A DNA stretch of 64,000 bases from Anaerolineales bacterium (GTDB lineage: Bacteria > Chloroflexota > Anaerolineae > Anaerolineales > Villigracilaceae), in assembly GCA_024710905.1 (NCBI GenBank), contig JANJTV010000036.1, positions 1-64,000 of the forward strand, written 5' to 3'. The position numbers were made by a program, and so were the translations under genes. Below the pieces are notes generated by a model. That model did not search any database and had not been told where the DNA came from. It worked only from the letters and a program-made list of their open reading frames with translations. Below, in pieces: positions 1-64,000 of the stretch; within the stretch, counting starts at the first letter, position 1, and every line of letters starts with the position of its first letter.

Positions 1-4
1 TCCT

Positions 5-1159
5 ATGAGTGTTGCTCCCCTCTCGCCGCCCATCTGGGTGGATCAGCCTGCCAGCCTGAAGAAACTTGCCGAGCACCTGGCCCGTCAGGCCTGTATTGCC
101 GTGGATACGGAAGCCAACTCCCTGCATGCCTATCACGAGCGTACCTGCCTGATTCAATTCTCCACATCAGAAAACGATTACCTGATTGACCCGCTCAATC
201 TGGTCGATCTCTCCCCCCTCGCAGATATTTTCGCCAACCAGGCCATTGAAAAAGTTTTCCACGCTGCAGAATATGATGTGTACCTGCTGGAACGTGAGTT
301 TAACTTCACCTTTAACAATATCTTCGACACGCAAATCGCCGCCCGTACCCTCGGCTATCCGGCCACAGGGCTTGGCGCCATCCTGGCCGACAAATTTGAA
401 GTACAAGTGGACAAACACTTCCAGAAAGCAAACTGGGGGCAGCGTCCCCTGCCAGGCGACCTGATCGACTATGCCCGCATGGATACCCACTACCTGATTA
501 CCTTGCGCAACCTGCTCTATCAGGAATTAAAAGAGCAGGACCGGTGGGAGCTGGCTCACGAAGACTTTCATCGCTGCTGTGTCGTTAATGGCCATAACAA
601 TATCGATCCCCGCGAGCGCTGGGAACGCATTTCAGGCAACCAAGACCTTTCCCCGCGCGAAAAAACGATCCTGCACGAACTCTGCCTGGGCCGTGAACGA
701 CTGGCTGAAAAACTTGACCGCCCTCTATTCAAAGTACTGGATGACCGGCTACTGCTGGAATTGGCACAAAAAGCACCAACCAACCGCCCACAATTGCACG
801 AATGCGGCCTGAGTGACCGCCAGATTGATCGCTTTGGGAAGGTTGTTTTAGATGCTATCAAGAAAGGCCAGCAAGCCCCGCTGGTAAAACCCACCCGCCT
901 TGAGCGGCCCGGCGAAGCGCAACTCAACCGCCTTCAACGGCTCAAAAACTGGCGGAAACGCGCCGCTAAAGAAATGGGCGTCGAATCGGATGTCATCCTG
1001 CCAAAGATCTATGTACATGCCCTGGCAGAACAAAACCCTCGCAGCCCGGAAGCCGTCCACCAGATTCTTAGTCCCATTCCCTGGCGTATGGAAAAATTTG
1101 GGGACCAGATTATCAAAGCCCTGGGCATACGCATTGCGACAACAGGAGAAACCACATGA
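5..1159 (+). CDS. rnd: Ribonuclease D (3'-5' exonuclease with HRDC domains)
   Basis: This protein is a DEDD-family 3'-5' exoribonuclease that trims the 3' ends of tRNA precursors and other small RNAs in the cytoplasm. Exo I is visible as D34-T-E36, Exo II around HAAEYD (D91), and Exo III as the Y-x3-D pattern in YARMDTHYL near residue 160. The C-terminal half (about 210-375) fits one or two HRDC nucleic-acid-binding domains. The length of 384 aa is normal for RNase D. The ATG sits five bases into the window with no ribosome binding site visible, and the frame is open to the window edge, so the true start could lie further upstream. Its stop overlaps the next start as ATGA, which indicates a co-transcribed RNA-processing pair. 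Confidence 0.92.
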   Translation: MSVAPLSPPIWVDQPASLKKLAEHLARQACIAVDTEANSLHAYHERTCLIQFSTSENDYLIDPLNLVDLSPLADIFANQAIEKVFHAAEYDVYLLEREFNFTFNNIFDTQIAARTLGYPATGLGAILADKFEVQVDKHFQKANWGQRPLPGDLIDYARMDTHYLITLRNLLYQELKEQDRWELAHEDFHRCCVVNGHNNIDPRERWERISGNQDLSPREKTILHELCLGRERLAEKLDRPLFKVLDDRLLLELAQKAPTNRPQLHECGLSDRQIDRFGKVVLDAIKKGQQAPLVKPTRLERPGEAQLNRLQRLKNWRKRAAKEMGVESDVILPKIYVHALAEQNPRSPEAVHQILSPIPWRMEKFGDQIIKALGIRIATTGETT

Positions 1160-2550
1160 AAATTCGCTTTCATGGCGCAGCACAAACCGTCACCGGCTCA
1201 ATGCACCTGCTGGAAATCAACGGGAAGAAGCTTCTGCTGGAATGTGGCTTTTTCCAGGGCCGCCGCCAGGAAACCTACCATCGCAACAAGCACTTTCCCT
1301 TTGACCCATCCAGCATCGACGCAGTCATCCTCTCCCATGCCCACATTGACCACTCGGGCAACCTTCCCAATCTCGTCAAGCAAGGCTTCATCGGCTTAAT
1401 CCACGCAACGTCCGCCACGGTTGACCTTGCAGACATCATGCTGCAAGACTCCGGGCACATCCAGGAGTCAGATGCCATCTTCTTAAATAAACGGCGTGAG
1501 CGCACTGGGGGCGAGCTGGTTGAACCAATCTACACCAAGGAAGATGCGGAACGGGTACGACCGCAGCTCAAATCGGTCTCCTACGGCGTGGAATTCTCCC
1601 CGCTCCCCGGTGTTACCGCGTGCCTGCTGGAAGCCGGTCATATCCTCGGCTCGGCCAGCGTACATCTCACCATTGAAGAAAACAACCGCACCACCCGAAT
1701 TTGCTTTTCAGGCGACATTGGCCGCCATAACCTTCCCATCCTGCGAGACCCTGTCCTGCCGCAGCCGGTTGACCTGCTGATTATGGAAAGCACCTACGGC
1801 GATAAACCTCACCGCGATCCACGCGCTGCCTATGATGAATTACGTGCCACGCTGACTCGAACCATTAAGCGTGGTGGCAAAGTCATCATCCCCGCCTTTG
1901 CGGTGGGCCGTACCCAGGAACTTGTCTACAGTCTCCATCAGCTAGTGCACGAAGGGGATATTCCGAAAATTCCCGTTTATGTCGACAGCCCCCTGGCTGT
2001 CAACGCAACCGATATTTTCAAGAAACATCGTGAATGCTTTGACCAGGAAACCTGGGATTTCATGCAAAACAACCAGCATCCGGCGCTTGATTTCAAAGGA
2101 TTAACTTATATCCGTAATGTAAACGATTCTAAAGCCCTGAACGAGCGCACCGATCCAATGGTGATCATCTCCGCTTCAGGGATGGCAGAAAGTGGACGGA
2201 TATTGCACCACCTGAAAAACAATATTGAAAATCCACAGAATACCGTGCTGATTGTTTCCTGGCAAGCGCCACACACACTTGGCCGCCGCCTGGCAGATAA
2301 AGAAGAACAGGTCAAGATTTTTGGCGAAGTATACAATCGCCGCGCAGAAGTGGTCACCATTGGAGGCTTCTCAGCACATGCCGGGCAAGACCTGCTGTTG
2401 GAATATGCCCGCGCTGCCCAGGCAAAAAAACACGGTGTTTACCTGGTACACGGCGAAGAAAAAGCTGCCAACGCCCTACAGCAAAAACTCAAGGAAAATG
2501 GCATGCATAACGTGTGCTACCCAGAATTACACGAAAGCCTTGAAATCTGA
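1156..2550 (+). CDS. MBL-fold / beta-CASP RNA-processing metallo-hydrolase
   Basis: This is a metallo-beta-lactamase-fold nuclease of the beta-CASP group, whose characterised members cut RNA using two zinc ions. The zinc motif HAHIDH is at residues 61-66. Later metal ligands are seen in GHILGSA and FSGDIGR. The beta-CASP region carries ESTYGD, PAFAVGRTQEL and ASGMAESGRI, and the C-terminal RMMBL segment contains GGFSAHAG. The length of 464 aa matches the single-polypeptide family related to archaeal and bacterial CPSF73-like proteins. AGGAGA lies six bases before the ATG, and the 4-bp overlap with rnd implies translational coupling. The exact RNA substrate cannot be read from the sequence. 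Confidence 0.9.
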   Translation: MKIRFHGAAQTVTGSMHLLEINGKKLLLECGFFQGRRQETYHRNKHFPFDPSSIDAVILSHAHIDHSGNLPNLVKQGFIGLIHATSATVDLADIMLQDSGHIQESDAIFLNKRRERTGGELVEPIYTKEDAERVRPQLKSVSYGVEFSPLPGVTACLLEAGHILGSASVHLTIEENNRTTRICFSGDIGRHNLPILRDPVLPQPVDLLIMESTYGDKPHRDPRAAYDELRATLTRTIKRGGKVIIPAFAVGRTQELVYSLHQLVHEGDIPKIPVYVDSPLAVNATDIFKKHRECFDQETWDFMQNNQHPALDFKGLTYIRNVNDSKALNERTDPMVIISASGMAESGRILHHLKNNIENPQNTVLIVSWQAPHTLGRRLADKEEQVKIFGEVYNRRAEVVTIGGFSAHAGQDLLLEYARAAQAKKHGVYLVHGEEKAANALQQKLKENGMHNVCYPELHESLEI

Positions 2551-2572
2551 CAACGAGCCCATATAATCATTT

Positions 2573-2610
2573 CACCACCCAGGAAGAGAACCTACCCTTC
2601 CTGGGTGGTG
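2573..2610 (+). terminator. Strong hairpin after the rnd / MBL operon
   Basis: A 14-bp perfect stem (CACCACCCAGGAAG pairing with CTTCCTGGGTGGTG) encloses a 10-nt loop, 22 bases after the stop of the metallo-hydrolase gene. No clear U-tract follows, so it may act as a terminator only with a factor, or as an mRNA 3' stabiliser. Confidence 0.55.
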
Positions 2611-2633
2611 CACTTAAAAGAGTAGGGTTGAAT

Positions 2634-2651
2634 AGTAGGGTTAACCCTACT
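2634..2651. repeat. Perfect 18-bp palindrome AGTAGGGTTAACCCTACT
   Basis: This exact palindrome lies between the terminator-like hairpin and the secreted protease gene. A partial extra copy of the half-site (AGTAGGGTT) sits 13 bases upstream. It could be a dimeric regulator operator or a second hairpin. Nothing in the sequence names the regulator. Confidence 0.5.
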
Positions 2652-2737
2652 GCCTGATTGGTTCCAGGGGGGCATAATAAAAACACCAAAATCCGCATTA
2701 TTGATCGCGGTTCAACCGACCCCAAAGGAGAAACGCC

Positions 2738-5620
2738 ATGAAACAAAGCAATCCCTTTCACATCCTGGTCAGCGCGCTAATTATCCTGACCCTCTTGCTC
2801 GGTGCCGTGCCGCTGCAAACGGCCCTGGCACAAGTCGGCGGGCCGGGCGGACCATCCCCATCCTGCACGCCAGACTCCACCACCGGGGCCACCTGCCCCG
2901 AGGAAGAGCAGCCTGATCTTTCAGCTGCACCAACAATCTTCCCCACGCCGACCCCGTTCGGATTCCGCCTGCCCCCGCCCCCGGAGGAAAACCCATTCCG
3001 GCCAACACCCTTCGGATTCCGCAATCCTGCCACACCCACCCCGCCCCTTCCTTTGGCAAATCCGGACAACCCCAATCTTGACCTGGAAGTCTGGGCGATT
3101 GAAGTCACCCAGGGCCTGCAAGACCTGGAAAACCGCATGCCACTGGTCGCCGAGCGTGGAACTGTGATACGCGTCTATGTTCGCTCCAAGAGCGGTACGA
3201 TTTATGGTATACGCGGCATGATGCAAATTACCCAGAATGGCAAAGTGGCCGGGGTCGTGCATTCCTATAACCAGCCCATAGCTGCATATGAAAATGGTGG
3301 TGATCGTCTTGAGCTGAATCACACACTTAACTTCTATGTACCGATTGACACGCGTAAAGGGGATGTAACATACAAGGTATTTGCCTATCCAGTGAATACC
3401 AATTTCCCATTTCAATATGAAATCACACCGGAAAACAACTTTTTCGAAGTGGACGTGGAATACCAGCCTGGCTCAAGTGTAACTATCGTCATGCCCAGTA
3501 TCCACATGCATGATTATGATGAAAAAAAGATTTTCATTGAGACGACTAAAGATTATAAATTCGACGTCAACGCAATCCGCATTGGGATGGATTTGATGAG
3601 ATTTTATCCAGTCGTTGATGTGGAAATCGTCTCTGACATTGTCAAAATCTACCCCAACATCCCCCATGGACCAGTTCACGAGGGAGACTGGACGTTTATT
3701 AATAACGGTTCGGCGCCAAGCGAAATATTAGCCAAGATCCAAGCCTACAGGGATGAAGAGAATGGCAATTATAAAGACGATTTTTGGTATGGCATGCTGG
3801 ACCCATCCCTACCATGGTGGTGGAATATCCTCGACGATGAGGGGAATAAAACCTTCGATGAAGAAGGAAACGAGAGAAAATTCTTTGCCACAGGTATGTC
3901 AAATGGCACAGTCGCGATAGGACTAATGCTCACTAATTTTGATAAGAACTCCCCGTGGTGGGTGGAAGGTGGCGTAACTGCAGCTCACGAGGGTGGTCAC
4001 AACTATGGACTGGGTCATTATTTATGCGCCGGAAGTGAACCGCTGGGCGGAAGTGTTGATCCCAATTATCCATATCCAGAAGATACAACTGATGATGGTG
4101 ACCCAGACGACAATTCGGATAACGTAGTCAATTGCAGTATCGCTGCTGTCGATCCTGAAGGTTTCTACGGATTTGATTGGTATTACCACAACTGGCCGCA
4201 CCTGATTGAACCGACAGTCATCAGCAACGACCCGGCAGAGGCTACCCCCAACCGCGGTTTTCCACTGATGGGTTACCGTCGCCCACAATATGTGGATGTT
4301 TACACCTACTGTACTTTACTAAATGAGTTTGGAGTGCCGTGCAGCCTGGGAGACCTCGGCGTAACCTATATTCCAGACTCGATTAAACTCGCCAGTCTTA
4401 ACAACCTGCCCTTCCAGCACGGAGAAGATGGAGAATATCCAGAATACTTGCAAGGTGCCAGTGAATTCATCAGAGTGTACGGTGTAATTGACTACCTTAA
4501 CGATTCCGCATCCTTTATCGAAGTAATACGAACTGACTTTCTTACCGATACCCAGGTCGAATCAGTCATCACCCACGCCGGCCACGTACACCATGCTGAA
4601 GAAGAAGGCTTATCAACCACCTATACACTTACGCTGGATGATGCAAACGGAATGACTTTATTCAGCTTACCCATCTACAATACTGAATCCCCTCACGACC
4701 AGGCCATTGGCCAGAGCGTTTCAGAAGTGGCACCTTTCCTTCCTGAAACGAAATATATACGAATACGTGATAACGGGAACATTCTTGCTGAAAGAATTGT
4801 CAGTAACAATTCCCCGAGGGTCGTAATCAATACACAGAATAGCGGCGAGCAGCTTATTCTGCCAGTAACGATTTCCTGGTATGGTGTGGACCCTGATGGC
4901 GATAAGTTGACCTATATGTTGCAATACAGTCACGACGGCGGGCAAACCTGGAAACCACTACTCAAAGACATCACCACCACGGGTGTAATTCTCGAATCTT
5001 TCGACGGCATGCCCGGCAGTGATAACGGTCTCTTCCGCGTAATTGCGAACGATGGAGTCAATACAGGCTCAGATACCACCGATACCACCTTCAGCATCCC
5101 AGATCGCGGTCCTTCCACGCTTATCTTCACACCTATCAATGCCATTGCCCTTCCCCAGGGAAGCGCAGCCTACTTCACCGGACAATCCATCGACCTTGAA
5201 GATGGCTCGCTGAGCGGGGAATCCCTGGTCTGGAGCTCCGACCTAGATGGTGTGCTCGGCAATGGCAAGGAGGTAATTGTGTACACCCTCTCGCCTGGCG
5301 TGCATGAAATCAAACTAACCGGTACTGACTCAAAGGGCCAAGCCGGCGAGGCGATAGTTTATGTCAACGTTGACCCGAACAGCGTCATTGAATTGCCTAG
5401 CCAGCAGGAAATCAATGAAGCGACCGCCATCCTGAATGGAGACTGGCCCGAGCAAGCCAACCCTGGCCCCGAAACAGATTCATCCGGGCAGGCCCAGCCC
5501 GAAGCGGAATCCCCGCCCACCGAAGCGGAATCCACGCTACCGGTGGGCTTGCTGGTCGGCATTGGAGCTGTCTTGCTCCTCGTGGTGGGATTCTTCATCC
5601 TGCGCGGCCGTAATAAATAG
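2738..5620 (+). CDS. Secreted, membrane-anchored metzincin-like metalloprotease with Ig/PKD-like domains
   Basis: The N-terminus is a signal peptide (basic start, hydrophobic core, ending near residue 31). A Pro/Thr-rich linker at about 55-105 carries the motif PTPFGFR twice. The central region holds HEGGHNYGLGH at residues 417-427, an exact HExxHxxGxxH zinc signature of metzincins, with a candidate Met-turn (PLMGY) about 90 residues later. A very acidic Asp-rich loop, possibly calcium-binding, lies between them. Two Ig/PKD-like beta domains follow at about 690-890, then a Pro/Glu/Ser-rich stalk, and finally a C-terminal transmembrane helix with a short basic tail (LRGRNK). The protein is therefore probably exported and displayed on the outer face of the membrane. 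AAAGGAG precedes the ATG. The substrate is unknown, and I do not recognise a named family. Confidence 0.78.
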   Translation: MKQSNPFHILVSALIILTLLLGAVPLQTALAQVGGPGGPSPSCTPDSTTGATCPEEEQPDLSAAPTIFPTPTPFGFRLPPPPEENPFRPTPFGFRNPATPTPPLPLANPDNPNLDLEVWAIEVTQGLQDLENRMPLVAERGTVIRVYVRSKSGTIYGIRGMMQITQNGKVAGVVHSYNQPIAAYENGGDRLELNHTLNFYVPIDTRKGDVTYKVFAYPVNTNFPFQYEITPENNFFEVDVEYQPGSSVTIVMPSIHMHDYDEKKIFIETTKDYKFDVNAIRIGMDLMRFYPVVDVEIVSDIVKIYPNIPHGPVHEGDWTFINNGSAPSEILAKIQAYRDEENGNYKDDFWYGMLDPSLPWWWNILDDEGNKTFDEEGNERKFFATGMSNGTVAIGLMLTNFDKNSPWWVEGGVTAAHEGGHNYGLGHYLCAGSEPLGGSVDPNYPYPEDTTDDGDPDDNSDNVVNCSIAAVDPEGFYGFDWYYHNWPHLIEPTVISNDPAEATPNRGFPLMGYRRPQYVDVYTYCTLLNEFGVPCSLGDLGVTYIPDSIKLASLNNLPFQHGEDGEYPEYLQGASEFIRVYGVIDYLNDSASFIEVIRTDFLTDTQVESVITHAGHVHHAEEEGLSTTYTLTLDDANGMTLFSLPIYNTESPHDQAIGQSVSEVAPFLPETKYIRIRDNGNILAERIVSNNSPRVVINTQNSGEQLILPVTISWYGVDPDGDKLTYMLQYSHDGGQTWKPLLKDITTTGVILESFDGMPGSDNGLFRVIANDGVNTGSDTTDTTFSIPDRGPSTLIFTPINAIALPQGSAAYFTGQSIDLEDGSLSGESLVWSSDLDGVLGNGKEVIVYTLSPGVHEIKLTGTDSKGQAGEAIVYVNVDPNSVIELPSQQEINEATAILNGDWPEQANPGPETDSSGQAQPEAESPPTEAESTLPVGLLVGIGAVLLLVVGFFILRGRNK

Positions 5621-5637
5621 CTTATCGACCTTACACA

Positions 5638-5667
5638 GGGAGCCTGTCCGAAATCGGACAGGCTCCC
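5638..5667 (+). terminator. Intrinsic-type hairpin after the protease gene
   Basis: A perfect 14-bp GC-rich stem (GGGAGCCTGTCCGA with its complement) has a minimal loop and begins 17 bases after the protease stop codon. It is followed by TAAATTT, a weak U-tract, and separates the protease gene from the tRNA-Ser gene. Confidence 0.75.
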
Positions 5668-5700
5668 TAAATTTCCGATGGTCATCATCCCATTTTGGGT

Positions 5701-5706
5701 TATAAT
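5701..5706 (+). promoter_or_regulatory. -10 box of the tRNA-Ser promoter
   Basis: A perfect TATAAT is placed 20 bases before the mature tRNA 5' end. No convincing -35 hexamer is seen at 16-18 bp. Confidence 0.5.
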
Positions 5707-5726
5707 TCCCGCCCGCACGCCCCTTT

Positions 5727-5814
5727 GGAGAGGTGCCAGAGTGGTTGAATGGGGCGGTCTCGAAAACCGTTGTGGTCCTCCGGGCCACCGTGGGTTCGAA
5801 TCCCACCCTCTCCG
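5727..5814 (+). tRNA. tRNA-Ser(CGA)
   Basis: The 7-bp acceptor stem GGAGAGG/CCTCTCC, the anticodon loop CTCGAAA (anticodon CGA at 5761-5763, reading UCG), a long class-II variable arm, the T-loop TTCGAAT and the discriminator G all fit serine tRNA. CCA is not encoded. A Rho-independent terminator starts seven bases downstream, so this is a single-gene transcript. Confidence 0.95.
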
Positions 5815-5820
5815 CTGCAG

Positions 5821-5846
5821 CCCCGACGAATCCAGTCGGGGTTTTT
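5821..5846 (+). terminator. Rho-independent terminator of tRNA-Ser
   Basis: The stem CCCCGAC/GTCGGGG with a 7-nt loop is directly followed by TTTTT. It is a textbook terminator. Confidence 0.85.
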
Positions 5847-5881
5847 GCTTGCCACCCTGCGTCTCCATAGAGGGGATGCTA

Positions 5882-5936
5882 TTCAAATCCCACATCTCCA
5901 CTGCAGCCCCGATGAAATCCTGTCGGGGGTTTTTGC
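5882..5936 (+). pseudogene. Decayed copy of the tRNA-Ser 3' end plus its terminator
   Basis: This stretch repeats, with scattered changes, the T-arm, acceptor 3' strand, spacer and terminator of the intact tRNA-Ser 87 bases upstream: TTCAAATCCCAC, then CTCCACTGCAGCCCCGATGA, against TTCGAATCCCAC and CTCCGCTGCAGCCCCGACGA. The offset nearly equals the tRNA length, so a tandem tRNA duplication whose 5' part has decayed is the simplest reading. The copied hairpin (CCCCGA...TCGGGG plus T-run) may still terminate transcripts and is positioned to serve the convergent lipoprotein gene. Confidence 0.6.
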
Positions 5937-5938
5937 TT

Positions 5939-6358
5939 TTATTTCCTTTCCAAAACCACGAGTGACGCGCCATCTGCCGATGTGATTATCAGAGAGTTCC
6001 CCGAAAGGGCATAGCCAACCTCGCCCGACAACACGGCAAACACACCCTGCTCCTGCTCCATACGACCATCATCCAGGCAGGCCATCATGGTGGAAGCAAT
6101 TGCAGAGAATCTGATCGTATTCCCGTTCACAGAATATGTCCCGGAGAACTGGTTGCACCCGGCATTGCCATTCACCTTGCCATCCGGGTTAAAATTTACA
6201 CTGGTATCAACGCCTATCACTGTCGGGATGGGGCTTCCCTTCGGGCCATAAGAAACAATCCGCCACTCACCCACAAGAGCCGGTGATGCGGTGGAACAAG
6301 CCATTAGCGCAAAGCAAATGGCCACCGTCATAAAGAATATTGGTTGTTTCGAACTCAT
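5939..6358 (-). CDS. META-domain (HslJ-like) lipoprotein
   Basis: A short hydrophobic signal ends in the lipobox LMAC (Cys21), so this should be a lipid-anchored extracytoplasmic protein. The mature part has the META/HslJ pattern: WRIVSYG near the start, NFNPDGKVNGNAGCNQFSG in the middle, and a paired MMACLD segment whose Cys may pair with the Cys of GCN. HslJ-like proteins are linked to envelope stress or antibiotic tolerance, but the biochemical role is unsettled. The second ATG is chosen because GGAGA lies 8 bases before it. The ORF-track start (6370) would overlap that ribosome binding site. Confidence 0.8.
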   Translation of the reverse strand: MSSKQPIFFMTVAICFALMACSTASPALVGEWRIVSYGPKGSPIPTVIGVDTSVNFNPDGKVNGNAGCNQFSGTYSVNGNTIRFSAIASTMMACLDDGRMEQEQGVFAVLSGEVGYALSGNSLIITSADGASLVVLERK

Positions 6359-6432
6359 TGTTATCTCCATTTTTCTTTCGTTTATTTAGGAATATAACGT
6401 TTAACGGGCCTTCTTTGTTCCTAAACAAAGAA

Positions 6433-6461
6433 TTGCGTGGAAAACAGAGTTATTGTAAACT
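6433..6461 (+). promoter_or_regulatory. Candidate promoter for the 147-aa membrane protein gene
   Basis: TTGCGT, a 17-bp spacer and TAAACT lie just upstream of a strong AAGGAGG ribosome binding site. The hexamers are only moderate matches. A small hairpin (CTTTGTT...AACAAAG) precedes them. Confidence 0.35.
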
Positions 6462-6479
6462 TTAAAAAAGGAGGCTCGC

Positions 6480-6923
6480 ATGACGGAAAATCAAACCTGG
6501 ATCAAAAGCACTGCCGCCATCATCCTAAAAGGGGCAGCCTGGTTAAGCTACTTGGCCTGTGTATTATCAACATTCCTATACCTTGATTCTTTCAGCGGGG
6601 TGAATGGCGGGTGGGCCTTTATCATCATGATCATCTTGTTTGCCCCTGCATTCATCGTCTTTCTCATCACGGGCGGCATCACTCAAAAACTGGATGTCGG
6701 GTTTGCAAAGACCTTTTTTGCCCAGAATTTGTTGCTGGTACTCCTGGGCATTTTTGGGATACTGATCCTATTCGTGACCACCCAGAATAATGAAACCAGA
6801 AGCCTGTACGGTCCACCAGACGTTACACACCCTGAAACCCTGAAGATGCTTGTGATACTTCTCCTTTTACCAGGCGGTCTGGGTATGGGACTGAGTAAAA
6901 TATTGCCAAACCCAAAGGGCTAA
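6480..6923 (+). CDS. Hypothetical integral membrane protein, four predicted helices
   Basis: I do not recognise this family. The 147-aa protein has four hydrophobic stretches, at about 15-35, 44-64, 78-100 and 121-140, and a short N-terminal soluble tail. No enzymatic motif is visible. It has a strong AAGGAGG ribosome binding site nine bases from the ATG and is followed 15 bases later by another small membrane protein, so the two may be co-transcribed and possibly act together. Confidence 0.7.
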   Translation: MTENQTWIKSTAAIILKGAAWLSYLACVLSTFLYLDSFSGVNGGWAFIIMIILFAPAFIVFLITGGITQKLDVGFAKTFFAQNLLLVLLGIFGILILFVTTQNNETRSLYGPPDVTHPETLKMLVILLLLPGGLGMGLSKILPNPKG

Positions 6924-6938
6924 AATCTTTTGTGTGCA

Positions 6939-7244
6939 ATGAAAAACTTGGATCAACCCCGCGCTCCCACCTTTCACATCTTTCTGGCGGGCATCTTCGG
7001 TAGCCTGCTGGCGGCATGGATGCCTGTCTTGCTGTTCAGCGCAGGCACGCAATTGGCTGCCATTCTCACCGTTCTAGCCGTGTTGACCGGTTGGCTGCCG
7101 GGTCTGTTCGGGTCGATCCTGGGCGAGATTGCCTGGTCCAAAACTGGCGGCAAGCGCGCCGCCTGGCAGCTGGCGCTGGCTTTCCTGGCTGGCCTGGTGG
7201 CAGTATTTTTCGCCTGGCAAACCAACCAGCCTAATATTTTCTAA
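6939..7244 (+). CDS. Hypothetical small membrane protein
   Basis: This is a 101-aa protein with three hydrophobic segments rich in Ala, Leu and Gly and a Trp/Pro-containing second segment. No known motif is recognised. The ATG at MKNLDQ is preferred; the ORF-track start is a TTG three codons earlier. Neither has a convincing Shine-Dalgarno, so coupling to the preceding gene is plausible. It ends at a bidirectional terminator facing speE. Confidence 0.6.
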   Translation: MKNLDQPRAPTFHIFLAGIFGSLLAAWMPVLLFSAGTQLAAILTVLAVLTGWLPGLFGSILGEIAWSKTGGKRAAWQLALAFLAGLVAVFFAWQTNQPNIF

Positions 7245-7251
7245 CAAACAA

Positions 7252-7277
7252 AAAACGGGAGAAATGTCTCCCGTTTT
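7252..7277. terminator. Bidirectional terminator between the small membrane gene and speE
   Basis: The 11-bp stem AAAACGGGAGA/TCTCCCGTTTT with a 4-nt loop has A- and T-rich flanks on both sides, so it can terminate both converging transcripts. Confidence 0.85.
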
Positions 7278-7279
7278 AC

Positions 7280-8107
7280 TTACCCGTATAACTCTTTCCT
7301 GAAAAACTCCGGCAGGGCAAAAGCTGCCTTGTGCACATCAGGGTTGATGTAATTATTCGCGCCGGGCGGCATGGCTTTGCCCAATCCGTTCGTCCAGGGG
7401 GTGTCAGAGACATACATGAAACCAATCCCGCCGCCCGGGTAGGTGGGGATCTGGGCGTAGTAGTAGGCCGGGTTTTTCGTCAGTTGCCGGGCGGTCTGGT
7501 AAATGGTCTTAATTAAGCTTGTGTCAAAATAAGGCTGCTCGCATTGGGTGGCAGCCGCCCCGCCGGGAGCCAGAGCCCGCACCATCAGCCTGTAAAACTC
7601 ATCGCTGAACAGGCGCTCGGCCATGCCGATCGGATCGGTCGTATCGGAGATGATCACGTCGAACTGGCCGGGATTCTCCTCCAGGTAGCCAAACGCATCG
7701 CGCACGAGAAGCGTTGCTCGTGAGTCTGCCCACGGATCCCCAAAAGTGGGGAAGTATTTACGCGAATAATCCACCACTTTTTGGTCAAGTTCACACACCA
7801 CTGCCTGCTGCACAGACGAGTAACGCAGCACCTGCTGCAACGAACCGCCGTCACCGCCGCCGACAATCAGCACTCGCTTTGGGTTTTCGACTGCCAACAT
7901 GGGCACATGGGCGATCATTTCGTGGTAGCCCATGTTGTCACGCTCGGTCAGTTGGATGATTCCGTCCAGGATGAGCGCGTTGCCAAAATACTCCGTTTCC
8001 AGCATCTGCAGGTGCTGGTATTCGGTTTGTTCATCAGCCAGTACACGTTTCACCCGTACGCCCTTGCGGTAGTACGGGTGAAGTTCTTCAGTAAACCAGA
8101 TGCTCAT
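7280..8107 (-). CDS. speE: Spermidine synthase (polyamine aminopropyltransferase)
   Basis: The enzyme transfers the aminopropyl group from decarboxylated S-adenosylmethionine to putrescine (or a related amine), giving spermidine and methylthioadenosine. Family marks are LDGIIQLTERDNMGYHEMIAH near residues 48-67, the nucleotide-binding GGGDGG at 83-88, and the catalytic and amine-binding loop ISDTTDP with D155 and D158. The length of 275 aa is typical. It lies 13 bases after speD in the same direction, so substrate supply and use are encoded together. Confidence 0.95.
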   Translation of the reverse strand: MSIWFTEELHPYYRKGVRVKRVLADEQTEYQHLQMLETEYFGNALILDGIIQLTERDNMGYHEMIAHVPMLAVENPKRVLIVGGGDGGSLQQVLRYSSVQQAVVCELDQKVVDYSRKYFPTFGDPWADSRATLLVRDAFGYLEENPGQFDVIISDTTDPIGMAERLFSDEFYRLMVRALAPGGAAATQCEQPYFDTSLIKTIYQTARQLTKNPAYYYAQIPTYPGGGIGFMYVSDTPWTNGLGKAMPPGANNYINPDVHKAAFALPEFFRKELYG

Positions 8108-8120
8108 AGCAAGCCCGTCT

Positions 8121-8519
8121 TTATTCTGCCACCGGCAGCTTCATGGACAGCGAGACCTGTGGTACTTCAGCATCGCGGTCAATCTTGCGCAGGGTGAATG
8201 AATCGGCACCGAACGACTGTTTAATCTTCTGGATCAGGGGCAGCATATCCATGCCAATCGCACAGGTGAACAGGTCAATGGCGCAGTAGCCATGCTCCGG
8301 CCAGGCATGCAGGCTGGCATGCGACTCGGCCAGCAGCAAAAAACCGGTGAACCCGTGCGGGCTAAATTTGTATAAACCTTCATCCACAACCGTCAGGCCG
8401 CTTTCACGCACCGCCTGGGCAAACAGGGAGTAAGCCCGTTCGCTATCCATCAGGATTTCCCGGTTGCAGTTGCTGAGATCGCAAATGTAATGCTCTCCCA
8501 ATTTCATACTTGTTTTCAC
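8121..8519 (-). CDS. speD: S-adenosylmethionine decarboxylase proenzyme (prokaryotic class 1B)
   Basis: The pyruvoyl enzyme decarboxylates S-adenosylmethionine to provide the aminopropyl donor for SpeE. The self-processing site is clear in LLLAESHASLHAWPE: cleavage between Glu65 and Ser66 would turn Ser66 into the pyruvoyl group, and His71 and a downstream Cys (LFTC) belong to the conserved active-site set. The length of about 132 aa fits the short bacterial and archaeal class. The start is set at a GTG because GGAGG lies five bases before it. The ATG four codons later has poor spacing, and the ORF-track start adds an unrelated N-terminus. Confidence 0.92.
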   Translation of the reverse strand: MKTSMKLGEHYICDLSNCNREILMDSERAYSLFAQAVRESGLTVVDEGLYKFSPHGFTGFLLLAESHASLHAWPEHGYCAIDLFTCAIGMDMLPLIQKIKQSFGADSFTLRKIDRDAEVPQVSLSMKLPVAE

Positions 8520-8549
8520 TCTCACCTCCAAAAATAATTTGAAGTCGAG

Positions 8550-8578
8550 ATTTTCGTGCCAACTGCCCTGCATGTCAA
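8550..8578 (-). promoter_or_regulatory. Candidate promoter of the speD-speE operon
   Basis: On the minus strand a perfect TTGACA is followed by a 17-bp spacer and GAAAAT, placing a transcript start shortly before the speD ribosome binding site. The -35 is strong and the -10 weak. Confidence 0.5.
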
Positions 8579-8860
8579 TCTTTGCAAGGAGCGAATAATC
8601 GTCAGGTTTTCAGGTTTTTTTTTGAATTTCCATCACTGCTACAGCAATCACATCACCAAAACTCAATGATTTGCCCGTGTACACAACGATTCTTTTTGCG
8701 GCAATTCAAAATAGTCAAAATATTGCACGCCATGCTGCCCGTTCGTCATTTAACTCTGTAATAACGGACACAAAAATGCCGATTGGGCAAACTGACCATT
8801 GAATTATGTCTTAATCGGATGCAGGCAAAATCAGGCAGGCTCCCCCGCGTCTGATGCCGT
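8579..8860. other. Non-coding gap between dcyD-like gene and speD promoter
   Basis: I see no supported gene here. It holds a T9 run on the plus strand, AT-rich sequence, and a loose CCGATT...AATCGG inverted pair. No clear Rho-independent terminator for the upstream operon is visible. The 67-aa minus ORF crossing its right edge is a shadow of the neighbouring PLP enzyme gene. Confidence 0.5.
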
Positions 8861-9847
8861 TTAATCGGTTGTTGCCGGCGATACCAGCCCTGACTGGTAT
8901 TTGCTGGAAAACAGCGCCGGTTGACCGCCGGTGTGCCAGAAGAGCACATTTTGACCGCGTTTGAAGAAGCCTCGCTGAATCAGGTTAATCATCCCGCCTG
9001 CCGCGCGGCCAGTGTAGACCGGGTCGAGCAGGATGCCCTCCATGCGGGCAAAGAGATGTACTGCCTCGCGTTCCAGTTCGGTCAGTACGCCATAGCCGGG
9101 TTTGCAATATTCATCAGTGGCTTCGACATCATCGACAGTAAACACCTGTTTCCCCCCCAGTTTGTCCGCCGCCTGCCCTGCCAGCGTTGAAACATGCTCC
9201 TTGAGCCAGGCTTCGCTTTCGTCAATGCTGATGCCCAGCACACGGCCGTCATAACCAAACAAACGCTTCCCCAGGGTCAACCCGGCATGCGTCCCGCCAC
9301 TGGAGGTGCCAAACACCATCCAATCGGCATGCAATCCCTGCGCCATAAACTCTTGCATGGCGAAGGCATAGCCCAGCGCGCCGGTCGGGCTGCTGCCGCC
9401 ATACGGAACCAGGTAAGGGCGCTTGCCTGCCTCCCAGGCCTGGTCAAAGGTTTCTTTCAATACAAGGTCCCGGTCAGCCCGGTCTTGCACCCAGGTAATC
9501 TGTGCGCCAAACAGGGCATCCATGAGCACGTTGGCGGTCAGTTCGGCCGGTTTTTCACCGGTTAACACCAGTTGGCATTCAAAGCCATGGCGTGCGGCGG
9601 CGGCAGCCGTCTGGCGACAGTGGTTGGATTGCACCGCCCCGGCGCTGATCAACATCTTTGCACCGTCGGCCTGGGCTTCTGCCACCAGGAATTCCAGTTT
9701 GCGGGTCTTGTTGCCGCCCAGGGCCAGGCCAGTTTGGTCGTCTCGTTTAATGAATAGATTCGGCCCGCCCAGCAAAGCCGAGAGGCGCGGCAGGGGTTCA
9801 ATTGCTGTGGGCAGGTGGGCAAAGCGCAGGCGGGGAGGATTAATCAT
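8861..9847 (-). CDS. D-cysteine desulfhydrase / ACC deaminase family PLP enzyme
   Basis: This is a fold-type II pyridoxal-phosphate enzyme. GGNKTRKLEF at residues 44-53 carries the Schiff-base lysine (K47), SAGAVQSNHCRQTAAAAA is the substrate-binding Ser/Asn loop, and FGTSSGGTHAGL is the phosphate-binding loop. Members degrade D-cysteine to pyruvate, sulfide and ammonia, or deaminate 1-aminocyclopropane-1-carboxylate. The sequence alone does not separate these, though D-cysteine desulfhydrase is the usual outcome for such genes. AGGAG lies six bases before the ATG, and the start overlaps the upstream membrane-protein stop by four bases. It is the last gene of the polysaccharide/FemAB operon, which is an odd place for an amino-acid catabolic enzyme. 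Confidence 0.85.
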   Translation of the reverse strand: MINPPRLRFAHLPTAIEPLPRLSALLGGPNLFIKRDDQTGLALGGNKTRKLEFLVAEAQADGAKMLISAGAVQSNHCRQTAAAAARHGFECQLVLTGEKPAELTANVLMDALFGAQITWVQDRADRDLVLKETFDQAWEAGKRPYLVPYGGSSPTGALGYAFAMQEFMAQGLHADWMVFGTSSGGTHAGLTLGKRLFGYDGRVLGISIDESEAWLKEHVSTLAGQAADKLGGKQVFTVDDVEATDEYCKPGYGVLTELEREAVHLFARMEGILLDPVYTGRAAGGMINLIQRGFFKRGQNVLFWHTGGQPALFSSKYQSGLVSPATTD

Positions 9848-10197
9848 GATGAACTCCTTTTGGCGATCCAGTACAGGCGTGCGCAGAGAACAAACAATGC
9901 CAGGCCATATAGCGCGTAGAAAAAATCTGCCAGGCCAAAATCATCCAGGAATAATGCCAATAAGTTCAAAGTCAGGTAGATCAGGCACAGGCCTACATGA
10001 TTGGGCGGATCTTGACCCACCTGCCAGGCAAACCAGGCCATCAGCAGGCCGTTGGCCGCAAGCGCGGCAACCATAAGAATGGTCATCCACCCCGGCAGGG
10101 ATGAACGCCACCAGAATGCACCCGCCACCATCAGCCAGGCACCCGCCGACAGGAATAGCAGGAAACGCATCCCCTGCGCCAGCCGTTGGTTTTCCAT
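9844..10197 (-). CDS. Small membrane protein, four predicted helices
   Basis: Only the 117-aa part beginning MENQRLAQG is plausible; the longer ORF-track version would overlap the upstream FemAB gene by 180 bases. It has four hydrophobic helices with short basic ends (final WIAKRSSS). The start overlaps the preceding stop by one base (TGATG) and its stop overlaps the next start (ATGA), so it belongs to the operon. No family is recognised. Confidence 0.65.
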   Translation of the reverse strand: MENQRLAQGMRFLLFLSAGAWLMVAGAFWWRSSLPGWMTILMVAALAANGLLMAWFAWQVGQDPPNHVGLCLIYLTLNLLALFLDDFGLADFFYALYGLALFVLCARLYWIAKRSSS

Positions 10198-11330
10198 CAG
10201 GCGCTTAAGCCCTGGCGGGTTCTGGCCCGCCCGCGAGCGCGCATCACATCCAGTACCATCGGCATGACGCGCGTGTACATGGCATACCAAAAACTGTTCG
10301 GGGCAAAATCCCAGGCGCCCAGGGTGCGAATCACCTGCCCACCCAGGCCATCTTTGAAGCGGAAGACTCCCCACATGCTGTCGCTTTCATCGAAAACATC
10401 CGGCGCGCCCCACAGGTCATAGACCGTACAGCCGCGCGCCTTTGCCCAGCGTATTGCTTCCCACTGCAAGAAATACGTTGGCATCTTTTCACGATGAGAG
10501 TCGCGGCTCATGCCATACACGTAATAGGCCCGCCCGGCAAATGCGAACAGGAACACTGCCGCCACCGGCTCGCCATCCACTTCGGCGATCAGCGGCTCGG
10601 CCAGACCGCGAAAAGCCTGCCAGACAGCCCGGTAATAGGCCTCGTCGCGGATGACAAACCCATCTCGCAGGCTGGTTTCGGCGTACATTTTGTACAGCAT
10701 CGGCCAGTCCTGTTCACCGCCTACACGCATAACAACGCCTTTCTTTGGCCCCAACCGTACGTTATAGCGGGTCTTTTGCTTCATATTAGCCAGCAATTCT
10801 TCTTCGGAAGGTTTAAGGGAAACATATACTGTATTACGGAACTGAATCTGGTCATCAGAGAAACGCCATCCCCGGTGCTGAAGCAGCCCGCGTACGGCCT
10901 CGCCGCCGGGTTCCGTTTGATCTGCGTCGCTGCCCGGGATGCCCCTGCCCAGAACAATATCCGGGTCAATTTTCACAAAGATGCCGCCCTGTTTGCGGGC
11001 AAACCCCTCCAGATCGGTCAGCACGCGCTGGGCAAGGGCCAAATCCGTCCAGTCCAGGTTGGGGCCTTTGGGTGCATAGAGCACCGCCAGGCGTGCGCCA
11101 AACCCACCGACCGGGATGCGCCGCTTGAGCACCAGGCAGGCCGCGCGGGGTGTGAACTCAATGGTTTGCAGGGCAGCGAGTTCCGTATTTGCGATAAACT
11201 GCCGGTCAGACCACACGCAGTAAAACGCCTGCCAGCCGACCGGGGCCTTGACCTGAGCCCATTGGGCCGTTTGCATGAAATGTGGGTTGGGCAGGCCAGC
11301 AAGAATCCTGCCCCAGATTTCTGCGCTCAT
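10197..11330 (-). CDS. FemAB/FemX-like aminoacyltransferase (second copy)
   Basis: This protein has the tandem GNAT fold of FemAB-type enzymes, which add amino acids from aminoacyl-tRNA to peptidoglycan or other acceptors. Diagnostic stretches are MKQKTRYNVRLGPKKG and MPTYFLQWEAIRWAKARGC followed by YDLWGAPD. It is 377 aa when started at MSAEIW, where the ATG overlaps the upstream stop as ATGA. The extra 43 residues in the ORF track lie inside the previous gene. It is clearly paralogous to the next gene upstream, sharing most of the same motifs in the same order, so it arose by tandem duplication. The acceptor could be lipid II or a surface polymer made by the same operon. Confidence 0.85.
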   Translation of the reverse strand: MSAEIWGRILAGLPNPHFMQTAQWAQVKAPVGWQAFYCVWSDRQFIANTELAALQTIEFTPRAACLVLKRRIPVGGFGARLAVLYAPKGPNLDWTDLALAQRVLTDLEGFARKQGGIFVKIDPDIVLGRGIPGSDADQTEPGGEAVRGLLQHRGWRFSDDQIQFRNTVYVSLKPSEEELLANMKQKTRYNVRLGPKKGVVMRVGGEQDWPMLYKMYAETSLRDGFVIRDEAYYRAVWQAFRGLAEPLIAEVDGEPVAAVFLFAFAGRAYYVYGMSRDSHREKMPTYFLQWEAIRWAKARGCTVYDLWGAPDVFDESDSMWGVFRFKDGLGGQVIRTLGAWDFAPNSFWYAMYTRVMPMVLDVMRARGRARTRQGLSA

Positions 11331-12310
11331 GCGGAATCCCTTCCGCCGTACCGCCACAGGTACAGGCGATACAACAAGGGCATGTAAACCCGATCTAGGG
11401 CTTGGACGTTGCGCCGAACCAGCCCGCCAAATCCGCGTTTGAAGCGATATACGCCCCACAGGCCATCGCGGCGGGTTTCAAAATCGGCTTCGAGCTGGTT
11501 CTCGTCAGCGTCGGGCACGCCCCACAGGTCATATTCGGCGCAGCCTTTACCGCGCGCCCATTTCATGGCTTCCCATTGCAACAGGTAGGTTGGCATGCGG
11601 TTGCGTTCTTCGTCTGTGGATGCGCCGTACAGGTAATACGCCCGGCTGCCACGCGCAAAAGCCATCAGCGCGGCGAGGGGTTTGCCAGCATATTCAGCCA
11701 GCAAGATCTCAGCCATGCCAGCAGGATGGAACAGTTCGTAGGCTTTTGTATAGTATTCCAGCGAATGCACGCCGAAGCCATCGCGCCCGCCGGTGACTTG
11801 CATCAGGCGGTAAAAACCGGGCAGATCGTCCCAGGCGCGGACAGTCACTTCTTTCTTTTCGGCCAGGCGAATGTTGTAACGGCATTTTTGCTTCATGCGC
11901 GCCAGGAGGTCTTCTTCGGAACCAGTCAGTGAAACAATAACTGTGCGCGGCGGCTGGATGTTATGCGGAGAGACGATAAACGCCCGTTGCAGGCTCATGG
12001 ACGGCTTGAAATCCGTATCCCAGGCGTCCGGCTCTACTTTTAGCAAGACGGCCTTCTGGCGACGGCAGGCTTCATCAATTTCGGGGATCAACTCTTCGAA
12101 ACCGGGGACAGGCCGGGGAGCGTACGCCACAGTAAAACCCAAGGGCAGGCGACGGAACAGGAGTTGGATTCCGCTCTCGCCAGAAACCAGCCATTTGGCT
12201 GTCCATCCAAACGACGATTTTAACTGACCCCACTGGCCCGTTTGCAGGATGTGCGCTTCAGGCTGGCGATCAAGAAATTGCTGCCATTGCTCATAATTGA
12301 CTTCGGGCAT
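11327..12310 (-). CDS. FemAB/FemX-like aminoacyltransferase (first copy)
   Basis: This is a 327-aa FemAB-type protein with MKQKCRYNIRLAEKKE in the first GNAT half and MPTYLLQWEAMKWARGKGC plus YDLWGVPD in the second. It begins MPEVNYEQWQQFLDRQPEAHILQTGQWGQLK, the usual N-terminus of the family. Its ATG overlaps the CapD-like stop by one base and its stop overlaps the second FemAB copy by four bases. The family transfers amino acids from charged tRNA onto precursors at the cytoplasmic membrane. The placement directly after sugar-dehydratase genes suggests action in envelope or capsule assembly. Confidence 0.87.
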   Translation of the reverse strand: MPEVNYEQWQQFLDRQPEAHILQTGQWGQLKSSFGWTAKWLVSGESGIQLLFRRLPLGFTVAYAPRPVPGFEELIPEIDEACRRQKAVLLKVEPDAWDTDFKPSMSLQRAFIVSPHNIQPPRTVIVSLTGSEEDLLARMKQKCRYNIRLAEKKEVTVRAWDDLPGFYRLMQVTGGRDGFGVHSLEYYTKAYELFHPAGMAEILLAEYAGKPLAALMAFARGSRAYYLYGASTDEERNRMPTYLLQWEAMKWARGKGCAEYDLWGVPDADENQLEADFETRRDGLWGVYRFKRGFGGLVRRNVQALDRVYMPLLYRLYLWRYGGRDSA

Positions 12311-14193
12311 CAGACCACCGAGGTGACGTCTTCCTGCAGCGGGCCGCCACGCACTGCTGCACCGGGAACAAGTTCGTCCAGCAAATCAAGGATTTCCGGG
12401 CTGCGACTGGCGCGGGCATGTTCGATTAATACGCGAACAGATTTACGGAATACCTCGCCGGAGCGGGATTCTTCGTTGTCCAGTCGGTAAATATCCGGGT
12501 GACTGGTTTTAAGCGTTTGCGCTGAAGGCTCCCAGAGCACTTCGTTGAGTTTTTCGCCGGGGCGCACGCCGGTAAAGACTATTTCAATATCACGGCCTGG
12601 CTCCAGCCCCGACAGGCGAATCAGGTCTTCGGCCAGGTCAAGGATGCGCACTGGCTGGCCCATGTTGAGCACAAAGGTTTCGCCGCCCTGACCCATAGCC
12701 GCCGCCTGTAAAACGAGATGAACGGCTTCAGGAATGGTCATGAAATAGCGCCGCATGCCAGGGTGGGTGACCGTCACCGGCCCGCCGGAAGCAATCTGGT
12801 GTTTAAAGATGGGGATAATACTGCCCCGGCTGCCAAGCACATTACCAAAGCGAACAACGGTTAAAGATTTACCGCTCTGGCGGGCAGCATCAAGCACGAT
12901 CATCTCCGCCAGTCGTTTGGTCGCGCCATAAACATTGGAGGGGGAAACGGCTTTATCTGTCGAAATCAGCACCATGTGTTCGGCGTTGTGGCGAATGGCA
13001 GCCTCCACAATGCATCGGGTTCCCAACACGTTGTTTAGCACTGCTTCTTCGATATTGGTCTGCATCAGCGGGACATGTTTGTGCGCCGCAGCATGGAAAA
13101 CCACCTGAGGGCGCAGTTGTAAGAAAACGGATTCAATCCGAACATCATCGCGCACATCAGCAATGATCGGTGTGATCTTAATGGTCGGGTTGTTTTCGCG
13201 CAGTTCCAGCAGGCTTTCAAAAATGCTGTTCTCGCCATGCCCGAGCAGGATTAATTCCTGCGGGTTCCAACGGGCAATCTGGCGACACAGTTCGCGTCCA
13301 ATTGAGCCGCCCGCGCCAGTCACCAGCACACGCCTCCCGCCCAGGCGTTCGCCCAACAGGGAGTCATCCGTAGCCGTCAACTCGCGGCGCAACAGGTCGG
13401 TAATATCCACTTCGCGCAGACGCGAAACGCTGACCCGCCCGCCGAGTAATTCATACAGCCCAGGCATGGTACGGAAAGGTACACCCTTCAGGCGACAGAC
13501 ATCCGCCACCAGGCGCACCACCCGCCCCGGCGCAGTCGGGATGGCGATGATCACTTCATCTACAGGTTGTTCATCCAACACACGCGCCAGGTCTGTTAAC
13601 ATTCCCACCACCGGCACACCCAACAGGGAATGGCCCTGCTTGGCCGGGTCATCATCCAGGAAAGCCACCGGCTGCAGGTTGACCTGGCGGGTCTTTTGCA
13701 TTTCCTTGACCACCAGCGCGCCGGCCGACCCGGCCCCGATGATCAATACCTTGTTCAATTGGCCATAGCGCGGCGGCGCGGATGACTCGGCCAGGATGCG
13801 CAGCGAAAAACGCGCACCGCCCACCAGCAGCAACGAGAGCAGCCAGTCAATGGCCAGTACCGAGCGCGGGAAACCCGGCCCAATCACCTGCAACCAGAAC
13901 AGGCCAATCACCAACCCTGAGACCAGCAACGAGGCCACCGTCACCGCCGTGGCAATCAACTTCAATTCATCAATGCTGGCATACACCCACAGGCGGCGAT
14001 ACAGGCCGAACCAGTAATACACTAGCGGTTTAATCACCAGCGAAACGCCGAGCAGCCACAACGCACCCTGGAAATAAAACCGGAAGAAATCCTCGCCGAT
14101 CTCCAGGCGCAGCACATAACTGCCGAGCGCCGAAATGGCAATCAGCAGCACATCTGCCAGCAACACATAACGATTACGAAAACGAGAACCCAA
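12310..14193 (-). CDS. CapD/FlaA1-like nucleotide-sugar 4,6-dehydratase (membrane-bound SDR)
   Basis: The N-terminal quarter has about four transmembrane helices, followed by a CoA-binding-like domain (VLIIGAGSAGALVVKEM) and a C-terminal extended SDR domain with TGAGGSIG at about 292-299 and AAAHKHVPLM. The catalytic region reads ISTDKAVSPSNVYGATK with Tyr422 and Lys426. Relatives convert UDP-N-acetylhexosamines to 4-keto-6-deoxy sugars for capsule, O-antigen or protein glycans. Several such enzymes have Met where this one has Tyr. Translation starts at a TTG immediately after the TAG of the upstream epimerase, so it depends on coupling. The length of 627 aa is typical. Part of this gene lies outside the palindrome, so the right-arm copy is cut by the window end. 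Confidence 0.9.
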   Translation of the reverse strand: MGSRFRNRYVLLADVLLIAISALGSYVLRLEIGEDFFRFYFQGALWLLGVSLVIKPLVYYWFGLYRRLWVYASIDELKLIATAVTVASLLVSGLVIGLFWLQVIGPGFPRSVLAIDWLLSLLLVGGARFSLRILAESSAPPRYGQLNKVLIIGAGSAGALVVKEMQKTRQVNLQPVAFLDDDPAKQGHSLLGVPVVGMLTDLARVLDEQPVDEVIIAIPTAPGRVVRLVADVCRLKGVPFRTMPGLYELLGGRVSVSRLREVDITDLLRRELTATDDSLLGERLGGRRVLVTGAGGSIGRELCRQIARWNPQELILLGHGENSIFESLLELRENNPTIKITPIIADVRDDVRIESVFLQLRPQVVFHAAAHKHVPLMQTNIEEAVLNNVLGTRCIVEAAIRHNAEHMVLISTDKAVSPSNVYGATKRLAEMIVLDAARQSGKSLTVVRFGNVLGSRGSIIPIFKHQIASGGPVTVTHPGMRRYFMTIPEAVHLVLQAAAMGQGGETFVLNMGQPVRILDLAEDLIRLSGLEPGRDIEIVFTGVRPGEKLNEVLWEPSAQTLKTSHPDIYRLDNEESRSGEVFRKSVRVLIEHARASRSPEILDLLDELVPGAAVRGGPLQEDVTSVV

Positions 14194-15120
14194 CTACGCC
14201 TTCCTCATCCAATCCACCACTGCCTGCAGGCCATCCGGCAGGCTAGTTTGGGCGGTAAAGCCCAGCACGCGGGTTGCCTTGGCCGGGCTGCCCACCGATT
14301 TATAAATATCTCCGGCGCGCGGTGCAGCAAACACCGGCTCGGGCGTGCCGGGAATCAGTTCCCGTAATCCATCCACCAGGTCAATCACCCGCGTTTCCAG
14401 GCCAGTACAGACATTAAAGACCTGCCCCGGCGCATCCGGGTGCTGGCTGGCTGCCAGGTTGGCGCGTACGACATCACCGACATAGACCAAATCACGGGTC
14501 TGACCGCCATCGCCAAAAATCGTCACCGGCTGGCCGTCCAGCAAGCGGCGGGCAAAGATCGGCACAGCCGCCGCATACATACTATCTGGACGTTGGCGCG
14601 GACCATAGATATTGAAATAGCGCAGAGCTGCCACTTCTAATCCAAAAGAGCGGGTGTACATCTCGGCATAAATTTCATCCACGCGCTTTGAAACGGCATA
14701 GGGGGATAAAGGTGACAGGATGGCCTCCTCGTCCAGGGGTAGTTCATCCAGATCGCCGTACACCGCCGCAGAAGAAGCTAACACAAACCGGCTCACCCCC
14801 GCCTTTCTCGCCGCTTCGAGCAGCACTTCCGTACCCTGTTGGTTAATACTGAAGCAAGCCAGCGGGTCTTCCATGGATTGCGGCACGGACACAAACGCAG
14901 CTTCATGAAAAACTACATTGATGTCGCGCATTGCTTCTGCGGCTTTGGATTCATCGCGGATATCGCCTTCGATTAATTCCACATCCAACCCGGCCAGATT
15001 CTCAGCCTTGCCCGTCGAAAAGTTGTCAAGCACACGCACAAATTCGCCCTGCTCGAGCAGGGCGCGCACCAGGTGAGAACCTATAAACCCGGCGCCGCCG
15101 GTAACAAGGTATTTGGTCAT
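14194..15120 (-). CDS. NAD-dependent UDP-sugar epimerase/dehydratase (GalE-like SDR)
   Basis: This is an extended short-chain dehydrogenase with the NAD-binding motif TGGAGFIGSH at residues 7-16, the serine loop LASSAAVYGD, the catalytic YAVSK, and NIYGPRQRPDSMYAAAVPIF, a stretch typical of UDP-GlcNAc or UDP-glucose 4-epimerases. It probably converts a UDP-hexose or UDP-N-acetylhexosamine at C4, supplying a precursor for the polysaccharide made by the surrounding operon. It shares one base (TAATG) with the upstream sugar transferase and abuts the TTG of the CapD-like gene. GlcNAc versus glucose specificity cannot be settled by eye. Confidence 0.88.
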   Translation of the reverse strand: MTKYLVTGGAGFIGSHLVRALLEQGEFVRVLDNFSTGKAENLAGLDVELIEGDIRDESKAAEAMRDINVVFHEAAFVSVPQSMEDPLACFSINQQGTEVLLEAARKAGVSRFVLASSAAVYGDLDELPLDEEAILSPLSPYAVSKRVDEIYAEMYTRSFGLEVAALRYFNIYGPRQRPDSMYAAAVPIFARRLLDGQPVTIFGDGGQTRDLVYVGDVVRANLAASQHPDAPGQVFNVCTGLETRVIDLVDGLRELIPGTPEPVFAAPRAGDIYKSVGSPAKATRVLGFTAQTSLPDGLQAVVDWMRKA

Positions 15121-16535
15121 TATCGTCCTTTTCCGCGTAAAACTGTGTTCACTGTACGCAGTAGTATCATAATATCCATCAATAACGAACGATGCTTAAT
15201 ATAATAAAGATCATACTCCAACTTCACACCGGTATCTTCCACGGTGGCGGCATAGCCGTAATTAATTTGCGCCCAGCCCGTAATGCCAGGTTTTACCAGT
15301 AGGCGCGCCCGGTAGAAGGGGATTTCACGCTGGAATGTTGCCACCCATTGCTCCCGCTCAGCACGCGGCCCCACCAAGCTCATCTCGCCGCGTAAAACGT
15401 TCCAGAATTGGGGGAATTCATCCAGGCGGGTCACGCGCAGGAAGTTTCCCACCCGGGTGATGCGTGGGTCACGCTCCCCTGCCATTTGGGCTTGCCCTTC
15501 CTTCTCAGCATCCTGCCGCATGGTGCGGAATTTGATCATCATGAATTCGCTGCCACCTTTGCCCAGGCGTTCCTGGCTGTAAAAGATGGGCCAGCCACTA
15601 TCAATCAGGGTTGCCAGACCAACAAATGGAAGCATAACAAGGAAAATGAACATCCCAACCACCGCGCCAAGAATATCAAGCGCCCGCTTGGCAATCTCAT
15701 AAAACCCACTGCTACGCGTTTCATCAACAAAGTTGCGAATAACCCAATCCGATTCCAGGTGATGGATCGGTACACGCCCAAGCAACTCTTCATACATGAT
15801 GGGCATACGAGTGATTTCAGTACCATGTTCACGCGCATCAAGCAGCGTCTGGAAAGTGGTGCCTTTCATCTCCCCGGAGATGGAAACAATCAGGTCGGTA
15901 ATATTCAGTTCGTCAACCAGGTGCATCAACTGGCTGCTATCGCCAATCACACGCACTTTTTCAATAAATTTTCCCTGCTTCTGGGGGTCGTCATCAATAA
16001 ACCCAACCAGAACAAATGGCGGCGGGGTAATCTCCCGATACATCCGCACCAGGGTTTTGCCATTGTTCCCTGCGCCAACTATTAGCATCCGGCGCATGAA
16101 GCTTGGGTTTGTATACAAACGAATATACAACCAGCGCCAAAATAACGTCAGGGGATATACCGCTACAAGGAAGCCAAAAAAGCCACGCCGGTTTATCGCC
16201 CCATCAAACGAAAAATAGACCACTGAATAGAGCAGGAAACCAACAATGGCAGCCATTAATACTGAGTTGAGCGTTTTTCGCCAGCTTGCAGCGCGGTGCA
16301 ACTCATAAATATCCACCAGGAAAATCGGCCAGAGGAGTGGGATGCCATAAAACCACCAGGGCACACGCACCTGAAAAAACTCCCAGCCGAAATCAAGGAA
16401 AGCATCCCCTTCGGCCCAAAAATAAATCCCGGCCACAAGAGCCAAGCTGGCCATCAGCATATCCCCAAGGAACAACAAGGCTCGTTGCTCGCTTGGGCGC
16501 AACCGGAATGTGGATCTTGGCGTATCGGCAGACAT
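15120..16535 (-). CDS. Polyprenyl-phosphate sugar-1-phosphate transferase (WcaJ/WbaP-like)
   Basis: This is an initiating enzyme that links the first sugar-1-phosphate to undecaprenyl phosphate at the membrane. It has four N-terminal hydrophobic helices, a CoA-binding-like central domain (MLIVGAGNNGKTLVRMY), a re-entrant or transmembrane helix near residue 300, and the C-terminal catalytic domain. Family motifs are QERLGKGG, MIKFRTM, a DPRITRVGNFLR stretch, LDEFPQFWNVLRGEMSLVGP and KPGITGWAQINY. The length of 471 aa is normal for the polyisoprenyl-phosphate hexose-1-phosphate transferase group. It is second in the operon, six bases after the glycosyltransferase. Confidence 0.93.
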   Translation of the reverse strand: MSADTPRSTFRLRPSEQRALLFLGDMLMASLALVAGIYFWAEGDAFLDFGWEFFQVRVPWWFYGIPLLWPIFLVDIYELHRAASWRKTLNSVLMAAIVGFLLYSVVYFSFDGAINRRGFFGFLVAVYPLTLFWRWLYIRLYTNPSFMRRMLIVGAGNNGKTLVRMYREITPPPFVLVGFIDDDPQKQGKFIEKVRVIGDSSQLMHLVDELNITDLIVSISGEMKGTTFQTLLDAREHGTEITRMPIMYEELLGRVPIHHLESDWVIRNFVDETRSSGFYEIAKRALDILGAVVGMFIFLVMLPFVGLATLIDSGWPIFYSQERLGKGGSEFMMIKFRTMRQDAEKEGQAQMAGERDPRITRVGNFLRVTRLDEFPQFWNVLRGEMSLVGPRAEREQWVATFQREIPFYRARLLVKPGITGWAQINYGYAATVEDTGVKLEYDLYYIKHRSLLMDIMILLRTVNTVLRGKGR

Positions 16536-16541
16536 ATCAGG

Positions 16542-17525
16542 CTATCGCGCTCCAAAAATGATGCTTTTCAAAAAGCCGCTTCCCCAGGCGATATGCATCA
16601 CTGACACAGCCAACGGGAATCCAATGAAAAAAAAGGGTTGTCGTACAGCCAGTGCAAGGCCAACCACGGTCAGTATGCCAAAGTATAAGACAATTTCAAA
16701 GATTATAAGCCACGCAAACCCGGGCATGAGTAAACCAACAAGAAAAAGCAAGAACAGGCTGGCTACAAATAACGGCGGCAGCGCCTGCCGCCAGCGCAGA
16801 CTGCCAGGATAGCGTTTGAGCATTTGATACTTCCAGAACCCGTAACGGAAATATTGCTGCGCCAGCGCTGTCAGCGTGGCACGCGCAAAATAAACGGAAC
16901 GCAGTTGCGGATCCAGCCAGATGCGTCCGCCAGTTTGACGAATGCGCGTGTTGAATTCGTAATCTTCATTGCTAAGCAGGTTTTCATCAAATTTGCCGAT
17001 TTTCTCAATGAGATTGCTCCGAAAAGTGCCAAAAGGAACAGTATCCACATAGGCTGCCTCGGTCGCATGGCGATAGAGTGCATCTCCCACGCCCAACGGA
17101 TGCGCCGCTGCGGTAGCAATGGATTTGGCAATCCAGGTATCGGCCCCGGGTCGAATCTCCCACACGCCACCCACGTTTTCAGCCTTGCCGGCCTGTAGCG
17201 CGGCAATCCCCTTTTCGACGTAATCAGGGTACGGGCCGGAATGGGCATCGAGCCGGATAATAAATTCTCCCTGGGCAGCTTCCAACGCACGATTGAGAGC
17301 GGCAGGAATTGTGCGAGCATCGTTATCGAGAACGACAATTGACAAATCGGGGTGGCTGGCCTGGAAATCGGCAATCACCTCACGCGTATTATCTGTAGAA
17401 TGGCCGTCAGAAATTAGGACTTCCATTTCAGTGCGCGGGTAGGTTTGCGAATAAATCGCATCCAATAAAAACCGGATGCGATTTTGTTCGTTATAACAGG
17501 GAACAATAATGGAAACAACTGGCAT
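16542..17525 (-). CDS. Family 2 glycosyltransferase (ExoA-like)
   Basis: This is a GT-A fold enzyme that begins with VSIIVPCYNEQNRI. It has the nucleotide-sugar loop SDGHSTDNT, a LDAHSGP stretch at the metal-binding DxD position, and NEDYEFNTRIRQTGGRIW in the acceptor region, all typical of succinoglycan-type ExoA enzymes. Two or three hydrophobic helices at about 245-320 anchor the C-terminus in the membrane, so it works on lipid-linked sugars at the inner face. It is the first gene of the overlapping polysaccharide operon. A GC-rich hairpin (GCCGCCCGGCGGC) lies directly before the ATG and could limit translation. Confidence 0.9.
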   Translation of the reverse strand: MPVVSIIVPCYNEQNRIRFLLDAIYSQTYPRTEMEVLISDGHSTDNTREVIADFQASHPDLSIVVLDNDARTIPAALNRALEAAQGEFIIRLDAHSGPYPDYVEKGIAALQAGKAENVGGVWEIRPGADTWIAKSIATAAAHPLGVGDALYRHATEAAYVDTVPFGTFRSNLIEKIGKFDENLLSNEDYEFNTRIRQTGGRIWLDPQLRSVYFARATLTALAQQYFRYGFWKYQMLKRYPGSLRWRQALPPLFVASLFLLFLVGLLMPGFAWLIIFEIVLYFGILTVVGLALAVRQPFFFIGFPLAVSVMHIAWGSGFLKSIIFGAR

Positions 17526-17573
17526 GGCACTTGCCGCCGGGCGGCACGGTGGACTATTTTACCACTTCAACAA

Positions 17574-17963
17574 TCACTGTTTGCACAGGGCAATGGCTTC
17601 AATCTCAACCAATGCGCCTTTCGGCAGCCCCGCTACGGCAATGGTGGAACGGGCAGGCGGGTTGGATGGGAAGAATTCGGCGTAGATGGTATTCATGGCA
17701 GGAAAATCGGCCATATCGCGCAGGAAAACAGTGGTCTTGACAACGGACTCAAGACTGGCGCCCCCCGCCTCGAGGACATTTTTCAGGTTTGTCAGCGCCT
17801 GGCGCGTTTCGGCTTCCAGACCGCCAGGCACCAGCTCGCCAACAGCGGGGTTAATCCCTACTTGCCCGGAGCAGAACAGCATGCTGCCTGTCTGGATGGC
17901 AACAGAGTAAGGGCCAATGGCTTTGGGGGCATTTTCGGTCGCGATCACGTTTCGGTTGCTCAT
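17574..17963 (-). CDS. ridA: RidA family reactive enamine/imine deaminase
   Basis: This is a small YjgF/YER057c/UK114 protein that hydrolyses reactive 2-aminoacrylate and related enamines formed by PLP enzymes. Visible family marks are IGPYSVAIQTG near residue 18, LFCSGQVGINP, LTNLKNVLEAGG, VVKTTVFLRDM and the C-terminal PARSTIAVAGLPKGALVEIEAIA with its conserved Arg and Glu. At 129 aa it matches the family. The third possible Met is chosen because AAGGAG lies seven bases before it. It has its own leader (TACAAT upstream) and stands between the polysaccharide operon and the tRNA operon. Confidence 0.93.
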   Translation of the reverse strand: MSNRNVIATENAPKAIGPYSVAIQTGSMLFCSGQVGINPAVGELVPGGLEAETRQALTNLKNVLEAGGASLESVVKTTVFLRDMADFPAMNTIYAEFFPSNPPARSTIAVAGLPKGALVEIEAIALCKQ

Positions 17964-18010
17964 GGTCATCTCCTTGTAGATGTGATTGTACTTTATTTCC
18001 CGAGCCACTT

Positions 18011-18045
18011 AAAACACAAAGACAGGCTTGGACACCTGTCTTTGT
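18011..18045 (-). terminator. Terminator of the tRNA-Phe/Gly/Cys transcript
   Basis: The 11-bp stem ACAAAGACAGG/CCTGTCTTTGT with an 8-nt loop sits three bases past the tRNA-Cys 3' end and is followed on the minus strand by GTTTT. Confidence 0.75.
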
Positions 18046-18047
18046 AG

Positions 18048-18118
18048 AGGCGACGATGGGATTTGAACCCATGATCAGGCTTTTGCAGAGCCTTGCCTTG
18101 CCACTTGGCCACGTCGCC
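18048..18118 (-). tRNA. tRNA-Cys(GCA)
   Basis: Acceptor stem GGCGACG/CGTCGCC, anticodon loop CTGCAAA (GCA), T-loop TTCAAAT and discriminator U all fit cysteine. CCA is not encoded. It is the last gene of the three-tRNA operon. Confidence 0.95.
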
Positions 18119-18127
18119 ATAAACACT

Positions 18128-18189
18128 GATTGCTGATTGAAGATTGCCGATTGCATACGCTTACAATCCACAATCTTCAATCAGCAATC
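18128..18189. repeat. Perfect 19-bp inverted repeat between tRNA-Cys and tRNA-Gly
   Basis: Arms GATTGCTGATTGAAGATTG and its exact complement are separated by 24 nt that contain further GATTG/CAATC fragments. It would form a long hairpin in the tRNA precursor. It may be a REP-like or MITE-like element, or a processing signal. It ends six bases before the tRNA-Gly 3' end. Confidence 0.75.
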
Positions 18190-18194
18190 TTTTG

Positions 18195-18266
18195 AGCGGG
18201 CGATGGGATTCGAACCCACGACCTTCTCCTTGGCAAGGAGACGTACTACCACTGTACTACGCCCGC
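18195..18266 (-). tRNA. tRNA-Gly(GCC)
   Basis: Acceptor stem GCGGGCG/CGCCCGC, anticodon loop TTGCCAA (GCC), T-loop TTCGAAT and discriminator U fit glycine. CCA is not encoded. It is the middle gene of the tRNA operon. Confidence 0.95.
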
Positions 18267-18294
18267 ATTTTCTTGGCAAACTTACCGCCGAGAG

Positions 18295-18367
18295 TGCCGA
18301 GAGTCAGGATCGAACTGACGACACCGCGATTTTCAGTCGCGTGCTCTACCTACTGAGCTATCTCGGC
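18295..18367 (-). tRNA. tRNA-Phe(GAA)
   Basis: Acceptor stem GCCGAGA/TCTCGGC, D-arm AGCTCAGTAGGTAGAGC, anticodon loop CTGAAAA (GAA), T-loop TTCGATC and discriminator A fit phenylalanine. CCA is not encoded. It is the first gene of the operon, directly after a strong promoter. Confidence 0.95.
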
Positions 18368-18396
18368 ATGGGATAGCCTCTGGTTAAGCGTGCGAG

Positions 18397-18425
18397 ATTT
18401 TACTCGTATTGAAGGAGATTGTCAA
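18397..18425 (-). promoter_or_regulatory. Promoter of the tRNA-Phe/Gly/Cys operon
   Basis: A minus-strand TTGACA, an exact 17-bp spacer and TAAAAT place the transcript start about 20 bases before mature tRNA-Phe. It is the best sigma-70-type promoter in the window. Confidence 0.8.
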
Positions 18426-18503
18426 GCAACTTTGGGCATGCCGGGCTTTCGGGGATTATTCTGACACACCGGCGGAAATGCAGACAGCCCTCTTGACGCA
18501 GTA

Positions 18504-18512
18504 TGCTATAAT
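18504..18512 (+). promoter_or_regulatory. Extended -10 promoter of the response regulator gene
   Basis: TGCTATAAT matches an extended -10 element, predicting a start near 18519 and a 30-nt leader. A TTGACG only eight bases upstream is too close to serve as the -35. Confidence 0.6.
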
Positions 18513-18550
18513 TTTTTAAACATTCCGCTCGCTGTTGGAACTTACTCATT

Positions 18551-18967
18551 ATGCCATCTTCCATCCTTCTTATAGAAGATAATTCCGCAGACGTCGACCT
18601 GATACGCCGCATGCTCGAAAAGGTAGATGCGGGTATTCGCATTACCGTTGCCCGGGATGGCGCAGAAGCGCTGGAAACAATTGACAACTGGGGCAGTGAG
18701 TCACCCGCCCCTGAGGTGATTTTGTTGGATTTGAAACTCCCGAAAGTGAGCGGGTTGGAAGTACTGAAACACTTAAAATCCAACCCGAGGACAAAAAGCC
18801 TGCCAGTGGTTGTGCTGACTTCATCGAATGAGCTAAAAGATATCCAGGAAGCGTACCAGATTGGGGCCAACTCATATATCTTGAAAGCCATCGATTTTGA
18901 TAATTTCTCGCAGGCGATTTCACTCATTCACAGGTACTGGTGCACCCTGAACATCCACCCGGAATAA
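18551..18967 (+). CDS. Single-domain response regulator (CheY/Rcp1-like)
   Basis: This is a 138-aa receiver domain with no output domain. The acidic pair is E9-D10 (LLIEDN), the phospho-acceptor D60 (ILLDLKLP), the switch T90 (VVLTSS) and the conserved K112 (YILKAI). The opening SILLIEDNSADVDLIRRML resembles Rcp1-type regulators that pair with bacteriophytochrome-like or hybrid kinases. It would relay phosphate by protein contact, not by DNA binding. No histidine kinase gene is adjacent. It ends at a terminator shared with tyrS. Confidence 0.92.
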   Translation: MPSSILLIEDNSADVDLIRRMLEKVDAGIRITVARDGAEALETIDNWGSESPAPEVILLDLKLPKVSGLEVLKHLKSNPRTKSLPVVVLTSSNELKDIQEAYQIGANSYILKAIDFDNFSQAISLIHRYWCTLNIHPE

Positions 18968-18968
18968 G

Positions 18969-18999
18969 AGAAGGGCGACCCTGACTGGGTCGCCCTTCT
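18969..18999. terminator. Bidirectional terminator between response regulator and tyrS
   Basis: A 13-bp stem AGAAGGGCGACCC/GGGTCGCCCTTCT with a 5-nt loop stands between converging genes. T-rich sequence follows on the plus strand (TTGATTAAG) and a short U-rich tract on the minus strand. Confidence 0.85.
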
Positions 19000-19007
19000 T
19001 GATTAAG

Positions 19008-20219
19008 TTATTGCACACGTACAAACCGCCGTTTGCCCACCTGCAAAACACCGGGGCCAGGGAAGGGTGCATCAAATTTTTCCAGAACAGCGCCATTCAG
19101 GCGCACACCTTTTTGGTCAATCATTCGGCGACCTTCATTCTTGCTGGTTACCAGGCTGGCGTCCACCAGTACATCCAATACGGTCTGGCCAGCTTTCAAG
19201 GCGTATTCTGGCATTTCATCCGGCAATTCTTTTTGCTGGAAGAGCCTGATAAAGGCTTCCTGGGCTTTGTTCGCTTCAGGCTCGCTGTAGTATGTGGCGG
19301 CAATCTCATGGGCTAGTTTCATCTTCGCGTCACGCGGATGCAGCCCCCCGGTAGCCAGCCCGTGCTCAAACGCAGTCACCTCGGATGGCAGCCAGCGGGT
19401 CACCAGGCGGGCATATTGCGGCATGGCCGCATCCGGTACAGACATCACCTTGCCGTACATATCTTCTGCCGTGGAATTCAGCGGGATATGATTGCCAAGG
19501 GATTTGCTCATTTTGATAACGCCGTCAGTACCCGGCAGGATGGCCATGATAATGCCAATATTGGGCTTGGCATCGAAAGCGGTCATAATCTTGCGGCCTG
19601 CAGTAACGATGTTAAAAAGCTGATCGGTGCCACCTACCTGCACATCAGTTTTTAAGGCATATGCGTCATACCCCTGCATAATGGCATAGAAGAATTCATG
19701 CAGGTACAAAGCATCATCTTTGTCGAAACGATTTCGGAAGGCTTCGCGGGTCAGGAACTGCTGGATGGTAAAGTTGGAACCAAGCTTGATCAAGTCGGCG
19801 AACTTAAGCTCAGAAAGCCATTCATGGTTATAACGAATGGTGGTCTTTTTTTCATCCAGTACACGGAAAGCCTGCCTCGCATAAGTGCGGGCATTATCCA
19901 TTACCTGCTCATGGGTCAACAGCGGACGGAGTTTATCTTTGTCAGACGGATCACCAATCAGGGATGTGTAGGTGCCGATCAGGAACGTGACTTCATGCCC
20001 CAGATCCTGGAACTGGCGCAGTTTCCGCATGGTCACGGTGTGACCAATGTGCAAATCAGCGGTACGAGGGTCGTACCCGCAATAGACGCGCAATGGGCGG
20101 TCTTCTTTTTCGGCTTCTGCCAGGCGCTCATGCAATTCACGGGCCATGGTCTGGCGAAGTTTTTCATCACCGTACTCGGTGCCTTGCATTAAGATTTCTA
20201 CCTGCTCTGCAATTTTCAT
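19008..20219 (-). CDS. tyrS: Tyrosyl-tRNA synthetase
   Basis: This class I synthetase charges tRNA-Tyr. The HIGH motif is DLHIGHT (H57-H60), the second signature is IKMSKS at 235-240, and the tyrosine/tRNA core includes GTDQLFN. The C-terminal 65 residues form an S4-type RNA-binding domain (VLVDASLVTSKNEGRRMIDQKGVRLNG). At 403 aa it is of normal length. The start is the ATG five bases after GGAGG; the ORF-track start is a TTG inside that ribosome binding site. The 130-nt leader carries a Tyr-rich peptide and an attenuator hairpin, so expression is probably controlled by tyrosine charging. Confidence 0.95.
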   Translation of the reverse strand: MKIAEQVEILMQGTEYGDEKLRQTMARELHERLAEAEKEDRPLRVYCGYDPRTADLHIGHTVTMRKLRQFQDLGHEVTFLIGTYTSLIGDPSDKDKLRPLLTHEQVMDNARTYARQAFRVLDEKKTTIRYNHEWLSELKFADLIKLGSNFTIQQFLTREAFRNRFDKDDALYLHEFFYAIMQGYDAYALKTDVQVGGTDQLFNIVTAGRKIMTAFDAKPNIGIIMAILPGTDGVIKMSKSLGNHIPLNSTAEDMYGKVMSVPDAAMPQYARLVTRWLPSEVTAFEHGLATGGLHPRDAKMKLAHEIAATYYSEPEANKAQEAFIRLFQQKELPDEMPEYALKAGQTVLDVLVDASLVTSKNEGRRMIDQKGVRLNGAVLEKFDAPFPGPGVLQVGKRRFVRVQ

Positions 20220-20254
20220 TGCAACCTCCAAAAGGGTTATGCCTGCGGAATAAA

Positions 20255-20281
20255 AATGCGCCTGCTGTGGGCAGGCGCATT
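20255..20281 (-). terminator. Attenuator (terminator) hairpin in the tyrS leader
   Basis: The 11-bp stem AATGCGCCTGC/GCAGGCGCATT with a 5-nt loop is followed by TTTTT on the minus strand, 36 bases before the tyrS ATG. A competing helix is possible: GCC and CTGTGG just after the leader peptide can pair with CCACAG and GGC, with a 2-nt bulge, which would break the terminator's right arm. Confidence 0.75.
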
Positions 20282-20302
20282 GGAACCTCCACAGGGCATG
20301 GT

Positions 20303-20353
20303 TTACGCTGAGAAGGAATAATAGGAATTGCTGTCGTGTTGATGAGACATCAT
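20303..20353 (-). CDS. tyrS leader peptide with tandem Tyr codons
   Basis: The 16-codon reading frame encodes MMSHQHDSNSYYSFSA and stops 22 bases before the attenuator stem. Two adjacent TAT codons are placed so that a ribosome stalled there would leave the antiterminator strand free, while a ribosome at the stop codon would cover it. The -10 box ends six bases before the first ATG, so the transcript probably starts at or next to this ATG and the peptide is translated leaderless. It is too short for the ORF track. Confidence 0.7.
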   Translation of the reverse strand: MMSHQHDSNSYYSFSA

Positions 20354-20359
20354 GGCGCT

Positions 20360-20365
20360 ATTATA
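20360..20365 (-). promoter_or_regulatory. -10 box of the tyrS leader transcript
   Basis: TATAAT on the minus strand begins 12 bases after the stop codon of the upstream HD-domain gene. No good -35 is seen. Spacing to the leader-peptide ATG fits a leaderless start. Confidence 0.6.
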
Positions 20366-20376
20366 CAACAACCTGC

Positions 20377-21732
20377 CTAATTGGCATATTGCATCAGTGC
20401 GGCGCGGCGCGTGTACACCATGATGGAGCTGGCCTGGGCAATCGGGCCGACAATGGATTTATCCAATTTGAGCAGGAATTCATGCGCAGTGATTTTACCG
20501 GTAATCATTTCCTGGGCAACCGCAAGGTATTTCTCGATCTGCTCAAAAGGAATACTCTTGAAAATAAAGAGCGAGAGCGGTGAATTACGCATATCAAAAC
20601 TGGTATCACTGGCGCGGCCCGAATCGAGCAACCGGAAGAGTGTGTCATTTGCATCCAGCCAAGCCGGGGTGGGAATTTCTGGCAGGTAGTATTCCAGGCG
20701 TTTGATGCTGACCCCTTCCCTTGGAACATCACCCATAAACAGGGATACGGGGGCATCGCCGCCCGTGGCAACTGCCAGGGCTTCCAGGATGACCATGGAA
20801 AGGATCTTAATCTTCAGGTAGTCGCGTGCAACATGGATATTCACACTGGCCCGCTTCGACATGATCGCAAAATCAGCATCTGCTGGCATCCCGCGATACT
20901 GGTTAAAGACACTGTCAGCATCCAGGCTGTCAAAGAAAAGGACCATTTTTTGCAACGCCATACGATAAGTGCCAATGGAATAAACATCCGGAAGACGCAG
21001 GGCGGCATTGGTTTCCGGGAGCAATTTCCAGGTGTTGTCCAGGAAACGACCCGGGTCGGCCTCAGCAAAATTCTCAATATCTTTGTTGGCAAAAACAACA
21101 GAGGTCTGGATAATCTGTATCAACTCTTCATCTGTCAATTCAATGCCATATTGCGCAATGATTCCCGGCAGGCGGACTTCCATATTTTCGAAGTGATTCA
21201 GCCCCGCTTCATTCCGGCCCCGAAAAGGAATGGTGGCTTCAATACAAATTGCCATCCGCAGGAGGTCTTTTTCAGTTACGATTCCCGAAAGCTGTTTTGC
21301 CATCACCAGCCCGCTCAGGAACTCATTCAGCGCAGCCACAGAAGAAAGTTTTTGCCCGGGCTTTAAGTCAAAAATATCCAGCATCAGGACGGCTACACGG
21401 TCGTCTGACGAGATATCGGCAGCGACATAAAAATCCCCATTCGACTGGTTAATATAAGGGGAAATTATTTGCCAGATCTGGGATGAAAAACCCATATCCA
21501 CCTGGAAATAGACAATATCATGGTACAGCGCTGCCAGGGTACGAATGGGGTCTTCCTGGTCCACAAACGTGAAAACATGTTCCAGTGTGTGGAAGTGACG
21601 GGCATGCACAGTCATGGCGCGATGAATGGTCACCGCCAGGTCTTCCAACTTACCAAGCGGAACTTCGCGTCCCAGTTTCTGGAATGCATCGCTAAAAATC
21701 GTAATCAGTTTCTGAACAGTGCCTACTTGCAT
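20377..21732 (-). CDS. HD-superfamily predicted phosphohydrolase with long C-terminal extension
   Basis: The N-terminus has the pattern R45-x-x-H48-x3-H52 followed by H71-D72 (LYHDIVY), which resembles the predicted metal-dependent HD phosphohydrolases of the COG4339 type. The remaining 300 or so residues are mostly helical, with no motif I recognise, and no transmembrane segment or signal peptide is visible. At 451 aa it is about twice the length of the short HD family members, so the C-terminal half is an unknown added domain. It has its own promoter and stands directly upstream of the tyrS leader. The substrate is unknown. Confidence 0.75.
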   Translation of the reverse strand: MQVGTVQKLITIFSDAFQKLGREVPLGKLEDLAVTIHRAMTVHARHFHTLEHVFTFVDQEDPIRTLAALYHDIVYFQVDMGFSSQIWQIISPYINQSNGDFYVAADISSDDRVAVLMLDIFDLKPGQKLSSVAALNEFLSGLVMAKQLSGIVTEKDLLRMAICIEATIPFRGRNEAGLNHFENMEVRLPGIIAQYGIELTDEELIQIIQTSVVFANKDIENFAEADPGRFLDNTWKLLPETNAALRLPDVYSIGTYRMALQKMVLFFDSLDADSVFNQYRGMPADADFAIMSKRASVNIHVARDYLKIKILSMVILEALAVATGGDAPVSLFMGDVPREGVSIKRLEYYLPEIPTPAWLDANDTLFRLLDSGRASDTSFDMRNSPLSLFIFKSIPFEQIEKYLAVAQEMITGKITAHEFLLKLDKSIVGPIAQASSIMVYTRRAALMQYAN

Positions 21733-21773
21733 GACTCACCAGTGAGAACTTCTTCCAAGGATTTAACGAAATC

Positions 21774-21801
21774 AGTATAGCATATCGAAACGATAAATCA
21801 A
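21774..21801 (-). promoter_or_regulatory. Promoter of the HD-domain gene
   Basis: TTGATT, a 16-bp spacer and TATACT (with an upstream TG forming an extended -10) on the minus strand give a leader of about 35 nt. Confidence 0.6.
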
Positions 21802-21814
21802 CCAGCCATTTGTC

Positions 21815-22732
21815 TTATCCGGGCAAAGGAGAGAATAGCGCTGTCAGGGCATTCTGCAAATATGGGTAACGAAACTCAAACCCGGCCTGCAGCAGTCGTT
21901 CAGGGTGGGCATATTGCCCCTCCAAAAGCATGACCGACATTTCTCCCAACCCGAGTTTTAACAGGAATTCCGGCACGTGGAACCAGTAAGGCTTTTTGAA
22001 TTCGGCGGCCAGCCCGGCCAGGAACTGCTCGCTCGAAACCAGCTCTGGTGCGGACAGGTTAAATACGCCATACATTTGCTCATTTTCCAGTAAAAATTGA
22101 ATCGCGCAGATTTCATCCACCCAGTGAATCCAGGGGAAACCCTGATTGCCCCTCCCCAGCCTGCCGCCAAAAAACAGACGGGTGGGCAGGCCCATCAAAG
22201 GCAGGATTCCCTCGCGAGGGTGTAAGACAACCGCCGAACGGATAACAGCGCGGCGCACCCCCAAGCCTGCCACCCCTGCCGAGGAAGCCTCCCAGTCTAC
22301 CGCCAGGCGGGCCTGAAAATCCGTTCCCGATTCGGTTTGCTCGGTGACCGGTTCAGTATCGCGAAAACCATAAAAACCCACCCCGGAACCCTGAATTAGT
22401 ACCGAAGGGCGGGTTTTTGCCTCGGTAAAGGCCTGCAACATGGTTTTCCCAGCCTGCACACGGCTCTGGTAGAACATCTCCTTGCGGCCTGGCGTCCACG
22501 GCCAAGCACCAATCGTAGCCCCGGTCAGGTTCACCACGCCATCCATTTGCTCGAAAACATCCAGCCAGCCTGTTGTGCTGCGCCCATCCCAGGCAACCGG
22601 CACAACCCCGGGCGCCAGCCGGGCTTTATTCCCCTTGCGTGTCAGCGCCCAGACCTGGTGCTGCTGCTCAAGCAATTTTGTAGCCAACAAGGTGCCGATA
22701 AAGCCACTGCCACCAGCAATTAACACCTTCAT
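21815..22732 (-). CDS. TIGR01777-type SDR epimerase family protein (YfcH-like)
   Basis: This is an atypical extended SDR with the NAD(P)-binding motif IAGGSGFIGT near residue 4. Family-specific stretches are VNLTGATIGAWPWTPGRKEMFYQSRV, LIQGSGVGFYG and PWIHWVDEICAIQFLLEN. The C-terminal DUF1731-like segment reads VPEFLLKLGLGEMSVMLLEGQ. The physiological substrate of this family is not established. The start at MKVLIAG has GAGG nine bases upstream; the ORF-track start is a TTG within that region. It is divergent from the HNH gene, and their -10 regions overlap. Confidence 0.87.
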   Translation of the reverse strand: MKVLIAGGSGFIGTLLATKLLEQQHQVWALTRKGNKARLAPGVVPVAWDGRSTTGWLDVFEQMDGVVNLTGATIGAWPWTPGRKEMFYQSRVQAGKTMLQAFTEAKTRPSVLIQGSGVGFYGFRDTEPVTEQTESGTDFQARLAVDWEASSAGVAGLGVRRAVIRSAVVLHPREGILPLMGLPTRLFFGGRLGRGNQGFPWIHWVDEICAIQFLLENEQMYGVFNLSAPELVSSEQFLAGLAAEFKKPYWFHVPEFLLKLGLGEMSVMLLEGQYAHPERLLQAGFEFRYPYLQNALTALFSPLPG

Positions 22733-22754
22733 AAAATTGTTCCTCAAGTGCTTA

Positions 22755-22763
22755 TGCTATAAT
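22755..22763 (+). promoter_or_regulatory. Extended -10 promoter of the HNH gene, overlapping the divergent gene's promoter region
   Basis: TGCTATAAT precedes the HNH gene by 20 bases. The same bases read in reverse (ATTATAGCA) supply a candidate -10 for the divergent SDR gene, so only one polymerase may bind at a time. Confidence 0.55.
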
Positions 22764-22782
22764 CGGCCGCATTGGAGGCCGC

Positions 22783-23286
22783 ATGGACGAACTCGTCCTG
22801 GTGCTCAACGCCAATTTTGAGCCAATCAACATCTGTAACACCCGGCGGGCGCTCGGACTAATCATGAACGGTAAGGCCGCCCTGATTACCAATGGCCGGG
22901 GACATATTCACACGGTTGCGACTTCCTACCCCATCCCATCAGTCATCCGCTTAGAGCAAATGATCCACCGCCCGCGTCCGCAGGTAAAACTTACCCGCCG
23001 TGAAATCTTCAGGCGGGATAATTATACATGCCAATATTGCGGCAAACAGGGGTTAAACCTGACGATAGACCACGTCCTGCCTCGCCACCTGGGCGGCAAC
23101 AACAACTGGACAAATGTTGTTACCGCCTGCGCAACCTGCAATCATCGCAAGGGTGGCCGCCGCCCAGAAGAAGCCCACATGTTGTTGATGCACCCACCCA
23201 AAGAACCTCCTTCCAGCGCCAGTTATATTTTTGGCCGGCACTTGAGTAACAACACGGAATGGGAACCATTCATCAATGACTGGTGA
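22783..23286 (+). CDS. HNH endonuclease family protein
   Basis: This 167-aa protein has an HNH/McrA-like nuclease core. Zinc cysteines are at 83/86 (CQYC) and 116/119 (CATC), the catalytic DH is at 96-97 (TIDHVLP), and NHRK follows at 120-123. The N-terminal half (VLVLNANFEPINICNTRRA...GKA) is the conserved extension of standalone bacterial HNH proteins found on chromosomes, whose role is unknown. It is not part of an intron or a visible restriction system. GGAGG sits four bases before the ATG. Its stop lies two bases from the convergent permease gene with no terminator between. Confidence 0.88.
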   Translation: MDELVLVLNANFEPINICNTRRALGLIMNGKAALITNGRGHIHTVATSYPIPSVIRLEQMIHRPRPQVKLTRREIFRRDNYTCQYCGKQGLNLTIDHVLPRHLGGNNNWTNVVTACATCNHRKGGRRPEEAHMLLMHPPKEPPSSASYIFGRHLSNNTEWEPFINDW

Positions 23287-23288
23287 AA

Positions 23289-24854
23289 TCAGCGCGGCAT
23301 CGTCGCAATCACATCAGAAACTGCGCCGATCAATAGTCCCGGGGTAACATACACTTCAATTACCGCGGCCAGCAGTAAGAGGGGAATACACACAGCCACC
23401 ATCAACCTGACCCATTCGGCCAGGGCTTCAATAAACACTTCACCAATCGAGACATTCTCCTCCGGCGTCACCAGCCGAACCCCCAGATTCAGCATGGCCG
23501 CCGTTGCAAAAATCACTGCGGCCAGCTCAAAAACACCATGCGGCAAAATGCCATATACAAAAATGGTCCAGGGTGGAATGCCCAGCAATTCCACCCCACC
23601 CAGAATTGCCCCAATTAATGAAAAGTTCAGTATATAAACCAAAATACCAATCACACCGAACGAGAACATCCCAAAAAACATAATCAGGACAACAGCGCGA
23701 AAATTATTGAAAAAGAGGAAAGGTACATTCAGATTGGTATGAAGGACATCGCCATCCAGTTGTTCATCTAACAACCCGAACAGTCTGCTAATTGGGAAGT
23801 TTTCAGACAAAGTGACCGTCTGGCTGGTGTATACATAAGCTCCGACAATGGCGATTAAACCAATCAGGCTGACCACCCCGAGCGGCAGTCGCAAGCGCCC
23901 AAACGCTGGCCCGACCTGGTGCTTATACCAATCCGCTACCGAGAGGATATCACGCACGAATGCAGCTCCCAGCGAAAAAGTCGCATCTTCAGTCATTACA
24001 GGTGCACGACGAAATAACTGTGCAAGTTTTCGGGATGCCCAGGCCCAGGTCGCGGTGGGCTGGTCTGTCCCACTGTAAGCCTTCCAGAACTGCCTCAACA
24101 TATAACGAAGATCCAAAACATCAATTTCACGGCCAATCAGGCGTTCACGCTGAAAATGAGACAGTCCCAATCGCACCAATAGCCCTGCCATAATTGCAAC
24201 ACCAACGACCGCAAACCAGAGAACCTGGTTATTACCCCAAAATAATAAAACGCTCTCTCCTTGGATTAACAAAGCCACCGGGATGACAATAAATGAAGCC
24301 AATAAATTGGCCGCTCTGACCGAGGTGGACTGTGTGGAAATCACCATAGCGGCACTGACCATTAAAACGGTTTGCACCGTGCTGAGCGCCAGGGTCTGGA
24401 TAATCATTTCCGCTTCGGGGAGGGCAATTTTCTGGTAAACCAGGCCACCCAGGTATAAGGCCGTGCTCAGGTAGCCTGCCCCCAACGGAACAAGCGTTCC
24501 CGCAATCAGCTTGCCAAAATACATGTGCCAGTCTTCAAGGGGGCTGCTAAGCATGGGCTCAATTGTCCCGCGTTCCTTTTCACCAACAAAAGACTCCAGG
24601 GCAACCACCAGGGAAACCGTAACCGGGAAAAAGCCCACCACGAGCACAAGGAAGGGAATAATGCGCTCAGCAACGGTATTGGCACCATATTGATTGATAA
24701 AGTCCACTGCTTGCCGGGCGGCAAAATTCATCAGGTATGGGAAGAAAATCACCAGGATGATCATCGGCATAATCACGCGCCAGTCACGCATCTGGTCAAC
24801 CAGTTCCCGCTGGGCAACAATCCATACCAGGGAAAAGTCCTTACGATATTTCAT
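23289..24854 (-). CDS. ABC-2 type permease fused to a SpoIIM-like membrane domain
   Basis: Residues 1-260 form an ABC-2 permease: a basic cytoplasmic start (VAQRELVDQMRDWR), a first transmembrane helix, the periplasmic loop, and the conserved cytoplasmic segment FVGEKERGTIEPMLSSP, followed by helices. Residues 300-521 resemble stage II sporulation protein M, with the hallmark GILPHGVFELAAVIFATAAML at about 435-455 and several helices. Such domains are normally separate genes often found near ABC-2 transporters, so a fused form is notable. The start overlaps the ATPase stop by four bases, giving a complete transporter with the ATPase encoded upstream. The cargo is unknown. Confidence 0.85.
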   Translation of the reverse strand: MKYRKDFSLVWIVAQRELVDQMRDWRVIMPMIILVIFFPYLMNFAARQAVDFINQYGANTVAERIIPFLVLVVGFFPVTVSLVVALESFVGEKERGTIEPMLSSPLEDWHMYFGKLIAGTLVPLGAGYLSTALYLGGLVYQKIALPEAEMIIQTLALSTVQTVLMVSAAMVISTQSTSVRAANLLASFIVIPVALLIQGESVLLFWGNNQVLWFAVVGVAIMAGLLVRLGLSHFQRERLIGREIDVLDLRYMLRQFWKAYSGTDQPTATWAWASRKLAQLFRRAPVMTEDATFSLGAAFVRDILSVADWYKHQVGPAFGRLRLPLGVVSLIGLIAIVGAYVYTSQTVTLSENFPISRLFGLLDEQLDGDVLHTNLNVPFLFFNNFRAVVLIMFFGMFSFGVIGILVYILNFSLIGAILGGVELLGIPPWTIFVYGILPHGVFELAAVIFATAAMLNLGVRLVTPEENVSIGEVFIEALAEWVRLMVAVCIPLLLLAAVIEVYVTPGLLIGAVSDVIATMPR

Positions 24855-25780
24855 AATTCTCCAGCCACGGCCAGGTTCATGGCCCTGAGATAGACCTGCT
24901 CCAGGCTGCGCGGTACTTCGTGCACAGCAACTACAGAGATTCCACGTTCAACCAGGCCTGAAACCAGGGCCGGGTTCTCTTTTTCAGGGCTTTCAGTATG
25001 GTAGGTAAAGCCATTCTCTGTGAAGTGCGTTACTTCCAGGTTGGGGATCGCGCGAATGGCTCCTTGCGACCACTTCCCTGCCAACCGCACTTCATATTCC
25101 GGTACACCCAACAATTGGCGGCGCAGTTCGTCAAGCGTTCCCTGTAACAGGATGCGCCCGCGGTAAATAATCGCGATCTTGTCAGCCAGGGTTTCAGCCT
25201 CAACAAGGTTGTGGGTACAAATAATGATCGAACGTTCGGATGACTTCAGCCGGGCAATTTCATTCCGAACCAACTGGGCGCTTTCAGGGTCCATCGCTGA
25301 AGTCGGCTCGTCGAGTAATAACACCGGCGGTTCATGAATTAATGCGCGCGCCAGGGCCAGCTTTTGGCGCATGCCCTTGGAATATTCACCAGAACGGCGT
25401 TTCGCAGCTTCAGCCAGGCCAAAATAATCCAGTAATTCTTTTGAGCGGCGTGCGCGGGTTGTTTTATCCAGGCTATACACCTGGCCGAAAAAATCCAGAT
25501 ATTCGTTGGCAGTCATGCGGGTGTACAAGCCATGCTGCTCGGTGAGTACACCTACTGAGGCGCGCACCTTACCCGGGTGACGCACAACATCATGCCCGGC
25601 CACCCGCGCCCACCCGCGCGTGGGGGATAAAACAGATGTGAGCATACGTACGGTAGTGGTCTTGCCTGCCCCATTTTGACCGAGCAGTGCCAGCACCCGC
25701 CCACGCGGGACGTTCAGGCTGACCCCTTCTACGGCTTTGAAGTTCTCAAAATATTTGGTTAGGTCTTCGCATTCAATCAT
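24851..25780 (-). CDS. ABC transporter ATP-binding protein
   Basis: This nucleotide-binding subunit has Walker A GQNGAGKTT at 34-42, the signature YSKGMRQ at 133-139, Walker B LLLDEP at 154-159, and the switch His in IICTHNL. It belongs to the NatA/CcmA-like group that pairs with ABC-2 permeases, here the fused permease encoded next. The C-terminal 80 residues form a regulatory extension. It lies 17 bases after lgt in the ten-gene operon. Confidence 0.93.
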   Translation of the reverse strand: MIECEDLTKYFENFKAVEGVSLNVPRGRVLALLGQNGAGKTTTVRMLTSVLSPTRGWARVAGHDVVRHPGKVRASVGVLTEQHGLYTRMTANEYLDFFGQVYSLDKTTRARRSKELLDYFGLAEAAKRRSGEYSKGMRQKLALARALIHEPPVLLLDEPTSAMDPESAQLVRNEIARLKSSERSIIICTHNLVEAETLADKIAIIYRGRILLQGTLDELRRQLLGVPEYEVRLAGKWSQGAIRAIPNLEVTHFTENGFTYHTESPEKENPALVSGLVERGISVVAVHEVPRSLEQVYLRAMNLAVAGEL

Positions 25781-25797
25781 TCTTCACCAATAAATAT

Positions 25798-26619
25798 TCA
25801 AGTTACTTGCGGACGGAAATGACGCCACACCAGGACGGCCACAGCCGCCACGGCGACAACCGCCATGAATGTCTGGTTGGCATTGATTCCGCCCAGCATG
25901 GAGGCGTCCAGACGCAGGAAATCGAGCAGGAAACGCCCCAGGGGATAAATCACCAGGTAAACAAAGAAAATATCACCCGGTTTCAGGCGGTCGACAAAAC
26001 GACGCCCCAGCCAGAGCAATAAAACCATGTTACCGAAATTCCAGAGTGATTCGTAGAAAAACAACGGGTGAAATGTTTCATATTGCTCAAACCCAGCCAG
26101 GCGATGTACAGGATCAATGGAAATGGCCCAGGGAAGGTTGGTTGGTGCACCATACAACTCTTGATTAAAGTAATTACCCCAGCGACCAATGGCCTGCCCC
26201 AGCGCCAGAGCCGGGGCAATGATGTCCATCCAGATCGGGTAACTACCCCCGTGGCGACGGGTGTAAAAATACAACGCAACCGCCCCGCCAATCACCGCGC
26301 CGGGAATACCCAAGCCGCCGCGCCAGATGGCCAAAATATCCAGCGGGTGTTGCAGGTAGTACAGGGTGGTAATGCCTGCCGCCACAGATGAGGGTGGCGG
26401 GGTGAAGATATGCCACAAACGCGCGCCAATCACACCGCCAACCAGCAGCCATATCAGTAAATCCCAGACCTGGTCCGGGTCTACTGAACGGCGGTTCGCT
26501 TCACGGGTGGCCAGCCAGGCGCCGGCAATCGCGCCAAGCATGATTATCATGCCATAAAATCGCAGGACAAATTCCTCCCCAAAAATCCTGAAGTAAAGGC
26601 CATCAAAAAGAATCTGCAT
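25798..26619 (-). CDS. lgt: Prolipoprotein diacylglyceryl transferase
   Basis: This integral membrane enzyme transfers diacylglycerol from phosphatidylglycerol to the lipobox cysteine of preprolipoproteins, the first step of lipoprotein maturation. The family signature GQAIGRWGNYFNQELYG is at 141-157, preceded by the conserved WRGGLGIPGA. About seven helices fit the known topology, and 273 aa is normal. It follows the phospholipid synthase gene by six bases, which makes sense because the enzyme consumes phosphatidylglycerol. Confidence 0.95.
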   Translation of the reverse strand: MQILFDGLYFRIFGEEFVLRFYGMIIMLGAIAGAWLATREANRRSVDPDQVWDLLIWLLVGGVIGARLWHIFTPPPSSVAAGITTLYYLQHPLDILAIWRGGLGIPGAVIGGAVALYFYTRRHGGSYPIWMDIIAPALALGQAIGRWGNYFNQELYGAPTNLPWAISIDPVHRLAGFEQYETFHPLFFYESLWNFGNMVLLLWLGRRFVDRLKPGDIFFVYLVIYPLGRFLLDFLRLDASMLGGINANQTFMAVVAVAAVAVLVWRHFRPQVT

Positions 26620-26625
26620 TGTGAT

Positions 26626-27255
26626 TTACTCTTTCGCAGAGGCAGCCTTGCTGCGGGCATCCCTGCGCACACGCCAGATGCGTTGCAAGGCAGTGATGTT
26701 CCCCAACACGGCAATGATCCAGATGACCCAGAGAGGTTGGTTAAGGATCAACAATGGGCCAATCACCATGTAACGTTCCATACGGGTCAGGATGCCGGTA
26801 TTGGCATCAAACTTAAGCGAATCGGCCCGCGCCTTGACATACGATACCAGCACAGAGCCAGCGGCAGCCGCATAACAAACCATGACTGACAACCAGTCGT
26901 TTTGCCCGAGGAAGTAATACGACAGCCCACCCAGCACAAACAATTCGGAATAGCGATCTGTGACAGAATCGACAAAGGCGCCAAAATCACTGGCTTCGCC
27001 ACGCATACGCGCCATGGTACCATCCAGCGCATCCAGCGGGCCACCCACCATCGCTAGGATGCCGCCCAGCACAATTTCTCCGCGCGCCACCATAAACCCG
27101 GCAGCCACATTTAACAATAGACCCAGCATGGTAATCATGTTGGGCGTCACGCCAATTTTGAGCAGGAAAGCTGCCGTCGGTTCGGTAATGCCTTTGAACC
27201 ACAGGCGCATATAGTCAGTAAATGTTTGGGGAAGTTTTTTTATATCTTGAGCCAT
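26626..27255 (-). CDS. CDP-alcohol phosphatidyltransferase
   Basis: This membrane enzyme condenses CDP-diacylglycerol with an alcohol phosphate or alcohol to make a phospholipid. The full signature D-x2-D-G-x2-A-R-x8-G-x3-D-x3-D is present exactly (D75, D78, G79, A82, R83, G92, D96, D100). About five hydrophobic segments fit the family. Sequence alone does not tell phosphatidylglycerophosphate synthase from phosphatidylinositol-phosphate synthase. Its neighbour lgt uses phosphatidylglycerol, which slightly favours the former. Confidence 0.9.
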   Translation of the reverse strand: MAQDIKKLPQTFTDYMRLWFKGITEPTAAFLLKIGVTPNMITMLGLLLNVAAGFMVARGEIVLGGILAMVGGPLDALDGTMARMRGEASDFGAFVDSVTDRYSELFVLGGLSYYFLGQNDWLSVMVCYAAAAGSVLVSYVKARADSLKFDANTGILTRMERYMVIGPLLILNQPLWVIWIIAVLGNITALQRIWRVRRDARSKAASAKE

Positions 27256-27276
27256 TGATTCATCCTTAAGTTTTTT

Positions 27277-29523
27277 TTACCTGAAGCCCTGCCCTGGCTC
27301 GTCAGAGTCGTACAGGTCTTCATCGTCACTAGAATCGATCAACACATCCCGTTCCTTGCCGCCGCCCTGCGACGGGCCGACCACCCCCATCTCTTCCAGC
27401 TGGTCAAGCAGGCGGGCTGCACGCGGATAGCCAATCCGCAGTCGGCGCTGCAACAGTGAAGCGCTGGCGCGCTGCGTTTGGCGCACAACACCAATTGCCT
27501 GTTCCACCAAGGCATCATCGCCGCCTTCTTCCGGTTCCTGCAGGATGCTCTCCCAGGGCGGGGAATGATGGTCAGTTTTGGATTTGGACTGCCAGAACGA
27601 AATCAACCGTTCAATTTCCTGGTCGGTAATGAGAACACCCTGGGCACGCAAAGGGTTGCCAATTTCAGGGTTGAGGAAAAGCATATCTCCGCGCCCAAGC
27701 AAGCTCTCAGCGCCTGGCATATCCAGAATGACGCGGCTGTCCACACCGGAAGTGACGGCAAATGCCAGCCGAGCTGGGAAGTTCGCTTTAATTAACCCGG
27801 TAACGACATCTGTGCTGGGGCGCTGGGTGGCCACCACCAGGTGAATGCCAGTGGCGCGGGCCATCTGGGCCAGGCGTACCAGGTTGTGTTCGGTCTGGTC
27901 TGGCGCAGACATCATCAGGTCGGCCAGTTCATCAACAATCACCACAATGCGCGGTAGCGGCCCACCGCCGCCATCTTTACGACCACGCGCCTTGCGGTTG
28001 TAGGCTTCCAGATCGCGGGCGCGTGAACCTTCGAGCAGGCGGTAACGGTGTTCCATTTCGACTACCAGCCAGCGCAAAACACCCATGATGCGCTCGACAT
28101 TGGTCTCCACTTTACCGTAAAGATGGGGCAGGCCGTTAAACCGAATCAGCTCGACCATCTTCGAGTCGATCATCACCAGGCGAAGTTCGTCGGGCGTATT
28201 GTTCATCGCCAAACAGGCAGCAATGGCCGTGATACAGACCGATTTTCCCGAACCCGTTGCGCCCGCCACCAGCATATGGGGCATACGCGAAAGATCGGCC
28301 ACCAGGGGCTGGCCCGAGACATCTCGGCCTAGGGCAATGGCCAGTGGTACGGCCATTTTATTGAACTGTTCACTCTCAAGCAGGGATTTCAATCGCACGG
28401 TTGCAGCGCGCGAATTGGGCACTTCAATGCCAACATAAGACTTGCCAGGCACAGGCGCTTCAATCCGTAACCGTTCGGCGGAGAGCGCCAGCGCCAGGTC
28501 TTTTTGCAACGAGGCAATCTGCGCCACGCGCACTTTCATCTGCTGGTGGTCTTCCTCGTTTGTACCCGGCTTGCGGATAAAACCCGGCTGCACGGCAAAT
28601 TGCGTTACTGTTGGGCCAACGCGAAACCCCACCACCTGGGCCGGGATGCCAAATTCGGAAAGGGTTTTTTCGAGCAAGCCAGCCGTCTGGTTTATGTGGC
28701 GCTCGTCCGGGCGGGTGGACTGGTCGGTAAACAGCAGGGACAGCGGCGGCAGGTCTTCGCCGCGTTTGTGGGGCACAGCAGGGACTTCATCCTGCGTTTC
28801 AGGAACCTTGAAATTCTTACGGAATTGCTCGGGCAGGGAGATAGGCTTCCGGGCGGGAGGCGTCTTCTGGGTACGGGAGACAGGCTCCGGCTGGGCCAGC
28901 CCGGCAGGTATCTCCGTAATCACGGGATCAAACTCCTCTGGCAGCACTTCCATCATTTCGCCTGAAAACTTCCACAGGGCTTTTTCCAGCAGGCCAAACA
29001 ACCCGAACGCAAAACCAGCTGTGACCAGTACCCCCAGCGCAACAATGATATTCCGCCACAGGTCACCAACCAGCAGGCTGAGCAGGCTGGCCAGGGACCA
29101 ACCCGTGTAACCGCCATCCAGCCCGGCTTCGGCACGTTCAATAGATGCGCCGCCAAGCAACGTAAAGGCAACGAGCATGAAAAAGTAAAAACTCTCGAAG
29201 GCGATCAGGCGGCCCCAGGGAAGTTGTTGGGCAGGCATGCCGCGCCGGTAGAACAAGAATATGCTGGCCGCCAACATGGAGAAGCCGAACAGGTAGCTGC
29301 CCCAGCCCAACCAGCGGCGCAAGGTAAACGCCCAAGGGGTAAGCAGGGTCCCCTGTGTCCACTCGAAGAGCGCCAGCAGGGTAAGCAGGGAGAGGACCAG
29401 CAAGAGCAGCCCGCCGACATCCAACGTAAAACGCCCAAAGTGGGTTTGGAGTCGCTGCGTCCAATCCAGCAGGTCTGGTTGGTGGGGTGGTGGTTCGTGG
29501 CGGTATTTTCGAGAGTCGGGCAT
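27277..29523 (-). CDS. ftsK: FtsK/SpoIIIE DNA translocase
   Basis: This is a septum-located motor that pumps chromosomal DNA into daughter cells. Four transmembrane helices lie in the first 190 residues, then a Pro-rich linker, the alpha/beta motor domains with Walker A AGATGSGKS near 420-428 and Walker B IVVIVDELADLM, and a C-terminal winged-helix gamma domain (ASASLLQRRLRIGYPRAARLLDQLEEMGVVGP) that reads orienting sequences. At 748 aa it is close to SpoIIIE. The start is the ATG sharing one base with the S1-gene stop (TAATG); the extra 16 residues of the ORF track lie in that gene. It ends in an acidic tail. Confidence 0.94.
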   Translation of the reverse strand: MPDSRKYRHEPPPHQPDLLDWTQRLQTHFGRFTLDVGGLLLLVLSLLTLLALFEWTQGTLLTPWAFTLRRWLGWGSYLFGFSMLAASIFLFYRRGMPAQQLPWGRLIAFESFYFFMLVAFTLLGGASIERAEAGLDGGYTGWSLASLLSLLVGDLWRNIIVALGVLVTAGFAFGLFGLLEKALWKFSGEMMEVLPEEFDPVITEIPAGLAQPEPVSRTQKTPPARKPISLPEQFRKNFKVPETQDEVPAVPHKRGEDLPPLSLLFTDQSTRPDERHINQTAGLLEKTLSEFGIPAQVVGFRVGPTVTQFAVQPGFIRKPGTNEEDHQQMKVRVAQIASLQKDLALALSAERLRIEAPVPGKSYVGIEVPNSRAATVRLKSLLESEQFNKMAVPLAIALGRDVSGQPLVADLSRMPHMLVAGATGSGKSVCITAIAACLAMNNTPDELRLVMIDSKMVELIRFNGLPHLYGKVETNVERIMGVLRWLVVEMEHRYRLLEGSRARDLEAYNRKARGRKDGGGGPLPRIVVIVDELADLMMSAPDQTEHNLVRLAQMARATGIHLVVATQRPSTDVVTGLIKANFPARLAFAVTSGVDSRVILDMPGAESLLGRGDMLFLNPEIGNPLRAQGVLITDQEIERLISFWQSKSKTDHHSPPWESILQEPEEGGDDALVEQAIGVVRQTQRASASLLQRRLRIGYPRAARLLDQLEEMGVVGPSQGGGKERDVLIDSSDDEDLYDSDEPGQGFR

Positions 29524-30509
29524 TACGCTCCGTTGAGCTTCAGGCTCAGGCCAAGGCGCTGGTGCTGGCAATCAATGTGGATGATGCGCACCTGGACGGA
29601 TTGATTTTCGGAGAAGGTTTCACGAACCGATTGCCCGGAGGGTAAATCAATCTCTGAAACATGCGCCAAACCCTCGAGACCCTCCTCAAGGCGGCAAAAA
29701 ACGCCGAACGAAACGACCGTTGTAATGGTCGCCGGGACAATGTCATCGACGGCATAGCGCTGGCGGGCGTCTTCCCAGGGGTTGGGTTGCAAGCGTTTCA
29801 GGCTCAGGGCAATCCGGCAGCGCTCAGGCATGATGTCCAGCACCTGCACACGAACCTGCTGACCAAGGCTGGCCAGGTGGGAAGGGTGAATTACACGGCC
29901 CCAGGACAATTCAGAAATATGAATCAGTCCCTCGACACCGCCCAGATCAACAAACACGCCAAAGTCGGTGACATTGGTCACTTCACCAGTGATGATCTCC
30001 CCAACCTGGATGCTGGAGAACAACTGGGTGCGCTTGCCAGAATCGACACGGGCCGCGCGCTCCGAGAAGACCGCCCGGCCTTCTTCAGGCACACACTCGA
30101 TCATTTTCAGGCGCAGTTCCTGGCCTTCATATTTGGAAAGAAAGGCTTCGCGGTCACCTTCCAACTCGCAGGTCATATCAACCAGGTGCGAGTAAGGAAC
30201 AAAGCCTTGCAGGCGTTCGTTCTCCACAAGCAGGCCGCCGCGGTTATAACCAACGACACTCAACGAAATAATCTGATCCTGTGCAAACAGGTCCTGCGCA
30301 AATCCCCAATCATTATTACGTTTGGGGTGTTCAGAATCAATGGCAGCATTCCGCGCAATCGGCGCAGGCACATCTTGATACTGCGGATGAGAAGCACGGG
30401 GCTGGGCAGGCCCGTATCGTGACTCATCCGAGAGGACCGATTCCCACCAGCCATCTTCTGCGGCCAGCGACGGTTCTTCTTGCATTCTCCTCGGGTTTGT
30501 AATTACCAT
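29523..30509 (-). CDS. S1-domain RNA-binding protein (ribosomal protein S1-like)
   Basis: This 328-aa protein has an unstructured N-terminal 70 residues followed by three S1 OB-folds at about 75-150, 163-235 and 248-326. Repeat marks include ITGEVTNVTDFGVFVDLGGVEGLIHISELSW in the second and ATITTVVSFGVFCRLEEGLEGLAHVSEI in the third. It resembles the short S1 homologues of non-proteobacteria, which may aid translation initiation or RNA turnover. AGGAGG lies ten bases from the chosen ATG. It overlaps ftsK by one base and follows the 7TM sensor by 18 bases. Confidence 0.88.
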   Translation of the reverse strand: MVITNPRRMQEEPSLAAEDGWWESVLSDESRYGPAQPRASHPQYQDVPAPIARNAAIDSEHPKRNNDWGFAQDLFAQDQIISLSVVGYNRGGLLVENERLQGFVPYSHLVDMTCELEGDREAFLSKYEGQELRLKMIECVPEEGRAVFSERAARVDSGKRTQLFSSIQVGEIITGEVTNVTDFGVFVDLGGVEGLIHISELSWGRVIHPSHLASLGQQVRVQVLDIMPERCRIALSLKRLQPNPWEDARQRYAVDDIVPATITTVVSFGVFCRLEEGLEGLAHVSEIDLPSGQSVRETFSENQSVQVRIIHIDCQHQRLGLSLKLNGA

Positions 30510-30527
30510 TCTTTTCAGACCTCCTGG

Positions 30528-32441
30528 TTAGGTGTTTTTATTGAGCTCTGATTCCATTTGTAAAATTGCCCTTGCAACCGCATCCACGGCTACACGCTGC
30601 TTTCGGTATAGATCCGCTTCAGACATGGCCAGCCGGGCAGCCACATCCCGTACTTTGCGGCCTTCAATGAACTTCAGGTCAAGGATGTTGTAAAGGATCC
30701 ATTCGGTGGTAAAACGGCGTTCACCCTGTGGGCGGACGCGTTCCACAGCCTGTTTAAGAATGGCGCGTAAGGCATTTGCCATGTTACCATCATGCTCCTC
30801 CTGGGCTGTCTCCTGGACAATCCGCAAGGACATCAGCGGTGAGTCGGTCAGTTTGGGGCCGCCCCAGTAATGGTTGAGCGCCTCGCGTACCCATTCGGCC
30901 ATGTCCCGCGGCGCGTCAAGATCCTCTGCCAGCAGGCTATTGGCGCTGTCATAACGACCGGCAGCACGCAGGCGCTGGATGCGTTCATAGTCCTGGTTCA
31001 GGTCTTCCAGCGAGCTAAAGACCCGTTGCTGCAAGCTGCGGTCTTCCAGTGCGAGGGCTGCGCGGTCTGCCAGCAGCCAAAGCGCTTGCTTCTGGTCTGA
31101 TTCAAGGTTGGGGGTAGTAGCAGCCACACCGAGCAAACCCAACAGCGAGGGAACCTGATCAATATCCATTTCGAACGTACGGCGTTGGCGCAGGGGTAAA
31201 ATCCAGTAATCGTTCCAGCGCATTACCTGGCGCGAGTCGCCATCATCTGTGGTCTTTAGGGCCTCTTCCAATTCAATCGACTTTTCAAACGGTCGCCCTG
31301 CCGTGATCAATAGGGAAATTTGTTCATTGTCCAGCGAGGCAATAAATGCGGATGGGGACTGCATGTGATCGCGCACGGCGGCGAGTACTGCTTCAAGGAA
31401 TTGCCGCAGGTCGCTCTGGGTGAGCAGGCGTTCCTCGATATTCTGGAGCAGGCTCAGCTCGGCGCGATCCCGGCCAAAGAACAGCCAGCGCTCCCAGAGC
31501 GGTGCAACAATCGTAATCAGGTGCTCCATGAGCAGGATAATCCCAACCACGCTGATTGGCACACCAGCATTATAAGGAAGCCCAAAGAATTCTCCCGCCC
31601 GGCGCAGCAGGGTCATTACCCCCAGCGCCAGCGAGGCCGTCACTGGCCCGCGCATAATCCACTTAAACAATCGGCTCTTCACCACCCGGTCTGGCCACGA
31701 AACGCCAAAGAAGGCCACTGCATAAGCCATGACCACCAGCAAAGCGCCGACAACCAGATTAATGGTTGTCGCAGCCGTCCAGAAAAGCAACTGGTGTTGA
31801 GATGCAAATAACGAACCATACACCAGGTAGGGATAAGAGCCCAATGCCGGGGCAGTTGCGCCAGCCATCAGGTACAACATGCGACGGCGACCCGAGCGAG
31901 TGAGCATTTTGCTATATGCACGAATCAGGTTTATCCCGGCCCAGAGCATCACCAGCAGGTAATAAACCGTAAAAATGCTCGTCCAGATGGTCAGTTGCAG
32001 GTACGGAGCTGGATTAAAGGAAGCCACCATTGGCCCAACCAGCTGGCCTTGAGAAAACAACACCAGAAAACCGGTTGAGATGGCATACACGGCACGTACA
32101 GCAAACCGGCGCCTACCACGGGAAGGACGGCCAGCCGTCACCAGCAGCGCATCTGACAGGTGCAGGTAGGCCGCAGGCAGGAAGACAATGCCTATCCATT
32201 GCAGACGCAGGAACAACTCCATTGTGTTAAGGGTGGCAACTGCGCTCTGAATGGCTTCGCTGGTAAAAACGACCACCACACACAGGAGAATCATGGCGAA
32301 GGACCGCGCGACGCGATCCCTTAAATTAAATGTCAGTGCATAAAGCAATAGGGAAAAAGCCGTGATGGCAATCCCGGCTGTGAGTATTTGATTGAACGTT
32401 TGAATCCCCGCCAAAAGACTTTCAGCCCAACCAGTAAACAT
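30528..32441 (-). CDS. Multi-pass membrane sensor with GAF-like domain and C-terminal HTH-like region
   Basis: The first 320 residues hold about eight to nine hydrophobic helices, resembling the 7TM sensory modules of bacterial receptors. Residues 330-490 look like a GAF-type domain (LLTQSDLRQFLEAVLAAVRDHMQSPSAFIASL...LADRAALALEDRSL). The C-terminal 150 residues end in a helix-turn-helix-like stretch, KVRDVAARLAMSEADLYRKQ, preceded by a helical module. No histidine kinase, GGDEF or phosphatase motif is seen, so it may be a membrane-tethered regulator acting directly. I know no characterised homologue. It is fourth in the PNP-to-permease operon. Confidence 0.7.
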   Translation of the reverse strand: MFTGWAESLLAGIQTFNQILTAGIAITAFSLLLYALTFNLRDRVARSFAMILLCVVVVFTSEAIQSAVATLNTMELFLRLQWIGIVFLPAAYLHLSDALLVTAGRPSRGRRRFAVRAVYAISTGFLVLFSQGQLVGPMVASFNPAPYLQLTIWTSIFTVYYLLVMLWAGINLIRAYSKMLTRSGRRRMLYLMAGATAPALGSYPYLVYGSLFASQHQLLFWTAATTINLVVGALLVVMAYAVAFFGVSWPDRVVKSRLFKWIMRGPVTASLALGVMTLLRRAGEFFGLPYNAGVPISVVGIILLMEHLITIVAPLWERWLFFGRDRAELSLLQNIEERLLTQSDLRQFLEAVLAAVRDHMQSPSAFIASLDNEQISLLITAGRPFEKSIELEEALKTTDDGDSRQVMRWNDYWILPLRQRRTFEMDIDQVPSLLGLLGVAATTPNLESDQKQALWLLADRAALALEDRSLQQRVFSSLEDLNQDYERIQRLRAAGRYDSANSLLAEDLDAPRDMAEWVREALNHYWGGPKLTDSPLMSLRIVQETAQEEHDGNMANALRAILKQAVERVRPQGERRFTTEWILYNILDLKFIEGRKVRDVAARLAMSEADLYRKQRVAVDAVARAILQMESELNKNT

Positions 32442-32458
32442 GCAAGCCTTCCAAAACG

Positions 32459-32992
32459 TTAAATTAATCTTGCAAAAAAGAGAGCGATGTCCCTCGTCGT
32501 ATAGTACTGGTCATTATACCCGCAGAATTCGTAGCCGAGTTTTTGGATCAACCGAATGGCCGGGTGGTTTTTTGACTGGACTTCACCGATCGACCGCTTA
32601 AACCCACGCTGGATGGCCCACGCCTCAACAGCAGCAATCAATTTTCGCCCCAACCCTTTGCGACGCAAGTTGCGCCCGACCACAATGTCGGTAATCCATA
32701 CAGCATGTGGAACCATGTCATCGCGAAAGCGGATATACCCGACCGGTTCGCTGCCAAGCATGGCGCTCATCATTGGGGATTGGTGCCATTCATCCGGCAA
32801 TTGCTCGGCAGTTCGGACATGTGGTATTTGAATCGTACGTGGCAGGCGCACCTCACGGAAGATCGAGTCGACCTGCGCAATTTCGCGGTGCAGGTCCAAC
32901 TGCCAGACATAATCTGTATCAATGGAATGATCCAGCTGTGAAAGGCGGGCAATATCTGTGGAGATGGTGTTGCGGATTTCAATTTCGGCCAT
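32459..32992 (-). CDS. GNAT family N-acetyltransferase
   Basis: This 177-aa protein has the acetyl-CoA-binding motif A in IVVGRNLRRKGLGRKLI (R/Q-x-x-G-x-G/A form RRKGLG) and the C-terminal motif B NHPAIRLIQKLGYEFCGYND. GNATs acetylate amines on small molecules or protein N-termini. The substrate is not predictable here. It starts nine bases after the Ig-like membrane protein gene, in the same operon. Confidence 0.88.
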   Translation of the reverse strand: MAEIEIRNTISTDIARLSQLDHSIDTDYVWQLDLHREIAQVDSIFREVRLPRTIQIPHVRTAEQLPDEWHQSPMMSAMLGSEPVGYIRFRDDMVPHAVWITDIVVGRNLRRKGLGRKLIAAVEAWAIQRGFKRSIGEVQSKNHPAIRLIQKLGYEFCGYNDQYYTTRDIALFFARLI

Positions 32993-33001
32993 GGCGTTCC
33001 C

Positions 33002-33676
33002 TTATGGGGCAGTAATCCGAAGTGGGATGACACAGGCGGGCAATTCAATGCCCTGGTTGTCCGTAACCACCAGACGCAAGCGATAGTCGCCAGGGGTAAG
33101 CTGGCTGGTATCCCACAAGCCAATGGTGCCATCACGGACTACATCACGCCCGGCAGCAATCGGGGACCATTGCTCCGTTCCGGCGGGCGCATATTCATAT
33201 TTGTAAAACCCAAAATTAGGGATGTCCACCGTTCCAACCAGGGAGACCTGCCCAGAGATCTGCTGCCCCCCCTCCAGCGAAGTAATCACCAGTTGTAACG
33301 GGATGCAGCCTTCGGTACCAGGCGGCGGCTGGGGCACCGCCGTGCGATCAGACGGGGCATCCCCTTCCGACATCCCAGCCTCCGGCGTGCTGAGCAGGCT
33401 GACCGTTGCCGTAGGGATCACCTCGCTGGCCGGGAGCAATGGCACAACAAAGGTCGCAAGGAAAAATGTGGTCAGGCCAATAATTCCCAGCAGGATAAGC
33501 GAAGACAAGGAACTACGAAAGCGCTGCATGGTCAGTTCACGCTCAAGGCCAAAGACAGCCAGGCGATACTCCTGCCAGGCCAGGAACGCAGAACGCCCGG
33601 AGAAAAGGGCAAACAAGCCCAGCACCAGGTAAATAAAAACTTCATAAACGGCCAATGCGCGCAAAAGATCAGACAC
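33002..33676 (-). CDS. Membrane-anchored protein with extracellular Ig-like domain
   Basis: Two hydrophobic helices at about 12-30 and 57-80 are followed by a Pro/Ser/Thr-rich linker and a beta-rich domain at about 130-224 (LEGGQQISGQVSLVGTVDIPNFGFYKYEY...GDYRLRLVVTDNQG). This domain resembles the Ig-like modules found on exported proteins and some glycosyltransferases of Anaerolineae. Two cysteines, one at each end of the domain, may pair. Translation starts at a GTG. No enzymatic motif is present, so the role is unknown. It sits second in the operon, after PNP. Confidence 0.7.
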   Translation of the reverse strand: MSDLLRALAVYEVFIYLVLGLFALFSGRSAFLAWQEYRLAVFGLERELTMQRFRSSLSSLILLGIIGLTTFFLATFVVPLLPASEVIPTATVSLLSTPEAGMSEGDAPSDRTAVPQPPPGTEGCIPLQLVITSLEGGQQISGQVSLVGTVDIPNFGFYKYEYAPAGTEQWSPIAAGRDVVRDGTIGLWDTSQLTPGDYRLRLVVTDNQGIELPACVIPLRITAP

Positions 33677-33701
33677 AGTTTCTTCCTGTTCAGGAACCTG
33701 C

Positions 33702-34547
33702 TTACAACGATGACAAGAAGGTTCGCAGTAATTTCTCCAGTTTGGGGCCCATCACTGCACCCGCTTCAAGCACTTCTTCATGGGTGGTGATGGTATTGCC
33801 ATCCAAATTGGCCTTGTTGCTAATCCCCGATATCCCCAGCACACGGATGCCGCCATGCCGGGCAACAGTCACTTCCGGGACGGTGGACATCCCCACGGCA
33901 TCGGCGCCGCACACACGCAAGAAACGCAGGTCAGCCGGGGTTTCAAAGGAAGGGCCGCTCAGGAAAACATAAACGCCCTCCTGCAGGCGGATTTTATTTT
34001 TCTGAGCGGCCTTGCGCGCCAGGTCACACAAATCTCGGTCATAGGATCGGCTCATATCAGGGAAACGCGGGCCGAGTTCATCAAAATTTGGGCCAATCAG
34101 CGGGTTCAGGCCTACCATTCCTGCCAGGTTAAGGTGATCGGTGATTAGCATCAGGTCACCGGGTTCAAACTCCGGGTGGATGGCCCCGGCAGCATTGGTC
34201 ACCACCATAATCTCGATTCCCATTCGTTGCATCACACGGGCAGGCAATGTCACCTGGGACATGGAATAGCCTTCATAAAAATGGATACGGCCCTGCATCA
34301 CCATCACCACCTGGCCCTGCAGTTTGCCAATCACCAACCTGCCGGCATGCCCATGCACCGTGGATTTCGGCCAGTGCGGCAGGCTGGCATAAGGAATGCT
34401 GTCTGCATCTTCCACGGCATCTGCCACGCTACCCAGCCCCGAACCAAGAATCAGGGCCACTTTTGGCTGGTAACGTGTCTGCGATTGGATGGCAGCGACC
34501 ACTTCATCAATCTCTGCCAGCGAAAGGAAAGGCTGATTAATCATCAT
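33702..34547 (-). CDS. punA: Purine-nucleoside phosphorylase (trimeric class)
   Basis: The enzyme cleaves inosine and guanosine with phosphate to ribose-1-phosphate and free base for purine salvage. Family marks are LILGSGLG (phosphate loop), VHGHAGRL, QGRIHFYEGYS, VVTNAAGAI and DAVGMSTVPEV. The length of 281 aa fits the trimeric PNP-I class, not the hexameric DeoD class. The frame starts ATGATG, and the second ATG is equally possible. It is the first gene of the ten-gene operon. Confidence 0.93.
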   Translation of the reverse strand: MMINQPFLSLAEIDEVVAAIQSQTRYQPKVALILGSGLGSVADAVEDADSIPYASLPHWPKSTVHGHAGRLVIGKLQGQVVMVMQGRIHFYEGYSMSQVTLPARVMQRMGIEIMVVTNAAGAIHPEFEPGDLMLITDHLNLAGMVGLNPLIGPNFDELGPRFPDMSRSYDRDLCDLARKAAQKNKIRLQEGVYVFLSGPSFETPADLRFLRVCGADAVGMSTVPEVTVARHGGIRVLGISGISNKANLDGNTITTHEEVLEAGAVMGPKLEKLLRTFLSSL

Positions 34548-34612
34548 TCACCGTCGCGCCCATAAATTTGGAACAGGGTTTCCCCGCGCTGCCTGTTCAA
34601 CAGAGCCACAAA

Positions 34613-34618
34613 ATTATA
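34613..34618 (-). promoter_or_regulatory. -10 box of the PNP operon
   Basis: A minus-strand TATAAT lies 65 bases before the PNP ATG, inside the divergent region shared with the HD-GYP gene. No strong -35 is seen. Confidence 0.5.
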
Positions 34619-34656
34619 CTCGCTCAACACCCAAAGAATCACACCCAACAATCCAT

Positions 34657-34685
34657 TTGTAAATGAAATAGTCCTGTGCTATGCT
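34657..34685 (+). promoter_or_regulatory. Promoter of the HD-GYP gene with predicted leaderless start
   Basis: TTGTAA, a 17-bp spacer and TATGCT (extended by an upstream TGC) place the transcript start seven bases further on, at or beside the ATG at 34693. This rules out the ORF-track ATG, which lies inside the -10 box. Confidence 0.6.
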
Positions 34686-34692
34686 ATGCCAT

Positions 34693-37600
34693 ATGGTGAT
34701 TAACCGCAATGACACCAACCTGCTTGGGTTTAGCGCAATCATTTGTTTCATCATTGCCGGTGAAAGCCTGCTGCTCATCCCACATCACCTGACCGACTTG
34801 CTCCCGGCCAGCACCATCTGGTTAAACTGGATCGCTGGGTATGCTTTCTTCGGCATCGGGCTATGGGTAAGCGCCAGCCTTTTCCTAAACCACACCCTCT
34901 CCTGGCAGCGGGTAGCCTTTACCACTGCAGCCCTAGCAGCGCTGGCATTGACCATCCAATATGCTCGGGCGGGCAGGTACATCGAAACAATCTGGTTTGG
35001 CAGCCTGTCGCTGGCTTTCCTGGCAGCCAATCGATTCGACGCCCATGGCCGCGGCTGGCACACTCACGCCCTTACCGTTGCCAACCTGGCCTGCGGCCTG
35101 CTACTGCTTTCCCAACACCCCCTTTCAAACGACTGGGTCAAGATCCTGTCCAACAACAACCTTATCCTGGCTGTTATCTTCCTTACCAGCAGCCTGATCA
35201 ACATGGTTGTCACTGTTAGCCATCATACAAACCCGGGCAGCCGTGTCAAACTCCTGGGCATCCCCTGGTTGCTCTGGAGTTTCTTCCACCTGATCCCACT
35301 GGATTTCCCCGCCCTGCTGGTGGCGTTGACTGCAGCAGCCTGTGGATTATTGGATGGGGTCATTCCCTGGGAAAGGCTGATCCTGCGCGAAGGCTACAAA
35401 CTGGGCCGCCGGTTTTTTATTATTTTTGGGCTCACTCTGGCCTTGCTCCTGTTCCTGATGAGCTGGTTCCTGCTGGTCATTGATCACAACCTTCAGGAGC
35501 AGGTGACAGCCTGGCAATTGCGTGAGCTGGCATTTGGCGGTTACAACCTGCTCATGCTTATGCTCATGTTCATCATTGCCAGTATACACCTTTCCATTAA
35601 TGGGTTAATTTCAGGTCTGTACGGCGAGCACCCAACCATCCCTCGCCCACAGGATACTGACCCCTTTTTGCAAAAGATTCGCCAGGCGCTGATGATGCCT
35701 TTTTCACTCTCGCGCGACCTGCTTAACAACAGATTAAAAAACAACCAGGAATATGAAGACCTCCTGAATGCCCAAATGCGCACCGAGAAAAAGCGCATGG
35801 CGCAGCTATCACTCCTGCACCAGATCAACCTGGCTTTTGAGACCATCCTGGACCCACCCGTTTCGGCACAACTGGCTGTCAACGCCATCCTAAATGCCAC
35901 CAACGCCAATCTATGCGCCATCATGGAGTATGACGCCCTGACCCAGCGATTGGTAACCCTGGCATCCAATGGCAAGATGTCTGTCACCATCCCGCCCGGT
36001 TACGCCCAGGGTATCTCACAGGGAATCATGGGCCGGGCTGCCCGCCTGCGCCGCACCCAGCTGGTTTCCGATACGCGCCTGGACCCCGACTATATTCACT
36101 TAGACCAGCAAATCGCTCTGACAGAACTGGTTGTCCCGTTAATTCATGGCGGGCACTTCAAAGGTGTCCTGGTCATAGATGCCGACCAGCCCAACGCGTT
36201 TGACGATAGTGACATCCGTACCATGGAAACCATCGCCCTGCGTGTTGCCACCAGTTGGGAGCGCGCCGATCACGATGCCCGATTGACCCACCTGATCGAA
36301 GCCGGTATTGCCCTTTCAACCACCCTGGACATTGGCAAGGTGATTGAGGAAATAGCCGAGATTACGCTGAACGTGATGGGGGCACGGTTTGTTTTTGTAG
36401 CCCTGACAGACAAGGGCGGCAGTGGTTTTGCGCGATTTGGCTCGGCCGGTGAAGCGCCCACCTTAGCCGCCATGCTGGGCAGCGACCCGCACGGGAATAC
36501 CCTCATCCAAACCGTATTACACCAACAGGGTAGCTTACGTTTAAGGGACGTTCGCAAACGTTTTGTCAGCCTGCCTACCGGCGACCCCGCCTTAAGGAAC
36601 TTGCTGGCGACACCCATCCGGCTCAGACAGTCTAGCATTGGTGCAATCCTGGTCTTCGGAAAAGCCAACGGGTCCACCTTCAGTGACAATGATGAAGCGC
36701 TGGCCAACCTGATTGCCACCCAGGCAGGCGGCGCAATTGAAACCAGCTGGCTATACCAGGAATTACGAGGCATGTACAACATTGCCACCCAACTGGCCAC
36801 ACTCAGCTTCAGGGTTATCCAGGCCGAAACAATCAATGATGCCGCTATTGCGATTGCCGAGGTTTCTTACAAACTCTCCCGCGCCAACGCATCCGGAATC
36901 GTCATCCTGGGCAGCGCGGGGCAAATTGAAGCGCAAGTCCAAATTGATGGGAATGGGGTTCAAGCCAATGGTCGCCAGCCCCGACAACTCATCGAACAAA
37001 GCCTGCAAACTGGGCAAATGATCGTAAATGCAGGGCGGGCGGAGCAGGTCACCGTGTGCATGCCGCTCAAAACGCCGCGCGGGAACAATGGGGTCCTCTG
37101 GATAGAATTGCCGGAAGAATACTGGAGCGCGCCGAATTTTTCTGAAAACCTTCGTACGCTTTCAAACCAGGCGGCCATTGCCCTTGAAAGAAGCATACTG
37201 TTGATGGAAACCAGGCGCCAGGCAGGCCAGCTGGAAGAAGCCTACCGGACCCTCGAGCAAACTTACGACCAGACCCTGCTGGCACTCAGTTCCGCCCTGG
37301 ATGCCCGGGACAGAGAAACTGAAGGCCACAGTCAACGCGTCGCAAACATTGCCTACCAGTTGGGACGGCACATGAACATACCCGAAGAGCAGGCAAAAAA
37401 AATGGAACGCGGCGCCATCCTGCACGACATCGGCAAAATTGGCATCAGCGACTCCATCCTGCTCAAACCCGGGCCATTAACCGAGCAAGAGTGGCAGATT
37501 ATGCGCCAGCACCCGGATATCGGTGCAAGGATTGTCGAGGGCATTCCTTTCTTACAGGATGCATTGCCGGTTATCCGCTATCACCAGGAACGCTGGGACG

Positions 37601-37836
37601 GGAGTGGTTATCCATTGGGATTAAAAGGTGAACAAATTCCCTTTATGGCGCGGCTGTTTGCGGTTGTTGACGCATTCGATGCCCTGACCACTGAACGCCC
37701 CTATCGCACAAAAATTACGCCACTGGAAGCAATTGATTACCTTAAGGAACAGGCCGGGGTCTTATTTGACCCGGTAATTGTTGAAGCGTTTACTGCCATG
37801 ATCCAGCAAGGCTTGTTCGAGGAAATTGTGGTGTAA
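34693..37836 (+). CDS. Membrane sensor with three GAF domains and HD-GYP c-di-GMP phosphodiesterase
   Basis: The first 330 residues contain about nine to ten hydrophobic helices. Three GAF-like sensory domains follow at about 385-535, 535-690 and 695-845, then a short coiled coil and an HD-GYP domain at 870-1040. The metal-binding HD is in ILHDIGK (H911-D912), and the GYP motif (GSGYP) ends at 974, preceded by RYHQERWDG. HD-GYP enzymes hydrolyse cyclic di-GMP, so this is a likely input-to-second-messenger receptor. The start is placed at MVINRND because the earlier ATG overlaps the promoter. It is followed four bases later by a second membrane sensor gene that the palindrome cuts. Confidence 0.9.
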   Translation: MVINRNDTNLLGFSAIICFIIAGESLLLIPHHLTDLLPASTIWLNWIAGYAFFGIGLWVSASLFLNHTLSWQRVAFTTAALAALALTIQYARAGRYIETIWFGSLSLAFLAANRFDAHGRGWHTHALTVANLACGLLLLSQHPLSNDWVKILSNNNLILAVIFLTSSLINMVVTVSHHTNPGSRVKLLGIPWLLWSFFHLIPLDFPALLVALTAAACGLLDGVIPWERLILREGYKLGRRFFIIFGLTLALLLFLMSWFLLVIDHNLQEQVTAWQLRELAFGGYNLLMLMLMFIIASIHLSINGLISGLYGEHPTIPRPQDTDPFLQKIRQALMMPFSLSRDLLNNRLKNNQEYEDLLNAQMRTEKKRMAQLSLLHQINLAFETILDPPVSAQLAVNAILNATNANLCAIMEYDALTQRLVTLASNGKMSVTIPPGYAQGISQGIMGRAARLRRTQLVSDTRLDPDYIHLDQQIALTELVVPLIHGGHFKGVLVIDADQPNAFDDSDIRTMETIALRVATSWERADHDARLTHLIEAGIALSTTLDIGKVIEEIAEITLNVMGARFVFVALTDKGGSGFARFGSAGEAPTLAAMLGSDPHGNTLIQTVLHQQGSLRLRDVRKRFVSLPTGDPALRNLLATPIRLRQSSIGAILVFGKANGSTFSDNDEALANLIATQAGGAIETSWLYQELRGMYNIATQLATLSFRVIQAETINDAAIAIAEVSYKLSRANASGIVILGSAGQIEAQVQIDGNGVQANGRQPRQLIEQSLQTGQMIVNAGRAEQVTVCMPLKTPRGNNGVLWIELPEEYWSAPNFSENLRTLSNQAAIALERSILLMETRRQAGQLEEAYRTLEQTYDQTLLALSSALDARDRETEGHSQRVANIAYQLGRHMNIPEEQAKKMERGAILHDIGKIGISDSILLKPGPLTEQEWQIMRQHPDIGARIVEGIPFLQDALPVIRYHQERWDGSGYPLGLKGEQIPFMARLFAVVDAFDALTTERPYRTKITPLEAIDYLKEQAGVLFDPVIVEAFTAMIQQGLFEEIVV

Positions 37837-37840
37837 CGGC

Positions 37841-38378
37841 ATGCGCAATTACCAGAACCCTTCCTTCCCTAAAAATACCACCGCCAAGGAATTGCGGCGG
37901 CTGCTATTGCCCACCTGGCTGGCCGGGTTAATCTTTTGCCTGGTAGTTGGGGCAATCGTCATTCTAGACCTTATCGACCAGGCTACCCAAAACCGCCTGC
38001 TCGGGCTAACGATTTTTGGCATTTTGTATGGCGCTGGTTTATACGGGCTAAATATTTATCGTTCGGGCTGGGTACTTAAACTCAAGTGGGTCATATCCCT
38101 GATGAATGCCCTGCTGTGCGCGTTGGGCTTCCTGTTGTTGCCGCCGGGGTTCGGGCTCCTGGCCATGGTTGTCGTAGTCACAATGACAGCAGCCAGCACC
38201 ATTATCTGGAATAGCCAGGCAGCCTATACTTCCCTGGCCGGGGCAACCCTGCTCTACGGGGTGTACCAGCTGGCCTCAGGCACATTCTCACTCATGACCG
38301 CCGGGAATATAGTTGCCATCCTGCTGATTGGCAGTGTCATCATTGATGCATTGGACCAGTTGATTCGTTCAACCCGGG
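37841..38378 (+). CDS. Membrane sensor, 5' part only, cut by the palindrome axis
   Basis: About 179 residues from MRNYQNPSF are genuine: a basic soluble start and six hydrophobic helices ending at DALDQLIRSTRARVE, which looks like the start of a signalling helix. After the axis the frame continues into the reverse complement of the same gene, so the remaining ORF-track residues are not a real protein sequence. The true gene probably continues into a kinase or similar output domain, but this is inference. It follows the HD-GYP gene by four bases, so the two are co-transcribed. Confidence 0.7.
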
Positions 38379-38386
38379 CCCGGGTT
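38371..38386. other. Axis of the palindrome
   Basis: The centre lies between 38378 and 38379 in AACCCGGGCCCGGGTT. The hexamer CCCGGG, itself self-complementary, occurs twice side by side, so a short natural palindrome here could have seeded the fold-back. Confidence 0.9.
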
Positions 38387-38916
38387 GAACGAATCAACTG
38401 GTCCAATGCATCAATGATGACACTGCCAATCAGCAGGATGGCAACTATATTCCCGGCGGTCATGAGTGAGAATGTGCCTGAGGCCAGCTGGTACACCCCG
38501 TAGAGCAGGGTTGCCCCGGCCAGGGAAGTATAGGCTGCCTGGCTATTCCAGATAATGGTGCTGGCTGCTGTCATTGTGACTACGACAACCATGGCCAGGA
38601 GCCCGAACCCCGGCGGCAACAACAGGAAGCCCAACGCGCACAGCAGGGCATTCATCAGGGATATGACCCACTTGAGTTTAAGTACCCAGCCCGAACGATA
38701 AATATTTAGCCCGTATAAACCAGCGCCATACAAAATGCCAAAAATCGTTAGCCCGAGCAGGCGGTTTTGGGTAGCCTGGTCGATAAGGTCTAGAATGACG
38801 ATTGCCCCAACTACCAGGCAAAAGATTAACCCGGCCAGCCAGGTGGGCAATAGCAGCCGCCGCAATTCCTTGGCGGTGGTATTTTTAGGGAAGGAAGGGT
38901 TCTGGTAATTGCGCAT
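38379..38916 (-). CDS. Membrane sensor 5' part (right-arm copy)
   Basis: This is the mirror image of the truncated sensor on the left arm, with identical residues. It meets its partner head to head at the axis. It should not be counted as a second gene until the junction is confirmed. Confidence 0.6.
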
Positions 38917-38920
38917 GCCG

Positions 38921-41900
38921 TTACACCACAATTTCCTCGAACAAGCCTTGCTGGATCATGGCAGTAAACGCTTCAACAATTACCGGGTCAAATAAGACCC
39001 CGGCCTGTTCCTTAAGGTAATCAATTGCTTCCAGTGGCGTAATTTTTGTGCGATAGGGGCGTTCAGTGGTCAGGGCATCGAATGCGTCAACAACCGCAAA
39101 CAGCCGCGCCATAAAGGGAATTTGTTCACCTTTTAATCCCAATGGATAACCACTCCCGTCCCAGCGTTCCTGGTGATAGCGGATAACCGGCAATGCATCC
39201 TGTAAGAAAGGAATGCCCTCGACAATCCTTGCACCGATATCCGGGTGCTGGCGCATAATCTGCCACTCTTGCTCGGTTAATGGCCCGGGTTTGAGCAGGA
39301 TGGAGTCGCTGATGCCAATTTTGCCGATGTCGTGCAGGATGGCGCCGCGTTCCATTTTTTTTGCCTGCTCTTCGGGTATGTTCATGTGCCGTCCCAACTG
39401 GTAGGCAATGTTTGCGACGCGTTGACTGTGGCCTTCAGTTTCTCTGTCCCGGGCATCCAGGGCGGAACTGAGTGCCAGCAGGGTCTGGTCGTAAGTTTGC
39501 TCGAGGGTCCGGTAGGCTTCTTCCAGCTGGCCTGCCTGGCGCCTGGTTTCCATCAACAGTATGCTTCTTTCAAGGGCAATGGCCGCCTGGTTTGAAAGCG
39601 TACGAAGGTTTTCAGAAAAATTCGGCGCGCTCCAGTATTCTTCCGGCAATTCTATCCAGAGGACCCCATTGTTCCCGCGCGGCGTTTTGAGCGGCATGCA
39701 CACGGTGACCTGCTCCGCCCGCCCTGCATTTACGATCATTTGCCCAGTTTGCAGGCTTTGTTCGATGAGTTGTCGGGGCTGGCGACCATTGGCTTGAACC
39801 CCATTCCCATCAATTTGGACTTGCGCTTCAATTTGCCCCGCGCTGCCCAGGATGACGATTCCGGATGCGTTGGCGCGGGAGAGTTTGTAAGAAACCTCGG
39901 CAATCGCAATAGCGGCATCATTGATTGTTTCGGCCTGGATAACCCTGAAGCTGAGTGTGGCCAGTTGGGTGGCAATGTTGTACATGCCTCGTAATTCCTG
40001 GTATAGCCAGCTGGTTTCAATTGCGCCGCCTGCCTGGGTGGCAATCAGGTTGGCCAGCGCTTCATCATTGTCACTGAAGGTGGACCCGTTGGCTTTTCCG
40101 AAGACCAGGATTGCACCAATGCTAGACTGTCTGAGCCGGATGGGTGTCGCCAGCAAGTTCCTTAAGGCGGGGTCGCCGGTAGGCAGGCTGACAAAACGTT
40201 TGCGAACGTCCCTTAAACGTAAGCTACCCTGTTGGTGTAATACGGTTTGGATGAGGGTATTCCCGTGCGGGTCGCTGCCCAGCATGGCGGCTAAGGTGGG
40301 CGCTTCACCGGCCGAGCCAAATCGCGCAAAACCACTGCCGCCCTTGTCTGTCAGGGCTACAAAAACAAACCGTGCCCCCATCACGTTCAGCGTAATCTCG
40401 GCTATTTCCTCAATCACCTTGCCAATGTCCAGGGTGGTTGAAAGGGCAATACCGGCTTCGATCAGGTGGGTCAATCGGGCATCGTGATCGGCGCGCTCCC
40501 AACTGGTGGCAACACGCAGGGCGATGGTTTCCATGGTACGGATGTCACTATCGTCAAACGCGTTGGGCTGGTCGGCATCTATGACCAGGACACCTTTGAA
40601 GTGCCCGCCATGAATTAACGGGACAACCAGTTCTGTCAGAGCGATTTGCTGGTCTAAGTGAATATAGTCGGGGTCCAGGCGCGTATCGGAAACCAGCTGG
40701 GTGCGGCGCAGGCGGGCAGCCCGGCCCATGATTCCCTGTGAGATACCCTGGGCGTAACCGGGCGGGATGGTGACAGACATCTTGCCATTGGATGCCAGGG
40801 TTACCAATCGCTGGGTCAGGGCGTCATACTCCATGATGGCGCATAGATTGGCGTTGGTGGCATTTAGGATGGCGTTGACAGCCAGTTGTGCCGAAACGGG
40901 TGGGTCCAGGATGGTCTCAAAAGCCAGGTTGATCTGGTGCAGGAGTGATAGCTGCGCCATGCGCTTTTTCTCGGTGCGCATTTGGGCATTCAGGAGGTCT
41001 TCATATTCCTGGTTGTTTTTTAATCTGTTGTTAAGCAGGTCGCGCGAGAGTGAAAAAGGCATCATCAGCGCCTGGCGAATCTTTTGCAAAAAGGGGTCAG
41101 TATCCTGTGGGCGAGGGATGGTTGGGTGCTCGCCGTACAGACCTGAAATTAACCCATTAATGGAAAGGTGTATACTGGCAATGATGAACATGAGCATAAG
41201 CATGAGCAGGTTGTAACCGCCAAATGCCAGCTCACGCAATTGCCAGGCTGTCACCTGCTCCTGAAGGTTGTGATCAATGACCAGCAGGAACCAGCTCATC
41301 AGGAACAGGAGCAAGGCCAGAGTGAGCCCAAAAATAATAAAAAACCGGCGGCCCAGTTTGTAGCCTTCGCGCAGGATCAGCCTTTCCCAGGGAATGACCC
41401 CATCCAATAATCCACAGGCTGCTGCAGTCAACGCCACCAGCAGGGCGGGGAAATCCAGTGGGATCAGGTGGAAGAAACTCCAGAGCAACCAGGGGATGCC
41501 CAGGAGTTTGACACGGCTGCCCGGGTTTGTATGATGGCTAACAGTGACAACCATGTTGATCAGGCTGCTGGTAAGGAAGATAACAGCCAGGATAAGGTTG
41601 TTGTTGGACAGGATCTTGACCCAGTCGTTTGAAAGGGGGTGTTGGGAAAGCAGTAGCAGGCCGCAGGCCAGGTTGGCAACGGTAAGGGCGTGAGTGTGCC
41701 AGCCGCGGCCATGGGCGTCGAATCGATTGGCTGCCAGGAAAGCCAGCGACAGGCTGCCAAACCAGATTGTTTCGATGTACCTGCCCGCCCGAGCATATTG
41801 GATGGTCAATGCCAGCGCTGCTAGGGCTGCAGTGGTAAAGGCTACCCGCTGCCAGGAGAGGGTGTGGTTTAGGAAAAGGCTGGCGCTTACCCATAGCCCG

Positions 41901-42064
41901 ATGCCGAAGAAAGCATACCCAGCGATCCAGTTTAACCAGATGGTGCTGGCCGGGAGCAAGTCGGTCAGGTGATGTGGGATGAGCAGCAGGCTTTCACCGG
42001 CAATGATGAAACAAATGATTGCGCTAAACCCAAGCAGGTTGGTGTCATTGCGGTTAATCACCAT
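38921..42064 (-). CDS. Three-GAF HD-GYP phosphodiesterase (right-arm copy)
   Basis: This 1047-aa protein is identical to the left-arm one: helical membrane part, three GAF domains, and a C-terminal HD-GYP domain with ILHDIGK and GSGYP for cyclic di-GMP hydrolysis. The start after the leaderless-type promoter is used for the same reason. The copy is exact at protein level. Confidence 0.88.
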   Translation of the reverse strand: MVINRNDTNLLGFSAIICFIIAGESLLLIPHHLTDLLPASTIWLNWIAGYAFFGIGLWVSASLFLNHTLSWQRVAFTTAALAALALTIQYARAGRYIETIWFGSLSLAFLAANRFDAHGRGWHTHALTVANLACGLLLLSQHPLSNDWVKILSNNNLILAVIFLTSSLINMVVTVSHHTNPGSRVKLLGIPWLLWSFFHLIPLDFPALLVALTAAACGLLDGVIPWERLILREGYKLGRRFFIIFGLTLALLLFLMSWFLLVIDHNLQEQVTAWQLRELAFGGYNLLMLMLMFIIASIHLSINGLISGLYGEHPTIPRPQDTDPFLQKIRQALMMPFSLSRDLLNNRLKNNQEYEDLLNAQMRTEKKRMAQLSLLHQINLAFETILDPPVSAQLAVNAILNATNANLCAIMEYDALTQRLVTLASNGKMSVTIPPGYAQGISQGIMGRAARLRRTQLVSDTRLDPDYIHLDQQIALTELVVPLIHGGHFKGVLVIDADQPNAFDDSDIRTMETIALRVATSWERADHDARLTHLIEAGIALSTTLDIGKVIEEIAEITLNVMGARFVFVALTDKGGSGFARFGSAGEAPTLAAMLGSDPHGNTLIQTVLHQQGSLRLRDVRKRFVSLPTGDPALRNLLATPIRLRQSSIGAILVFGKANGSTFSDNDEALANLIATQAGGAIETSWLYQELRGMYNIATQLATLSFRVIQAETINDAAIAIAEVSYKLSRANASGIVILGSAGQIEAQVQIDGNGVQANGRQPRQLIEQSLQTGQMIVNAGRAEQVTVCMPLKTPRGNNGVLWIELPEEYWSAPNFSENLRTLSNQAAIALERSILLMETRRQAGQLEEAYRTLEQTYDQTLLALSSALDARDRETEGHSQRVANIAYQLGRHMNIPEEQAKKMERGAILHDIGKIGISDSILLKPGPLTEQEWQIMRQHPDIGARIVEGIPFLQDALPVIRYHQERWDGSGYPLGLKGEQIPFMARLFAVVDAFDALTTERPYRTKITPLEAIDYLKEQAGVLFDPVIVEAFTAMIQQGLFEEIVV

Positions 42065-42071
42065 ATGGCAT

Positions 42072-42100
42072 AGCATAGCACAGGACTATTTCATTTACAA
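42072..42100 (-). promoter_or_regulatory. HD-GYP promoter (right-arm copy)
   Basis: Mirror of TTGTAA-N17-TATGCT, seven bases before the gene start. Confidence 0.55.
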
Positions 42101-42138
42101 ATGGATTGTTGGGTGTGATTCTTTGGGTGTTGAGCGAG

Positions 42139-42144
42139 TATAAT
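42139..42144 (+). promoter_or_regulatory. -10 box of the PNP operon (right-arm copy)
   Basis: TATAAT, 65 bases before the PNP start, the mirror of the left-arm element. Confidence 0.5.
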
Positions 42145-42209
42145 TTTGTGGCTCTGTTGAACAGGCAGCGCGGGGAAACCCTGTTCCAAATTTATGGGCG
42201 CGACGGTGA

Positions 42210-43055
42210 ATGATGATTAATCAGCCTTTCCTTTCGCTGGCAGAGATTGATGAAGTGGTCGCTGCCATCCAATCGCAGACACGTTACCAGCCAAAAGTGG
42301 CCCTGATTCTTGGTTCGGGGCTGGGTAGCGTGGCAGATGCCGTGGAAGATGCAGACAGCATTCCTTATGCCAGCCTGCCGCACTGGCCGAAATCCACGGT
42401 GCATGGGCATGCCGGCAGGTTGGTGATTGGCAAACTGCAGGGCCAGGTGGTGATGGTGATGCAGGGCCGTATCCATTTTTATGAAGGCTATTCCATGTCC
42501 CAGGTGACATTGCCTGCCCGTGTGATGCAACGAATGGGAATCGAGATTATGGTGGTGACCAATGCTGCCGGGGCCATCCACCCGGAGTTTGAACCCGGTG
42601 ACCTGATGCTAATCACCGATCACCTTAACCTGGCAGGAATGGTAGGCCTGAACCCGCTGATTGGCCCAAATTTTGATGAACTCGGCCCGCGTTTCCCTGA
42701 TATGAGCCGATCCTATGACCGAGATTTGTGTGACCTGGCGCGCAAGGCCGCTCAGAAAAATAAAATCCGCCTGCAGGAGGGCGTTTATGTTTTCCTGAGC
42801 GGCCCTTCCTTTGAAACCCCGGCTGACCTGCGTTTCTTGCGTGTGTGCGGCGCCGATGCCGTGGGGATGTCCACCGTCCCGGAAGTGACTGTTGCCCGGC
42901 ATGGCGGCATCCGTGTGCTGGGGATATCGGGGATTAGCAACAAGGCCAATTTGGATGGCAATACCATCACCACCCATGAAGAAGTGCTTGAAGCGGGTGC
43001 AGTGATGGGCCCCAAACTGGAGAAATTACTGCGAACCTTCTTGTCATCGTTGTAA
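42210..43055 (+). CDS. punA: Purine-nucleoside phosphorylase (right-arm copy)
   Basis: This is identical to the left-arm 281-aa trimeric-class PNP, with LILGSGLG, VHGHAGRL and VVTNAAGAI. It is the first gene of the mirrored ten-gene operon, which here runs on the plus strand. Confidence 0.9.
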   Translation: MMINQPFLSLAEIDEVVAAIQSQTRYQPKVALILGSGLGSVADAVEDADSIPYASLPHWPKSTVHGHAGRLVIGKLQGQVVMVMQGRIHFYEGYSMSQVTLPARVMQRMGIEIMVVTNAAGAIHPEFEPGDLMLITDHLNLAGMVGLNPLIGPNFDELGPRFPDMSRSYDRDLCDLARKAAQKNKIRLQEGVYVFLSGPSFETPADLRFLRVCGADAVGMSTVPEVTVARHGGIRVLGISGISNKANLDGNTITTHEEVLEAGAVMGPKLEKLLRTFLSSL

Positions 43056-43080
43056 GCAGGTTCCTGAACAGGAAGAAACT

Positions 43081-43755
43081 GTGTCTGATCTTTTGCGCGC
43101 ATTGGCCGTTTATGAAGTTTTTATTTACCTGGTGCTGGGCTTGTTTGCCCTTTTCTCCGGGCGTTCTGCGTTCCTGGCCTGGCAGGAGTATCGCCTGGCT
43201 GTCTTTGGCCTTGAGCGTGAACTGACCATGCAGCGCTTTCGTAGTTCCTTGTCTTCGCTTATCCTGCTGGGAATTATTGGCCTGACCACATTTTTCCTTG
43301 CGACCTTTGTTGTGCCATTGCTCCCGGCCAGCGAGGTGATCCCTACGGCAACGGTCAGCCTGCTCAGCACGCCGGAGGCTGGGATGTCGGAAGGGGATGC
43401 CCCGTCTGATCGCACGGCGGTGCCCCAGCCGCCGCCTGGTACCGAAGGCTGCATCCCGTTACAACTGGTGATTACTTCGCTGGAGGGGGGGCAGCAGATC
43501 TCTGGGCAGGTCTCCCTGGTTGGAACGGTGGACATCCCTAATTTTGGGTTTTACAAATATGAATATGCGCCCGCCGGAACGGAGCAATGGTCCCCGATTG
43601 CTGCCGGGCGTGATGTAGTCCGTGATGGCACCATTGGCTTGTGGGATACCAGCCAGCTTACCCCTGGCGACTATCGCTTGCGTCTGGTGGTTACGGACAA
43701 CCAGGGCATTGAATTGCCCGCCTGTGTCATCCCACTTCGGATTACTGCCCCATAA
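43081..43755 (+). CDS. Ig-like membrane-anchored protein (right-arm copy)
   Basis: This is an identical 224-aa protein with a GTG start, two N-terminal helices, a Pro/Ser linker and a C-terminal Ig-like beta domain. Function unknown. Confidence 0.68.
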   Translation: MSDLLRALAVYEVFIYLVLGLFALFSGRSAFLAWQEYRLAVFGLERELTMQRFRSSLSSLILLGIIGLTTFFLATFVVPLLPASEVIPTATVSLLSTPEAGMSEGDAPSDRTAVPQPPPGTEGCIPLQLVITSLEGGQQISGQVSLVGTVDIPNFGFYKYEYAPAGTEQWSPIAAGRDVVRDGTIGLWDTSQLTPGDYRLRLVVTDNQGIELPACVIPLRITAP

Positions 43756-43764
43756 GGGAACGCC

Positions 43765-44298
43765 ATGGCCGAAATTGAAATCCGCAACACCATCTCCACA
43801 GATATTGCCCGCCTTTCACAGCTGGATCATTCCATTGATACAGATTATGTCTGGCAGTTGGACCTGCACCGCGAAATTGCGCAGGTCGACTCGATCTTCC
43901 GTGAGGTGCGCCTGCCACGTACGATTCAAATACCACATGTCCGAACTGCCGAGCAATTGCCGGATGAATGGCACCAATCCCCAATGATGAGCGCCATGCT
44001 TGGCAGCGAACCGGTCGGGTATATCCGCTTTCGCGATGACATGGTTCCACATGCTGTATGGATTACCGACATTGTGGTCGGGCGCAACTTGCGTCGCAAA
44101 GGGTTGGGGCGAAAATTGATTGCTGCTGTTGAGGCGTGGGCCATCCAGCGTGGGTTTAAGCGGTCGATCGGTGAAGTCCAGTCAAAAAACCACCCGGCCA
44201 TTCGGTTGATCCAAAAACTCGGCTACGAATTCTGCGGGTATAATGACCAGTACTATACGACGAGGGACATCGCTCTCTTTTTTGCAAGATTAATTTAA
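43765..44298 (+). CDS. GNAT N-acetyltransferase (right-arm copy)
   Basis: This is an identical 177-aa acetyltransferase with the acetyl-CoA motif RRKGLGRKL and the C-terminal motif around LIQKLGYEFCGY. Confidence 0.85.
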   Translation: MAEIEIRNTISTDIARLSQLDHSIDTDYVWQLDLHREIAQVDSIFREVRLPRTIQIPHVRTAEQLPDEWHQSPMMSAMLGSEPVGYIRFRDDMVPHAVWITDIVVGRNLRRKGLGRKLIAAVEAWAIQRGFKRSIGEVQSKNHPAIRLIQKLGYEFCGYNDQYYTTRDIALFFARLI

Positions 44299-44315
44299 CG
44301 TTTTGGAAGGCTTGC

Positions 44316-46229
44316 ATGTTTACTGGTTGGGCTGAAAGTCTTTTGGCGGGGATTCAAACGTTCAATCAAATACTCACAGCCGGGATTGCCATCACGGCTT
44401 TTTCCCTATTGCTTTATGCACTGACATTTAATTTAAGGGATCGCGTCGCGCGGTCCTTCGCCATGATTCTCCTGTGTGTGGTGGTCGTTTTTACCAGCGA
44501 AGCCATTCAGAGCGCAGTTGCCACCCTTAACACAATGGAGTTGTTCCTGCGTCTGCAATGGATAGGCATTGTCTTCCTGCCTGCGGCCTACCTGCACCTG
44601 TCAGATGCGCTGCTGGTGACGGCTGGCCGTCCTTCCCGTGGTAGGCGCCGGTTTGCTGTACGTGCCGTGTATGCCATCTCAACCGGTTTTCTGGTGTTGT
44701 TTTCTCAAGGCCAGCTGGTTGGGCCAATGGTGGCTTCCTTTAATCCAGCTCCGTACCTGCAACTGACCATCTGGACGAGCATTTTTACGGTTTATTACCT
44801 GCTGGTGATGCTCTGGGCCGGGATAAACCTGATTCGTGCATATAGCAAAATGCTCACTCGCTCGGGTCGCCGTCGCATGTTGTACCTGATGGCTGGCGCA
44901 ACTGCCCCGGCATTGGGCTCTTATCCCTACCTGGTGTATGGTTCGTTATTTGCATCTCAACACCAGTTGCTTTTCTGGACGGCTGCGACAACCATTAATC
45001 TGGTTGTCGGCGCTTTGCTGGTGGTCATGGCTTATGCAGTGGCCTTCTTTGGCGTTTCGTGGCCAGACCGGGTGGTGAAGAGCCGATTGTTTAAGTGGAT
45101 TATGCGCGGGCCAGTGACGGCCTCGCTGGCGCTGGGGGTAATGACCCTGCTGCGCCGGGCGGGAGAATTCTTTGGGCTTCCTTATAATGCTGGTGTGCCA
45201 ATCAGCGTGGTTGGGATTATCCTGCTCATGGAGCACCTGATTACGATTGTTGCACCGCTCTGGGAGCGCTGGCTGTTCTTTGGCCGGGATCGCGCCGAGC
45301 TGAGCCTGCTCCAGAATATCGAGGAACGCCTGCTCACCCAGAGCGACCTGCGGCAATTCCTTGAAGCAGTACTCGCCGCCGTGCGCGATCACATGCAGTC
45401 CCCATCCGCATTTATTGCCTCGCTGGACAATGAACAAATTTCCCTATTGATCACGGCAGGGCGACCGTTTGAAAAGTCGATTGAATTGGAAGAGGCCCTA
45501 AAGACCACAGATGATGGCGACTCGCGCCAGGTAATGCGCTGGAACGATTACTGGATTTTACCCCTGCGCCAACGCCGTACGTTCGAAATGGATATTGATC
45601 AGGTTCCCTCGCTGTTGGGTTTGCTCGGTGTGGCTGCTACTACCCCCAACCTTGAATCAGACCAGAAGCAAGCGCTTTGGCTGCTGGCAGACCGCGCAGC
45701 CCTCGCACTGGAAGACCGCAGCTTGCAGCAACGGGTCTTTAGCTCGCTGGAAGACCTGAACCAGGACTATGAACGCATCCAGCGCCTGCGTGCTGCCGGT
45801 CGTTATGACAGCGCCAATAGCCTGCTGGCAGAGGATCTTGACGCGCCGCGGGACATGGCCGAATGGGTACGCGAGGCGCTCAACCATTACTGGGGCGGCC
45901 CCAAACTGACCGACTCACCGCTGATGTCCTTGCGGATTGTCCAGGAGACAGCCCAGGAGGAGCATGATGGTAACATGGCAAATGCCTTACGCGCCATTCT
46001 TAAACAGGCTGTGGAACGCGTCCGCCCACAGGGTGAACGCCGTTTTACCACCGAATGGATCCTTTACAACATCCTTGACCTGAAGTTCATTGAAGGCCGC
46101 AAAGTACGGGATGTGGCTGCCCGGCTGGCCATGTCTGAAGCGGATCTATACCGAAAGCAGCGTGTAGCCGTGGATGCGGTTGCAAGGGCAATTTTACAAA
46201 TGGAATCAGAGCTCAATAAAAACACCTAA
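44316..46229 (+). CDS. Multi-pass sensor with GAF-like and HTH-like regions (right-arm copy)
   Basis: This is an identical 637-aa protein: helical membrane module, GAF-like middle, C-terminal HTH-like KVRDVAARLAMSEADLYRKQ. No kinase or cyclase motif is present. Confidence 0.68.
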   Translation: MFTGWAESLLAGIQTFNQILTAGIAITAFSLLLYALTFNLRDRVARSFAMILLCVVVVFTSEAIQSAVATLNTMELFLRLQWIGIVFLPAAYLHLSDALLVTAGRPSRGRRRFAVRAVYAISTGFLVLFSQGQLVGPMVASFNPAPYLQLTIWTSIFTVYYLLVMLWAGINLIRAYSKMLTRSGRRRMLYLMAGATAPALGSYPYLVYGSLFASQHQLLFWTAATTINLVVGALLVVMAYAVAFFGVSWPDRVVKSRLFKWIMRGPVTASLALGVMTLLRRAGEFFGLPYNAGVPISVVGIILLMEHLITIVAPLWERWLFFGRDRAELSLLQNIEERLLTQSDLRQFLEAVLAAVRDHMQSPSAFIASLDNEQISLLITAGRPFEKSIELEEALKTTDDGDSRQVMRWNDYWILPLRQRRTFEMDIDQVPSLLGLLGVAATTPNLESDQKQALWLLADRAALALEDRSLQQRVFSSLEDLNQDYERIQRLRAAGRYDSANSLLAEDLDAPRDMAEWVREALNHYWGGPKLTDSPLMSLRIVQETAQEEHDGNMANALRAILKQAVERVRPQGERRFTTEWILYNILDLKFIEGRKVRDVAARLAMSEADLYRKQRVAVDAVARAILQMESELNKNT

Positions 46230-46247
46230 CCAGGAGGTCTGAAAAGA

Positions 46248-47234
46248 ATGGTAATTACAAACCCGAGGAGAATGCAAGAAGAACCGTCGCTGGCCGCAGA
46301 AGATGGCTGGTGGGAATCGGTCCTCTCGGATGAGTCACGATACGGGCCTGCCCAGCCCCGTGCTTCTCATCCGCAGTATCAAGATGTGCCTGCGCCGATT
46401 GCGCGGAATGCTGCCATTGATTCTGAACACCCCAAACGTAATAATGATTGGGGATTTGCGCAGGACCTGTTTGCACAGGATCAGATTATTTCGTTGAGTG
46501 TCGTTGGTTATAACCGCGGCGGCCTGCTTGTGGAGAACGAACGCCTGCAAGGCTTTGTTCCTTACTCGCACCTGGTTGATATGACCTGCGAGTTGGAAGG
46601 TGACCGCGAAGCCTTTCTTTCCAAATATGAAGGCCAGGAACTGCGCCTGAAAATGATCGAGTGTGTGCCTGAAGAAGGCCGGGCGGTCTTCTCGGAGCGC
46701 GCGGCCCGTGTCGATTCTGGCAAGCGCACCCAGTTGTTCTCCAGCATCCAGGTTGGGGAGATCATCACTGGTGAAGTGACCAATGTCACCGACTTTGGCG
46801 TGTTTGTTGATCTGGGCGGTGTCGAGGGACTGATTCATATTTCTGAATTGTCCTGGGGCCGTGTAATTCACCCTTCCCACCTGGCCAGCCTTGGTCAGCA
46901 GGTTCGTGTGCAGGTGCTGGACATCATGCCTGAGCGCTGCCGGATTGCCCTGAGCCTGAAACGCTTGCAACCCAACCCCTGGGAAGACGCCCGCCAGCGC
47001 TATGCCGTCGATGACATTGTCCCGGCGACCATTACAACGGTCGTTTCGTTCGGCGTTTTTTGCCGCCTTGAGGAGGGTCTCGAGGGTTTGGCGCATGTTT
47101 CAGAGATTGATTTACCCTCCGGGCAATCGGTTCGTGAAACCTTCTCCGAAAATCAATCCGTCCAGGTGCGCATCATCCACATTGATTGCCAGCACCAGCG
47201 CCTTGGCCTGAGCCTGAAGCTCAACGGAGCGTAA
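46248..47234 (+). CDS. S1-domain RNA-binding protein (right-arm copy)
   Basis: This is an identical 328-aa protein with three S1 folds after a disordered N-terminus. AGGAGG precedes the start, and its stop shares one base with the ftsK start. Confidence 0.85.
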   Translation: MVITNPRRMQEEPSLAAEDGWWESVLSDESRYGPAQPRASHPQYQDVPAPIARNAAIDSEHPKRNNDWGFAQDLFAQDQIISLSVVGYNRGGLLVENERLQGFVPYSHLVDMTCELEGDREAFLSKYEGQELRLKMIECVPEEGRAVFSERAARVDSGKRTQLFSSIQVGEIITGEVTNVTDFGVFVDLGGVEGLIHISELSWGRVIHPSHLASLGQQVRVQVLDIMPERCRIALSLKRLQPNPWEDARQRYAVDDIVPATITTVVSFGVFCRLEEGLEGLAHVSEIDLPSGQSVRETFSENQSVQVRIIHIDCQHQRLGLSLKLNGA

Positions 47235-49480
47235 TGCCCGACTCTCGAAAATACCGCCACGAACCACCACCCCACCAACCAGACCTGCTGGATTGGACGC
47301 AGCGACTCCAAACCCACTTTGGGCGTTTTACGTTGGATGTCGGCGGGCTGCTCTTGCTGGTCCTCTCCCTGCTTACCCTGCTGGCGCTCTTCGAGTGGAC
47401 ACAGGGGACCCTGCTTACCCCTTGGGCGTTTACCTTGCGCCGCTGGTTGGGCTGGGGCAGCTACCTGTTCGGCTTCTCCATGTTGGCGGCCAGCATATTC
47501 TTGTTCTACCGGCGCGGCATGCCTGCCCAACAACTTCCCTGGGGCCGCCTGATCGCCTTCGAGAGTTTTTACTTTTTCATGCTCGTTGCCTTTACGTTGC
47601 TTGGCGGCGCATCTATTGAACGTGCCGAAGCCGGGCTGGATGGCGGTTACACGGGTTGGTCCCTGGCCAGCCTGCTCAGCCTGCTGGTTGGTGACCTGTG
47701 GCGGAATATCATTGTTGCGCTGGGGGTACTGGTCACAGCTGGTTTTGCGTTCGGGTTGTTTGGCCTGCTGGAAAAAGCCCTGTGGAAGTTTTCAGGCGAA
47801 ATGATGGAAGTGCTGCCAGAGGAGTTTGATCCCGTGATTACGGAGATACCTGCCGGGCTGGCCCAGCCGGAGCCTGTCTCCCGTACCCAGAAGACGCCTC
47901 CCGCCCGGAAGCCTATCTCCCTGCCCGAGCAATTCCGTAAGAATTTCAAGGTTCCTGAAACGCAGGATGAAGTCCCTGCTGTGCCCCACAAACGCGGCGA
48001 AGACCTGCCGCCGCTGTCCCTGCTGTTTACCGACCAGTCCACCCGCCCGGACGAGCGCCACATAAACCAGACGGCTGGCTTGCTCGAAAAAACCCTTTCC
48101 GAATTTGGCATCCCGGCCCAGGTGGTGGGGTTTCGCGTTGGCCCAACAGTAACGCAATTTGCCGTGCAGCCGGGTTTTATCCGCAAGCCGGGTACAAACG
48201 AGGAAGACCACCAGCAGATGAAAGTGCGCGTGGCGCAGATTGCCTCGTTGCAAAAAGACCTGGCGCTGGCGCTCTCCGCCGAACGGTTACGGATTGAAGC
48301 GCCTGTGCCTGGCAAGTCTTATGTTGGCATTGAAGTGCCCAATTCGCGCGCTGCAACCGTGCGATTGAAATCCCTGCTTGAGAGTGAACAGTTCAATAAA
48401 ATGGCCGTACCACTGGCCATTGCCCTAGGCCGAGATGTCTCGGGCCAGCCCCTGGTGGCCGATCTTTCGCGTATGCCCCATATGCTGGTGGCGGGCGCAA
48501 CGGGTTCGGGAAAATCGGTCTGTATCACGGCCATTGCTGCCTGTTTGGCGATGAACAATACGCCCGACGAACTTCGCCTGGTGATGATCGACTCGAAGAT
48601 GGTCGAGCTGATTCGGTTTAACGGCCTGCCCCATCTTTACGGTAAAGTGGAGACCAATGTCGAGCGCATCATGGGTGTTTTGCGCTGGCTGGTAGTCGAA
48701 ATGGAACACCGTTACCGCCTGCTCGAAGGTTCACGCGCCCGCGATCTGGAAGCCTACAACCGCAAGGCGCGTGGTCGTAAAGATGGCGGCGGTGGGCCGC
48801 TACCGCGCATTGTGGTGATTGTTGATGAACTGGCCGACCTGATGATGTCTGCGCCAGACCAGACCGAACACAACCTGGTACGCCTGGCCCAGATGGCCCG
48901 CGCCACTGGCATTCACCTGGTGGTGGCCACCCAGCGCCCCAGCACAGATGTCGTTACCGGGTTAATTAAAGCGAACTTCCCAGCTCGGCTGGCATTTGCC
49001 GTCACTTCCGGTGTGGACAGCCGCGTCATTCTGGATATGCCAGGCGCTGAGAGCTTGCTTGGGCGCGGAGATATGCTTTTCCTCAACCCTGAAATTGGCA
49101 ACCCTTTGCGTGCCCAGGGTGTTCTCATTACCGACCAGGAAATTGAACGGTTGATTTCGTTCTGGCAGTCCAAATCCAAAACTGACCATCATTCCCCGCC
49201 CTGGGAGAGCATCCTGCAGGAACCGGAAGAAGGCGGCGATGATGCCTTGGTGGAACAGGCAATTGGTGTTGTGCGCCAAACGCAGCGCGCCAGCGCTTCA
49301 CTGTTGCAGCGCCGACTGCGGATTGGCTATCCGCGTGCAGCCCGCCTGCTTGACCAGCTGGAAGAGATGGGGGTGGTCGGCCCGTCGCAGGGCGGCGGCA
49401 AGGAACGGGATGTGTTGATCGATTCTAGTGACGATGAAGACCTGTACGACTCTGACGAGCCAGGGCAGGGCTTCAGGTAA
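47234..49480 (+). CDS. ftsK: FtsK/SpoIIIE DNA translocase (right-arm copy)
   Basis: This is an identical 748-aa motor with four N-terminal helices, Walker A AGATGSGKS and the C-terminal winged-helix gamma domain. A second chromosomal copy of this cell-division gene would be unusual, which weighs against a real duplication. Confidence 0.9.
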   Translation: MPDSRKYRHEPPPHQPDLLDWTQRLQTHFGRFTLDVGGLLLLVLSLLTLLALFEWTQGTLLTPWAFTLRRWLGWGSYLFGFSMLAASIFLFYRRGMPAQQLPWGRLIAFESFYFFMLVAFTLLGGASIERAEAGLDGGYTGWSLASLLSLLVGDLWRNIIVALGVLVTAGFAFGLFGLLEKALWKFSGEMMEVLPEEFDPVITEIPAGLAQPEPVSRTQKTPPARKPISLPEQFRKNFKVPETQDEVPAVPHKRGEDLPPLSLLFTDQSTRPDERHINQTAGLLEKTLSEFGIPAQVVGFRVGPTVTQFAVQPGFIRKPGTNEEDHQQMKVRVAQIASLQKDLALALSAERLRIEAPVPGKSYVGIEVPNSRAATVRLKSLLESEQFNKMAVPLAIALGRDVSGQPLVADLSRMPHMLVAGATGSGKSVCITAIAACLAMNNTPDELRLVMIDSKMVELIRFNGLPHLYGKVETNVERIMGVLRWLVVEMEHRYRLLEGSRARDLEAYNRKARGRKDGGGGPLPRIVVIVDELADLMMSAPDQTEHNLVRLAQMARATGIHLVVATQRPSTDVVTGLIKANFPARLAFAVTSGVDSRVILDMPGAESLLGRGDMLFLNPEIGNPLRAQGVLITDQEIERLISFWQSKSKTDHHSPPWESILQEPEEGGDDALVEQAIGVVRQTQRASASLLQRRLRIGYPRAARLLDQLEEMGVVGPSQGGGKERDVLIDSSDDEDLYDSDEPGQGFR

Positions 49481-49501
49481 AAAAAACTTAAGGATGAATC
49501 A

Positions 49502-50131
49502 ATGGCTCAAGATATAAAAAAACTTCCCCAAACATTTACTGACTATATGCGCCTGTGGTTCAAAGGCATTACCGAACCGACGGCAGCTTTCCTGCTCAAA
49601 ATTGGCGTGACGCCCAACATGATTACCATGCTGGGTCTATTGTTAAATGTGGCTGCCGGGTTTATGGTGGCGCGCGGAGAAATTGTGCTGGGCGGCATCC
49701 TAGCGATGGTGGGTGGCCCGCTGGATGCGCTGGATGGTACCATGGCGCGTATGCGTGGCGAAGCCAGTGATTTTGGCGCCTTTGTCGATTCTGTCACAGA
49801 TCGCTATTCCGAATTGTTTGTGCTGGGTGGGCTGTCGTATTACTTCCTCGGGCAAAACGACTGGTTGTCAGTCATGGTTTGTTATGCGGCTGCCGCTGGC
49901 TCTGTGCTGGTATCGTATGTCAAGGCGCGGGCCGATTCGCTTAAGTTTGATGCCAATACCGGCATCCTGACCCGTATGGAACGTTACATGGTGATTGGCC
50001 CATTGTTGATCCTTAACCAACCTCTCTGGGTCATCTGGATCATTGCCGTGTTGGGGAACATCACTGCCTTGCAACGCATCTGGCGTGTGCGCAGGGATGC
50101 CCGCAGCAAGGCTGCCTCTGCGAAAGAGTAA
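49502..50131 (+). CDS. CDP-alcohol phosphatidyltransferase (right-arm copy)
   Basis: This is an identical 209-aa phospholipid synthase with the exact D-x2-D-G-x2-A-R-x8-G-x3-D-x3-D signature. Confidence 0.88.
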   Translation: MAQDIKKLPQTFTDYMRLWFKGITEPTAAFLLKIGVTPNMITMLGLLLNVAAGFMVARGEIVLGGILAMVGGPLDALDGTMARMRGEASDFGAFVDSVTDRYSELFVLGGLSYYFLGQNDWLSVMVCYAAAAGSVLVSYVKARADSLKFDANTGILTRMERYMVIGPLLILNQPLWVIWIIAVLGNITALQRIWRVRRDARSKAASAKE

Positions 50132-50137
50132 ATCACA

Positions 50138-50959
50138 ATGCAGATTCTTTTTGATGGCCTTTACTTCAGGATTTTTGGGGAGGAATTTGTCCTGCGATTT
50201 TATGGCATGATAATCATGCTTGGCGCGATTGCCGGCGCCTGGCTGGCCACCCGTGAAGCGAACCGCCGTTCAGTAGACCCGGACCAGGTCTGGGATTTAC
50301 TGATATGGCTGCTGGTTGGCGGTGTGATTGGCGCGCGTTTGTGGCATATCTTCACCCCGCCACCCTCATCTGTGGCGGCAGGCATTACCACCCTGTACTA
50401 CCTGCAACACCCGCTGGATATTTTGGCCATCTGGCGCGGCGGCTTGGGTATTCCCGGCGCGGTGATTGGCGGGGCGGTTGCGTTGTATTTTTACACCCGT
50501 CGCCACGGGGGTAGTTACCCGATCTGGATGGACATCATTGCCCCGGCTCTGGCGCTGGGGCAGGCCATTGGTCGCTGGGGTAATTACTTTAATCAAGAGT
50601 TGTATGGTGCACCAACCAACCTTCCCTGGGCCATTTCCATTGATCCTGTACATCGCCTGGCTGGGTTTGAGCAATATGAAACATTTCACCCGTTGTTTTT
50701 CTACGAATCACTCTGGAATTTCGGTAACATGGTTTTATTGCTCTGGCTGGGGCGTCGTTTTGTCGACCGCCTGAAACCGGGTGATATTTTCTTTGTTTAC
50801 CTGGTGATTTATCCCCTGGGGCGTTTCCTGCTCGATTTCCTGCGTCTGGACGCCTCCATGCTGGGCGGAATCAATGCCAACCAGACATTCATGGCGGTTG
50901 TCGCCGTGGCGGCTGTGGCCGTCCTGGTGTGGCGTCATTTCCGTCCGCAAGTAACTTGA
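50138..50959 (+). CDS. lgt: Prolipoprotein diacylglyceryl transferase (right-arm copy)
   Basis: This is an identical 273-aa Lgt with GQAIGRWGNYFNQELYG. It starts six bases after the phospholipid synthase gene. Confidence 0.92.
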   Translation: MQILFDGLYFRIFGEEFVLRFYGMIIMLGAIAGAWLATREANRRSVDPDQVWDLLIWLLVGGVIGARLWHIFTPPPSSVAAGITTLYYLQHPLDILAIWRGGLGIPGAVIGGAVALYFYTRRHGGSYPIWMDIIAPALALGQAIGRWGNYFNQELYGAPTNLPWAISIDPVHRLAGFEQYETFHPLFFYESLWNFGNMVLLLWLGRRFVDRLKPGDIFFVYLVIYPLGRFLLDFLRLDASMLGGINANQTFMAVVAVAAVAVLVWRHFRPQVT

Positions 50960-50976
50960 ATATTTATTGGTGAAGA

Positions 50977-51906
50977 ATGATTGAATGCGAAGACCTAACC
51001 AAATATTTTGAGAACTTCAAAGCCGTAGAAGGGGTCAGCCTGAACGTCCCGCGTGGGCGGGTGCTGGCACTGCTCGGTCAAAATGGGGCAGGCAAGACCA
51101 CTACCGTACGTATGCTCACATCTGTTTTATCCCCCACGCGCGGGTGGGCGCGGGTGGCCGGGCATGATGTTGTGCGTCACCCGGGTAAGGTGCGCGCCTC
51201 AGTAGGTGTACTCACCGAGCAGCATGGCTTGTACACCCGCATGACTGCCAACGAATATCTGGATTTTTTCGGCCAGGTGTATAGCCTGGATAAAACAACC
51301 CGCGCACGCCGCTCAAAAGAATTACTGGATTATTTTGGCCTGGCTGAAGCTGCGAAACGCCGTTCTGGTGAATATTCCAAGGGCATGCGCCAAAAGCTGG
51401 CCCTGGCGCGCGCATTAATTCATGAACCGCCGGTGTTATTACTCGACGAGCCGACTTCAGCGATGGACCCTGAAAGCGCCCAGTTGGTTCGGAATGAAAT
51501 TGCCCGGCTGAAGTCATCCGAACGTTCGATCATTATTTGTACCCACAACCTTGTTGAGGCTGAAACCCTGGCTGACAAGATCGCGATTATTTACCGCGGG
51601 CGCATCCTGTTACAGGGAACGCTTGACGAACTGCGCCGCCAATTGTTGGGTGTACCGGAATATGAAGTGCGGTTGGCAGGGAAGTGGTCGCAAGGAGCCA
51701 TTCGCGCGATCCCCAACCTGGAAGTAACGCACTTCACAGAGAATGGCTTTACCTACCATACTGAAAGCCCTGAAAAAGAGAACCCGGCCCTGGTTTCAGG
51801 CCTGGTTGAACGTGGAATCTCTGTAGTTGCTGTGCACGAAGTACCGCGCAGCCTGGAGCAGGTCTATCTCAGGGCCATGAACCTGGCCGTGGCTGGAGAA
51901 TTATGA
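50977..51906 (+). CDS. ABC transporter ATP-binding protein (right-arm copy)
   Basis: This is an identical 309-aa ATPase with Walker A GQNGAGKTT, signature YSKGMRQ and Walker B LLLDEP. It overlaps the fused permease gene by four bases. Confidence 0.9.
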   Translation: MIECEDLTKYFENFKAVEGVSLNVPRGRVLALLGQNGAGKTTTVRMLTSVLSPTRGWARVAGHDVVRHPGKVRASVGVLTEQHGLYTRMTANEYLDFFGQVYSLDKTTRARRSKELLDYFGLAEAAKRRSGEYSKGMRQKLALARALIHEPPVLLLDEPTSAMDPESAQLVRNEIARLKSSERSIIICTHNLVEAETLADKIAIIYRGRILLQGTLDELRRQLLGVPEYEVRLAGKWSQGAIRAIPNLEVTHFTENGFTYHTESPEKENPALVSGLVERGISVVAVHEVPRSLEQVYLRAMNLAVAGEL

Positions 51907-53468
51907 AATATCGTAAGGACTTTTCCCTGGTATGGATTGTTGCCCAGCGGGAACTGGTTGACCAGATGCGTGACTGGCGCGTGATTATGCCGATGATCAT
52001 CCTGGTGATTTTCTTCCCATACCTGATGAATTTTGCCGCCCGGCAAGCAGTGGACTTTATCAATCAATATGGTGCCAATACCGTTGCTGAGCGCATTATT
52101 CCCTTCCTTGTGCTCGTGGTGGGCTTTTTCCCGGTTACGGTTTCCCTGGTGGTTGCCCTGGAGTCTTTTGTTGGTGAAAAGGAACGCGGGACAATTGAGC
52201 CCATGCTTAGCAGCCCCCTTGAAGACTGGCACATGTATTTTGGCAAGCTGATTGCGGGAACGCTTGTTCCGTTGGGGGCAGGCTACCTGAGCACGGCCTT
52301 ATACCTGGGTGGCCTGGTTTACCAGAAAATTGCCCTCCCCGAAGCGGAAATGATTATCCAGACCCTGGCGCTCAGCACGGTGCAAACCGTTTTAATGGTC
52401 AGTGCCGCTATGGTGATTTCCACACAGTCCACCTCGGTCAGAGCGGCCAATTTATTGGCTTCATTTATTGTCATCCCGGTGGCTTTGTTAATCCAAGGAG
52501 AGAGCGTTTTATTATTTTGGGGTAATAACCAGGTTCTCTGGTTTGCGGTCGTTGGTGTTGCAATTATGGCAGGGCTATTGGTGCGATTGGGACTGTCTCA
52601 TTTTCAGCGTGAACGCCTGATTGGCCGTGAAATTGATGTTTTGGATCTTCGTTATATGTTGAGGCAGTTCTGGAAGGCTTACAGTGGGACAGACCAGCCC
52701 ACCGCGACCTGGGCCTGGGCATCCCGAAAACTTGCACAGTTATTTCGTCGTGCACCTGTAATGACTGAAGATGCGACTTTTTCGCTGGGAGCTGCATTCG
52801 TGCGTGATATCCTCTCGGTAGCGGATTGGTATAAGCACCAGGTCGGGCCAGCGTTTGGGCGCTTGCGACTGCCGCTCGGGGTGGTCAGCCTGATTGGTTT
52901 AATCGCCATTGTCGGAGCTTATGTATACACCAGCCAGACGGTCACTTTGTCTGAAAACTTCCCAATTAGCAGACTGTTCGGGTTGTTAGATGAACAACTG
53001 GATGGCGATGTCCTTCATACCAATCTGAATGTACCTTTCCTCTTTTTCAATAATTTTCGCGCTGTTGTCCTGATTATGTTTTTTGGGATGTTCTCGTTCG
53101 GTGTGATTGGTATTTTGGTTTATATACTGAACTTTTCATTAATTGGGGCAATTCTGGGTGGGGTGGAATTGCTGGGCATTCCACCCTGGACCATTTTTGT
53201 ATATGGCATTTTGCCGCATGGTGTTTTTGAGCTGGCCGCAGTGATTTTTGCAACGGCGGCCATGCTGAATCTGGGGGTTCGGCTGGTGACGCCGGAGGAG
53301 AATGTCTCGATTGGTGAAGTGTTTATTGAAGCCCTGGCCGAATGGGTCAGGTTGATGGTGGCTGTGTGTATTCCCCTCTTACTGCTGGCCGCGGTAATTG
53401 AAGTGTATGTTACCCCGGGACTATTGATCGGCGCAGTTTCTGATGTGATTGCGACGATGCCGCGCTGA
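51903..53468 (+). CDS. ABC-2 permease / SpoIIM-like fusion (right-arm copy)
   Basis: This is an identical 521-aa fusion: ABC-2 permease half with FVGEKERGTIEPML, and SpoIIM-like half with GILPHGVFELAAV. Confidence 0.83.
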   Translation: MKYRKDFSLVWIVAQRELVDQMRDWRVIMPMIILVIFFPYLMNFAARQAVDFINQYGANTVAERIIPFLVLVVGFFPVTVSLVVALESFVGEKERGTIEPMLSSPLEDWHMYFGKLIAGTLVPLGAGYLSTALYLGGLVYQKIALPEAEMIIQTLALSTVQTVLMVSAAMVISTQSTSVRAANLLASFIVIPVALLIQGESVLLFWGNNQVLWFAVVGVAIMAGLLVRLGLSHFQRERLIGREIDVLDLRYMLRQFWKAYSGTDQPTATWAWASRKLAQLFRRAPVMTEDATFSLGAAFVRDILSVADWYKHQVGPAFGRLRLPLGVVSLIGLIAIVGAYVYTSQTVTLSENFPISRLFGLLDEQLDGDVLHTNLNVPFLFFNNFRAVVLIMFFGMFSFGVIGILVYILNFSLIGAILGGVELLGIPPWTIFVYGILPHGVFELAAVIFATAAMLNLGVRLVTPEENVSIGEVFIEALAEWVRLMVAVCIPLLLLAAVIEVYVTPGLLIGAVSDVIATMPR

Positions 53469-53470
53469 TT

Positions 53471-53974
53471 TCACCAGTCATTGATGAATGGTTCCCATTC
53501 CGTGTTGTTACTCAAGTGCCGGCCAAAAATATAACTGGCGCTGGAAGGAGGTTCTTTGGGTGGGTGCATCAACAACATGTGGGCTTCTTCTGGGCGGCGG
53601 CCACCCTTGCGATGATTGCAGGTTGCGCAGGCGGTAACAACATTTGTCCAGTTGTTGTTGCCGCCCAGGTGGCGAGGCAGGACGTGGTCTATCGTCAGGT
53701 TTAACCCCTGTTTGCCGCAATATTGGCATGTATAATTATCCCGCCTGAAGATTTCACGGCGGGTAAGTTTTACCTGCGGACGCGGGCGGTGGATCATTTG
53801 CTCTAAGCGGATGACTGATGGGATGGGGTAGGAAGTCGCAACCGTGTGAATATGTCCCCGGCCATTGGTAATCAGGGCGGCCTTACCGTTCATGATTAGT
53901 CCGAGCGCCCGCCGGGTGTTACAGATGTTGATTGGCTCAAAATTGGCGTTGAGCACCAGGACGAGTTCGTCCAT
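53471..53974 (-). CDS. HNH endonuclease family protein (right-arm copy)
   Basis: This is an identical 167-aa HNH protein with zinc pairs CQYC and CATC and the catalytic DH in TIDHVLP. Confidence 0.86.
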   Translation of the reverse strand: MDELVLVLNANFEPINICNTRRALGLIMNGKAALITNGRGHIHTVATSYPIPSVIRLEQMIHRPRPQVKLTRREIFRRDNYTCQYCGKQGLNLTIDHVLPRHLGGNNNWTNVVTACATCNHRKGGRRPEEAHMLLMHPPKEPPSSASYIFGRHLSNNTEWEPFINDW

Positions 53975-53993
53975 GCGGCCTCCAATGCGGCCG

Positions 53994-54002
53994 ATTATAG
54001 CA
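53994..54002 (-). promoter_or_regulatory. HNH extended -10 promoter (right-arm copy)
   Basis: Mirror of TGCTATAAT, overlapping the divergent SDR gene's candidate -10. Confidence 0.5.
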
Positions 54003-54024
54003 TAAGCACTTGAGGAACAATTTT

Positions 54025-54942
54025 ATGAAGGTGTTAATTGCTGGTGGCAGTGGCTTTATCGGCACCTTGTTGGCTACAAAATTGCTTGAGCAGCAGCACC
54101 AGGTCTGGGCGCTGACACGCAAGGGGAATAAAGCCCGGCTGGCGCCCGGGGTTGTGCCGGTTGCCTGGGATGGGCGCAGCACAACAGGCTGGCTGGATGT
54201 TTTCGAGCAAATGGATGGCGTGGTGAACCTGACCGGGGCTACGATTGGTGCTTGGCCGTGGACGCCAGGCCGCAAGGAGATGTTCTACCAGAGCCGTGTG
54301 CAGGCTGGGAAAACCATGTTGCAGGCCTTTACCGAGGCAAAAACCCGCCCTTCGGTACTAATTCAGGGTTCCGGGGTGGGTTTTTATGGTTTTCGCGATA
54401 CTGAACCGGTCACCGAGCAAACCGAATCGGGAACGGATTTTCAGGCCCGCCTGGCGGTAGACTGGGAGGCTTCCTCGGCAGGGGTGGCAGGCTTGGGGGT
54501 GCGCCGCGCTGTTATCCGTTCGGCGGTTGTCTTACACCCTCGCGAGGGAATCCTGCCTTTGATGGGCCTGCCCACCCGTCTGTTTTTTGGCGGCAGGCTG
54601 GGGAGGGGCAATCAGGGTTTCCCCTGGATTCACTGGGTGGATGAAATCTGCGCGATTCAATTTTTACTGGAAAATGAGCAAATGTATGGCGTATTTAACC
54701 TGTCCGCACCAGAGCTGGTTTCGAGCGAGCAGTTCCTGGCCGGGCTGGCCGCCGAATTCAAAAAGCCTTACTGGTTCCACGTGCCGGAATTCCTGTTAAA
54801 ACTCGGGTTGGGAGAAATGTCGGTCATGCTTTTGGAGGGGCAATATGCCCACCCTGAACGACTGCTGCAGGCCGGGTTTGAGTTTCGTTACCCATATTTG
54901 CAGAATGCCCTGACAGCGCTATTCTCTCCTTTGCCCGGATAA
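54025..54942 (+). CDS. TIGR01777-type SDR epimerase family protein (right-arm copy)
   Basis: This is an identical 305-aa atypical SDR with IAGGSGFIGT and PWIHWVDEICAI. The start is at MKVLIAG after GAGG. Confidence 0.85.
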   Translation: MKVLIAGGSGFIGTLLATKLLEQQHQVWALTRKGNKARLAPGVVPVAWDGRSTTGWLDVFEQMDGVVNLTGATIGAWPWTPGRKEMFYQSRVQAGKTMLQAFTEAKTRPSVLIQGSGVGFYGFRDTEPVTEQTESGTDFQARLAVDWEASSAGVAGLGVRRAVIRSAVVLHPREGILPLMGLPTRLFFGGRLGRGNQGFPWIHWVDEICAIQFLLENEQMYGVFNLSAPELVSSEQFLAGLAAEFKKPYWFHVPEFLLKLGLGEMSVMLLEGQYAHPERLLQAGFEFRYPYLQNALTALFSPLPG

Positions 54943-54955
54943 GACAAATGGCTGG

Positions 54956-54983
54956 TTGATTTATCGTTTCGATATGCTATACT
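54956..54983 (+). promoter_or_regulatory. HD-domain gene promoter (right-arm copy)
   Basis: Mirror of TTGATT-N16-TATACT. Confidence 0.55.
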
Positions 54984-55024
54984 GATTTCGTTAAATCCTT
55001 GGAAGAAGTTCTCACTGGTGAGTC

Positions 55025-56380
55025 ATGCAAGTAGGCACTGTTCAGAAACTGATTACGATTTTTAGCGATGCATTCCAGAAACTGGGACGCGAAGTTCCGC
55101 TTGGTAAGTTGGAAGACCTGGCGGTGACCATTCATCGCGCCATGACTGTGCATGCCCGTCACTTCCACACACTGGAACATGTTTTCACGTTTGTGGACCA
55201 GGAAGACCCCATTCGTACCCTGGCAGCGCTGTACCATGATATTGTCTATTTCCAGGTGGATATGGGTTTTTCATCCCAGATCTGGCAAATAATTTCCCCT
55301 TATATTAACCAGTCGAATGGGGATTTTTATGTCGCTGCCGATATCTCGTCAGACGACCGTGTAGCCGTCCTGATGCTGGATATTTTTGACTTAAAGCCCG
55401 GGCAAAAACTTTCTTCTGTGGCTGCGCTGAATGAGTTCCTGAGCGGGCTGGTGATGGCAAAACAGCTTTCGGGAATCGTAACTGAAAAAGACCTCCTGCG
55501 GATGGCAATTTGTATTGAAGCCACCATTCCTTTTCGGGGCCGGAATGAAGCGGGGCTGAATCACTTCGAAAATATGGAAGTCCGCCTGCCGGGAATCATT
55601 GCGCAATATGGCATTGAATTGACAGATGAAGAGTTGATACAGATTATCCAGACCTCTGTTGTTTTTGCCAACAAAGATATTGAGAATTTTGCTGAGGCCG
55701 ACCCGGGTCGTTTCCTGGACAACACCTGGAAATTGCTCCCGGAAACCAATGCCGCCCTGCGTCTTCCGGATGTTTATTCCATTGGCACTTATCGTATGGC
55801 GTTGCAAAAAATGGTCCTTTTCTTTGACAGCCTGGATGCTGACAGTGTCTTTAACCAGTATCGCGGGATGCCAGCAGATGCTGATTTTGCGATCATGTCG
55901 AAGCGGGCCAGTGTGAATATCCATGTTGCACGCGACTACCTGAAGATTAAGATCCTTTCCATGGTCATCCTGGAAGCCCTGGCAGTTGCCACGGGCGGCG
56001 ATGCCCCCGTATCCCTGTTTATGGGTGATGTTCCAAGGGAAGGGGTCAGCATCAAACGCCTGGAATACTACCTGCCAGAAATTCCCACCCCGGCTTGGCT
56101 GGATGCAAATGACACACTCTTCCGGTTGCTCGATTCGGGCCGCGCCAGTGATACCAGTTTTGATATGCGTAATTCACCGCTCTCGCTCTTTATTTTCAAG
56201 AGTATTCCTTTTGAGCAGATCGAGAAATACCTTGCGGTTGCCCAGGAAATGATTACCGGTAAAATCACTGCGCATGAATTCCTGCTCAAATTGGATAAAT
56301 CCATTGTCGGCCCGATTGCCCAGGCCAGCTCCATCATGGTGTACACGCGCCGCGCCGCACTGATGCAATATGCCAATTAG
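55025..56380 (+). CDS. HD-superfamily predicted phosphohydrolase (right-arm copy)
   Basis: This is an identical 451-aa protein with RHFHTLEH and LYHD metal-binding motifs and a long uncharacterised helical C-terminus. Confidence 0.73.
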   Translation: MQVGTVQKLITIFSDAFQKLGREVPLGKLEDLAVTIHRAMTVHARHFHTLEHVFTFVDQEDPIRTLAALYHDIVYFQVDMGFSSQIWQIISPYINQSNGDFYVAADISSDDRVAVLMLDIFDLKPGQKLSSVAALNEFLSGLVMAKQLSGIVTEKDLLRMAICIEATIPFRGRNEAGLNHFENMEVRLPGIIAQYGIELTDEELIQIIQTSVVFANKDIENFAEADPGRFLDNTWKLLPETNAALRLPDVYSIGTYRMALQKMVLFFDSLDADSVFNQYRGMPADADFAIMSKRASVNIHVARDYLKIKILSMVILEALAVATGGDAPVSLFMGDVPREGVSIKRLEYYLPEIPTPAWLDANDTLFRLLDSGRASDTSFDMRNSPLSLFIFKSIPFEQIEKYLAVAQEMITGKITAHEFLLKLDKSIVGPIAQASSIMVYTRRAALMQYAN

Positions 56381-56391
56381 GCAGGTTGTTG

Positions 56392-56397
56392 TATAAT
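56392..56397 (+). promoter_or_regulatory. -10 box of the tyrS leader (right-arm copy)
   Basis: TATAAT ends six bases before the leader-peptide ATG, as on the left arm. Confidence 0.58.
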
Positions 56398-56403
56398 AGC
56401 GCC

Positions 56404-56454
56404 ATGATGTCTCATCAACACGACAGCAATTCCTATTATTCCTTCTCAGCGTAA
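56404..56454 (+). CDS. tyrS leader peptide with tandem Tyr codons (right-arm copy)
   Basis: This 16-codon frame encodes MMSHQHDSNSYYSFSA and is read directly on the plus strand here. The adjacent TATTAT lies 34 bases after the first ATG begins. Confidence 0.68.
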   Translation: MMSHQHDSNSYYSFSA

Positions 56455-56475
56455 ACCATGCCCTGTGGAGGTTCC

Positions 56476-56502
56476 AATGCGCCTGCCCACAGCAGGCGCA
56501 TT
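56476..56502 (+). terminator. tyrS attenuator hairpin (right-arm copy)
   Basis: The stem AATGCGCCTGC/GCAGGCGCATT is followed by TTTTT. The competing antiterminator strand GCCCTGTGG lies at 56460-56468. Confidence 0.73.
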
Positions 56503-56537
56503 TTTATTCCGCAGGCATAACCCTTTTGGAGGTTGCA

Positions 56538-57749
56538 ATGAAAATTGCAGAGCAGGTAGAAATCTTAATGCAAGGCACCGAGTACGGTGATGAAAAACTT
56601 CGCCAGACCATGGCCCGTGAATTGCATGAGCGCCTGGCAGAAGCCGAAAAAGAAGACCGCCCATTGCGCGTCTATTGCGGGTACGACCCTCGTACCGCTG
56701 ATTTGCACATTGGTCACACCGTGACCATGCGGAAACTGCGCCAGTTCCAGGATCTGGGGCATGAAGTCACGTTCCTGATCGGCACCTACACATCCCTGAT
56801 TGGTGATCCGTCTGACAAAGATAAACTCCGTCCGCTGTTGACCCATGAGCAGGTAATGGATAATGCCCGCACTTATGCGAGGCAGGCTTTCCGTGTACTG
56901 GATGAAAAAAAGACCACCATTCGTTATAACCATGAATGGCTTTCTGAGCTTAAGTTCGCCGACTTGATCAAGCTTGGTTCCAACTTTACCATCCAGCAGT
57001 TCCTGACCCGCGAAGCCTTCCGAAATCGTTTCGACAAAGATGATGCTTTGTACCTGCATGAATTCTTCTATGCCATTATGCAGGGGTATGACGCATATGC
57101 CTTAAAAACTGATGTGCAGGTAGGTGGCACCGATCAGCTTTTTAACATCGTTACTGCAGGCCGCAAGATTATGACCGCTTTCGATGCCAAGCCCAATATT
57201 GGCATTATCATGGCCATCCTGCCGGGTACTGACGGCGTTATCAAAATGAGCAAATCCCTTGGCAATCATATCCCGCTGAATTCCACGGCAGAAGATATGT
57301 ACGGCAAGGTGATGTCTGTACCGGATGCGGCCATGCCGCAATATGCCCGCCTGGTGACCCGCTGGCTGCCATCCGAGGTGACTGCGTTTGAGCACGGGCT
57401 GGCTACCGGGGGGCTGCATCCGCGTGACGCGAAGATGAAACTAGCCCATGAGATTGCCGCCACATACTACAGCGAGCCTGAAGCGAACAAAGCCCAGGAA
57501 GCCTTTATCAGGCTCTTCCAGCAAAAAGAATTGCCGGATGAAATGCCAGAATACGCCTTGAAAGCTGGCCAGACCGTATTGGATGTACTGGTGGACGCCA
57601 GCCTGGTAACCAGCAAGAATGAAGGTCGCCGAATGATTGACCAAAAAGGTGTGCGCCTGAATGGCGCTGTTCTGGAAAAATTTGATGCACCCTTCCCTGG
57701 CCCCGGTGTTTTGCAGGTGGGCAAACGGCGGTTTGTACGTGTGCAATAA
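56538..57749 (+). CDS. tyrS: Tyrosyl-tRNA synthetase (right-arm copy)
   Basis: This is an identical 403-aa TyrRS with DLHIGHT, IKMSKS and a C-terminal S4 domain. GGAGG lies five bases before the ATG. Confidence 0.92.
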   Translation: MKIAEQVEILMQGTEYGDEKLRQTMARELHERLAEAEKEDRPLRVYCGYDPRTADLHIGHTVTMRKLRQFQDLGHEVTFLIGTYTSLIGDPSDKDKLRPLLTHEQVMDNARTYARQAFRVLDEKKTTIRYNHEWLSELKFADLIKLGSNFTIQQFLTREAFRNRFDKDDALYLHEFFYAIMQGYDAYALKTDVQVGGTDQLFNIVTAGRKIMTAFDAKPNIGIIMAILPGTDGVIKMSKSLGNHIPLNSTAEDMYGKVMSVPDAAMPQYARLVTRWLPSEVTAFEHGLATGGLHPRDAKMKLAHEIAATYYSEPEANKAQEAFIRLFQQKELPDEMPEYALKAGQTVLDVLVDASLVTSKNEGRRMIDQKGVRLNGAVLEKFDAPFPGPGVLQVGKRRFVRVQ

Positions 57750-57757
57750 CTTAATCA

Positions 57758-57788
57758 AGAAGGGCGACCCAGTCAGGGTCGCCCTTCT
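57758..57788. terminator. Bidirectional terminator between tyrS and response regulator (right-arm copy)
   Basis: Mirror of the 13-bp-stem hairpin between the same converging genes on the left arm. Confidence 0.82.
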
Positions 57789-57789
57789 C

Positions 57790-58206
57790 TTATTCCGGGT
57801 GGATGTTCAGGGTGCACCAGTACCTGTGAATGAGTGAAATCGCCTGCGAGAAATTATCAAAATCGATGGCTTTCAAGATATATGAGTTGGCCCCAATCTG
57901 GTACGCTTCCTGGATATCTTTTAGCTCATTCGATGAAGTCAGCACAACCACTGGCAGGCTTTTTGTCCTCGGGTTGGATTTTAAGTGTTTCAGTACTTCC
58001 AACCCGCTCACTTTCGGGAGTTTCAAATCCAACAAAATCACCTCAGGGGCGGGTGACTCACTGCCCCAGTTGTCAATTGTTTCCAGCGCTTCTGCGCCAT
58101 CCCGGGCAACGGTAATGCGAATACCCGCATCTACCTTTTCGAGCATGCGGCGTATCAGGTCGACGTCTGCGGAATTATCTTCTATAAGAAGGATGGAAGA
58201 TGGCAT
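57790..58206 (-). CDS. Single-domain response regulator (right-arm copy)
   Basis: This is an identical 138-aa receiver with phospho-acceptor D60, acidic pair E9-D10 and K112. There is no output domain. Confidence 0.9.
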   Translation of the reverse strand: MPSSILLIEDNSADVDLIRRMLEKVDAGIRITVARDGAEALETIDNWGSESPAPEVILLDLKLPKVSGLEVLKHLKSNPRTKSLPVVVLTSSNELKDIQEAYQIGANSYILKAIDFDNFSQAISLIHRYWCTLNIHPE

Positions 58207-58244
58207 AATGAGTAAGTTCCAACAGCGAGCGGAATGTTTAAAAA

Positions 58245-58253
58245 ATTATAGCA
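58245..58253 (-). promoter_or_regulatory. Response regulator extended -10 promoter (right-arm copy)
   Basis: Mirror of TGCTATAAT. Confidence 0.55.
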
Positions 58254-58331
58254 TACTGCGTCAAGAGGGCTGTCTGCATTTCCGCCGGTGTGTCAGAATA
58301 ATCCCCGAAAGCCCGGCATGCCCAAAGTTGC

Positions 58332-58360
58332 TTGACAATCTCCTTCAATACGAGTAAAAT
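58332..58360 (+). promoter_or_regulatory. tRNA operon promoter (right-arm copy)
   Basis: TTGACA-N17-TAAAAT in plus orientation, 30 bases before tRNA-Phe. Confidence 0.78.
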
Positions 58361-58389
58361 CTCGCACGCTTAACCAGAGGCTATCCCAT

Positions 58390-58462
58390 GCCGAGATAGC
58401 TCAGTAGGTAGAGCACGCGACTGAAAATCGCGGTGTCGTCAGTTCGATCCTGACTCTCGGCA
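58390..58462 (+). tRNA. tRNA-Phe(GAA) (right-arm copy)
   Basis: Sequence identical to the left-arm tRNA-Phe: acceptor GCCGAGA/TCTCGGC, anticodon GAA, no encoded CCA. Confidence 0.93.
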
Positions 58463-58490
58463 CTCTCGGCGGTAAGTTTGCCAAGAAAAT

Positions 58491-58562
58491 GCGGGCGTAG
58501 TACAGTGGTAGTACGTCTCCTTGCCAAGGAGAAGGTCGTGGGTTCGAATCCCATCGCCCGCT
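58491..58562 (+). tRNA. tRNA-Gly(GCC) (right-arm copy)
   Basis: Sequence identical to the left-arm tRNA-Gly: acceptor GCGGGCG/CGCCCGC, anticodon GCC, no encoded CCA. Confidence 0.93.
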
Positions 58563-58567
58563 CAAAA

Positions 58568-58629
58568 GATTGCTGATTGAAGATTGTGGATTGTAAGCGT
58601 ATGCAATCGGCAATCTTCAATCAGCAATC
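58568..58629. repeat. 19-bp inverted repeat between tRNA-Gly and tRNA-Cys (right-arm copy)
   Basis: Mirror of the left-arm hairpin, with arms GATTGCTGATTGAAGATTG and its complement around a 24-nt loop. Confidence 0.73.
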
Positions 58630-58638
58630 AGTGTTTAT

Positions 58639-58709
58639 GGCGACGTGGCCAAGTGGCAAGGCAAGGCTCTGCAAAAGCCTGATCATGGGTTCAAATCCCA
58701 TCGTCGCCT
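58639..58709 (+). tRNA. tRNA-Cys(GCA) (right-arm copy)
   Basis: Sequence identical to the left-arm tRNA-Cys: acceptor GGCGACG/CGTCGCC, anticodon GCA, no encoded CCA. Confidence 0.93.
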
Positions 58710-58711
58710 CT

Positions 58712-58746
58712 ACAAAGACAGGTGTCCAAGCCTGTCTTTGTGTTTT
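58712..58746 (+). terminator. tRNA operon terminator (right-arm copy)
   Basis: The stem ACAAAGACAGG/CCTGTCTTTGT is followed by GTTTT. Confidence 0.73.
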
Positions 58747-58793
58747 AAGTGGCTCGGGAAATAAAGTACAATCACATCTACAAGGAGATGACC

Positions 58794-59183
58794 ATGAGCA
58801 ACCGAAACGTGATCGCGACCGAAAATGCCCCCAAAGCCATTGGCCCTTACTCTGTTGCCATCCAGACAGGCAGCATGCTGTTCTGCTCCGGGCAAGTAGG
58901 GATTAACCCCGCTGTTGGCGAGCTGGTGCCTGGCGGTCTGGAAGCCGAAACGCGCCAGGCGCTGACAAACCTGAAAAATGTCCTCGAGGCGGGGGGCGCC
59001 AGTCTTGAGTCCGTTGTCAAGACCACTGTTTTCCTGCGCGATATGGCCGATTTTCCTGCCATGAATACCATCTACGCCGAATTCTTCCCATCCAACCCGC
59101 CTGCCCGTTCCACCATTGCCGTAGCGGGGCTGCCGAAAGGCGCATTGGTTGAGATTGAAGCCATTGCCCTGTGCAAACAGTGA
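58794..59183 (+). CDS. ridA: RidA family deaminase (right-arm copy)
   Basis: This is an identical 129-aa RidA with IGPYSVAIQTG and PARSTIAVAGLPKGA. AAGGAG lies seven bases before the ATG. Confidence 0.9.
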   Translation: MSNRNVIATENAPKAIGPYSVAIQTGSMLFCSGQVGINPAVGELVPGGLEAETRQALTNLKNVLEAGGASLESVVKTTVFLRDMADFPAMNTIYAEFFPSNPPARSTIAVAGLPKGALVEIEAIALCKQ

Positions 59184-59231
59184 TTGTTGAAGTGGTAAAA
59201 TAGTCCACCGTGCCGCCCGGCGGCAAGTGCC

Positions 59232-60215
59232 ATGCCAGTTGTTTCCATTATTGTTCCCTGTTATAACGAACAAAATCGCATCCGGTTTTTATTGGATGCG
59301 ATTTATTCGCAAACCTACCCGCGCACTGAAATGGAAGTCCTAATTTCTGACGGCCATTCTACAGATAATACGCGTGAGGTGATTGCCGATTTCCAGGCCA
59401 GCCACCCCGATTTGTCAATTGTCGTTCTCGATAACGATGCTCGCACAATTCCTGCCGCTCTCAATCGTGCGTTGGAAGCTGCCCAGGGAGAATTTATTAT
59501 CCGGCTCGATGCCCATTCCGGCCCGTACCCTGATTACGTCGAAAAGGGGATTGCCGCGCTACAGGCCGGCAAGGCTGAAAACGTGGGTGGCGTGTGGGAG
59601 ATTCGACCCGGGGCCGATACCTGGATTGCCAAATCCATTGCTACCGCAGCGGCGCATCCGTTGGGCGTGGGAGATGCACTCTATCGCCATGCGACCGAGG
59701 CAGCCTATGTGGATACTGTTCCTTTTGGCACTTTTCGGAGCAATCTCATTGAGAAAATCGGCAAATTTGATGAAAACCTGCTTAGCAATGAAGATTACGA
59801 ATTCAACACGCGCATTCGTCAAACTGGCGGACGCATCTGGCTGGATCCGCAACTGCGTTCCGTTTATTTTGCGCGTGCCACGCTGACAGCGCTGGCGCAG
59901 CAATATTTCCGTTACGGGTTCTGGAAGTATCAAATGCTCAAACGCTATCCTGGCAGTCTGCGCTGGCGGCAGGCGCTGCCGCCGTTATTTGTAGCCAGCC
60001 TGTTCTTGCTTTTTCTTGTTGGTTTACTCATGCCCGGGTTTGCGTGGCTTATAATCTTTGAAATTGTCTTATACTTTGGCATACTGACCGTGGTTGGCCT
60101 TGCACTGGCTGTACGACAACCCTTTTTTTTCATTGGATTCCCGTTGGCTGTGTCAGTGATGCATATCGCCTGGGGAAGCGGCTTTTTGAAAAGCATCATT
60201 TTTGGAGCGCGATAG
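59232..60215 (+). CDS. Family 2 glycosyltransferase, ExoA-like (right-arm copy)
   Basis: This is an identical 327-aa GT2 with VSIIVPCYNEQ, SDGHSTDNT and a membrane-anchored C-terminus. It is the first gene of the mirrored polysaccharide operon. Confidence 0.88.
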   Translation: MPVVSIIVPCYNEQNRIRFLLDAIYSQTYPRTEMEVLISDGHSTDNTREVIADFQASHPDLSIVVLDNDARTIPAALNRALEAAQGEFIIRLDAHSGPYPDYVEKGIAALQAGKAENVGGVWEIRPGADTWIAKSIATAAAHPLGVGDALYRHATEAAYVDTVPFGTFRSNLIEKIGKFDENLLSNEDYEFNTRIRQTGGRIWLDPQLRSVYFARATLTALAQQYFRYGFWKYQMLKRYPGSLRWRQALPPLFVASLFLLFLVGLLMPGFAWLIIFEIVLYFGILTVVGLALAVRQPFFFIGFPLAVSVMHIAWGSGFLKSIIFGAR

Positions 60216-60221
60216 CCTGAT

Positions 60222-61637
60222 ATGTCTGCCGATACGCCAAGATCCACATTCCGGTTGCGCCCAAGCGAGCAACGAGCCTTGTTGTTCCTTGGGGATATGC
60301 TGATGGCCAGCTTGGCTCTTGTGGCCGGGATTTATTTTTGGGCCGAAGGGGATGCTTTCCTTGATTTCGGCTGGGAGTTTTTTCAGGTGCGTGTGCCCTG
60401 GTGGTTTTATGGCATCCCACTCCTCTGGCCGATTTTCCTGGTGGATATTTATGAGTTGCACCGCGCTGCAAGCTGGCGAAAAACGCTCAACTCAGTATTA
60501 ATGGCTGCCATTGTTGGTTTCCTGCTCTATTCAGTGGTCTATTTTTCGTTTGATGGGGCGATAAACCGGCGTGGCTTTTTTGGCTTCCTTGTAGCGGTAT
60601 ATCCCCTGACGTTATTTTGGCGCTGGTTGTATATTCGTTTGTATACAAACCCAAGCTTCATGCGCCGGATGCTAATAGTTGGCGCAGGGAACAATGGCAA
60701 AACCCTGGTGCGGATGTATCGGGAGATTACCCCGCCGCCATTTGTTCTGGTTGGGTTTATTGATGACGACCCCCAGAAGCAGGGAAAATTTATTGAAAAA
60801 GTGCGTGTGATTGGCGATAGCAGCCAGTTGATGCACCTGGTTGACGAACTGAATATTACCGACCTGATTGTTTCCATCTCCGGGGAGATGAAAGGCACCA
60901 CTTTCCAGACGCTGCTTGATGCGCGTGAACATGGTACTGAAATCACTCGTATGCCCATCATGTATGAAGAGTTGCTTGGGCGTGTACCGATCCATCACCT
61001 GGAATCGGATTGGGTTATTCGCAACTTTGTTGATGAAACGCGTAGCAGTGGGTTTTATGAGATTGCCAAGCGGGCGCTTGATATTCTTGGCGCGGTGGTT
61101 GGGATGTTCATTTTCCTTGTTATGCTTCCATTTGTTGGTCTGGCAACCCTGATTGATAGTGGCTGGCCCATCTTTTACAGCCAGGAACGCCTGGGCAAAG
61201 GTGGCAGCGAATTCATGATGATCAAATTCCGCACCATGCGGCAGGATGCTGAGAAGGAAGGGCAAGCCCAAATGGCAGGGGAGCGTGACCCACGCATCAC
61301 CCGGGTGGGAAACTTCCTGCGCGTGACCCGCCTGGATGAATTCCCCCAATTCTGGAACGTTTTACGCGGCGAGATGAGCTTGGTGGGGCCGCGTGCTGAG
61401 CGGGAGCAATGGGTGGCAACATTCCAGCGTGAAATCCCCTTCTACCGGGCGCGCCTACTGGTAAAACCTGGCATTACGGGCTGGGCGCAAATTAATTACG
61501 GCTATGCCGCCACCGTGGAAGATACCGGTGTGAAGTTGGAGTATGATCTTTATTATATTAAGCATCGTTCGTTATTGATGGATATTATGATACTACTGCG
61601 TACAGTGAACACAGTTTTACGCGGAAAAGGACGATAA
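60222..61637 (+). CDS. Polyprenyl-phosphate sugar-1-phosphate transferase (right-arm copy)
   Basis: This is an identical 471-aa initiating transferase with MIKFRTM, LDEFPQFWNVLRGEMSLVGP and KPGITGWAQINY. Confidence 0.9.
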   Translation: MSADTPRSTFRLRPSEQRALLFLGDMLMASLALVAGIYFWAEGDAFLDFGWEFFQVRVPWWFYGIPLLWPIFLVDIYELHRAASWRKTLNSVLMAAIVGFLLYSVVYFSFDGAINRRGFFGFLVAVYPLTLFWRWLYIRLYTNPSFMRRMLIVGAGNNGKTLVRMYREITPPPFVLVGFIDDDPQKQGKFIEKVRVIGDSSQLMHLVDELNITDLIVSISGEMKGTTFQTLLDAREHGTEITRMPIMYEELLGRVPIHHLESDWVIRNFVDETRSSGFYEIAKRALDILGAVVGMFIFLVMLPFVGLATLIDSGWPIFYSQERLGKGGSEFMMIKFRTMRQDAEKEGQAQMAGERDPRITRVGNFLRVTRLDEFPQFWNVLRGEMSLVGPRAEREQWVATFQREIPFYRARLLVKPGITGWAQINYGYAATVEDTGVKLEYDLYYIKHRSLLMDIMILLRTVNTVLRGKGR

Positions 61638-62563
61638 TGACCAAATACCTTGTTACCGGCGGCGCCGGGTTTATAGGTTCTCACCTGGTGCGCGCCCTGC
61701 TCGAGCAGGGCGAATTTGTGCGTGTGCTTGACAACTTTTCGACGGGCAAGGCTGAGAATCTGGCCGGGTTGGATGTGGAATTAATCGAAGGCGATATCCG
61801 CGATGAATCCAAAGCCGCAGAAGCAATGCGCGACATCAATGTAGTTTTTCATGAAGCTGCGTTTGTGTCCGTGCCGCAATCCATGGAAGACCCGCTGGCT
61901 TGCTTCAGTATTAACCAACAGGGTACGGAAGTGCTGCTCGAAGCGGCGAGAAAGGCGGGGGTGAGCCGGTTTGTGTTAGCTTCTTCTGCGGCGGTGTACG
62001 GCGATCTGGATGAACTACCCCTGGACGAGGAGGCCATCCTGTCACCTTTATCCCCCTATGCCGTTTCAAAGCGCGTGGATGAAATTTATGCCGAGATGTA
62101 CACCCGCTCTTTTGGATTAGAAGTGGCAGCTCTGCGCTATTTCAATATCTATGGTCCGCGCCAACGTCCAGATAGTATGTATGCGGCGGCTGTGCCGATC
62201 TTTGCCCGCCGCTTGCTGGACGGCCAGCCGGTGACGATTTTTGGCGATGGCGGTCAGACCCGTGATTTGGTCTATGTCGGTGATGTCGTACGCGCCAACC
62301 TGGCAGCCAGCCAGCACCCGGATGCGCCGGGGCAGGTCTTTAATGTCTGTACTGGCCTGGAAACGCGGGTGATTGACCTGGTGGATGGATTACGGGAACT
62401 GATTCCCGGCACGCCCGAGCCGGTGTTTGCTGCACCGCGCGCCGGAGATATTTATAAATCGGTGGGCAGCCCGGCCAAGGCAACCCGCGTGCTGGGCTTT
62501 ACCGCCCAAACTAGCCTGCCGGATGGCCTGCAGGCAGTGGTGGATTGGATGAGGAAGGCGTAG
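61637..62563 (+). CDS. GalE-like UDP-sugar epimerase (right-arm copy)
   Basis: This is an identical 308-aa SDR with TGGAGFIGSH and catalytic YAVSK. It shares one base with the preceding gene. Confidence 0.86.
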   Translation: MTKYLVTGGAGFIGSHLVRALLEQGEFVRVLDNFSTGKAENLAGLDVELIEGDIRDESKAAEAMRDINVVFHEAAFVSVPQSMEDPLACFSINQQGTEVLLEAARKAGVSRFVLASSAAVYGDLDELPLDEEAILSPLSPYAVSKRVDEIYAEMYTRSFGLEVAALRYFNIYGPRQRPDSMYAAAVPIFARRLLDGQPVTIFGDGGQTRDLVYVGDVVRANLAASQHPDAPGQVFNVCTGLETRVIDLVDGLRELIPGTPEPVFAAPRAGDIYKSVGSPAKATRVLGFTAQTSLPDGLQAVVDWMRKA

Positions 62564-64000
62564 TTGGGTTCTCGTTTTCGTAATCGTTATGTGTTGCTGG
62601 CAGATGTGCTGCTGATTGCCATTTCGGCGCTCGGCAGTTATGTGCTGCGCCTGGAGATCGGCGAGGATTTCTTCCGGTTTTATTTCCAGGGTGCGTTGTG
62701 GCTGCTCGGCGTTTCGCTGGTGATTAAACCGCTAGTGTATTACTGGTTCGGCCTGTATCGCCGCCTGTGGGTGTATGCCAGCATTGATGAATTGAAGTTG
62801 ATTGCCACGGCGGTGACGGTGGCCTCGTTGCTGGTCTCAGGGTTGGTGATTGGCCTGTTCTGGTTGCAGGTGATTGGGCCGGGTTTCCCGCGCTCGGTAC
62901 TGGCCATTGACTGGCTGCTCTCGTTGCTGCTGGTGGGCGGTGCGCGTTTTTCGCTGCGCATCCTGGCCGAGTCATCCGCGCCGCCGCGCTATGGCCAATT
63001 GAACAAGGTATTGATCATCGGGGCCGGGTCGGCCGGCGCGCTGGTGGTCAAGGAAATGCAAAAGACCCGCCAGGTCAACCTGCAGCCGGTGGCTTTCCTG
63101 GATGATGACCCGGCCAAGCAGGGCCATTCCCTGTTGGGTGTGCCGGTGGTGGGAATGTTAACAGACCTGGCGCGTGTGTTGGATGAACAACCTGTAGATG
63201 AAGTGATCATCGCCATCCCGACTGCGCCGGGGCGGGTGGTGCGCCTGGTGGCGGATGTCTGTCGCCTGAAGGGTGTACCTTTCCGTACCATGCCTGGGCT
63301 GTATGAATTACTCGGCGGGCGGGTCAGCGTTTCGCGTCTGCGCGAAGTGGATATTACCGACCTGTTGCGCCGCGAGTTGACGGCTACGGATGACTCCCTG
63401 TTGGGCGAACGCCTGGGCGGGAGGCGTGTGCTGGTGACTGGCGCGGGCGGCTCAATTGGACGCGAACTGTGTCGCCAGATTGCCCGTTGGAACCCGCAGG
63501 AATTAATCCTGCTCGGGCATGGCGAGAACAGCATTTTTGAAAGCCTGCTGGAACTGCGCGAAAACAACCCGACCATTAAGATCACACCGATCATTGCTGA
63601 TGTGCGCGATGATGTTCGGATTGAATCCGTTTTCTTACAACTGCGCCCTCAGGTGGTTTTCCATGCTGCGGCGCACAAACATGTCCCGCTGATGCAGACC
63701 AATATCGAAGAAGCAGTGCTAAACAACGTGTTGGGAACCCGATGCATTGTGGAGGCTGCCATTCGCCACAACGCCGAACACATGGTGCTGATTTCGACAG
63801 ATAAAGCCGTTTCCCCCTCCAATGTTTATGGCGCGACCAAACGACTGGCGGAGATGATCGTGCTTGATGCTGCCCGCCAGAGCGGTAAATCTTTAACCGT
63901 TGTTCGCTTTGGTAATGTGCTTGGCAGCCGGGGCAGTATTATCCCCATCTTTAAACACCAGATTGCTTCCGGCGGGCCGGTGACGGTCACCCACCCTGGC
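62564..64000 (+). CDS. CapD/FlaA1-like sugar dehydratase, 3'-truncated by the window end (right-arm copy)
   Basis: The first 479 of 627 residues are present, including the N-terminal helices, TGAGGSIG and the catalytic NVYGATK. The TTG start directly follows the epimerase TAG. The ORF track omits it because no stop codon falls inside the window. It shows that the palindrome continues past the window edge. Confidence 0.85.
   Translation, partial: MGSRFRNRYVLLADVLLIAISALGSYVLRLEIGEDFFRFYFQGALWLLGVSLVIKPLVYYWFGLYRRLWVYASIDELKLIATAVTVASLLVSGLVIGLFWLQVIGPGFPRSVLAIDWLLSLLLVGGARFSLRILAESSAPPRYGQLNKVLIIGAGSAGALVVKEMQKTRQVNLQPVAFLDDDPAKQGHSLLGVPVVGMLTDLARVLDEQPVDEVIIAIPTAPGRVVRLVADVCRLKGVPFRTMPGLYELLGGRVSVSRLREVDITDLLRRELTATDDSLLGERLGGRRVLVTGAGGSIGRELCRQIARWNPQELILLGHGENSIFESLLELRENNPTIKITPIIADVRDDVRIESVFLQLRPQVVFHAAAHKHVPLMQTNIEEAVLNNVLGTRCIVEAAIRHNAEHMVLISTDKAVSPSNVYGATKRLAEMIVLDAARQSGKSLTVVRFGNVLGSRGSIIPIFKHQIASGGPVTVTHPG

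What the first reader, a model, noticed from the sequence alone, without database searches (positions are those of the whole stretch)
12757..64000. A spacer-free palindrome of more than 51 kb fills most of the window
Positions x and 76757-x are complementary from the axis at 38378/38379 to the window end. All mirrored ORFs have identical proteins, and all terminal and internal stretches I compared match exactly. Perfect palindromes this long are unstable in bacteria, and two untouched copies of ftsK, tyrS, lgt and three tRNA genes with no divergence are not expected from an old duplication. A fold-back in assembly, a missed sequencing adapter or an amplification chimera is the most likely cause. 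A fresh tandem-inversion duplication seeded at a short palindrome is the main biological alternative.
Basis: partly seen in the sequence, partly recalled or inferred. Interest (0 to 1): 0.9.

Follow-up and report, generated by a model that had tools for sequence, protein, structure and literature searches.

The report
Fold-back assembly artefact, not real palindrome
The huge perfect palindrome is a contig that folded back on itself during assembly or library preparation, at a short natural palindrome inside an ordinary signalling gene; the real continuation of that gene sits on another contig of the same draft genome.

Summary
The window is bases 1-64000 of a 76,756-base contig (C37), and the whole contig equals its own reverse complement, with 0 mismatches: one 38,378-base arm plus its mirror image. 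The biology is ordinary. The axis cuts a membrane-GAF-GGDEF gene at about codon 180. Contig C11 of the same draft genome overlaps the last 75 bases of the arm (92% over 71 bases) and carries the missing half of that gene across the axis. In 10 of 11 related genera the same HD-GYP gene is followed by the uninterrupted gene. GC skew runs unchanged C90 - arm - C11. Both outer ends of C37 overlap the same contig, C90, by exactly 141 bases, the k-mer of the assembly (28 such overlaps in the bin); a real inverted duplication needs two different outer flanks. The axis sits on a rare natural near-palindrome (17 such sites in 1.74 Mb), where a strand or graph path can fold back. The genome encodes SbcD and an SbcC-like protein; in E. 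coli SbcCD cuts much shorter spacer-free palindromes. Verdict: fold-back artefact. Raw reads were not available, so a real duplication in a minority of cells is not formally excluded.

The parts
1..38378 (+). The single real arm of contig C37 (38,378 bases), joined to its own reverse complement
   Evidence: C37 (76,756 bases) equals its reverse complement exactly; no internal 21-base duplicates in the arm
38379..64000 (-). Mirror copy of the arm (continues to contig base 76756); should be treated as spurious sequence
   Evidence: 0 mismatches against 12757-38378 and, with 64001-76756, against the whole arm
38365..38392 (.). Fold-back axis, 38378/38379. C11 has here a natural near-palindrome with 14-base arms and one mismatched pair (12-base perfect core CCCGGGCCCGGG); only 17 sites of this quality in 1.74 Mb of this genome
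37841..38378 (+). 5' part (179 whole codons) of a membrane-GAF-GGDEF (predicted diguanylate cyclase) gene cut by the axis; its 3' part is on contig C11
34681..37836 (+). Intact GAF/HD-GYP-like gene next to the axis; it is followed by the GGDEF gene in 10 of 11 relatives examined
1..141 (+). Outer end of the arm: identical to the last 141 bases of contig C90 (k-mer overlap); both ends of C37 carry this same overlap

Best explanation
The palindrome is an artefact. One true 38,378-base stretch of the chromosome was joined to its own reverse complement at a short natural near-palindrome inside a GGDEF gene. SHOWN: the whole contig is self-complementary; the gene cut at the axis continues on contig C11; both outer ends lead to the same contig C90 by a 141-base k-mer overlap. 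INFERRED: the population is a mixture of strains, so no exactly matching sequence carried the arm across the axis in the k=141 graph. The only continuation left was a fold-back, coming either from snap-back chimeric short fragments formed at the near-palindrome during library preparation, or from a low-k or local-assembly step that walked through the palindrome onto its own opposite strand. The assembler then closed the arm onto itself, which gives a contig of exactly twice the arm. The true order is most likely C90 - arm - C11.
For: (1) The entire contig, not just part of it, is a perfect palindrome, as expected when a single graph path is closed on itself. (2) The end of C11 overlaps the last 75 bases of the arm (92% identity over 71) and continues past the axis with the rest of the gene: N-part on C37, GAF-GGDEF part on C11. 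(3) Ten of 11 related genera carry HD-GYP then an uninterrupted membrane-GAF-GGDEF gene aligning across the axis, same orientation. (4) Both ends of C37 overlap the same end of C90 by exactly 141 bases; 28 end pairs in the bin show that overlap, so k=141. (5) The axis coincides with a rare near-palindrome, 17 sites in 1.74 Mb. (6) Several contig ends in this bin overlap other contig ends at 87-97% identity, i.e. strain-variant breaks like arm/C11. (7) GC skew keeps its sign and size over C90 (-0.092), arm (-0.063), C11 (-0.059, -0.061), and tetranucleotide use of C11 and C90 matches the arm (r about 0.96). (8) Contig C63 begins with a perfect 120-base spacer-free palindrome, a possible second fold-back in the same assembly. 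(9) Chimeric reads that switch strand at natural palindromes or inverted repeats are described for short-read libraries (PMC10908179), and assemblers do concatenate copies of one sequence (PMC8116208).
Against: No reads were available, so spanning reads and depth are untested. The arm/C11 overlap is short and 92%, not 100%, so C11 is the same locus in a related strain or an imperfectly assembled neighbour rather than proven contiguous. Genes further along C11 are not next to the HD-GYP gene in relatives. A real inverted duplication assembled with short reads could also give a self-complementary contig. Only C90 is seen as outer flank, but a second flank could be unbinned. Natural spacer-free palindromes of 32-46 bases elsewhere in the bin did not fold back, so a palindrome alone is not enough.
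Confidence: 0.95

Rival explanations
1. A real, recent inverted duplication (about 77 kb, spacer-free) in all or part of the population, seeded by fold-back repair or replication at the short natural palindrome.
For: The axis lies on a natural near-palindrome, which could also seed a biological fold-back. Arms without divergence would fit a very young event. Large inverted repeats of 38-76 kb exist in L. delbrueckii ssp. bulgaricus (PMC5345009).
Against: One outer flank only: both ends reach the same C90 end. C11 and 10 of 11 relatives carry the gene intact across the axis. The genome has SbcD (above the curated cut-off) and an SbcC-like protein; in E. coli SbcCD cleavage of a 460-base perfect palindrome is lethal (PMC4245961). 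The L. bulgaricus repeats keep a 1-8.8 kb central spacer and lie at the replication terminus, whereas here there is no spacer and no skew switch.
Confidence: 0.03
2. A hairpin (covalently closed) end of a linear replicon, read through by the sequencer.
For: It would give a self-complementary contig with a single kind of outer flank, as seen.
Against: The axis is inside a coding sequence that is intact on C11 and in relatives; skew and composition continue from arm to C11; the near-palindrome lies in a conserved coding segment (RSTRARGERLE, aligned to ESTHARIQRLE in a relative).
Confidence: 0.005
3. A missed adapter or fold-back in single-molecule long reads.
For: Such reads exist (PMC12870357; PMC6218980).
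Against: The bin has 141-base exact overlaps between contig ends, the mark of a k=141 de Bruijn short-read assembly, and is fragmented in 154 contigs; a missed adapter would have no reason to pick a near-palindrome as its axis.
Confidence: 0.01

Closest known systems
Strand-switching chimeric reads at natural palindromes/inverted repeats (PDSM model, PMC10908179)
   Same: Chimeric sequence made of one strand joined to its opposite strand, with the switch at a natural near-palindrome
   Different: Described for human capture libraries at the read level; here the join has been carried into a 76.8 kb contig
Contigs holding duplicated/concatenated copies of one genome (CheckV, PMC8116208)
   Same: Assembler output with every k-mer present twice, recognisable by k-mer frequency
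   Different: The CheckV text describes repeated copies in viral contigs; here the copy is inverted and bacterial
Amplification and long-read fold-back palindromes (Pacasus PMC6218980; Breakinator PMC12870357)
   Same: Spacer-free fold-back artefacts
   Different: These are in long reads; here the assembly looks short-read, k=141
Terminus inverted repeats of Lactobacillus delbrueckii ssp. bulgaricus (PMC5345009)
   Same: Total size up to 76 kb and highly similar arms
   Different: Real, with 1-8.8 kb central spacer, in complete chromosomes, at the replication terminus; none of these holds here

Membership tests
Fold-back assembly/library artefact | Contig is self-complementary over its full length, so exactly twice the arm | tested here: met
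   76756 = 2 x 38378, 0 mismatches
Fold-back assembly/library artefact | True continuation across the axis exists elsewhere in the assembly | tested here: met
   C11 end carries the rest of the cut gene; overlap is 92%, so from a related strain or an imperfect neighbour
Fold-back assembly/library artefact | Both outer ends attach to the same neighbour | tested here: met
   C90 right end overlaps C37 left and right ends by 141 bases; an unbinned second neighbour cannot be excluded
Fold-back assembly/library artefact | Junction at a short natural palindrome | tested here: met
   14-base arms, one mismatched pair in C11; 17 such sites in 1.74 Mb
Fold-back assembly/library artefact | No doubled depth, no independent spanning molecules | not testable with these tools
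   Raw reads not held
Natural large inverted repeat (L. bulgaricus type) | Central unique spacer of 1 kb or more | tested here: not met
   Spacer is 0 bases
Natural large inverted repeat (L. bulgaricus type) | Two different outer flanks | tested here: not met
   Only C90 found in the bin
Natural large inverted repeat (L. bulgaricus type) | Location at the replication terminus (skew switch, dif) | tested here: not met
   Skew unchanged across C90-arm-C11; best dif match has 10 of 28 mismatches

The most novel reading that the evidence does not exclude
A minority of cells in the sampled population really carried a fresh, spacer-free inverted duplication of this region, seeded at the coding near-palindrome, and the assembler picked up its junction.
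Probability: 0.03. Interest if true: 0.55.

Novelty: not a real feature. Interest (0 to 1): 0.05.

Why it matters
As biology it does not. As data hygiene it does: this genome carries 38 kb of spurious duplicate sequence (tyrS, ftsK, lgt, three tRNAs), which may add to its estimated 6.84% contamination and would mislead gene-dosage, synteny or palindrome surveys. A simple filter (contig equals its own reverse complement) would catch such cases.

Tried and rejected
Nine contigs under 3 kb first appeared palindromic, but they are runs of N and were discarded. Replication-terminus inverted repeat: rejected on skew, spacer and flanks. Hairpin telomere: rejected because the gene is intact across the axis elsewhere. 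Synteny of genes further along C11: not conserved in relatives, so it neither supports nor opposes the link. A scan of named genomes with the HD-GYP protein found only distant homologues, so no named close relative. Literature searches for palindromic contigs from metagenome assemblers found nothing direct.

Full report
OBSERVATION. All 25,622 position pairs x / 76757-x between 12757 and 38378 are complementary. The window is bases 1-64000 of contig C37 of a 154-contig draft genome; C37 is 76,756 bases long. After fetching 64001-76756, the complete contig is identical to its reverse complement.

WHAT LIES AT THE AXIS. The gene order up to the axis is ordinary: ribonuclease D-like, MBL-fold, polysaccharide genes, tyrS, lgt, ftsK, PNP-like, then a GAF/HD-GYP-like gene (34681-37836) and the start of the next gene at 37841 (names without a family hit are from recall of sequence motifs). 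That second gene is cut at the axis after 179 codons and then runs into its own mirror. A 500-base search of the same genome found one more match, the last 71-75 bases of contig C11, 92% identical and ending at the axis. Read from its end, C11 continues past the axis with an open frame of a GAF domain and a GGDEF domain. The combined protein (517 aa) aligns almost end to end, across the axis, with the gene that directly follows the HD-GYP gene in relatives: 10 of the 11 relative loci examined, with a similar linker at the axis (RSTRARGERLE here, ESTHARIQRLE in one relative). The natural arrangement is thus an uninterrupted gene, and C11 is where it goes on.

WHY THERE. C11 has at this spot TTCAACCCGGGCCCGGGGTGAAC, a perfect 12-base core in a near-palindrome with 14-base arms and one mismatched pair. 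Sites of that quality occur 17 times in 1.74 Mb of this genome, so the coincidence with the axis is about one in 100,000 by chance. Strand-switching chimeric reads at such sites are documented for short-read libraries (PMC10908179).

ASSEMBLY FORENSICS. Among contig ends read, 28 pairs overlap by exactly 141 bases, which identifies the final de Bruijn k (141 is the default maximum of MEGAHIT, from my own knowledge; compare the k-length terminal repeats noted in PMC8116208). The left and right ends of C37 both overlap the right end of C90 by 141 bases, so there is one outer flank, not two. Several contig ends overlap other contig ends at 87-97% identity, showing that strain variation breaks this assembly; the arm/C11 overlap is of the same kind. 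The other contigs that could be checked are not palindromic, but C63 starts with a 120-base perfect spacer-free palindrome that may be a second, aborted fold-back. GC skew and tetranucleotide composition run continuously C90 - arm - C11.

MECHANISM. Shown: self-complementary contig, gene continuation on C11, single outer neighbour, axis on a near-palindrome. Inferred: lack of an exact strain-matched continuation at k=141 left only a fold-back continuation, supplied by snap-back chimeric fragments or by a low-k/local assembly step, and the path closed on itself. I cannot separate these two routes without reads.

BIOLOGICAL RIVALS. A real 77 kb spacer-free inverted duplication would need two flanks, would break a gene that is intact on C11 and in relatives, and would have to survive SbcCD: the genome has SbcD above its curated cut-off, and an SbcC-like protein (314 bits, below the curated cut-off of 478.5) on C11 itself. 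In E. coli, SbcCD cleavage at a 460-base perfect palindrome is lethal (PMC4245961). The known large inverted repeats of L. bulgaricus have central spacers of 1-8.8 kb and lie at the terminus (PMC5345009); here there is neither. A hairpin telomere is excluded by the gene continuing across the axis.

VERDICT. Residual doubt is limited to a minority genome in the population, which only the raw reads could show.

Noticed in passing
G000:C63:1-120 (L084): The contig begins with a perfect 120-base spacer-free palindrome (axis TACCTGG|CCAGGTA), possibly a second fold-back artefact at a contig end.
   Followed up: partly
L163 (G000:C51:4520-5305) and L005:4340-6895: SbcD and an SbcC-like protein are encoded on different contigs; the SbcC-like gene lies about 4-6 kb beyond the axis on C11.
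   Followed up: partly
G000 contig ends, e.g. C100/C137, C115/C119, C78/C110, C39/C58, C9/C126: Contig ends overlap other contig ends at 92-97% identity, a sign of strain mixture in the bin; its contamination estimate is 6.84%.
   Followed up: partly
C129:2045, C123:19604, C59:3307, C28:3372 (contig coordinates in G000): Natural spacer-free perfect palindromes of 36-46 bases, some with A-run/T-run ends like two-way terminators.
   Followed up: no
window 10197-12310: Two adjacent FemAB-like (peptidoglycan-type aminoacyltransferase) genes; identity from recall of sequence motifs only.
   Followed up: no

Follow-up and report, generated by a model that had tools for sequence, protein, structure and literature searches.

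A membrane protein that joins an ABC-2 permease to a SpoIIM domain in one chain is widespread and conserved in Chloroflexota, and is not peculiar to a single genome. Both of its parts are known families. In the window, i.e. the whole stretch of 64,000 nucleotides of Anaerolineales DNA that was analyzed, the protein is encoded by one continuous reading frame next to a gene for an ABC ATPase. The gene, its domains and its conserved motifs occupy the following window positions:

23289..24854, minus strand: ABC-2 permease and SpoIIM fusion gene, 521 aa, a continuous ORF with an ATG start
24285..24824, minus strand: ABC-2 permease domain (ABC2_membrane_2, Pfam), aa 11-190, with NosY as nearest solved relative
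23340..23867, minus strand: SpoIIM domain (PF01944, Pfam), aa 330-505
24552..24596, minus strand: ESFVGEKERGTIEPM, conserved segment at aa 87-101, just past the second TM helix (alignment)
23526..23543, minus strand: PHGVFE, the SpoIIM signature, aa 438-443 (alignment)

A preliminary description of this DNA had read the N-terminal half as an ABC-2 permease and had seen a SpoIIM hallmark in the C-terminal half, and Pfam bears out both assignments. The fusion protein matches ABC2_membrane_2 (PF12679) with 47.3 bits against a cut-off of 27.2 (E 2e-12) and SpoIIM (PF01944) with 69.7 bits against a cut-off of 26.9 (E 4e-19); searched alone, the C-terminal part scores 73.2 bits with SpoIIM. The string quoted as the hallmark, GILPHGVFELAAV, is present in that half, and the SpoIIM similarity falls within residues 300-521, where its absence had been named as the outcome that would overturn the reading. 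Six long hydrophobic helices, predicted to cross the membrane and located within aa 25-233, correspond to the six-helix ABC-2 membrane domain.

An alignment of 40 fused proteins reveals that residues E87, F89, G91, E92, E94, R95 and E99 of the ESFVGEKERGTIEPM segment are invariant, and aa 92-101 are helical in the AlphaFold model. From knowledge of the ABC-2 family, we take this segment to be the coupling helix that contacts the ATPase, and it is designated here as a putative coupling helix. In the SpoIIM domain of the same 40 proteins, P438 and E443 are invariant, and H439 and G440 nearly so; the f42 sequences shown in the SpoIIM alignment carry N in place of H. The PHGVFE signature is kept in stand-alone SpoIIM proteins too, and the N, the PHG and two E positions are common to fused and stand-alone members. 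Conservation extends to the ESFVGEKERGT motif of the permease as well as to the SpoIIM signature, so both halves of the protein are considered to be under constraint. No second SpoIIM-domain protein besides the fusion was found in the source genome.

The search for the same architecture in other Chloroflexota, which the preliminary description had proposed, was carried out with a 40-member profile and found a single frame covering both domains in 87 of 400 sampled genomes. The threshold for calling a genome fused was one frame that spanned some 390 or more of the 474 positions in the profile, and the count was made manually from the score table. Profile scores across the 400 genomes drop sharply below the fused frames, down to single-domain matches, and one further genome (G114) contains a two-domain frame that is broken. 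Among 101 related genomes, nearly all matches to both halves share one open frame of ~475-530 aa. Altogether, 134 distinct fused loci were found across all loci examined, and the carriers include an isolate genome, that of Levilinea saccharolytica (L153). The best 80 matches among 84,980 species genomes are all from Chloroflexota by name or from Chloroflexota-labelled MAGs. At two loci (L092:63-1524 and L140:5956-7405) two overlapping frames stand in place of the single fused one, and sequencing frameshifts in MAGs are the probable cause. A viral origin was rejected, with no relative of the fusion found in viral contigs by a single-sequence query, as was carriage on plasmids: Pediococcus plasmids matched the permease part only, at 28% identity. 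A literature search returned no paper on an ABC-2/SpoIIM fusion, an architecture that may stand in domain-architecture databases already. The wide spread of the fusion in the phylum had been missed by the preliminary description, as had the tandem form presented below.

The genes that precede the fusion in the window lie on the same strand:

24851..25780, minus strand: ABC ATPase, 309 aa (ABC_tran E 1e-30), with a DrrA-like C-terminal domain
25798..26619, minus strand: lgt, prolipoprotein diacylglyceryl transferase (PF01790 E 1e-65)
26626..27255, minus strand: CDP-alcohol phosphatidyltransferase (PgsA-like), placed in the same operon (PF01066 E 2e-17; synteny)
27277..29571, minus strand: FtsK/SpoIIIE-type DNA translocase (PF01580 E 3e-58)

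The ATPase gene and the fusion gene share 4 nt (ATGA), an overlap that suggests coupled translation, and lgt is likely part of the same operon. Upstream sequence was sufficient at 130 loci, and at 128 of them the gene immediately before the fusion encodes an ABC ATPase on the same strand, the two exceptions being L191, which is near a contig end, and L162. At the latter (L162:3415-7434), ftsK directly precedes the fused gene and there is no ABC ATPase beside it. The preliminary description had proposed a natural fusion through which SpoIIM is physically coupled to an ABC transporter, and this is upheld. The neighbors identified around the fusion are lgt, the PgsA-like gene, ftsK and HNH; lgt lies upstream in 62 of 84 loci and ftsK in 47 of 72. 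The order ftsK, PgsA-like gene, lgt, ABC ATPase and fusion (window 24851-29571) recurs in Anaerolineales, and in other classes mostly the ATPase-fusion pair alone remains.

AlphaFold models the fusion with a mean pLDDT of 90.7 and a pTM of 0.85. The top Foldseek matches, which cover the N-terminal half, are the NosY chains of NosDFY, with a TM-score of up to 0.62 on the target, and a sequence profile search agrees, with an E value of 2.4e-7 for NosY against that half. NosY, however, has no SpoIIM domain, and no nosD-like neighbor was recognized in the fusion operon. The established job of NosDFY, to which NosY belongs, is nitrous oxide reductase maturation, and export by the fusion is therefore not certain.

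The SpoIIM domain alone (window 23292-23969), modeled with 64 fused and stand-alone relatives, reached a pLDDT of 92.4 and a pTM of 0.86. Among structures solved up to April 2026, no convincing match to this model was found (best probability 0.23), the TM-scores listed were below 0.4, and none of the matches was an ABC-2 protein. The most conserved residues of the domain, N384, P438-H439-G440, E443 and E500, are located inside predicted helices, an arrangement that points to a polar site within the membrane. Comparison of the SpoIIM and ABC-2 profiles gave a probability of 1%, i.e. no detectable homology, and the idea that SpoIIM is a degenerate ABC-2 half was rejected on this result. The fusion, poor in soluble loops and confidently modeled, with a SpoIIM fold that lacks a close solved match, represents a good structural target.

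A second architecture fixes the likely make-up of the system as two ABC-2 halves and one SpoIIM domain. Families f36 and f46 were sampled with 30 genomes, and in every one the protein is a tandem form of 740-870 aa in which two ABC-2 domains are followed by one SpoIIM domain (loci L088, L099, L101 and L184-L192). When three tandem proteins were aligned, the ATPase-facing residues of the motif showed no variation in either ABC-2 copy. The tree of the tandem form needs two changes, and one duplication is also compatible with it. Since the tandem chain has a full ABC-2 pair and yet retains SpoIIM, this domain is unlikely to be a missing half, which argues that it is an accessory module and not the second half of the transporter.

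We consider it fairly probable that the ATPase gene and the fusion gene together encode an ABC-2-type exporter, conserved in Chloroflexota, with SpoIIM as an accessory module for substrate handling or partner docking. The ABC ATPase would be the motor, and the NosY/NatB-like permease with its C-terminal SpoIIM domain the membrane subunit, of this predicted exporter. The ABC-2 halves of two fusion chains may come together as a pair on a dimer of the ATPase, and in f36 and f46 that pair would be supplied within one chain (ABC2-ABC2-SpoIIM). ATP hydrolysis would then drive the permease pair, presumably in the direction of export. The most likely task of SpoIIM would be to deliver a substrate, hydrophobic or amphiphilic, to the ATP-driven permease or to dock a partner there. 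The conserved covalent link between SpoIIM and ABC-2 beside an ATPase, found across the phylum, is a testable lead that SpoIIM works with ATP-driven transport. Further points against the exporter reading are the fused locus L162, with no upstream ATPase, and the circular-bacteriocin-like loci L093 and L097, whose large membrane proteins have no detectable ABC-2 homology.

SpoIIM (COG1300), although best known from sporulation, is widespread in non-sporulating bacteria and archaea. The C-terminal half of the fusion keeps the N...PHGxxE...E signature of this family (SpoIIM / COG1300 / PF01944) and differs from it by being fused to a permease. TIGR02831, the equivalog for sporulation SpoIIM of the DMP complex, gives 29.4 bits with the fusion against a cut-off of 100.2, and SpoIIP was found in none of the 41 genomes searched, with a positive B. 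subtilis control. Given the absence of SpoIIP, the known sporulation role is unlikely, and these genomes do not reconstitute the complex of B. subtilis. A second ABC-2 permease that is fused to another membrane domain, NF041647, is matched weakly through its ABC-2 part; its partner is a CPBP protease, however, and the fusion scores 37.8, far under the 435-bit cut-off.

The strongest experimental parallel comes from circular bacteriocins, all clusters of which contain a SpoIIM/DUF95 gene and ABC transporter genes (PMC6131525; PMC8659200). When the DUF95 gene lcyD is knocked out, mature leucocyclicin Q stays within the cells (PMC6131525). The fusion locus contains the SpoIIM protein and the ABC ATPase that characterize the circular bacteriocin secretion module. 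In that module, as here, SpoIIM (LcyD for leucocyclicin Q) works with an ABC ATPase, but it is encoded by a separate gene, and no bacteriocin precursor was recognized among the identified neighbors of the fusion. Circular bacteriocin-like sets, in which a large membrane protein, SpoIIM and an ABC ATPase each have a gene of their own, were observed at L093:5349-8203 and L097:6091-9095. The large protein has 529-536 aa and 10-13 predicted TM helices, and the SpoIIM protein 179-189 aa. The large proteins have no Pfam or NCBIfam match and almost no relatives within their orders; common ancestry with the ABC-2 domain was considered and no homology was detected. Tentatively, and with the balance of probability against it, SpoIIM may be the dedicated third module of one class of ABC-2 exporter, of which the fused, the tandem and the separate circular-bacteriocin sets would be variants. 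If there were one such machine class, the non-sporulation SpoIIM family would have a general role in transport.

The most serious competitor of the exporter reading, which we nevertheless regard as unlikely, is a mechanotransmission or envelope-remodelling machine of FtsEX- or NosDFY-like type that exports nothing. The strokes of the ATPase would be passed via ABC-2 to SpoIIM, which would recruit an envelope enzyme in the way that B. subtilis SpoIIM recruits SpoIIP and SpoIID. NosY as the top match in both structure and sequence is consistent with such a machine, as are the envelope genes lgt and the PgsA-like gene in the Anaerolineales operon. SpoIIM is moreover a recruiter in B. subtilis, and a role in membrane remodelling has been proposed for it elsewhere (PMC5898192). 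However, the SpoIIP partner is missing from all 41 genomes searched, and the fusion shows no consistent linkage to any gene for a periplasmic partner: outside the order, the ATPase-fusion pair alone is recognized. Far less probable is a pseudo-dimeric arrangement in which SpoIIM forms the second, unlike half of the pore and one fusion chain is a complete transporter. The two halves are both helical and similar in size, and a single chain stands beside a single ATPase gene, as such an arrangement would have it. It is opposed by the tandem form, where SpoIIM is kept next to two ABC-2 domains, by the lack of profile similarity between SpoIIM and ABC-2, and by the lack of an ABC-2 match to the SpoIIM model among solved structures.

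That the fusion is an artefact, two neighboring genes joined by misassembly or a frameshift, has a negligible probability, even though the source contig (C37) is itself artefactual. This contig of 76,756 bp is an exact end-to-end palindrome with arms of 38,378 bp, no spacer and no mismatch, and self-comparison shows that window positions 12757-64000 equal their own reverse complement. The palindrome, which the preliminary description does not mention, is almost certainly an assembly artefact, most likely of the fold-back type. It places the fusion gene in the window twice, and the second copies are the following:

51903..53468, plus strand: the fusion gene again, as a mirror-image copy from the palindromic contig
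50977..51906, plus strand: the ABC ATPase gene again, as a mirror-image copy from the palindromic contig

The palindrome thus doubles the fusion gene and does not create the fusion. The same single two-domain ORF recurs in 87 of 400 genomes and at 134 distinct loci, including that of the isolate Levilinea saccharolytica, and its presence in many independent genomes excludes a frameshift or assembly join. The continuous frame free of any frameshift join, as first described, is thereby confirmed. Every gene of window 12757-64000 is seen twice as a result of the palindrome, and duplicated genes reported from the window are suspect.

The initial interpretation also held that ABC-2 and SpoIIM are separate neighboring genes in most genomes. 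While the natural fusion tied to an ABC transporter stands, this part is not supported: among 49 distinct non-fused SpoIIM loci of Chloroflexota, an ABC-2 domain of the fusion's type was found nearby only at L140, which is a frameshifted fusion, so that no true case was recorded with the subfamily ABC-2 profile. This count refers to ABC-2 domains within 3 kb, many loci having just 1.5 kb of flank, and to a profile built from the fusion's own subfamily, so that ABC-2 proteins of other types, or genes farther away, could have escaped it. One non-fused SpoIIM locus, L079:2390-6701, was fully examined. It belongs to the same family and has, besides its fusion, a stand-alone SpoIIM gene that is accompanied by MoxR, DUF58 and RDD genes.
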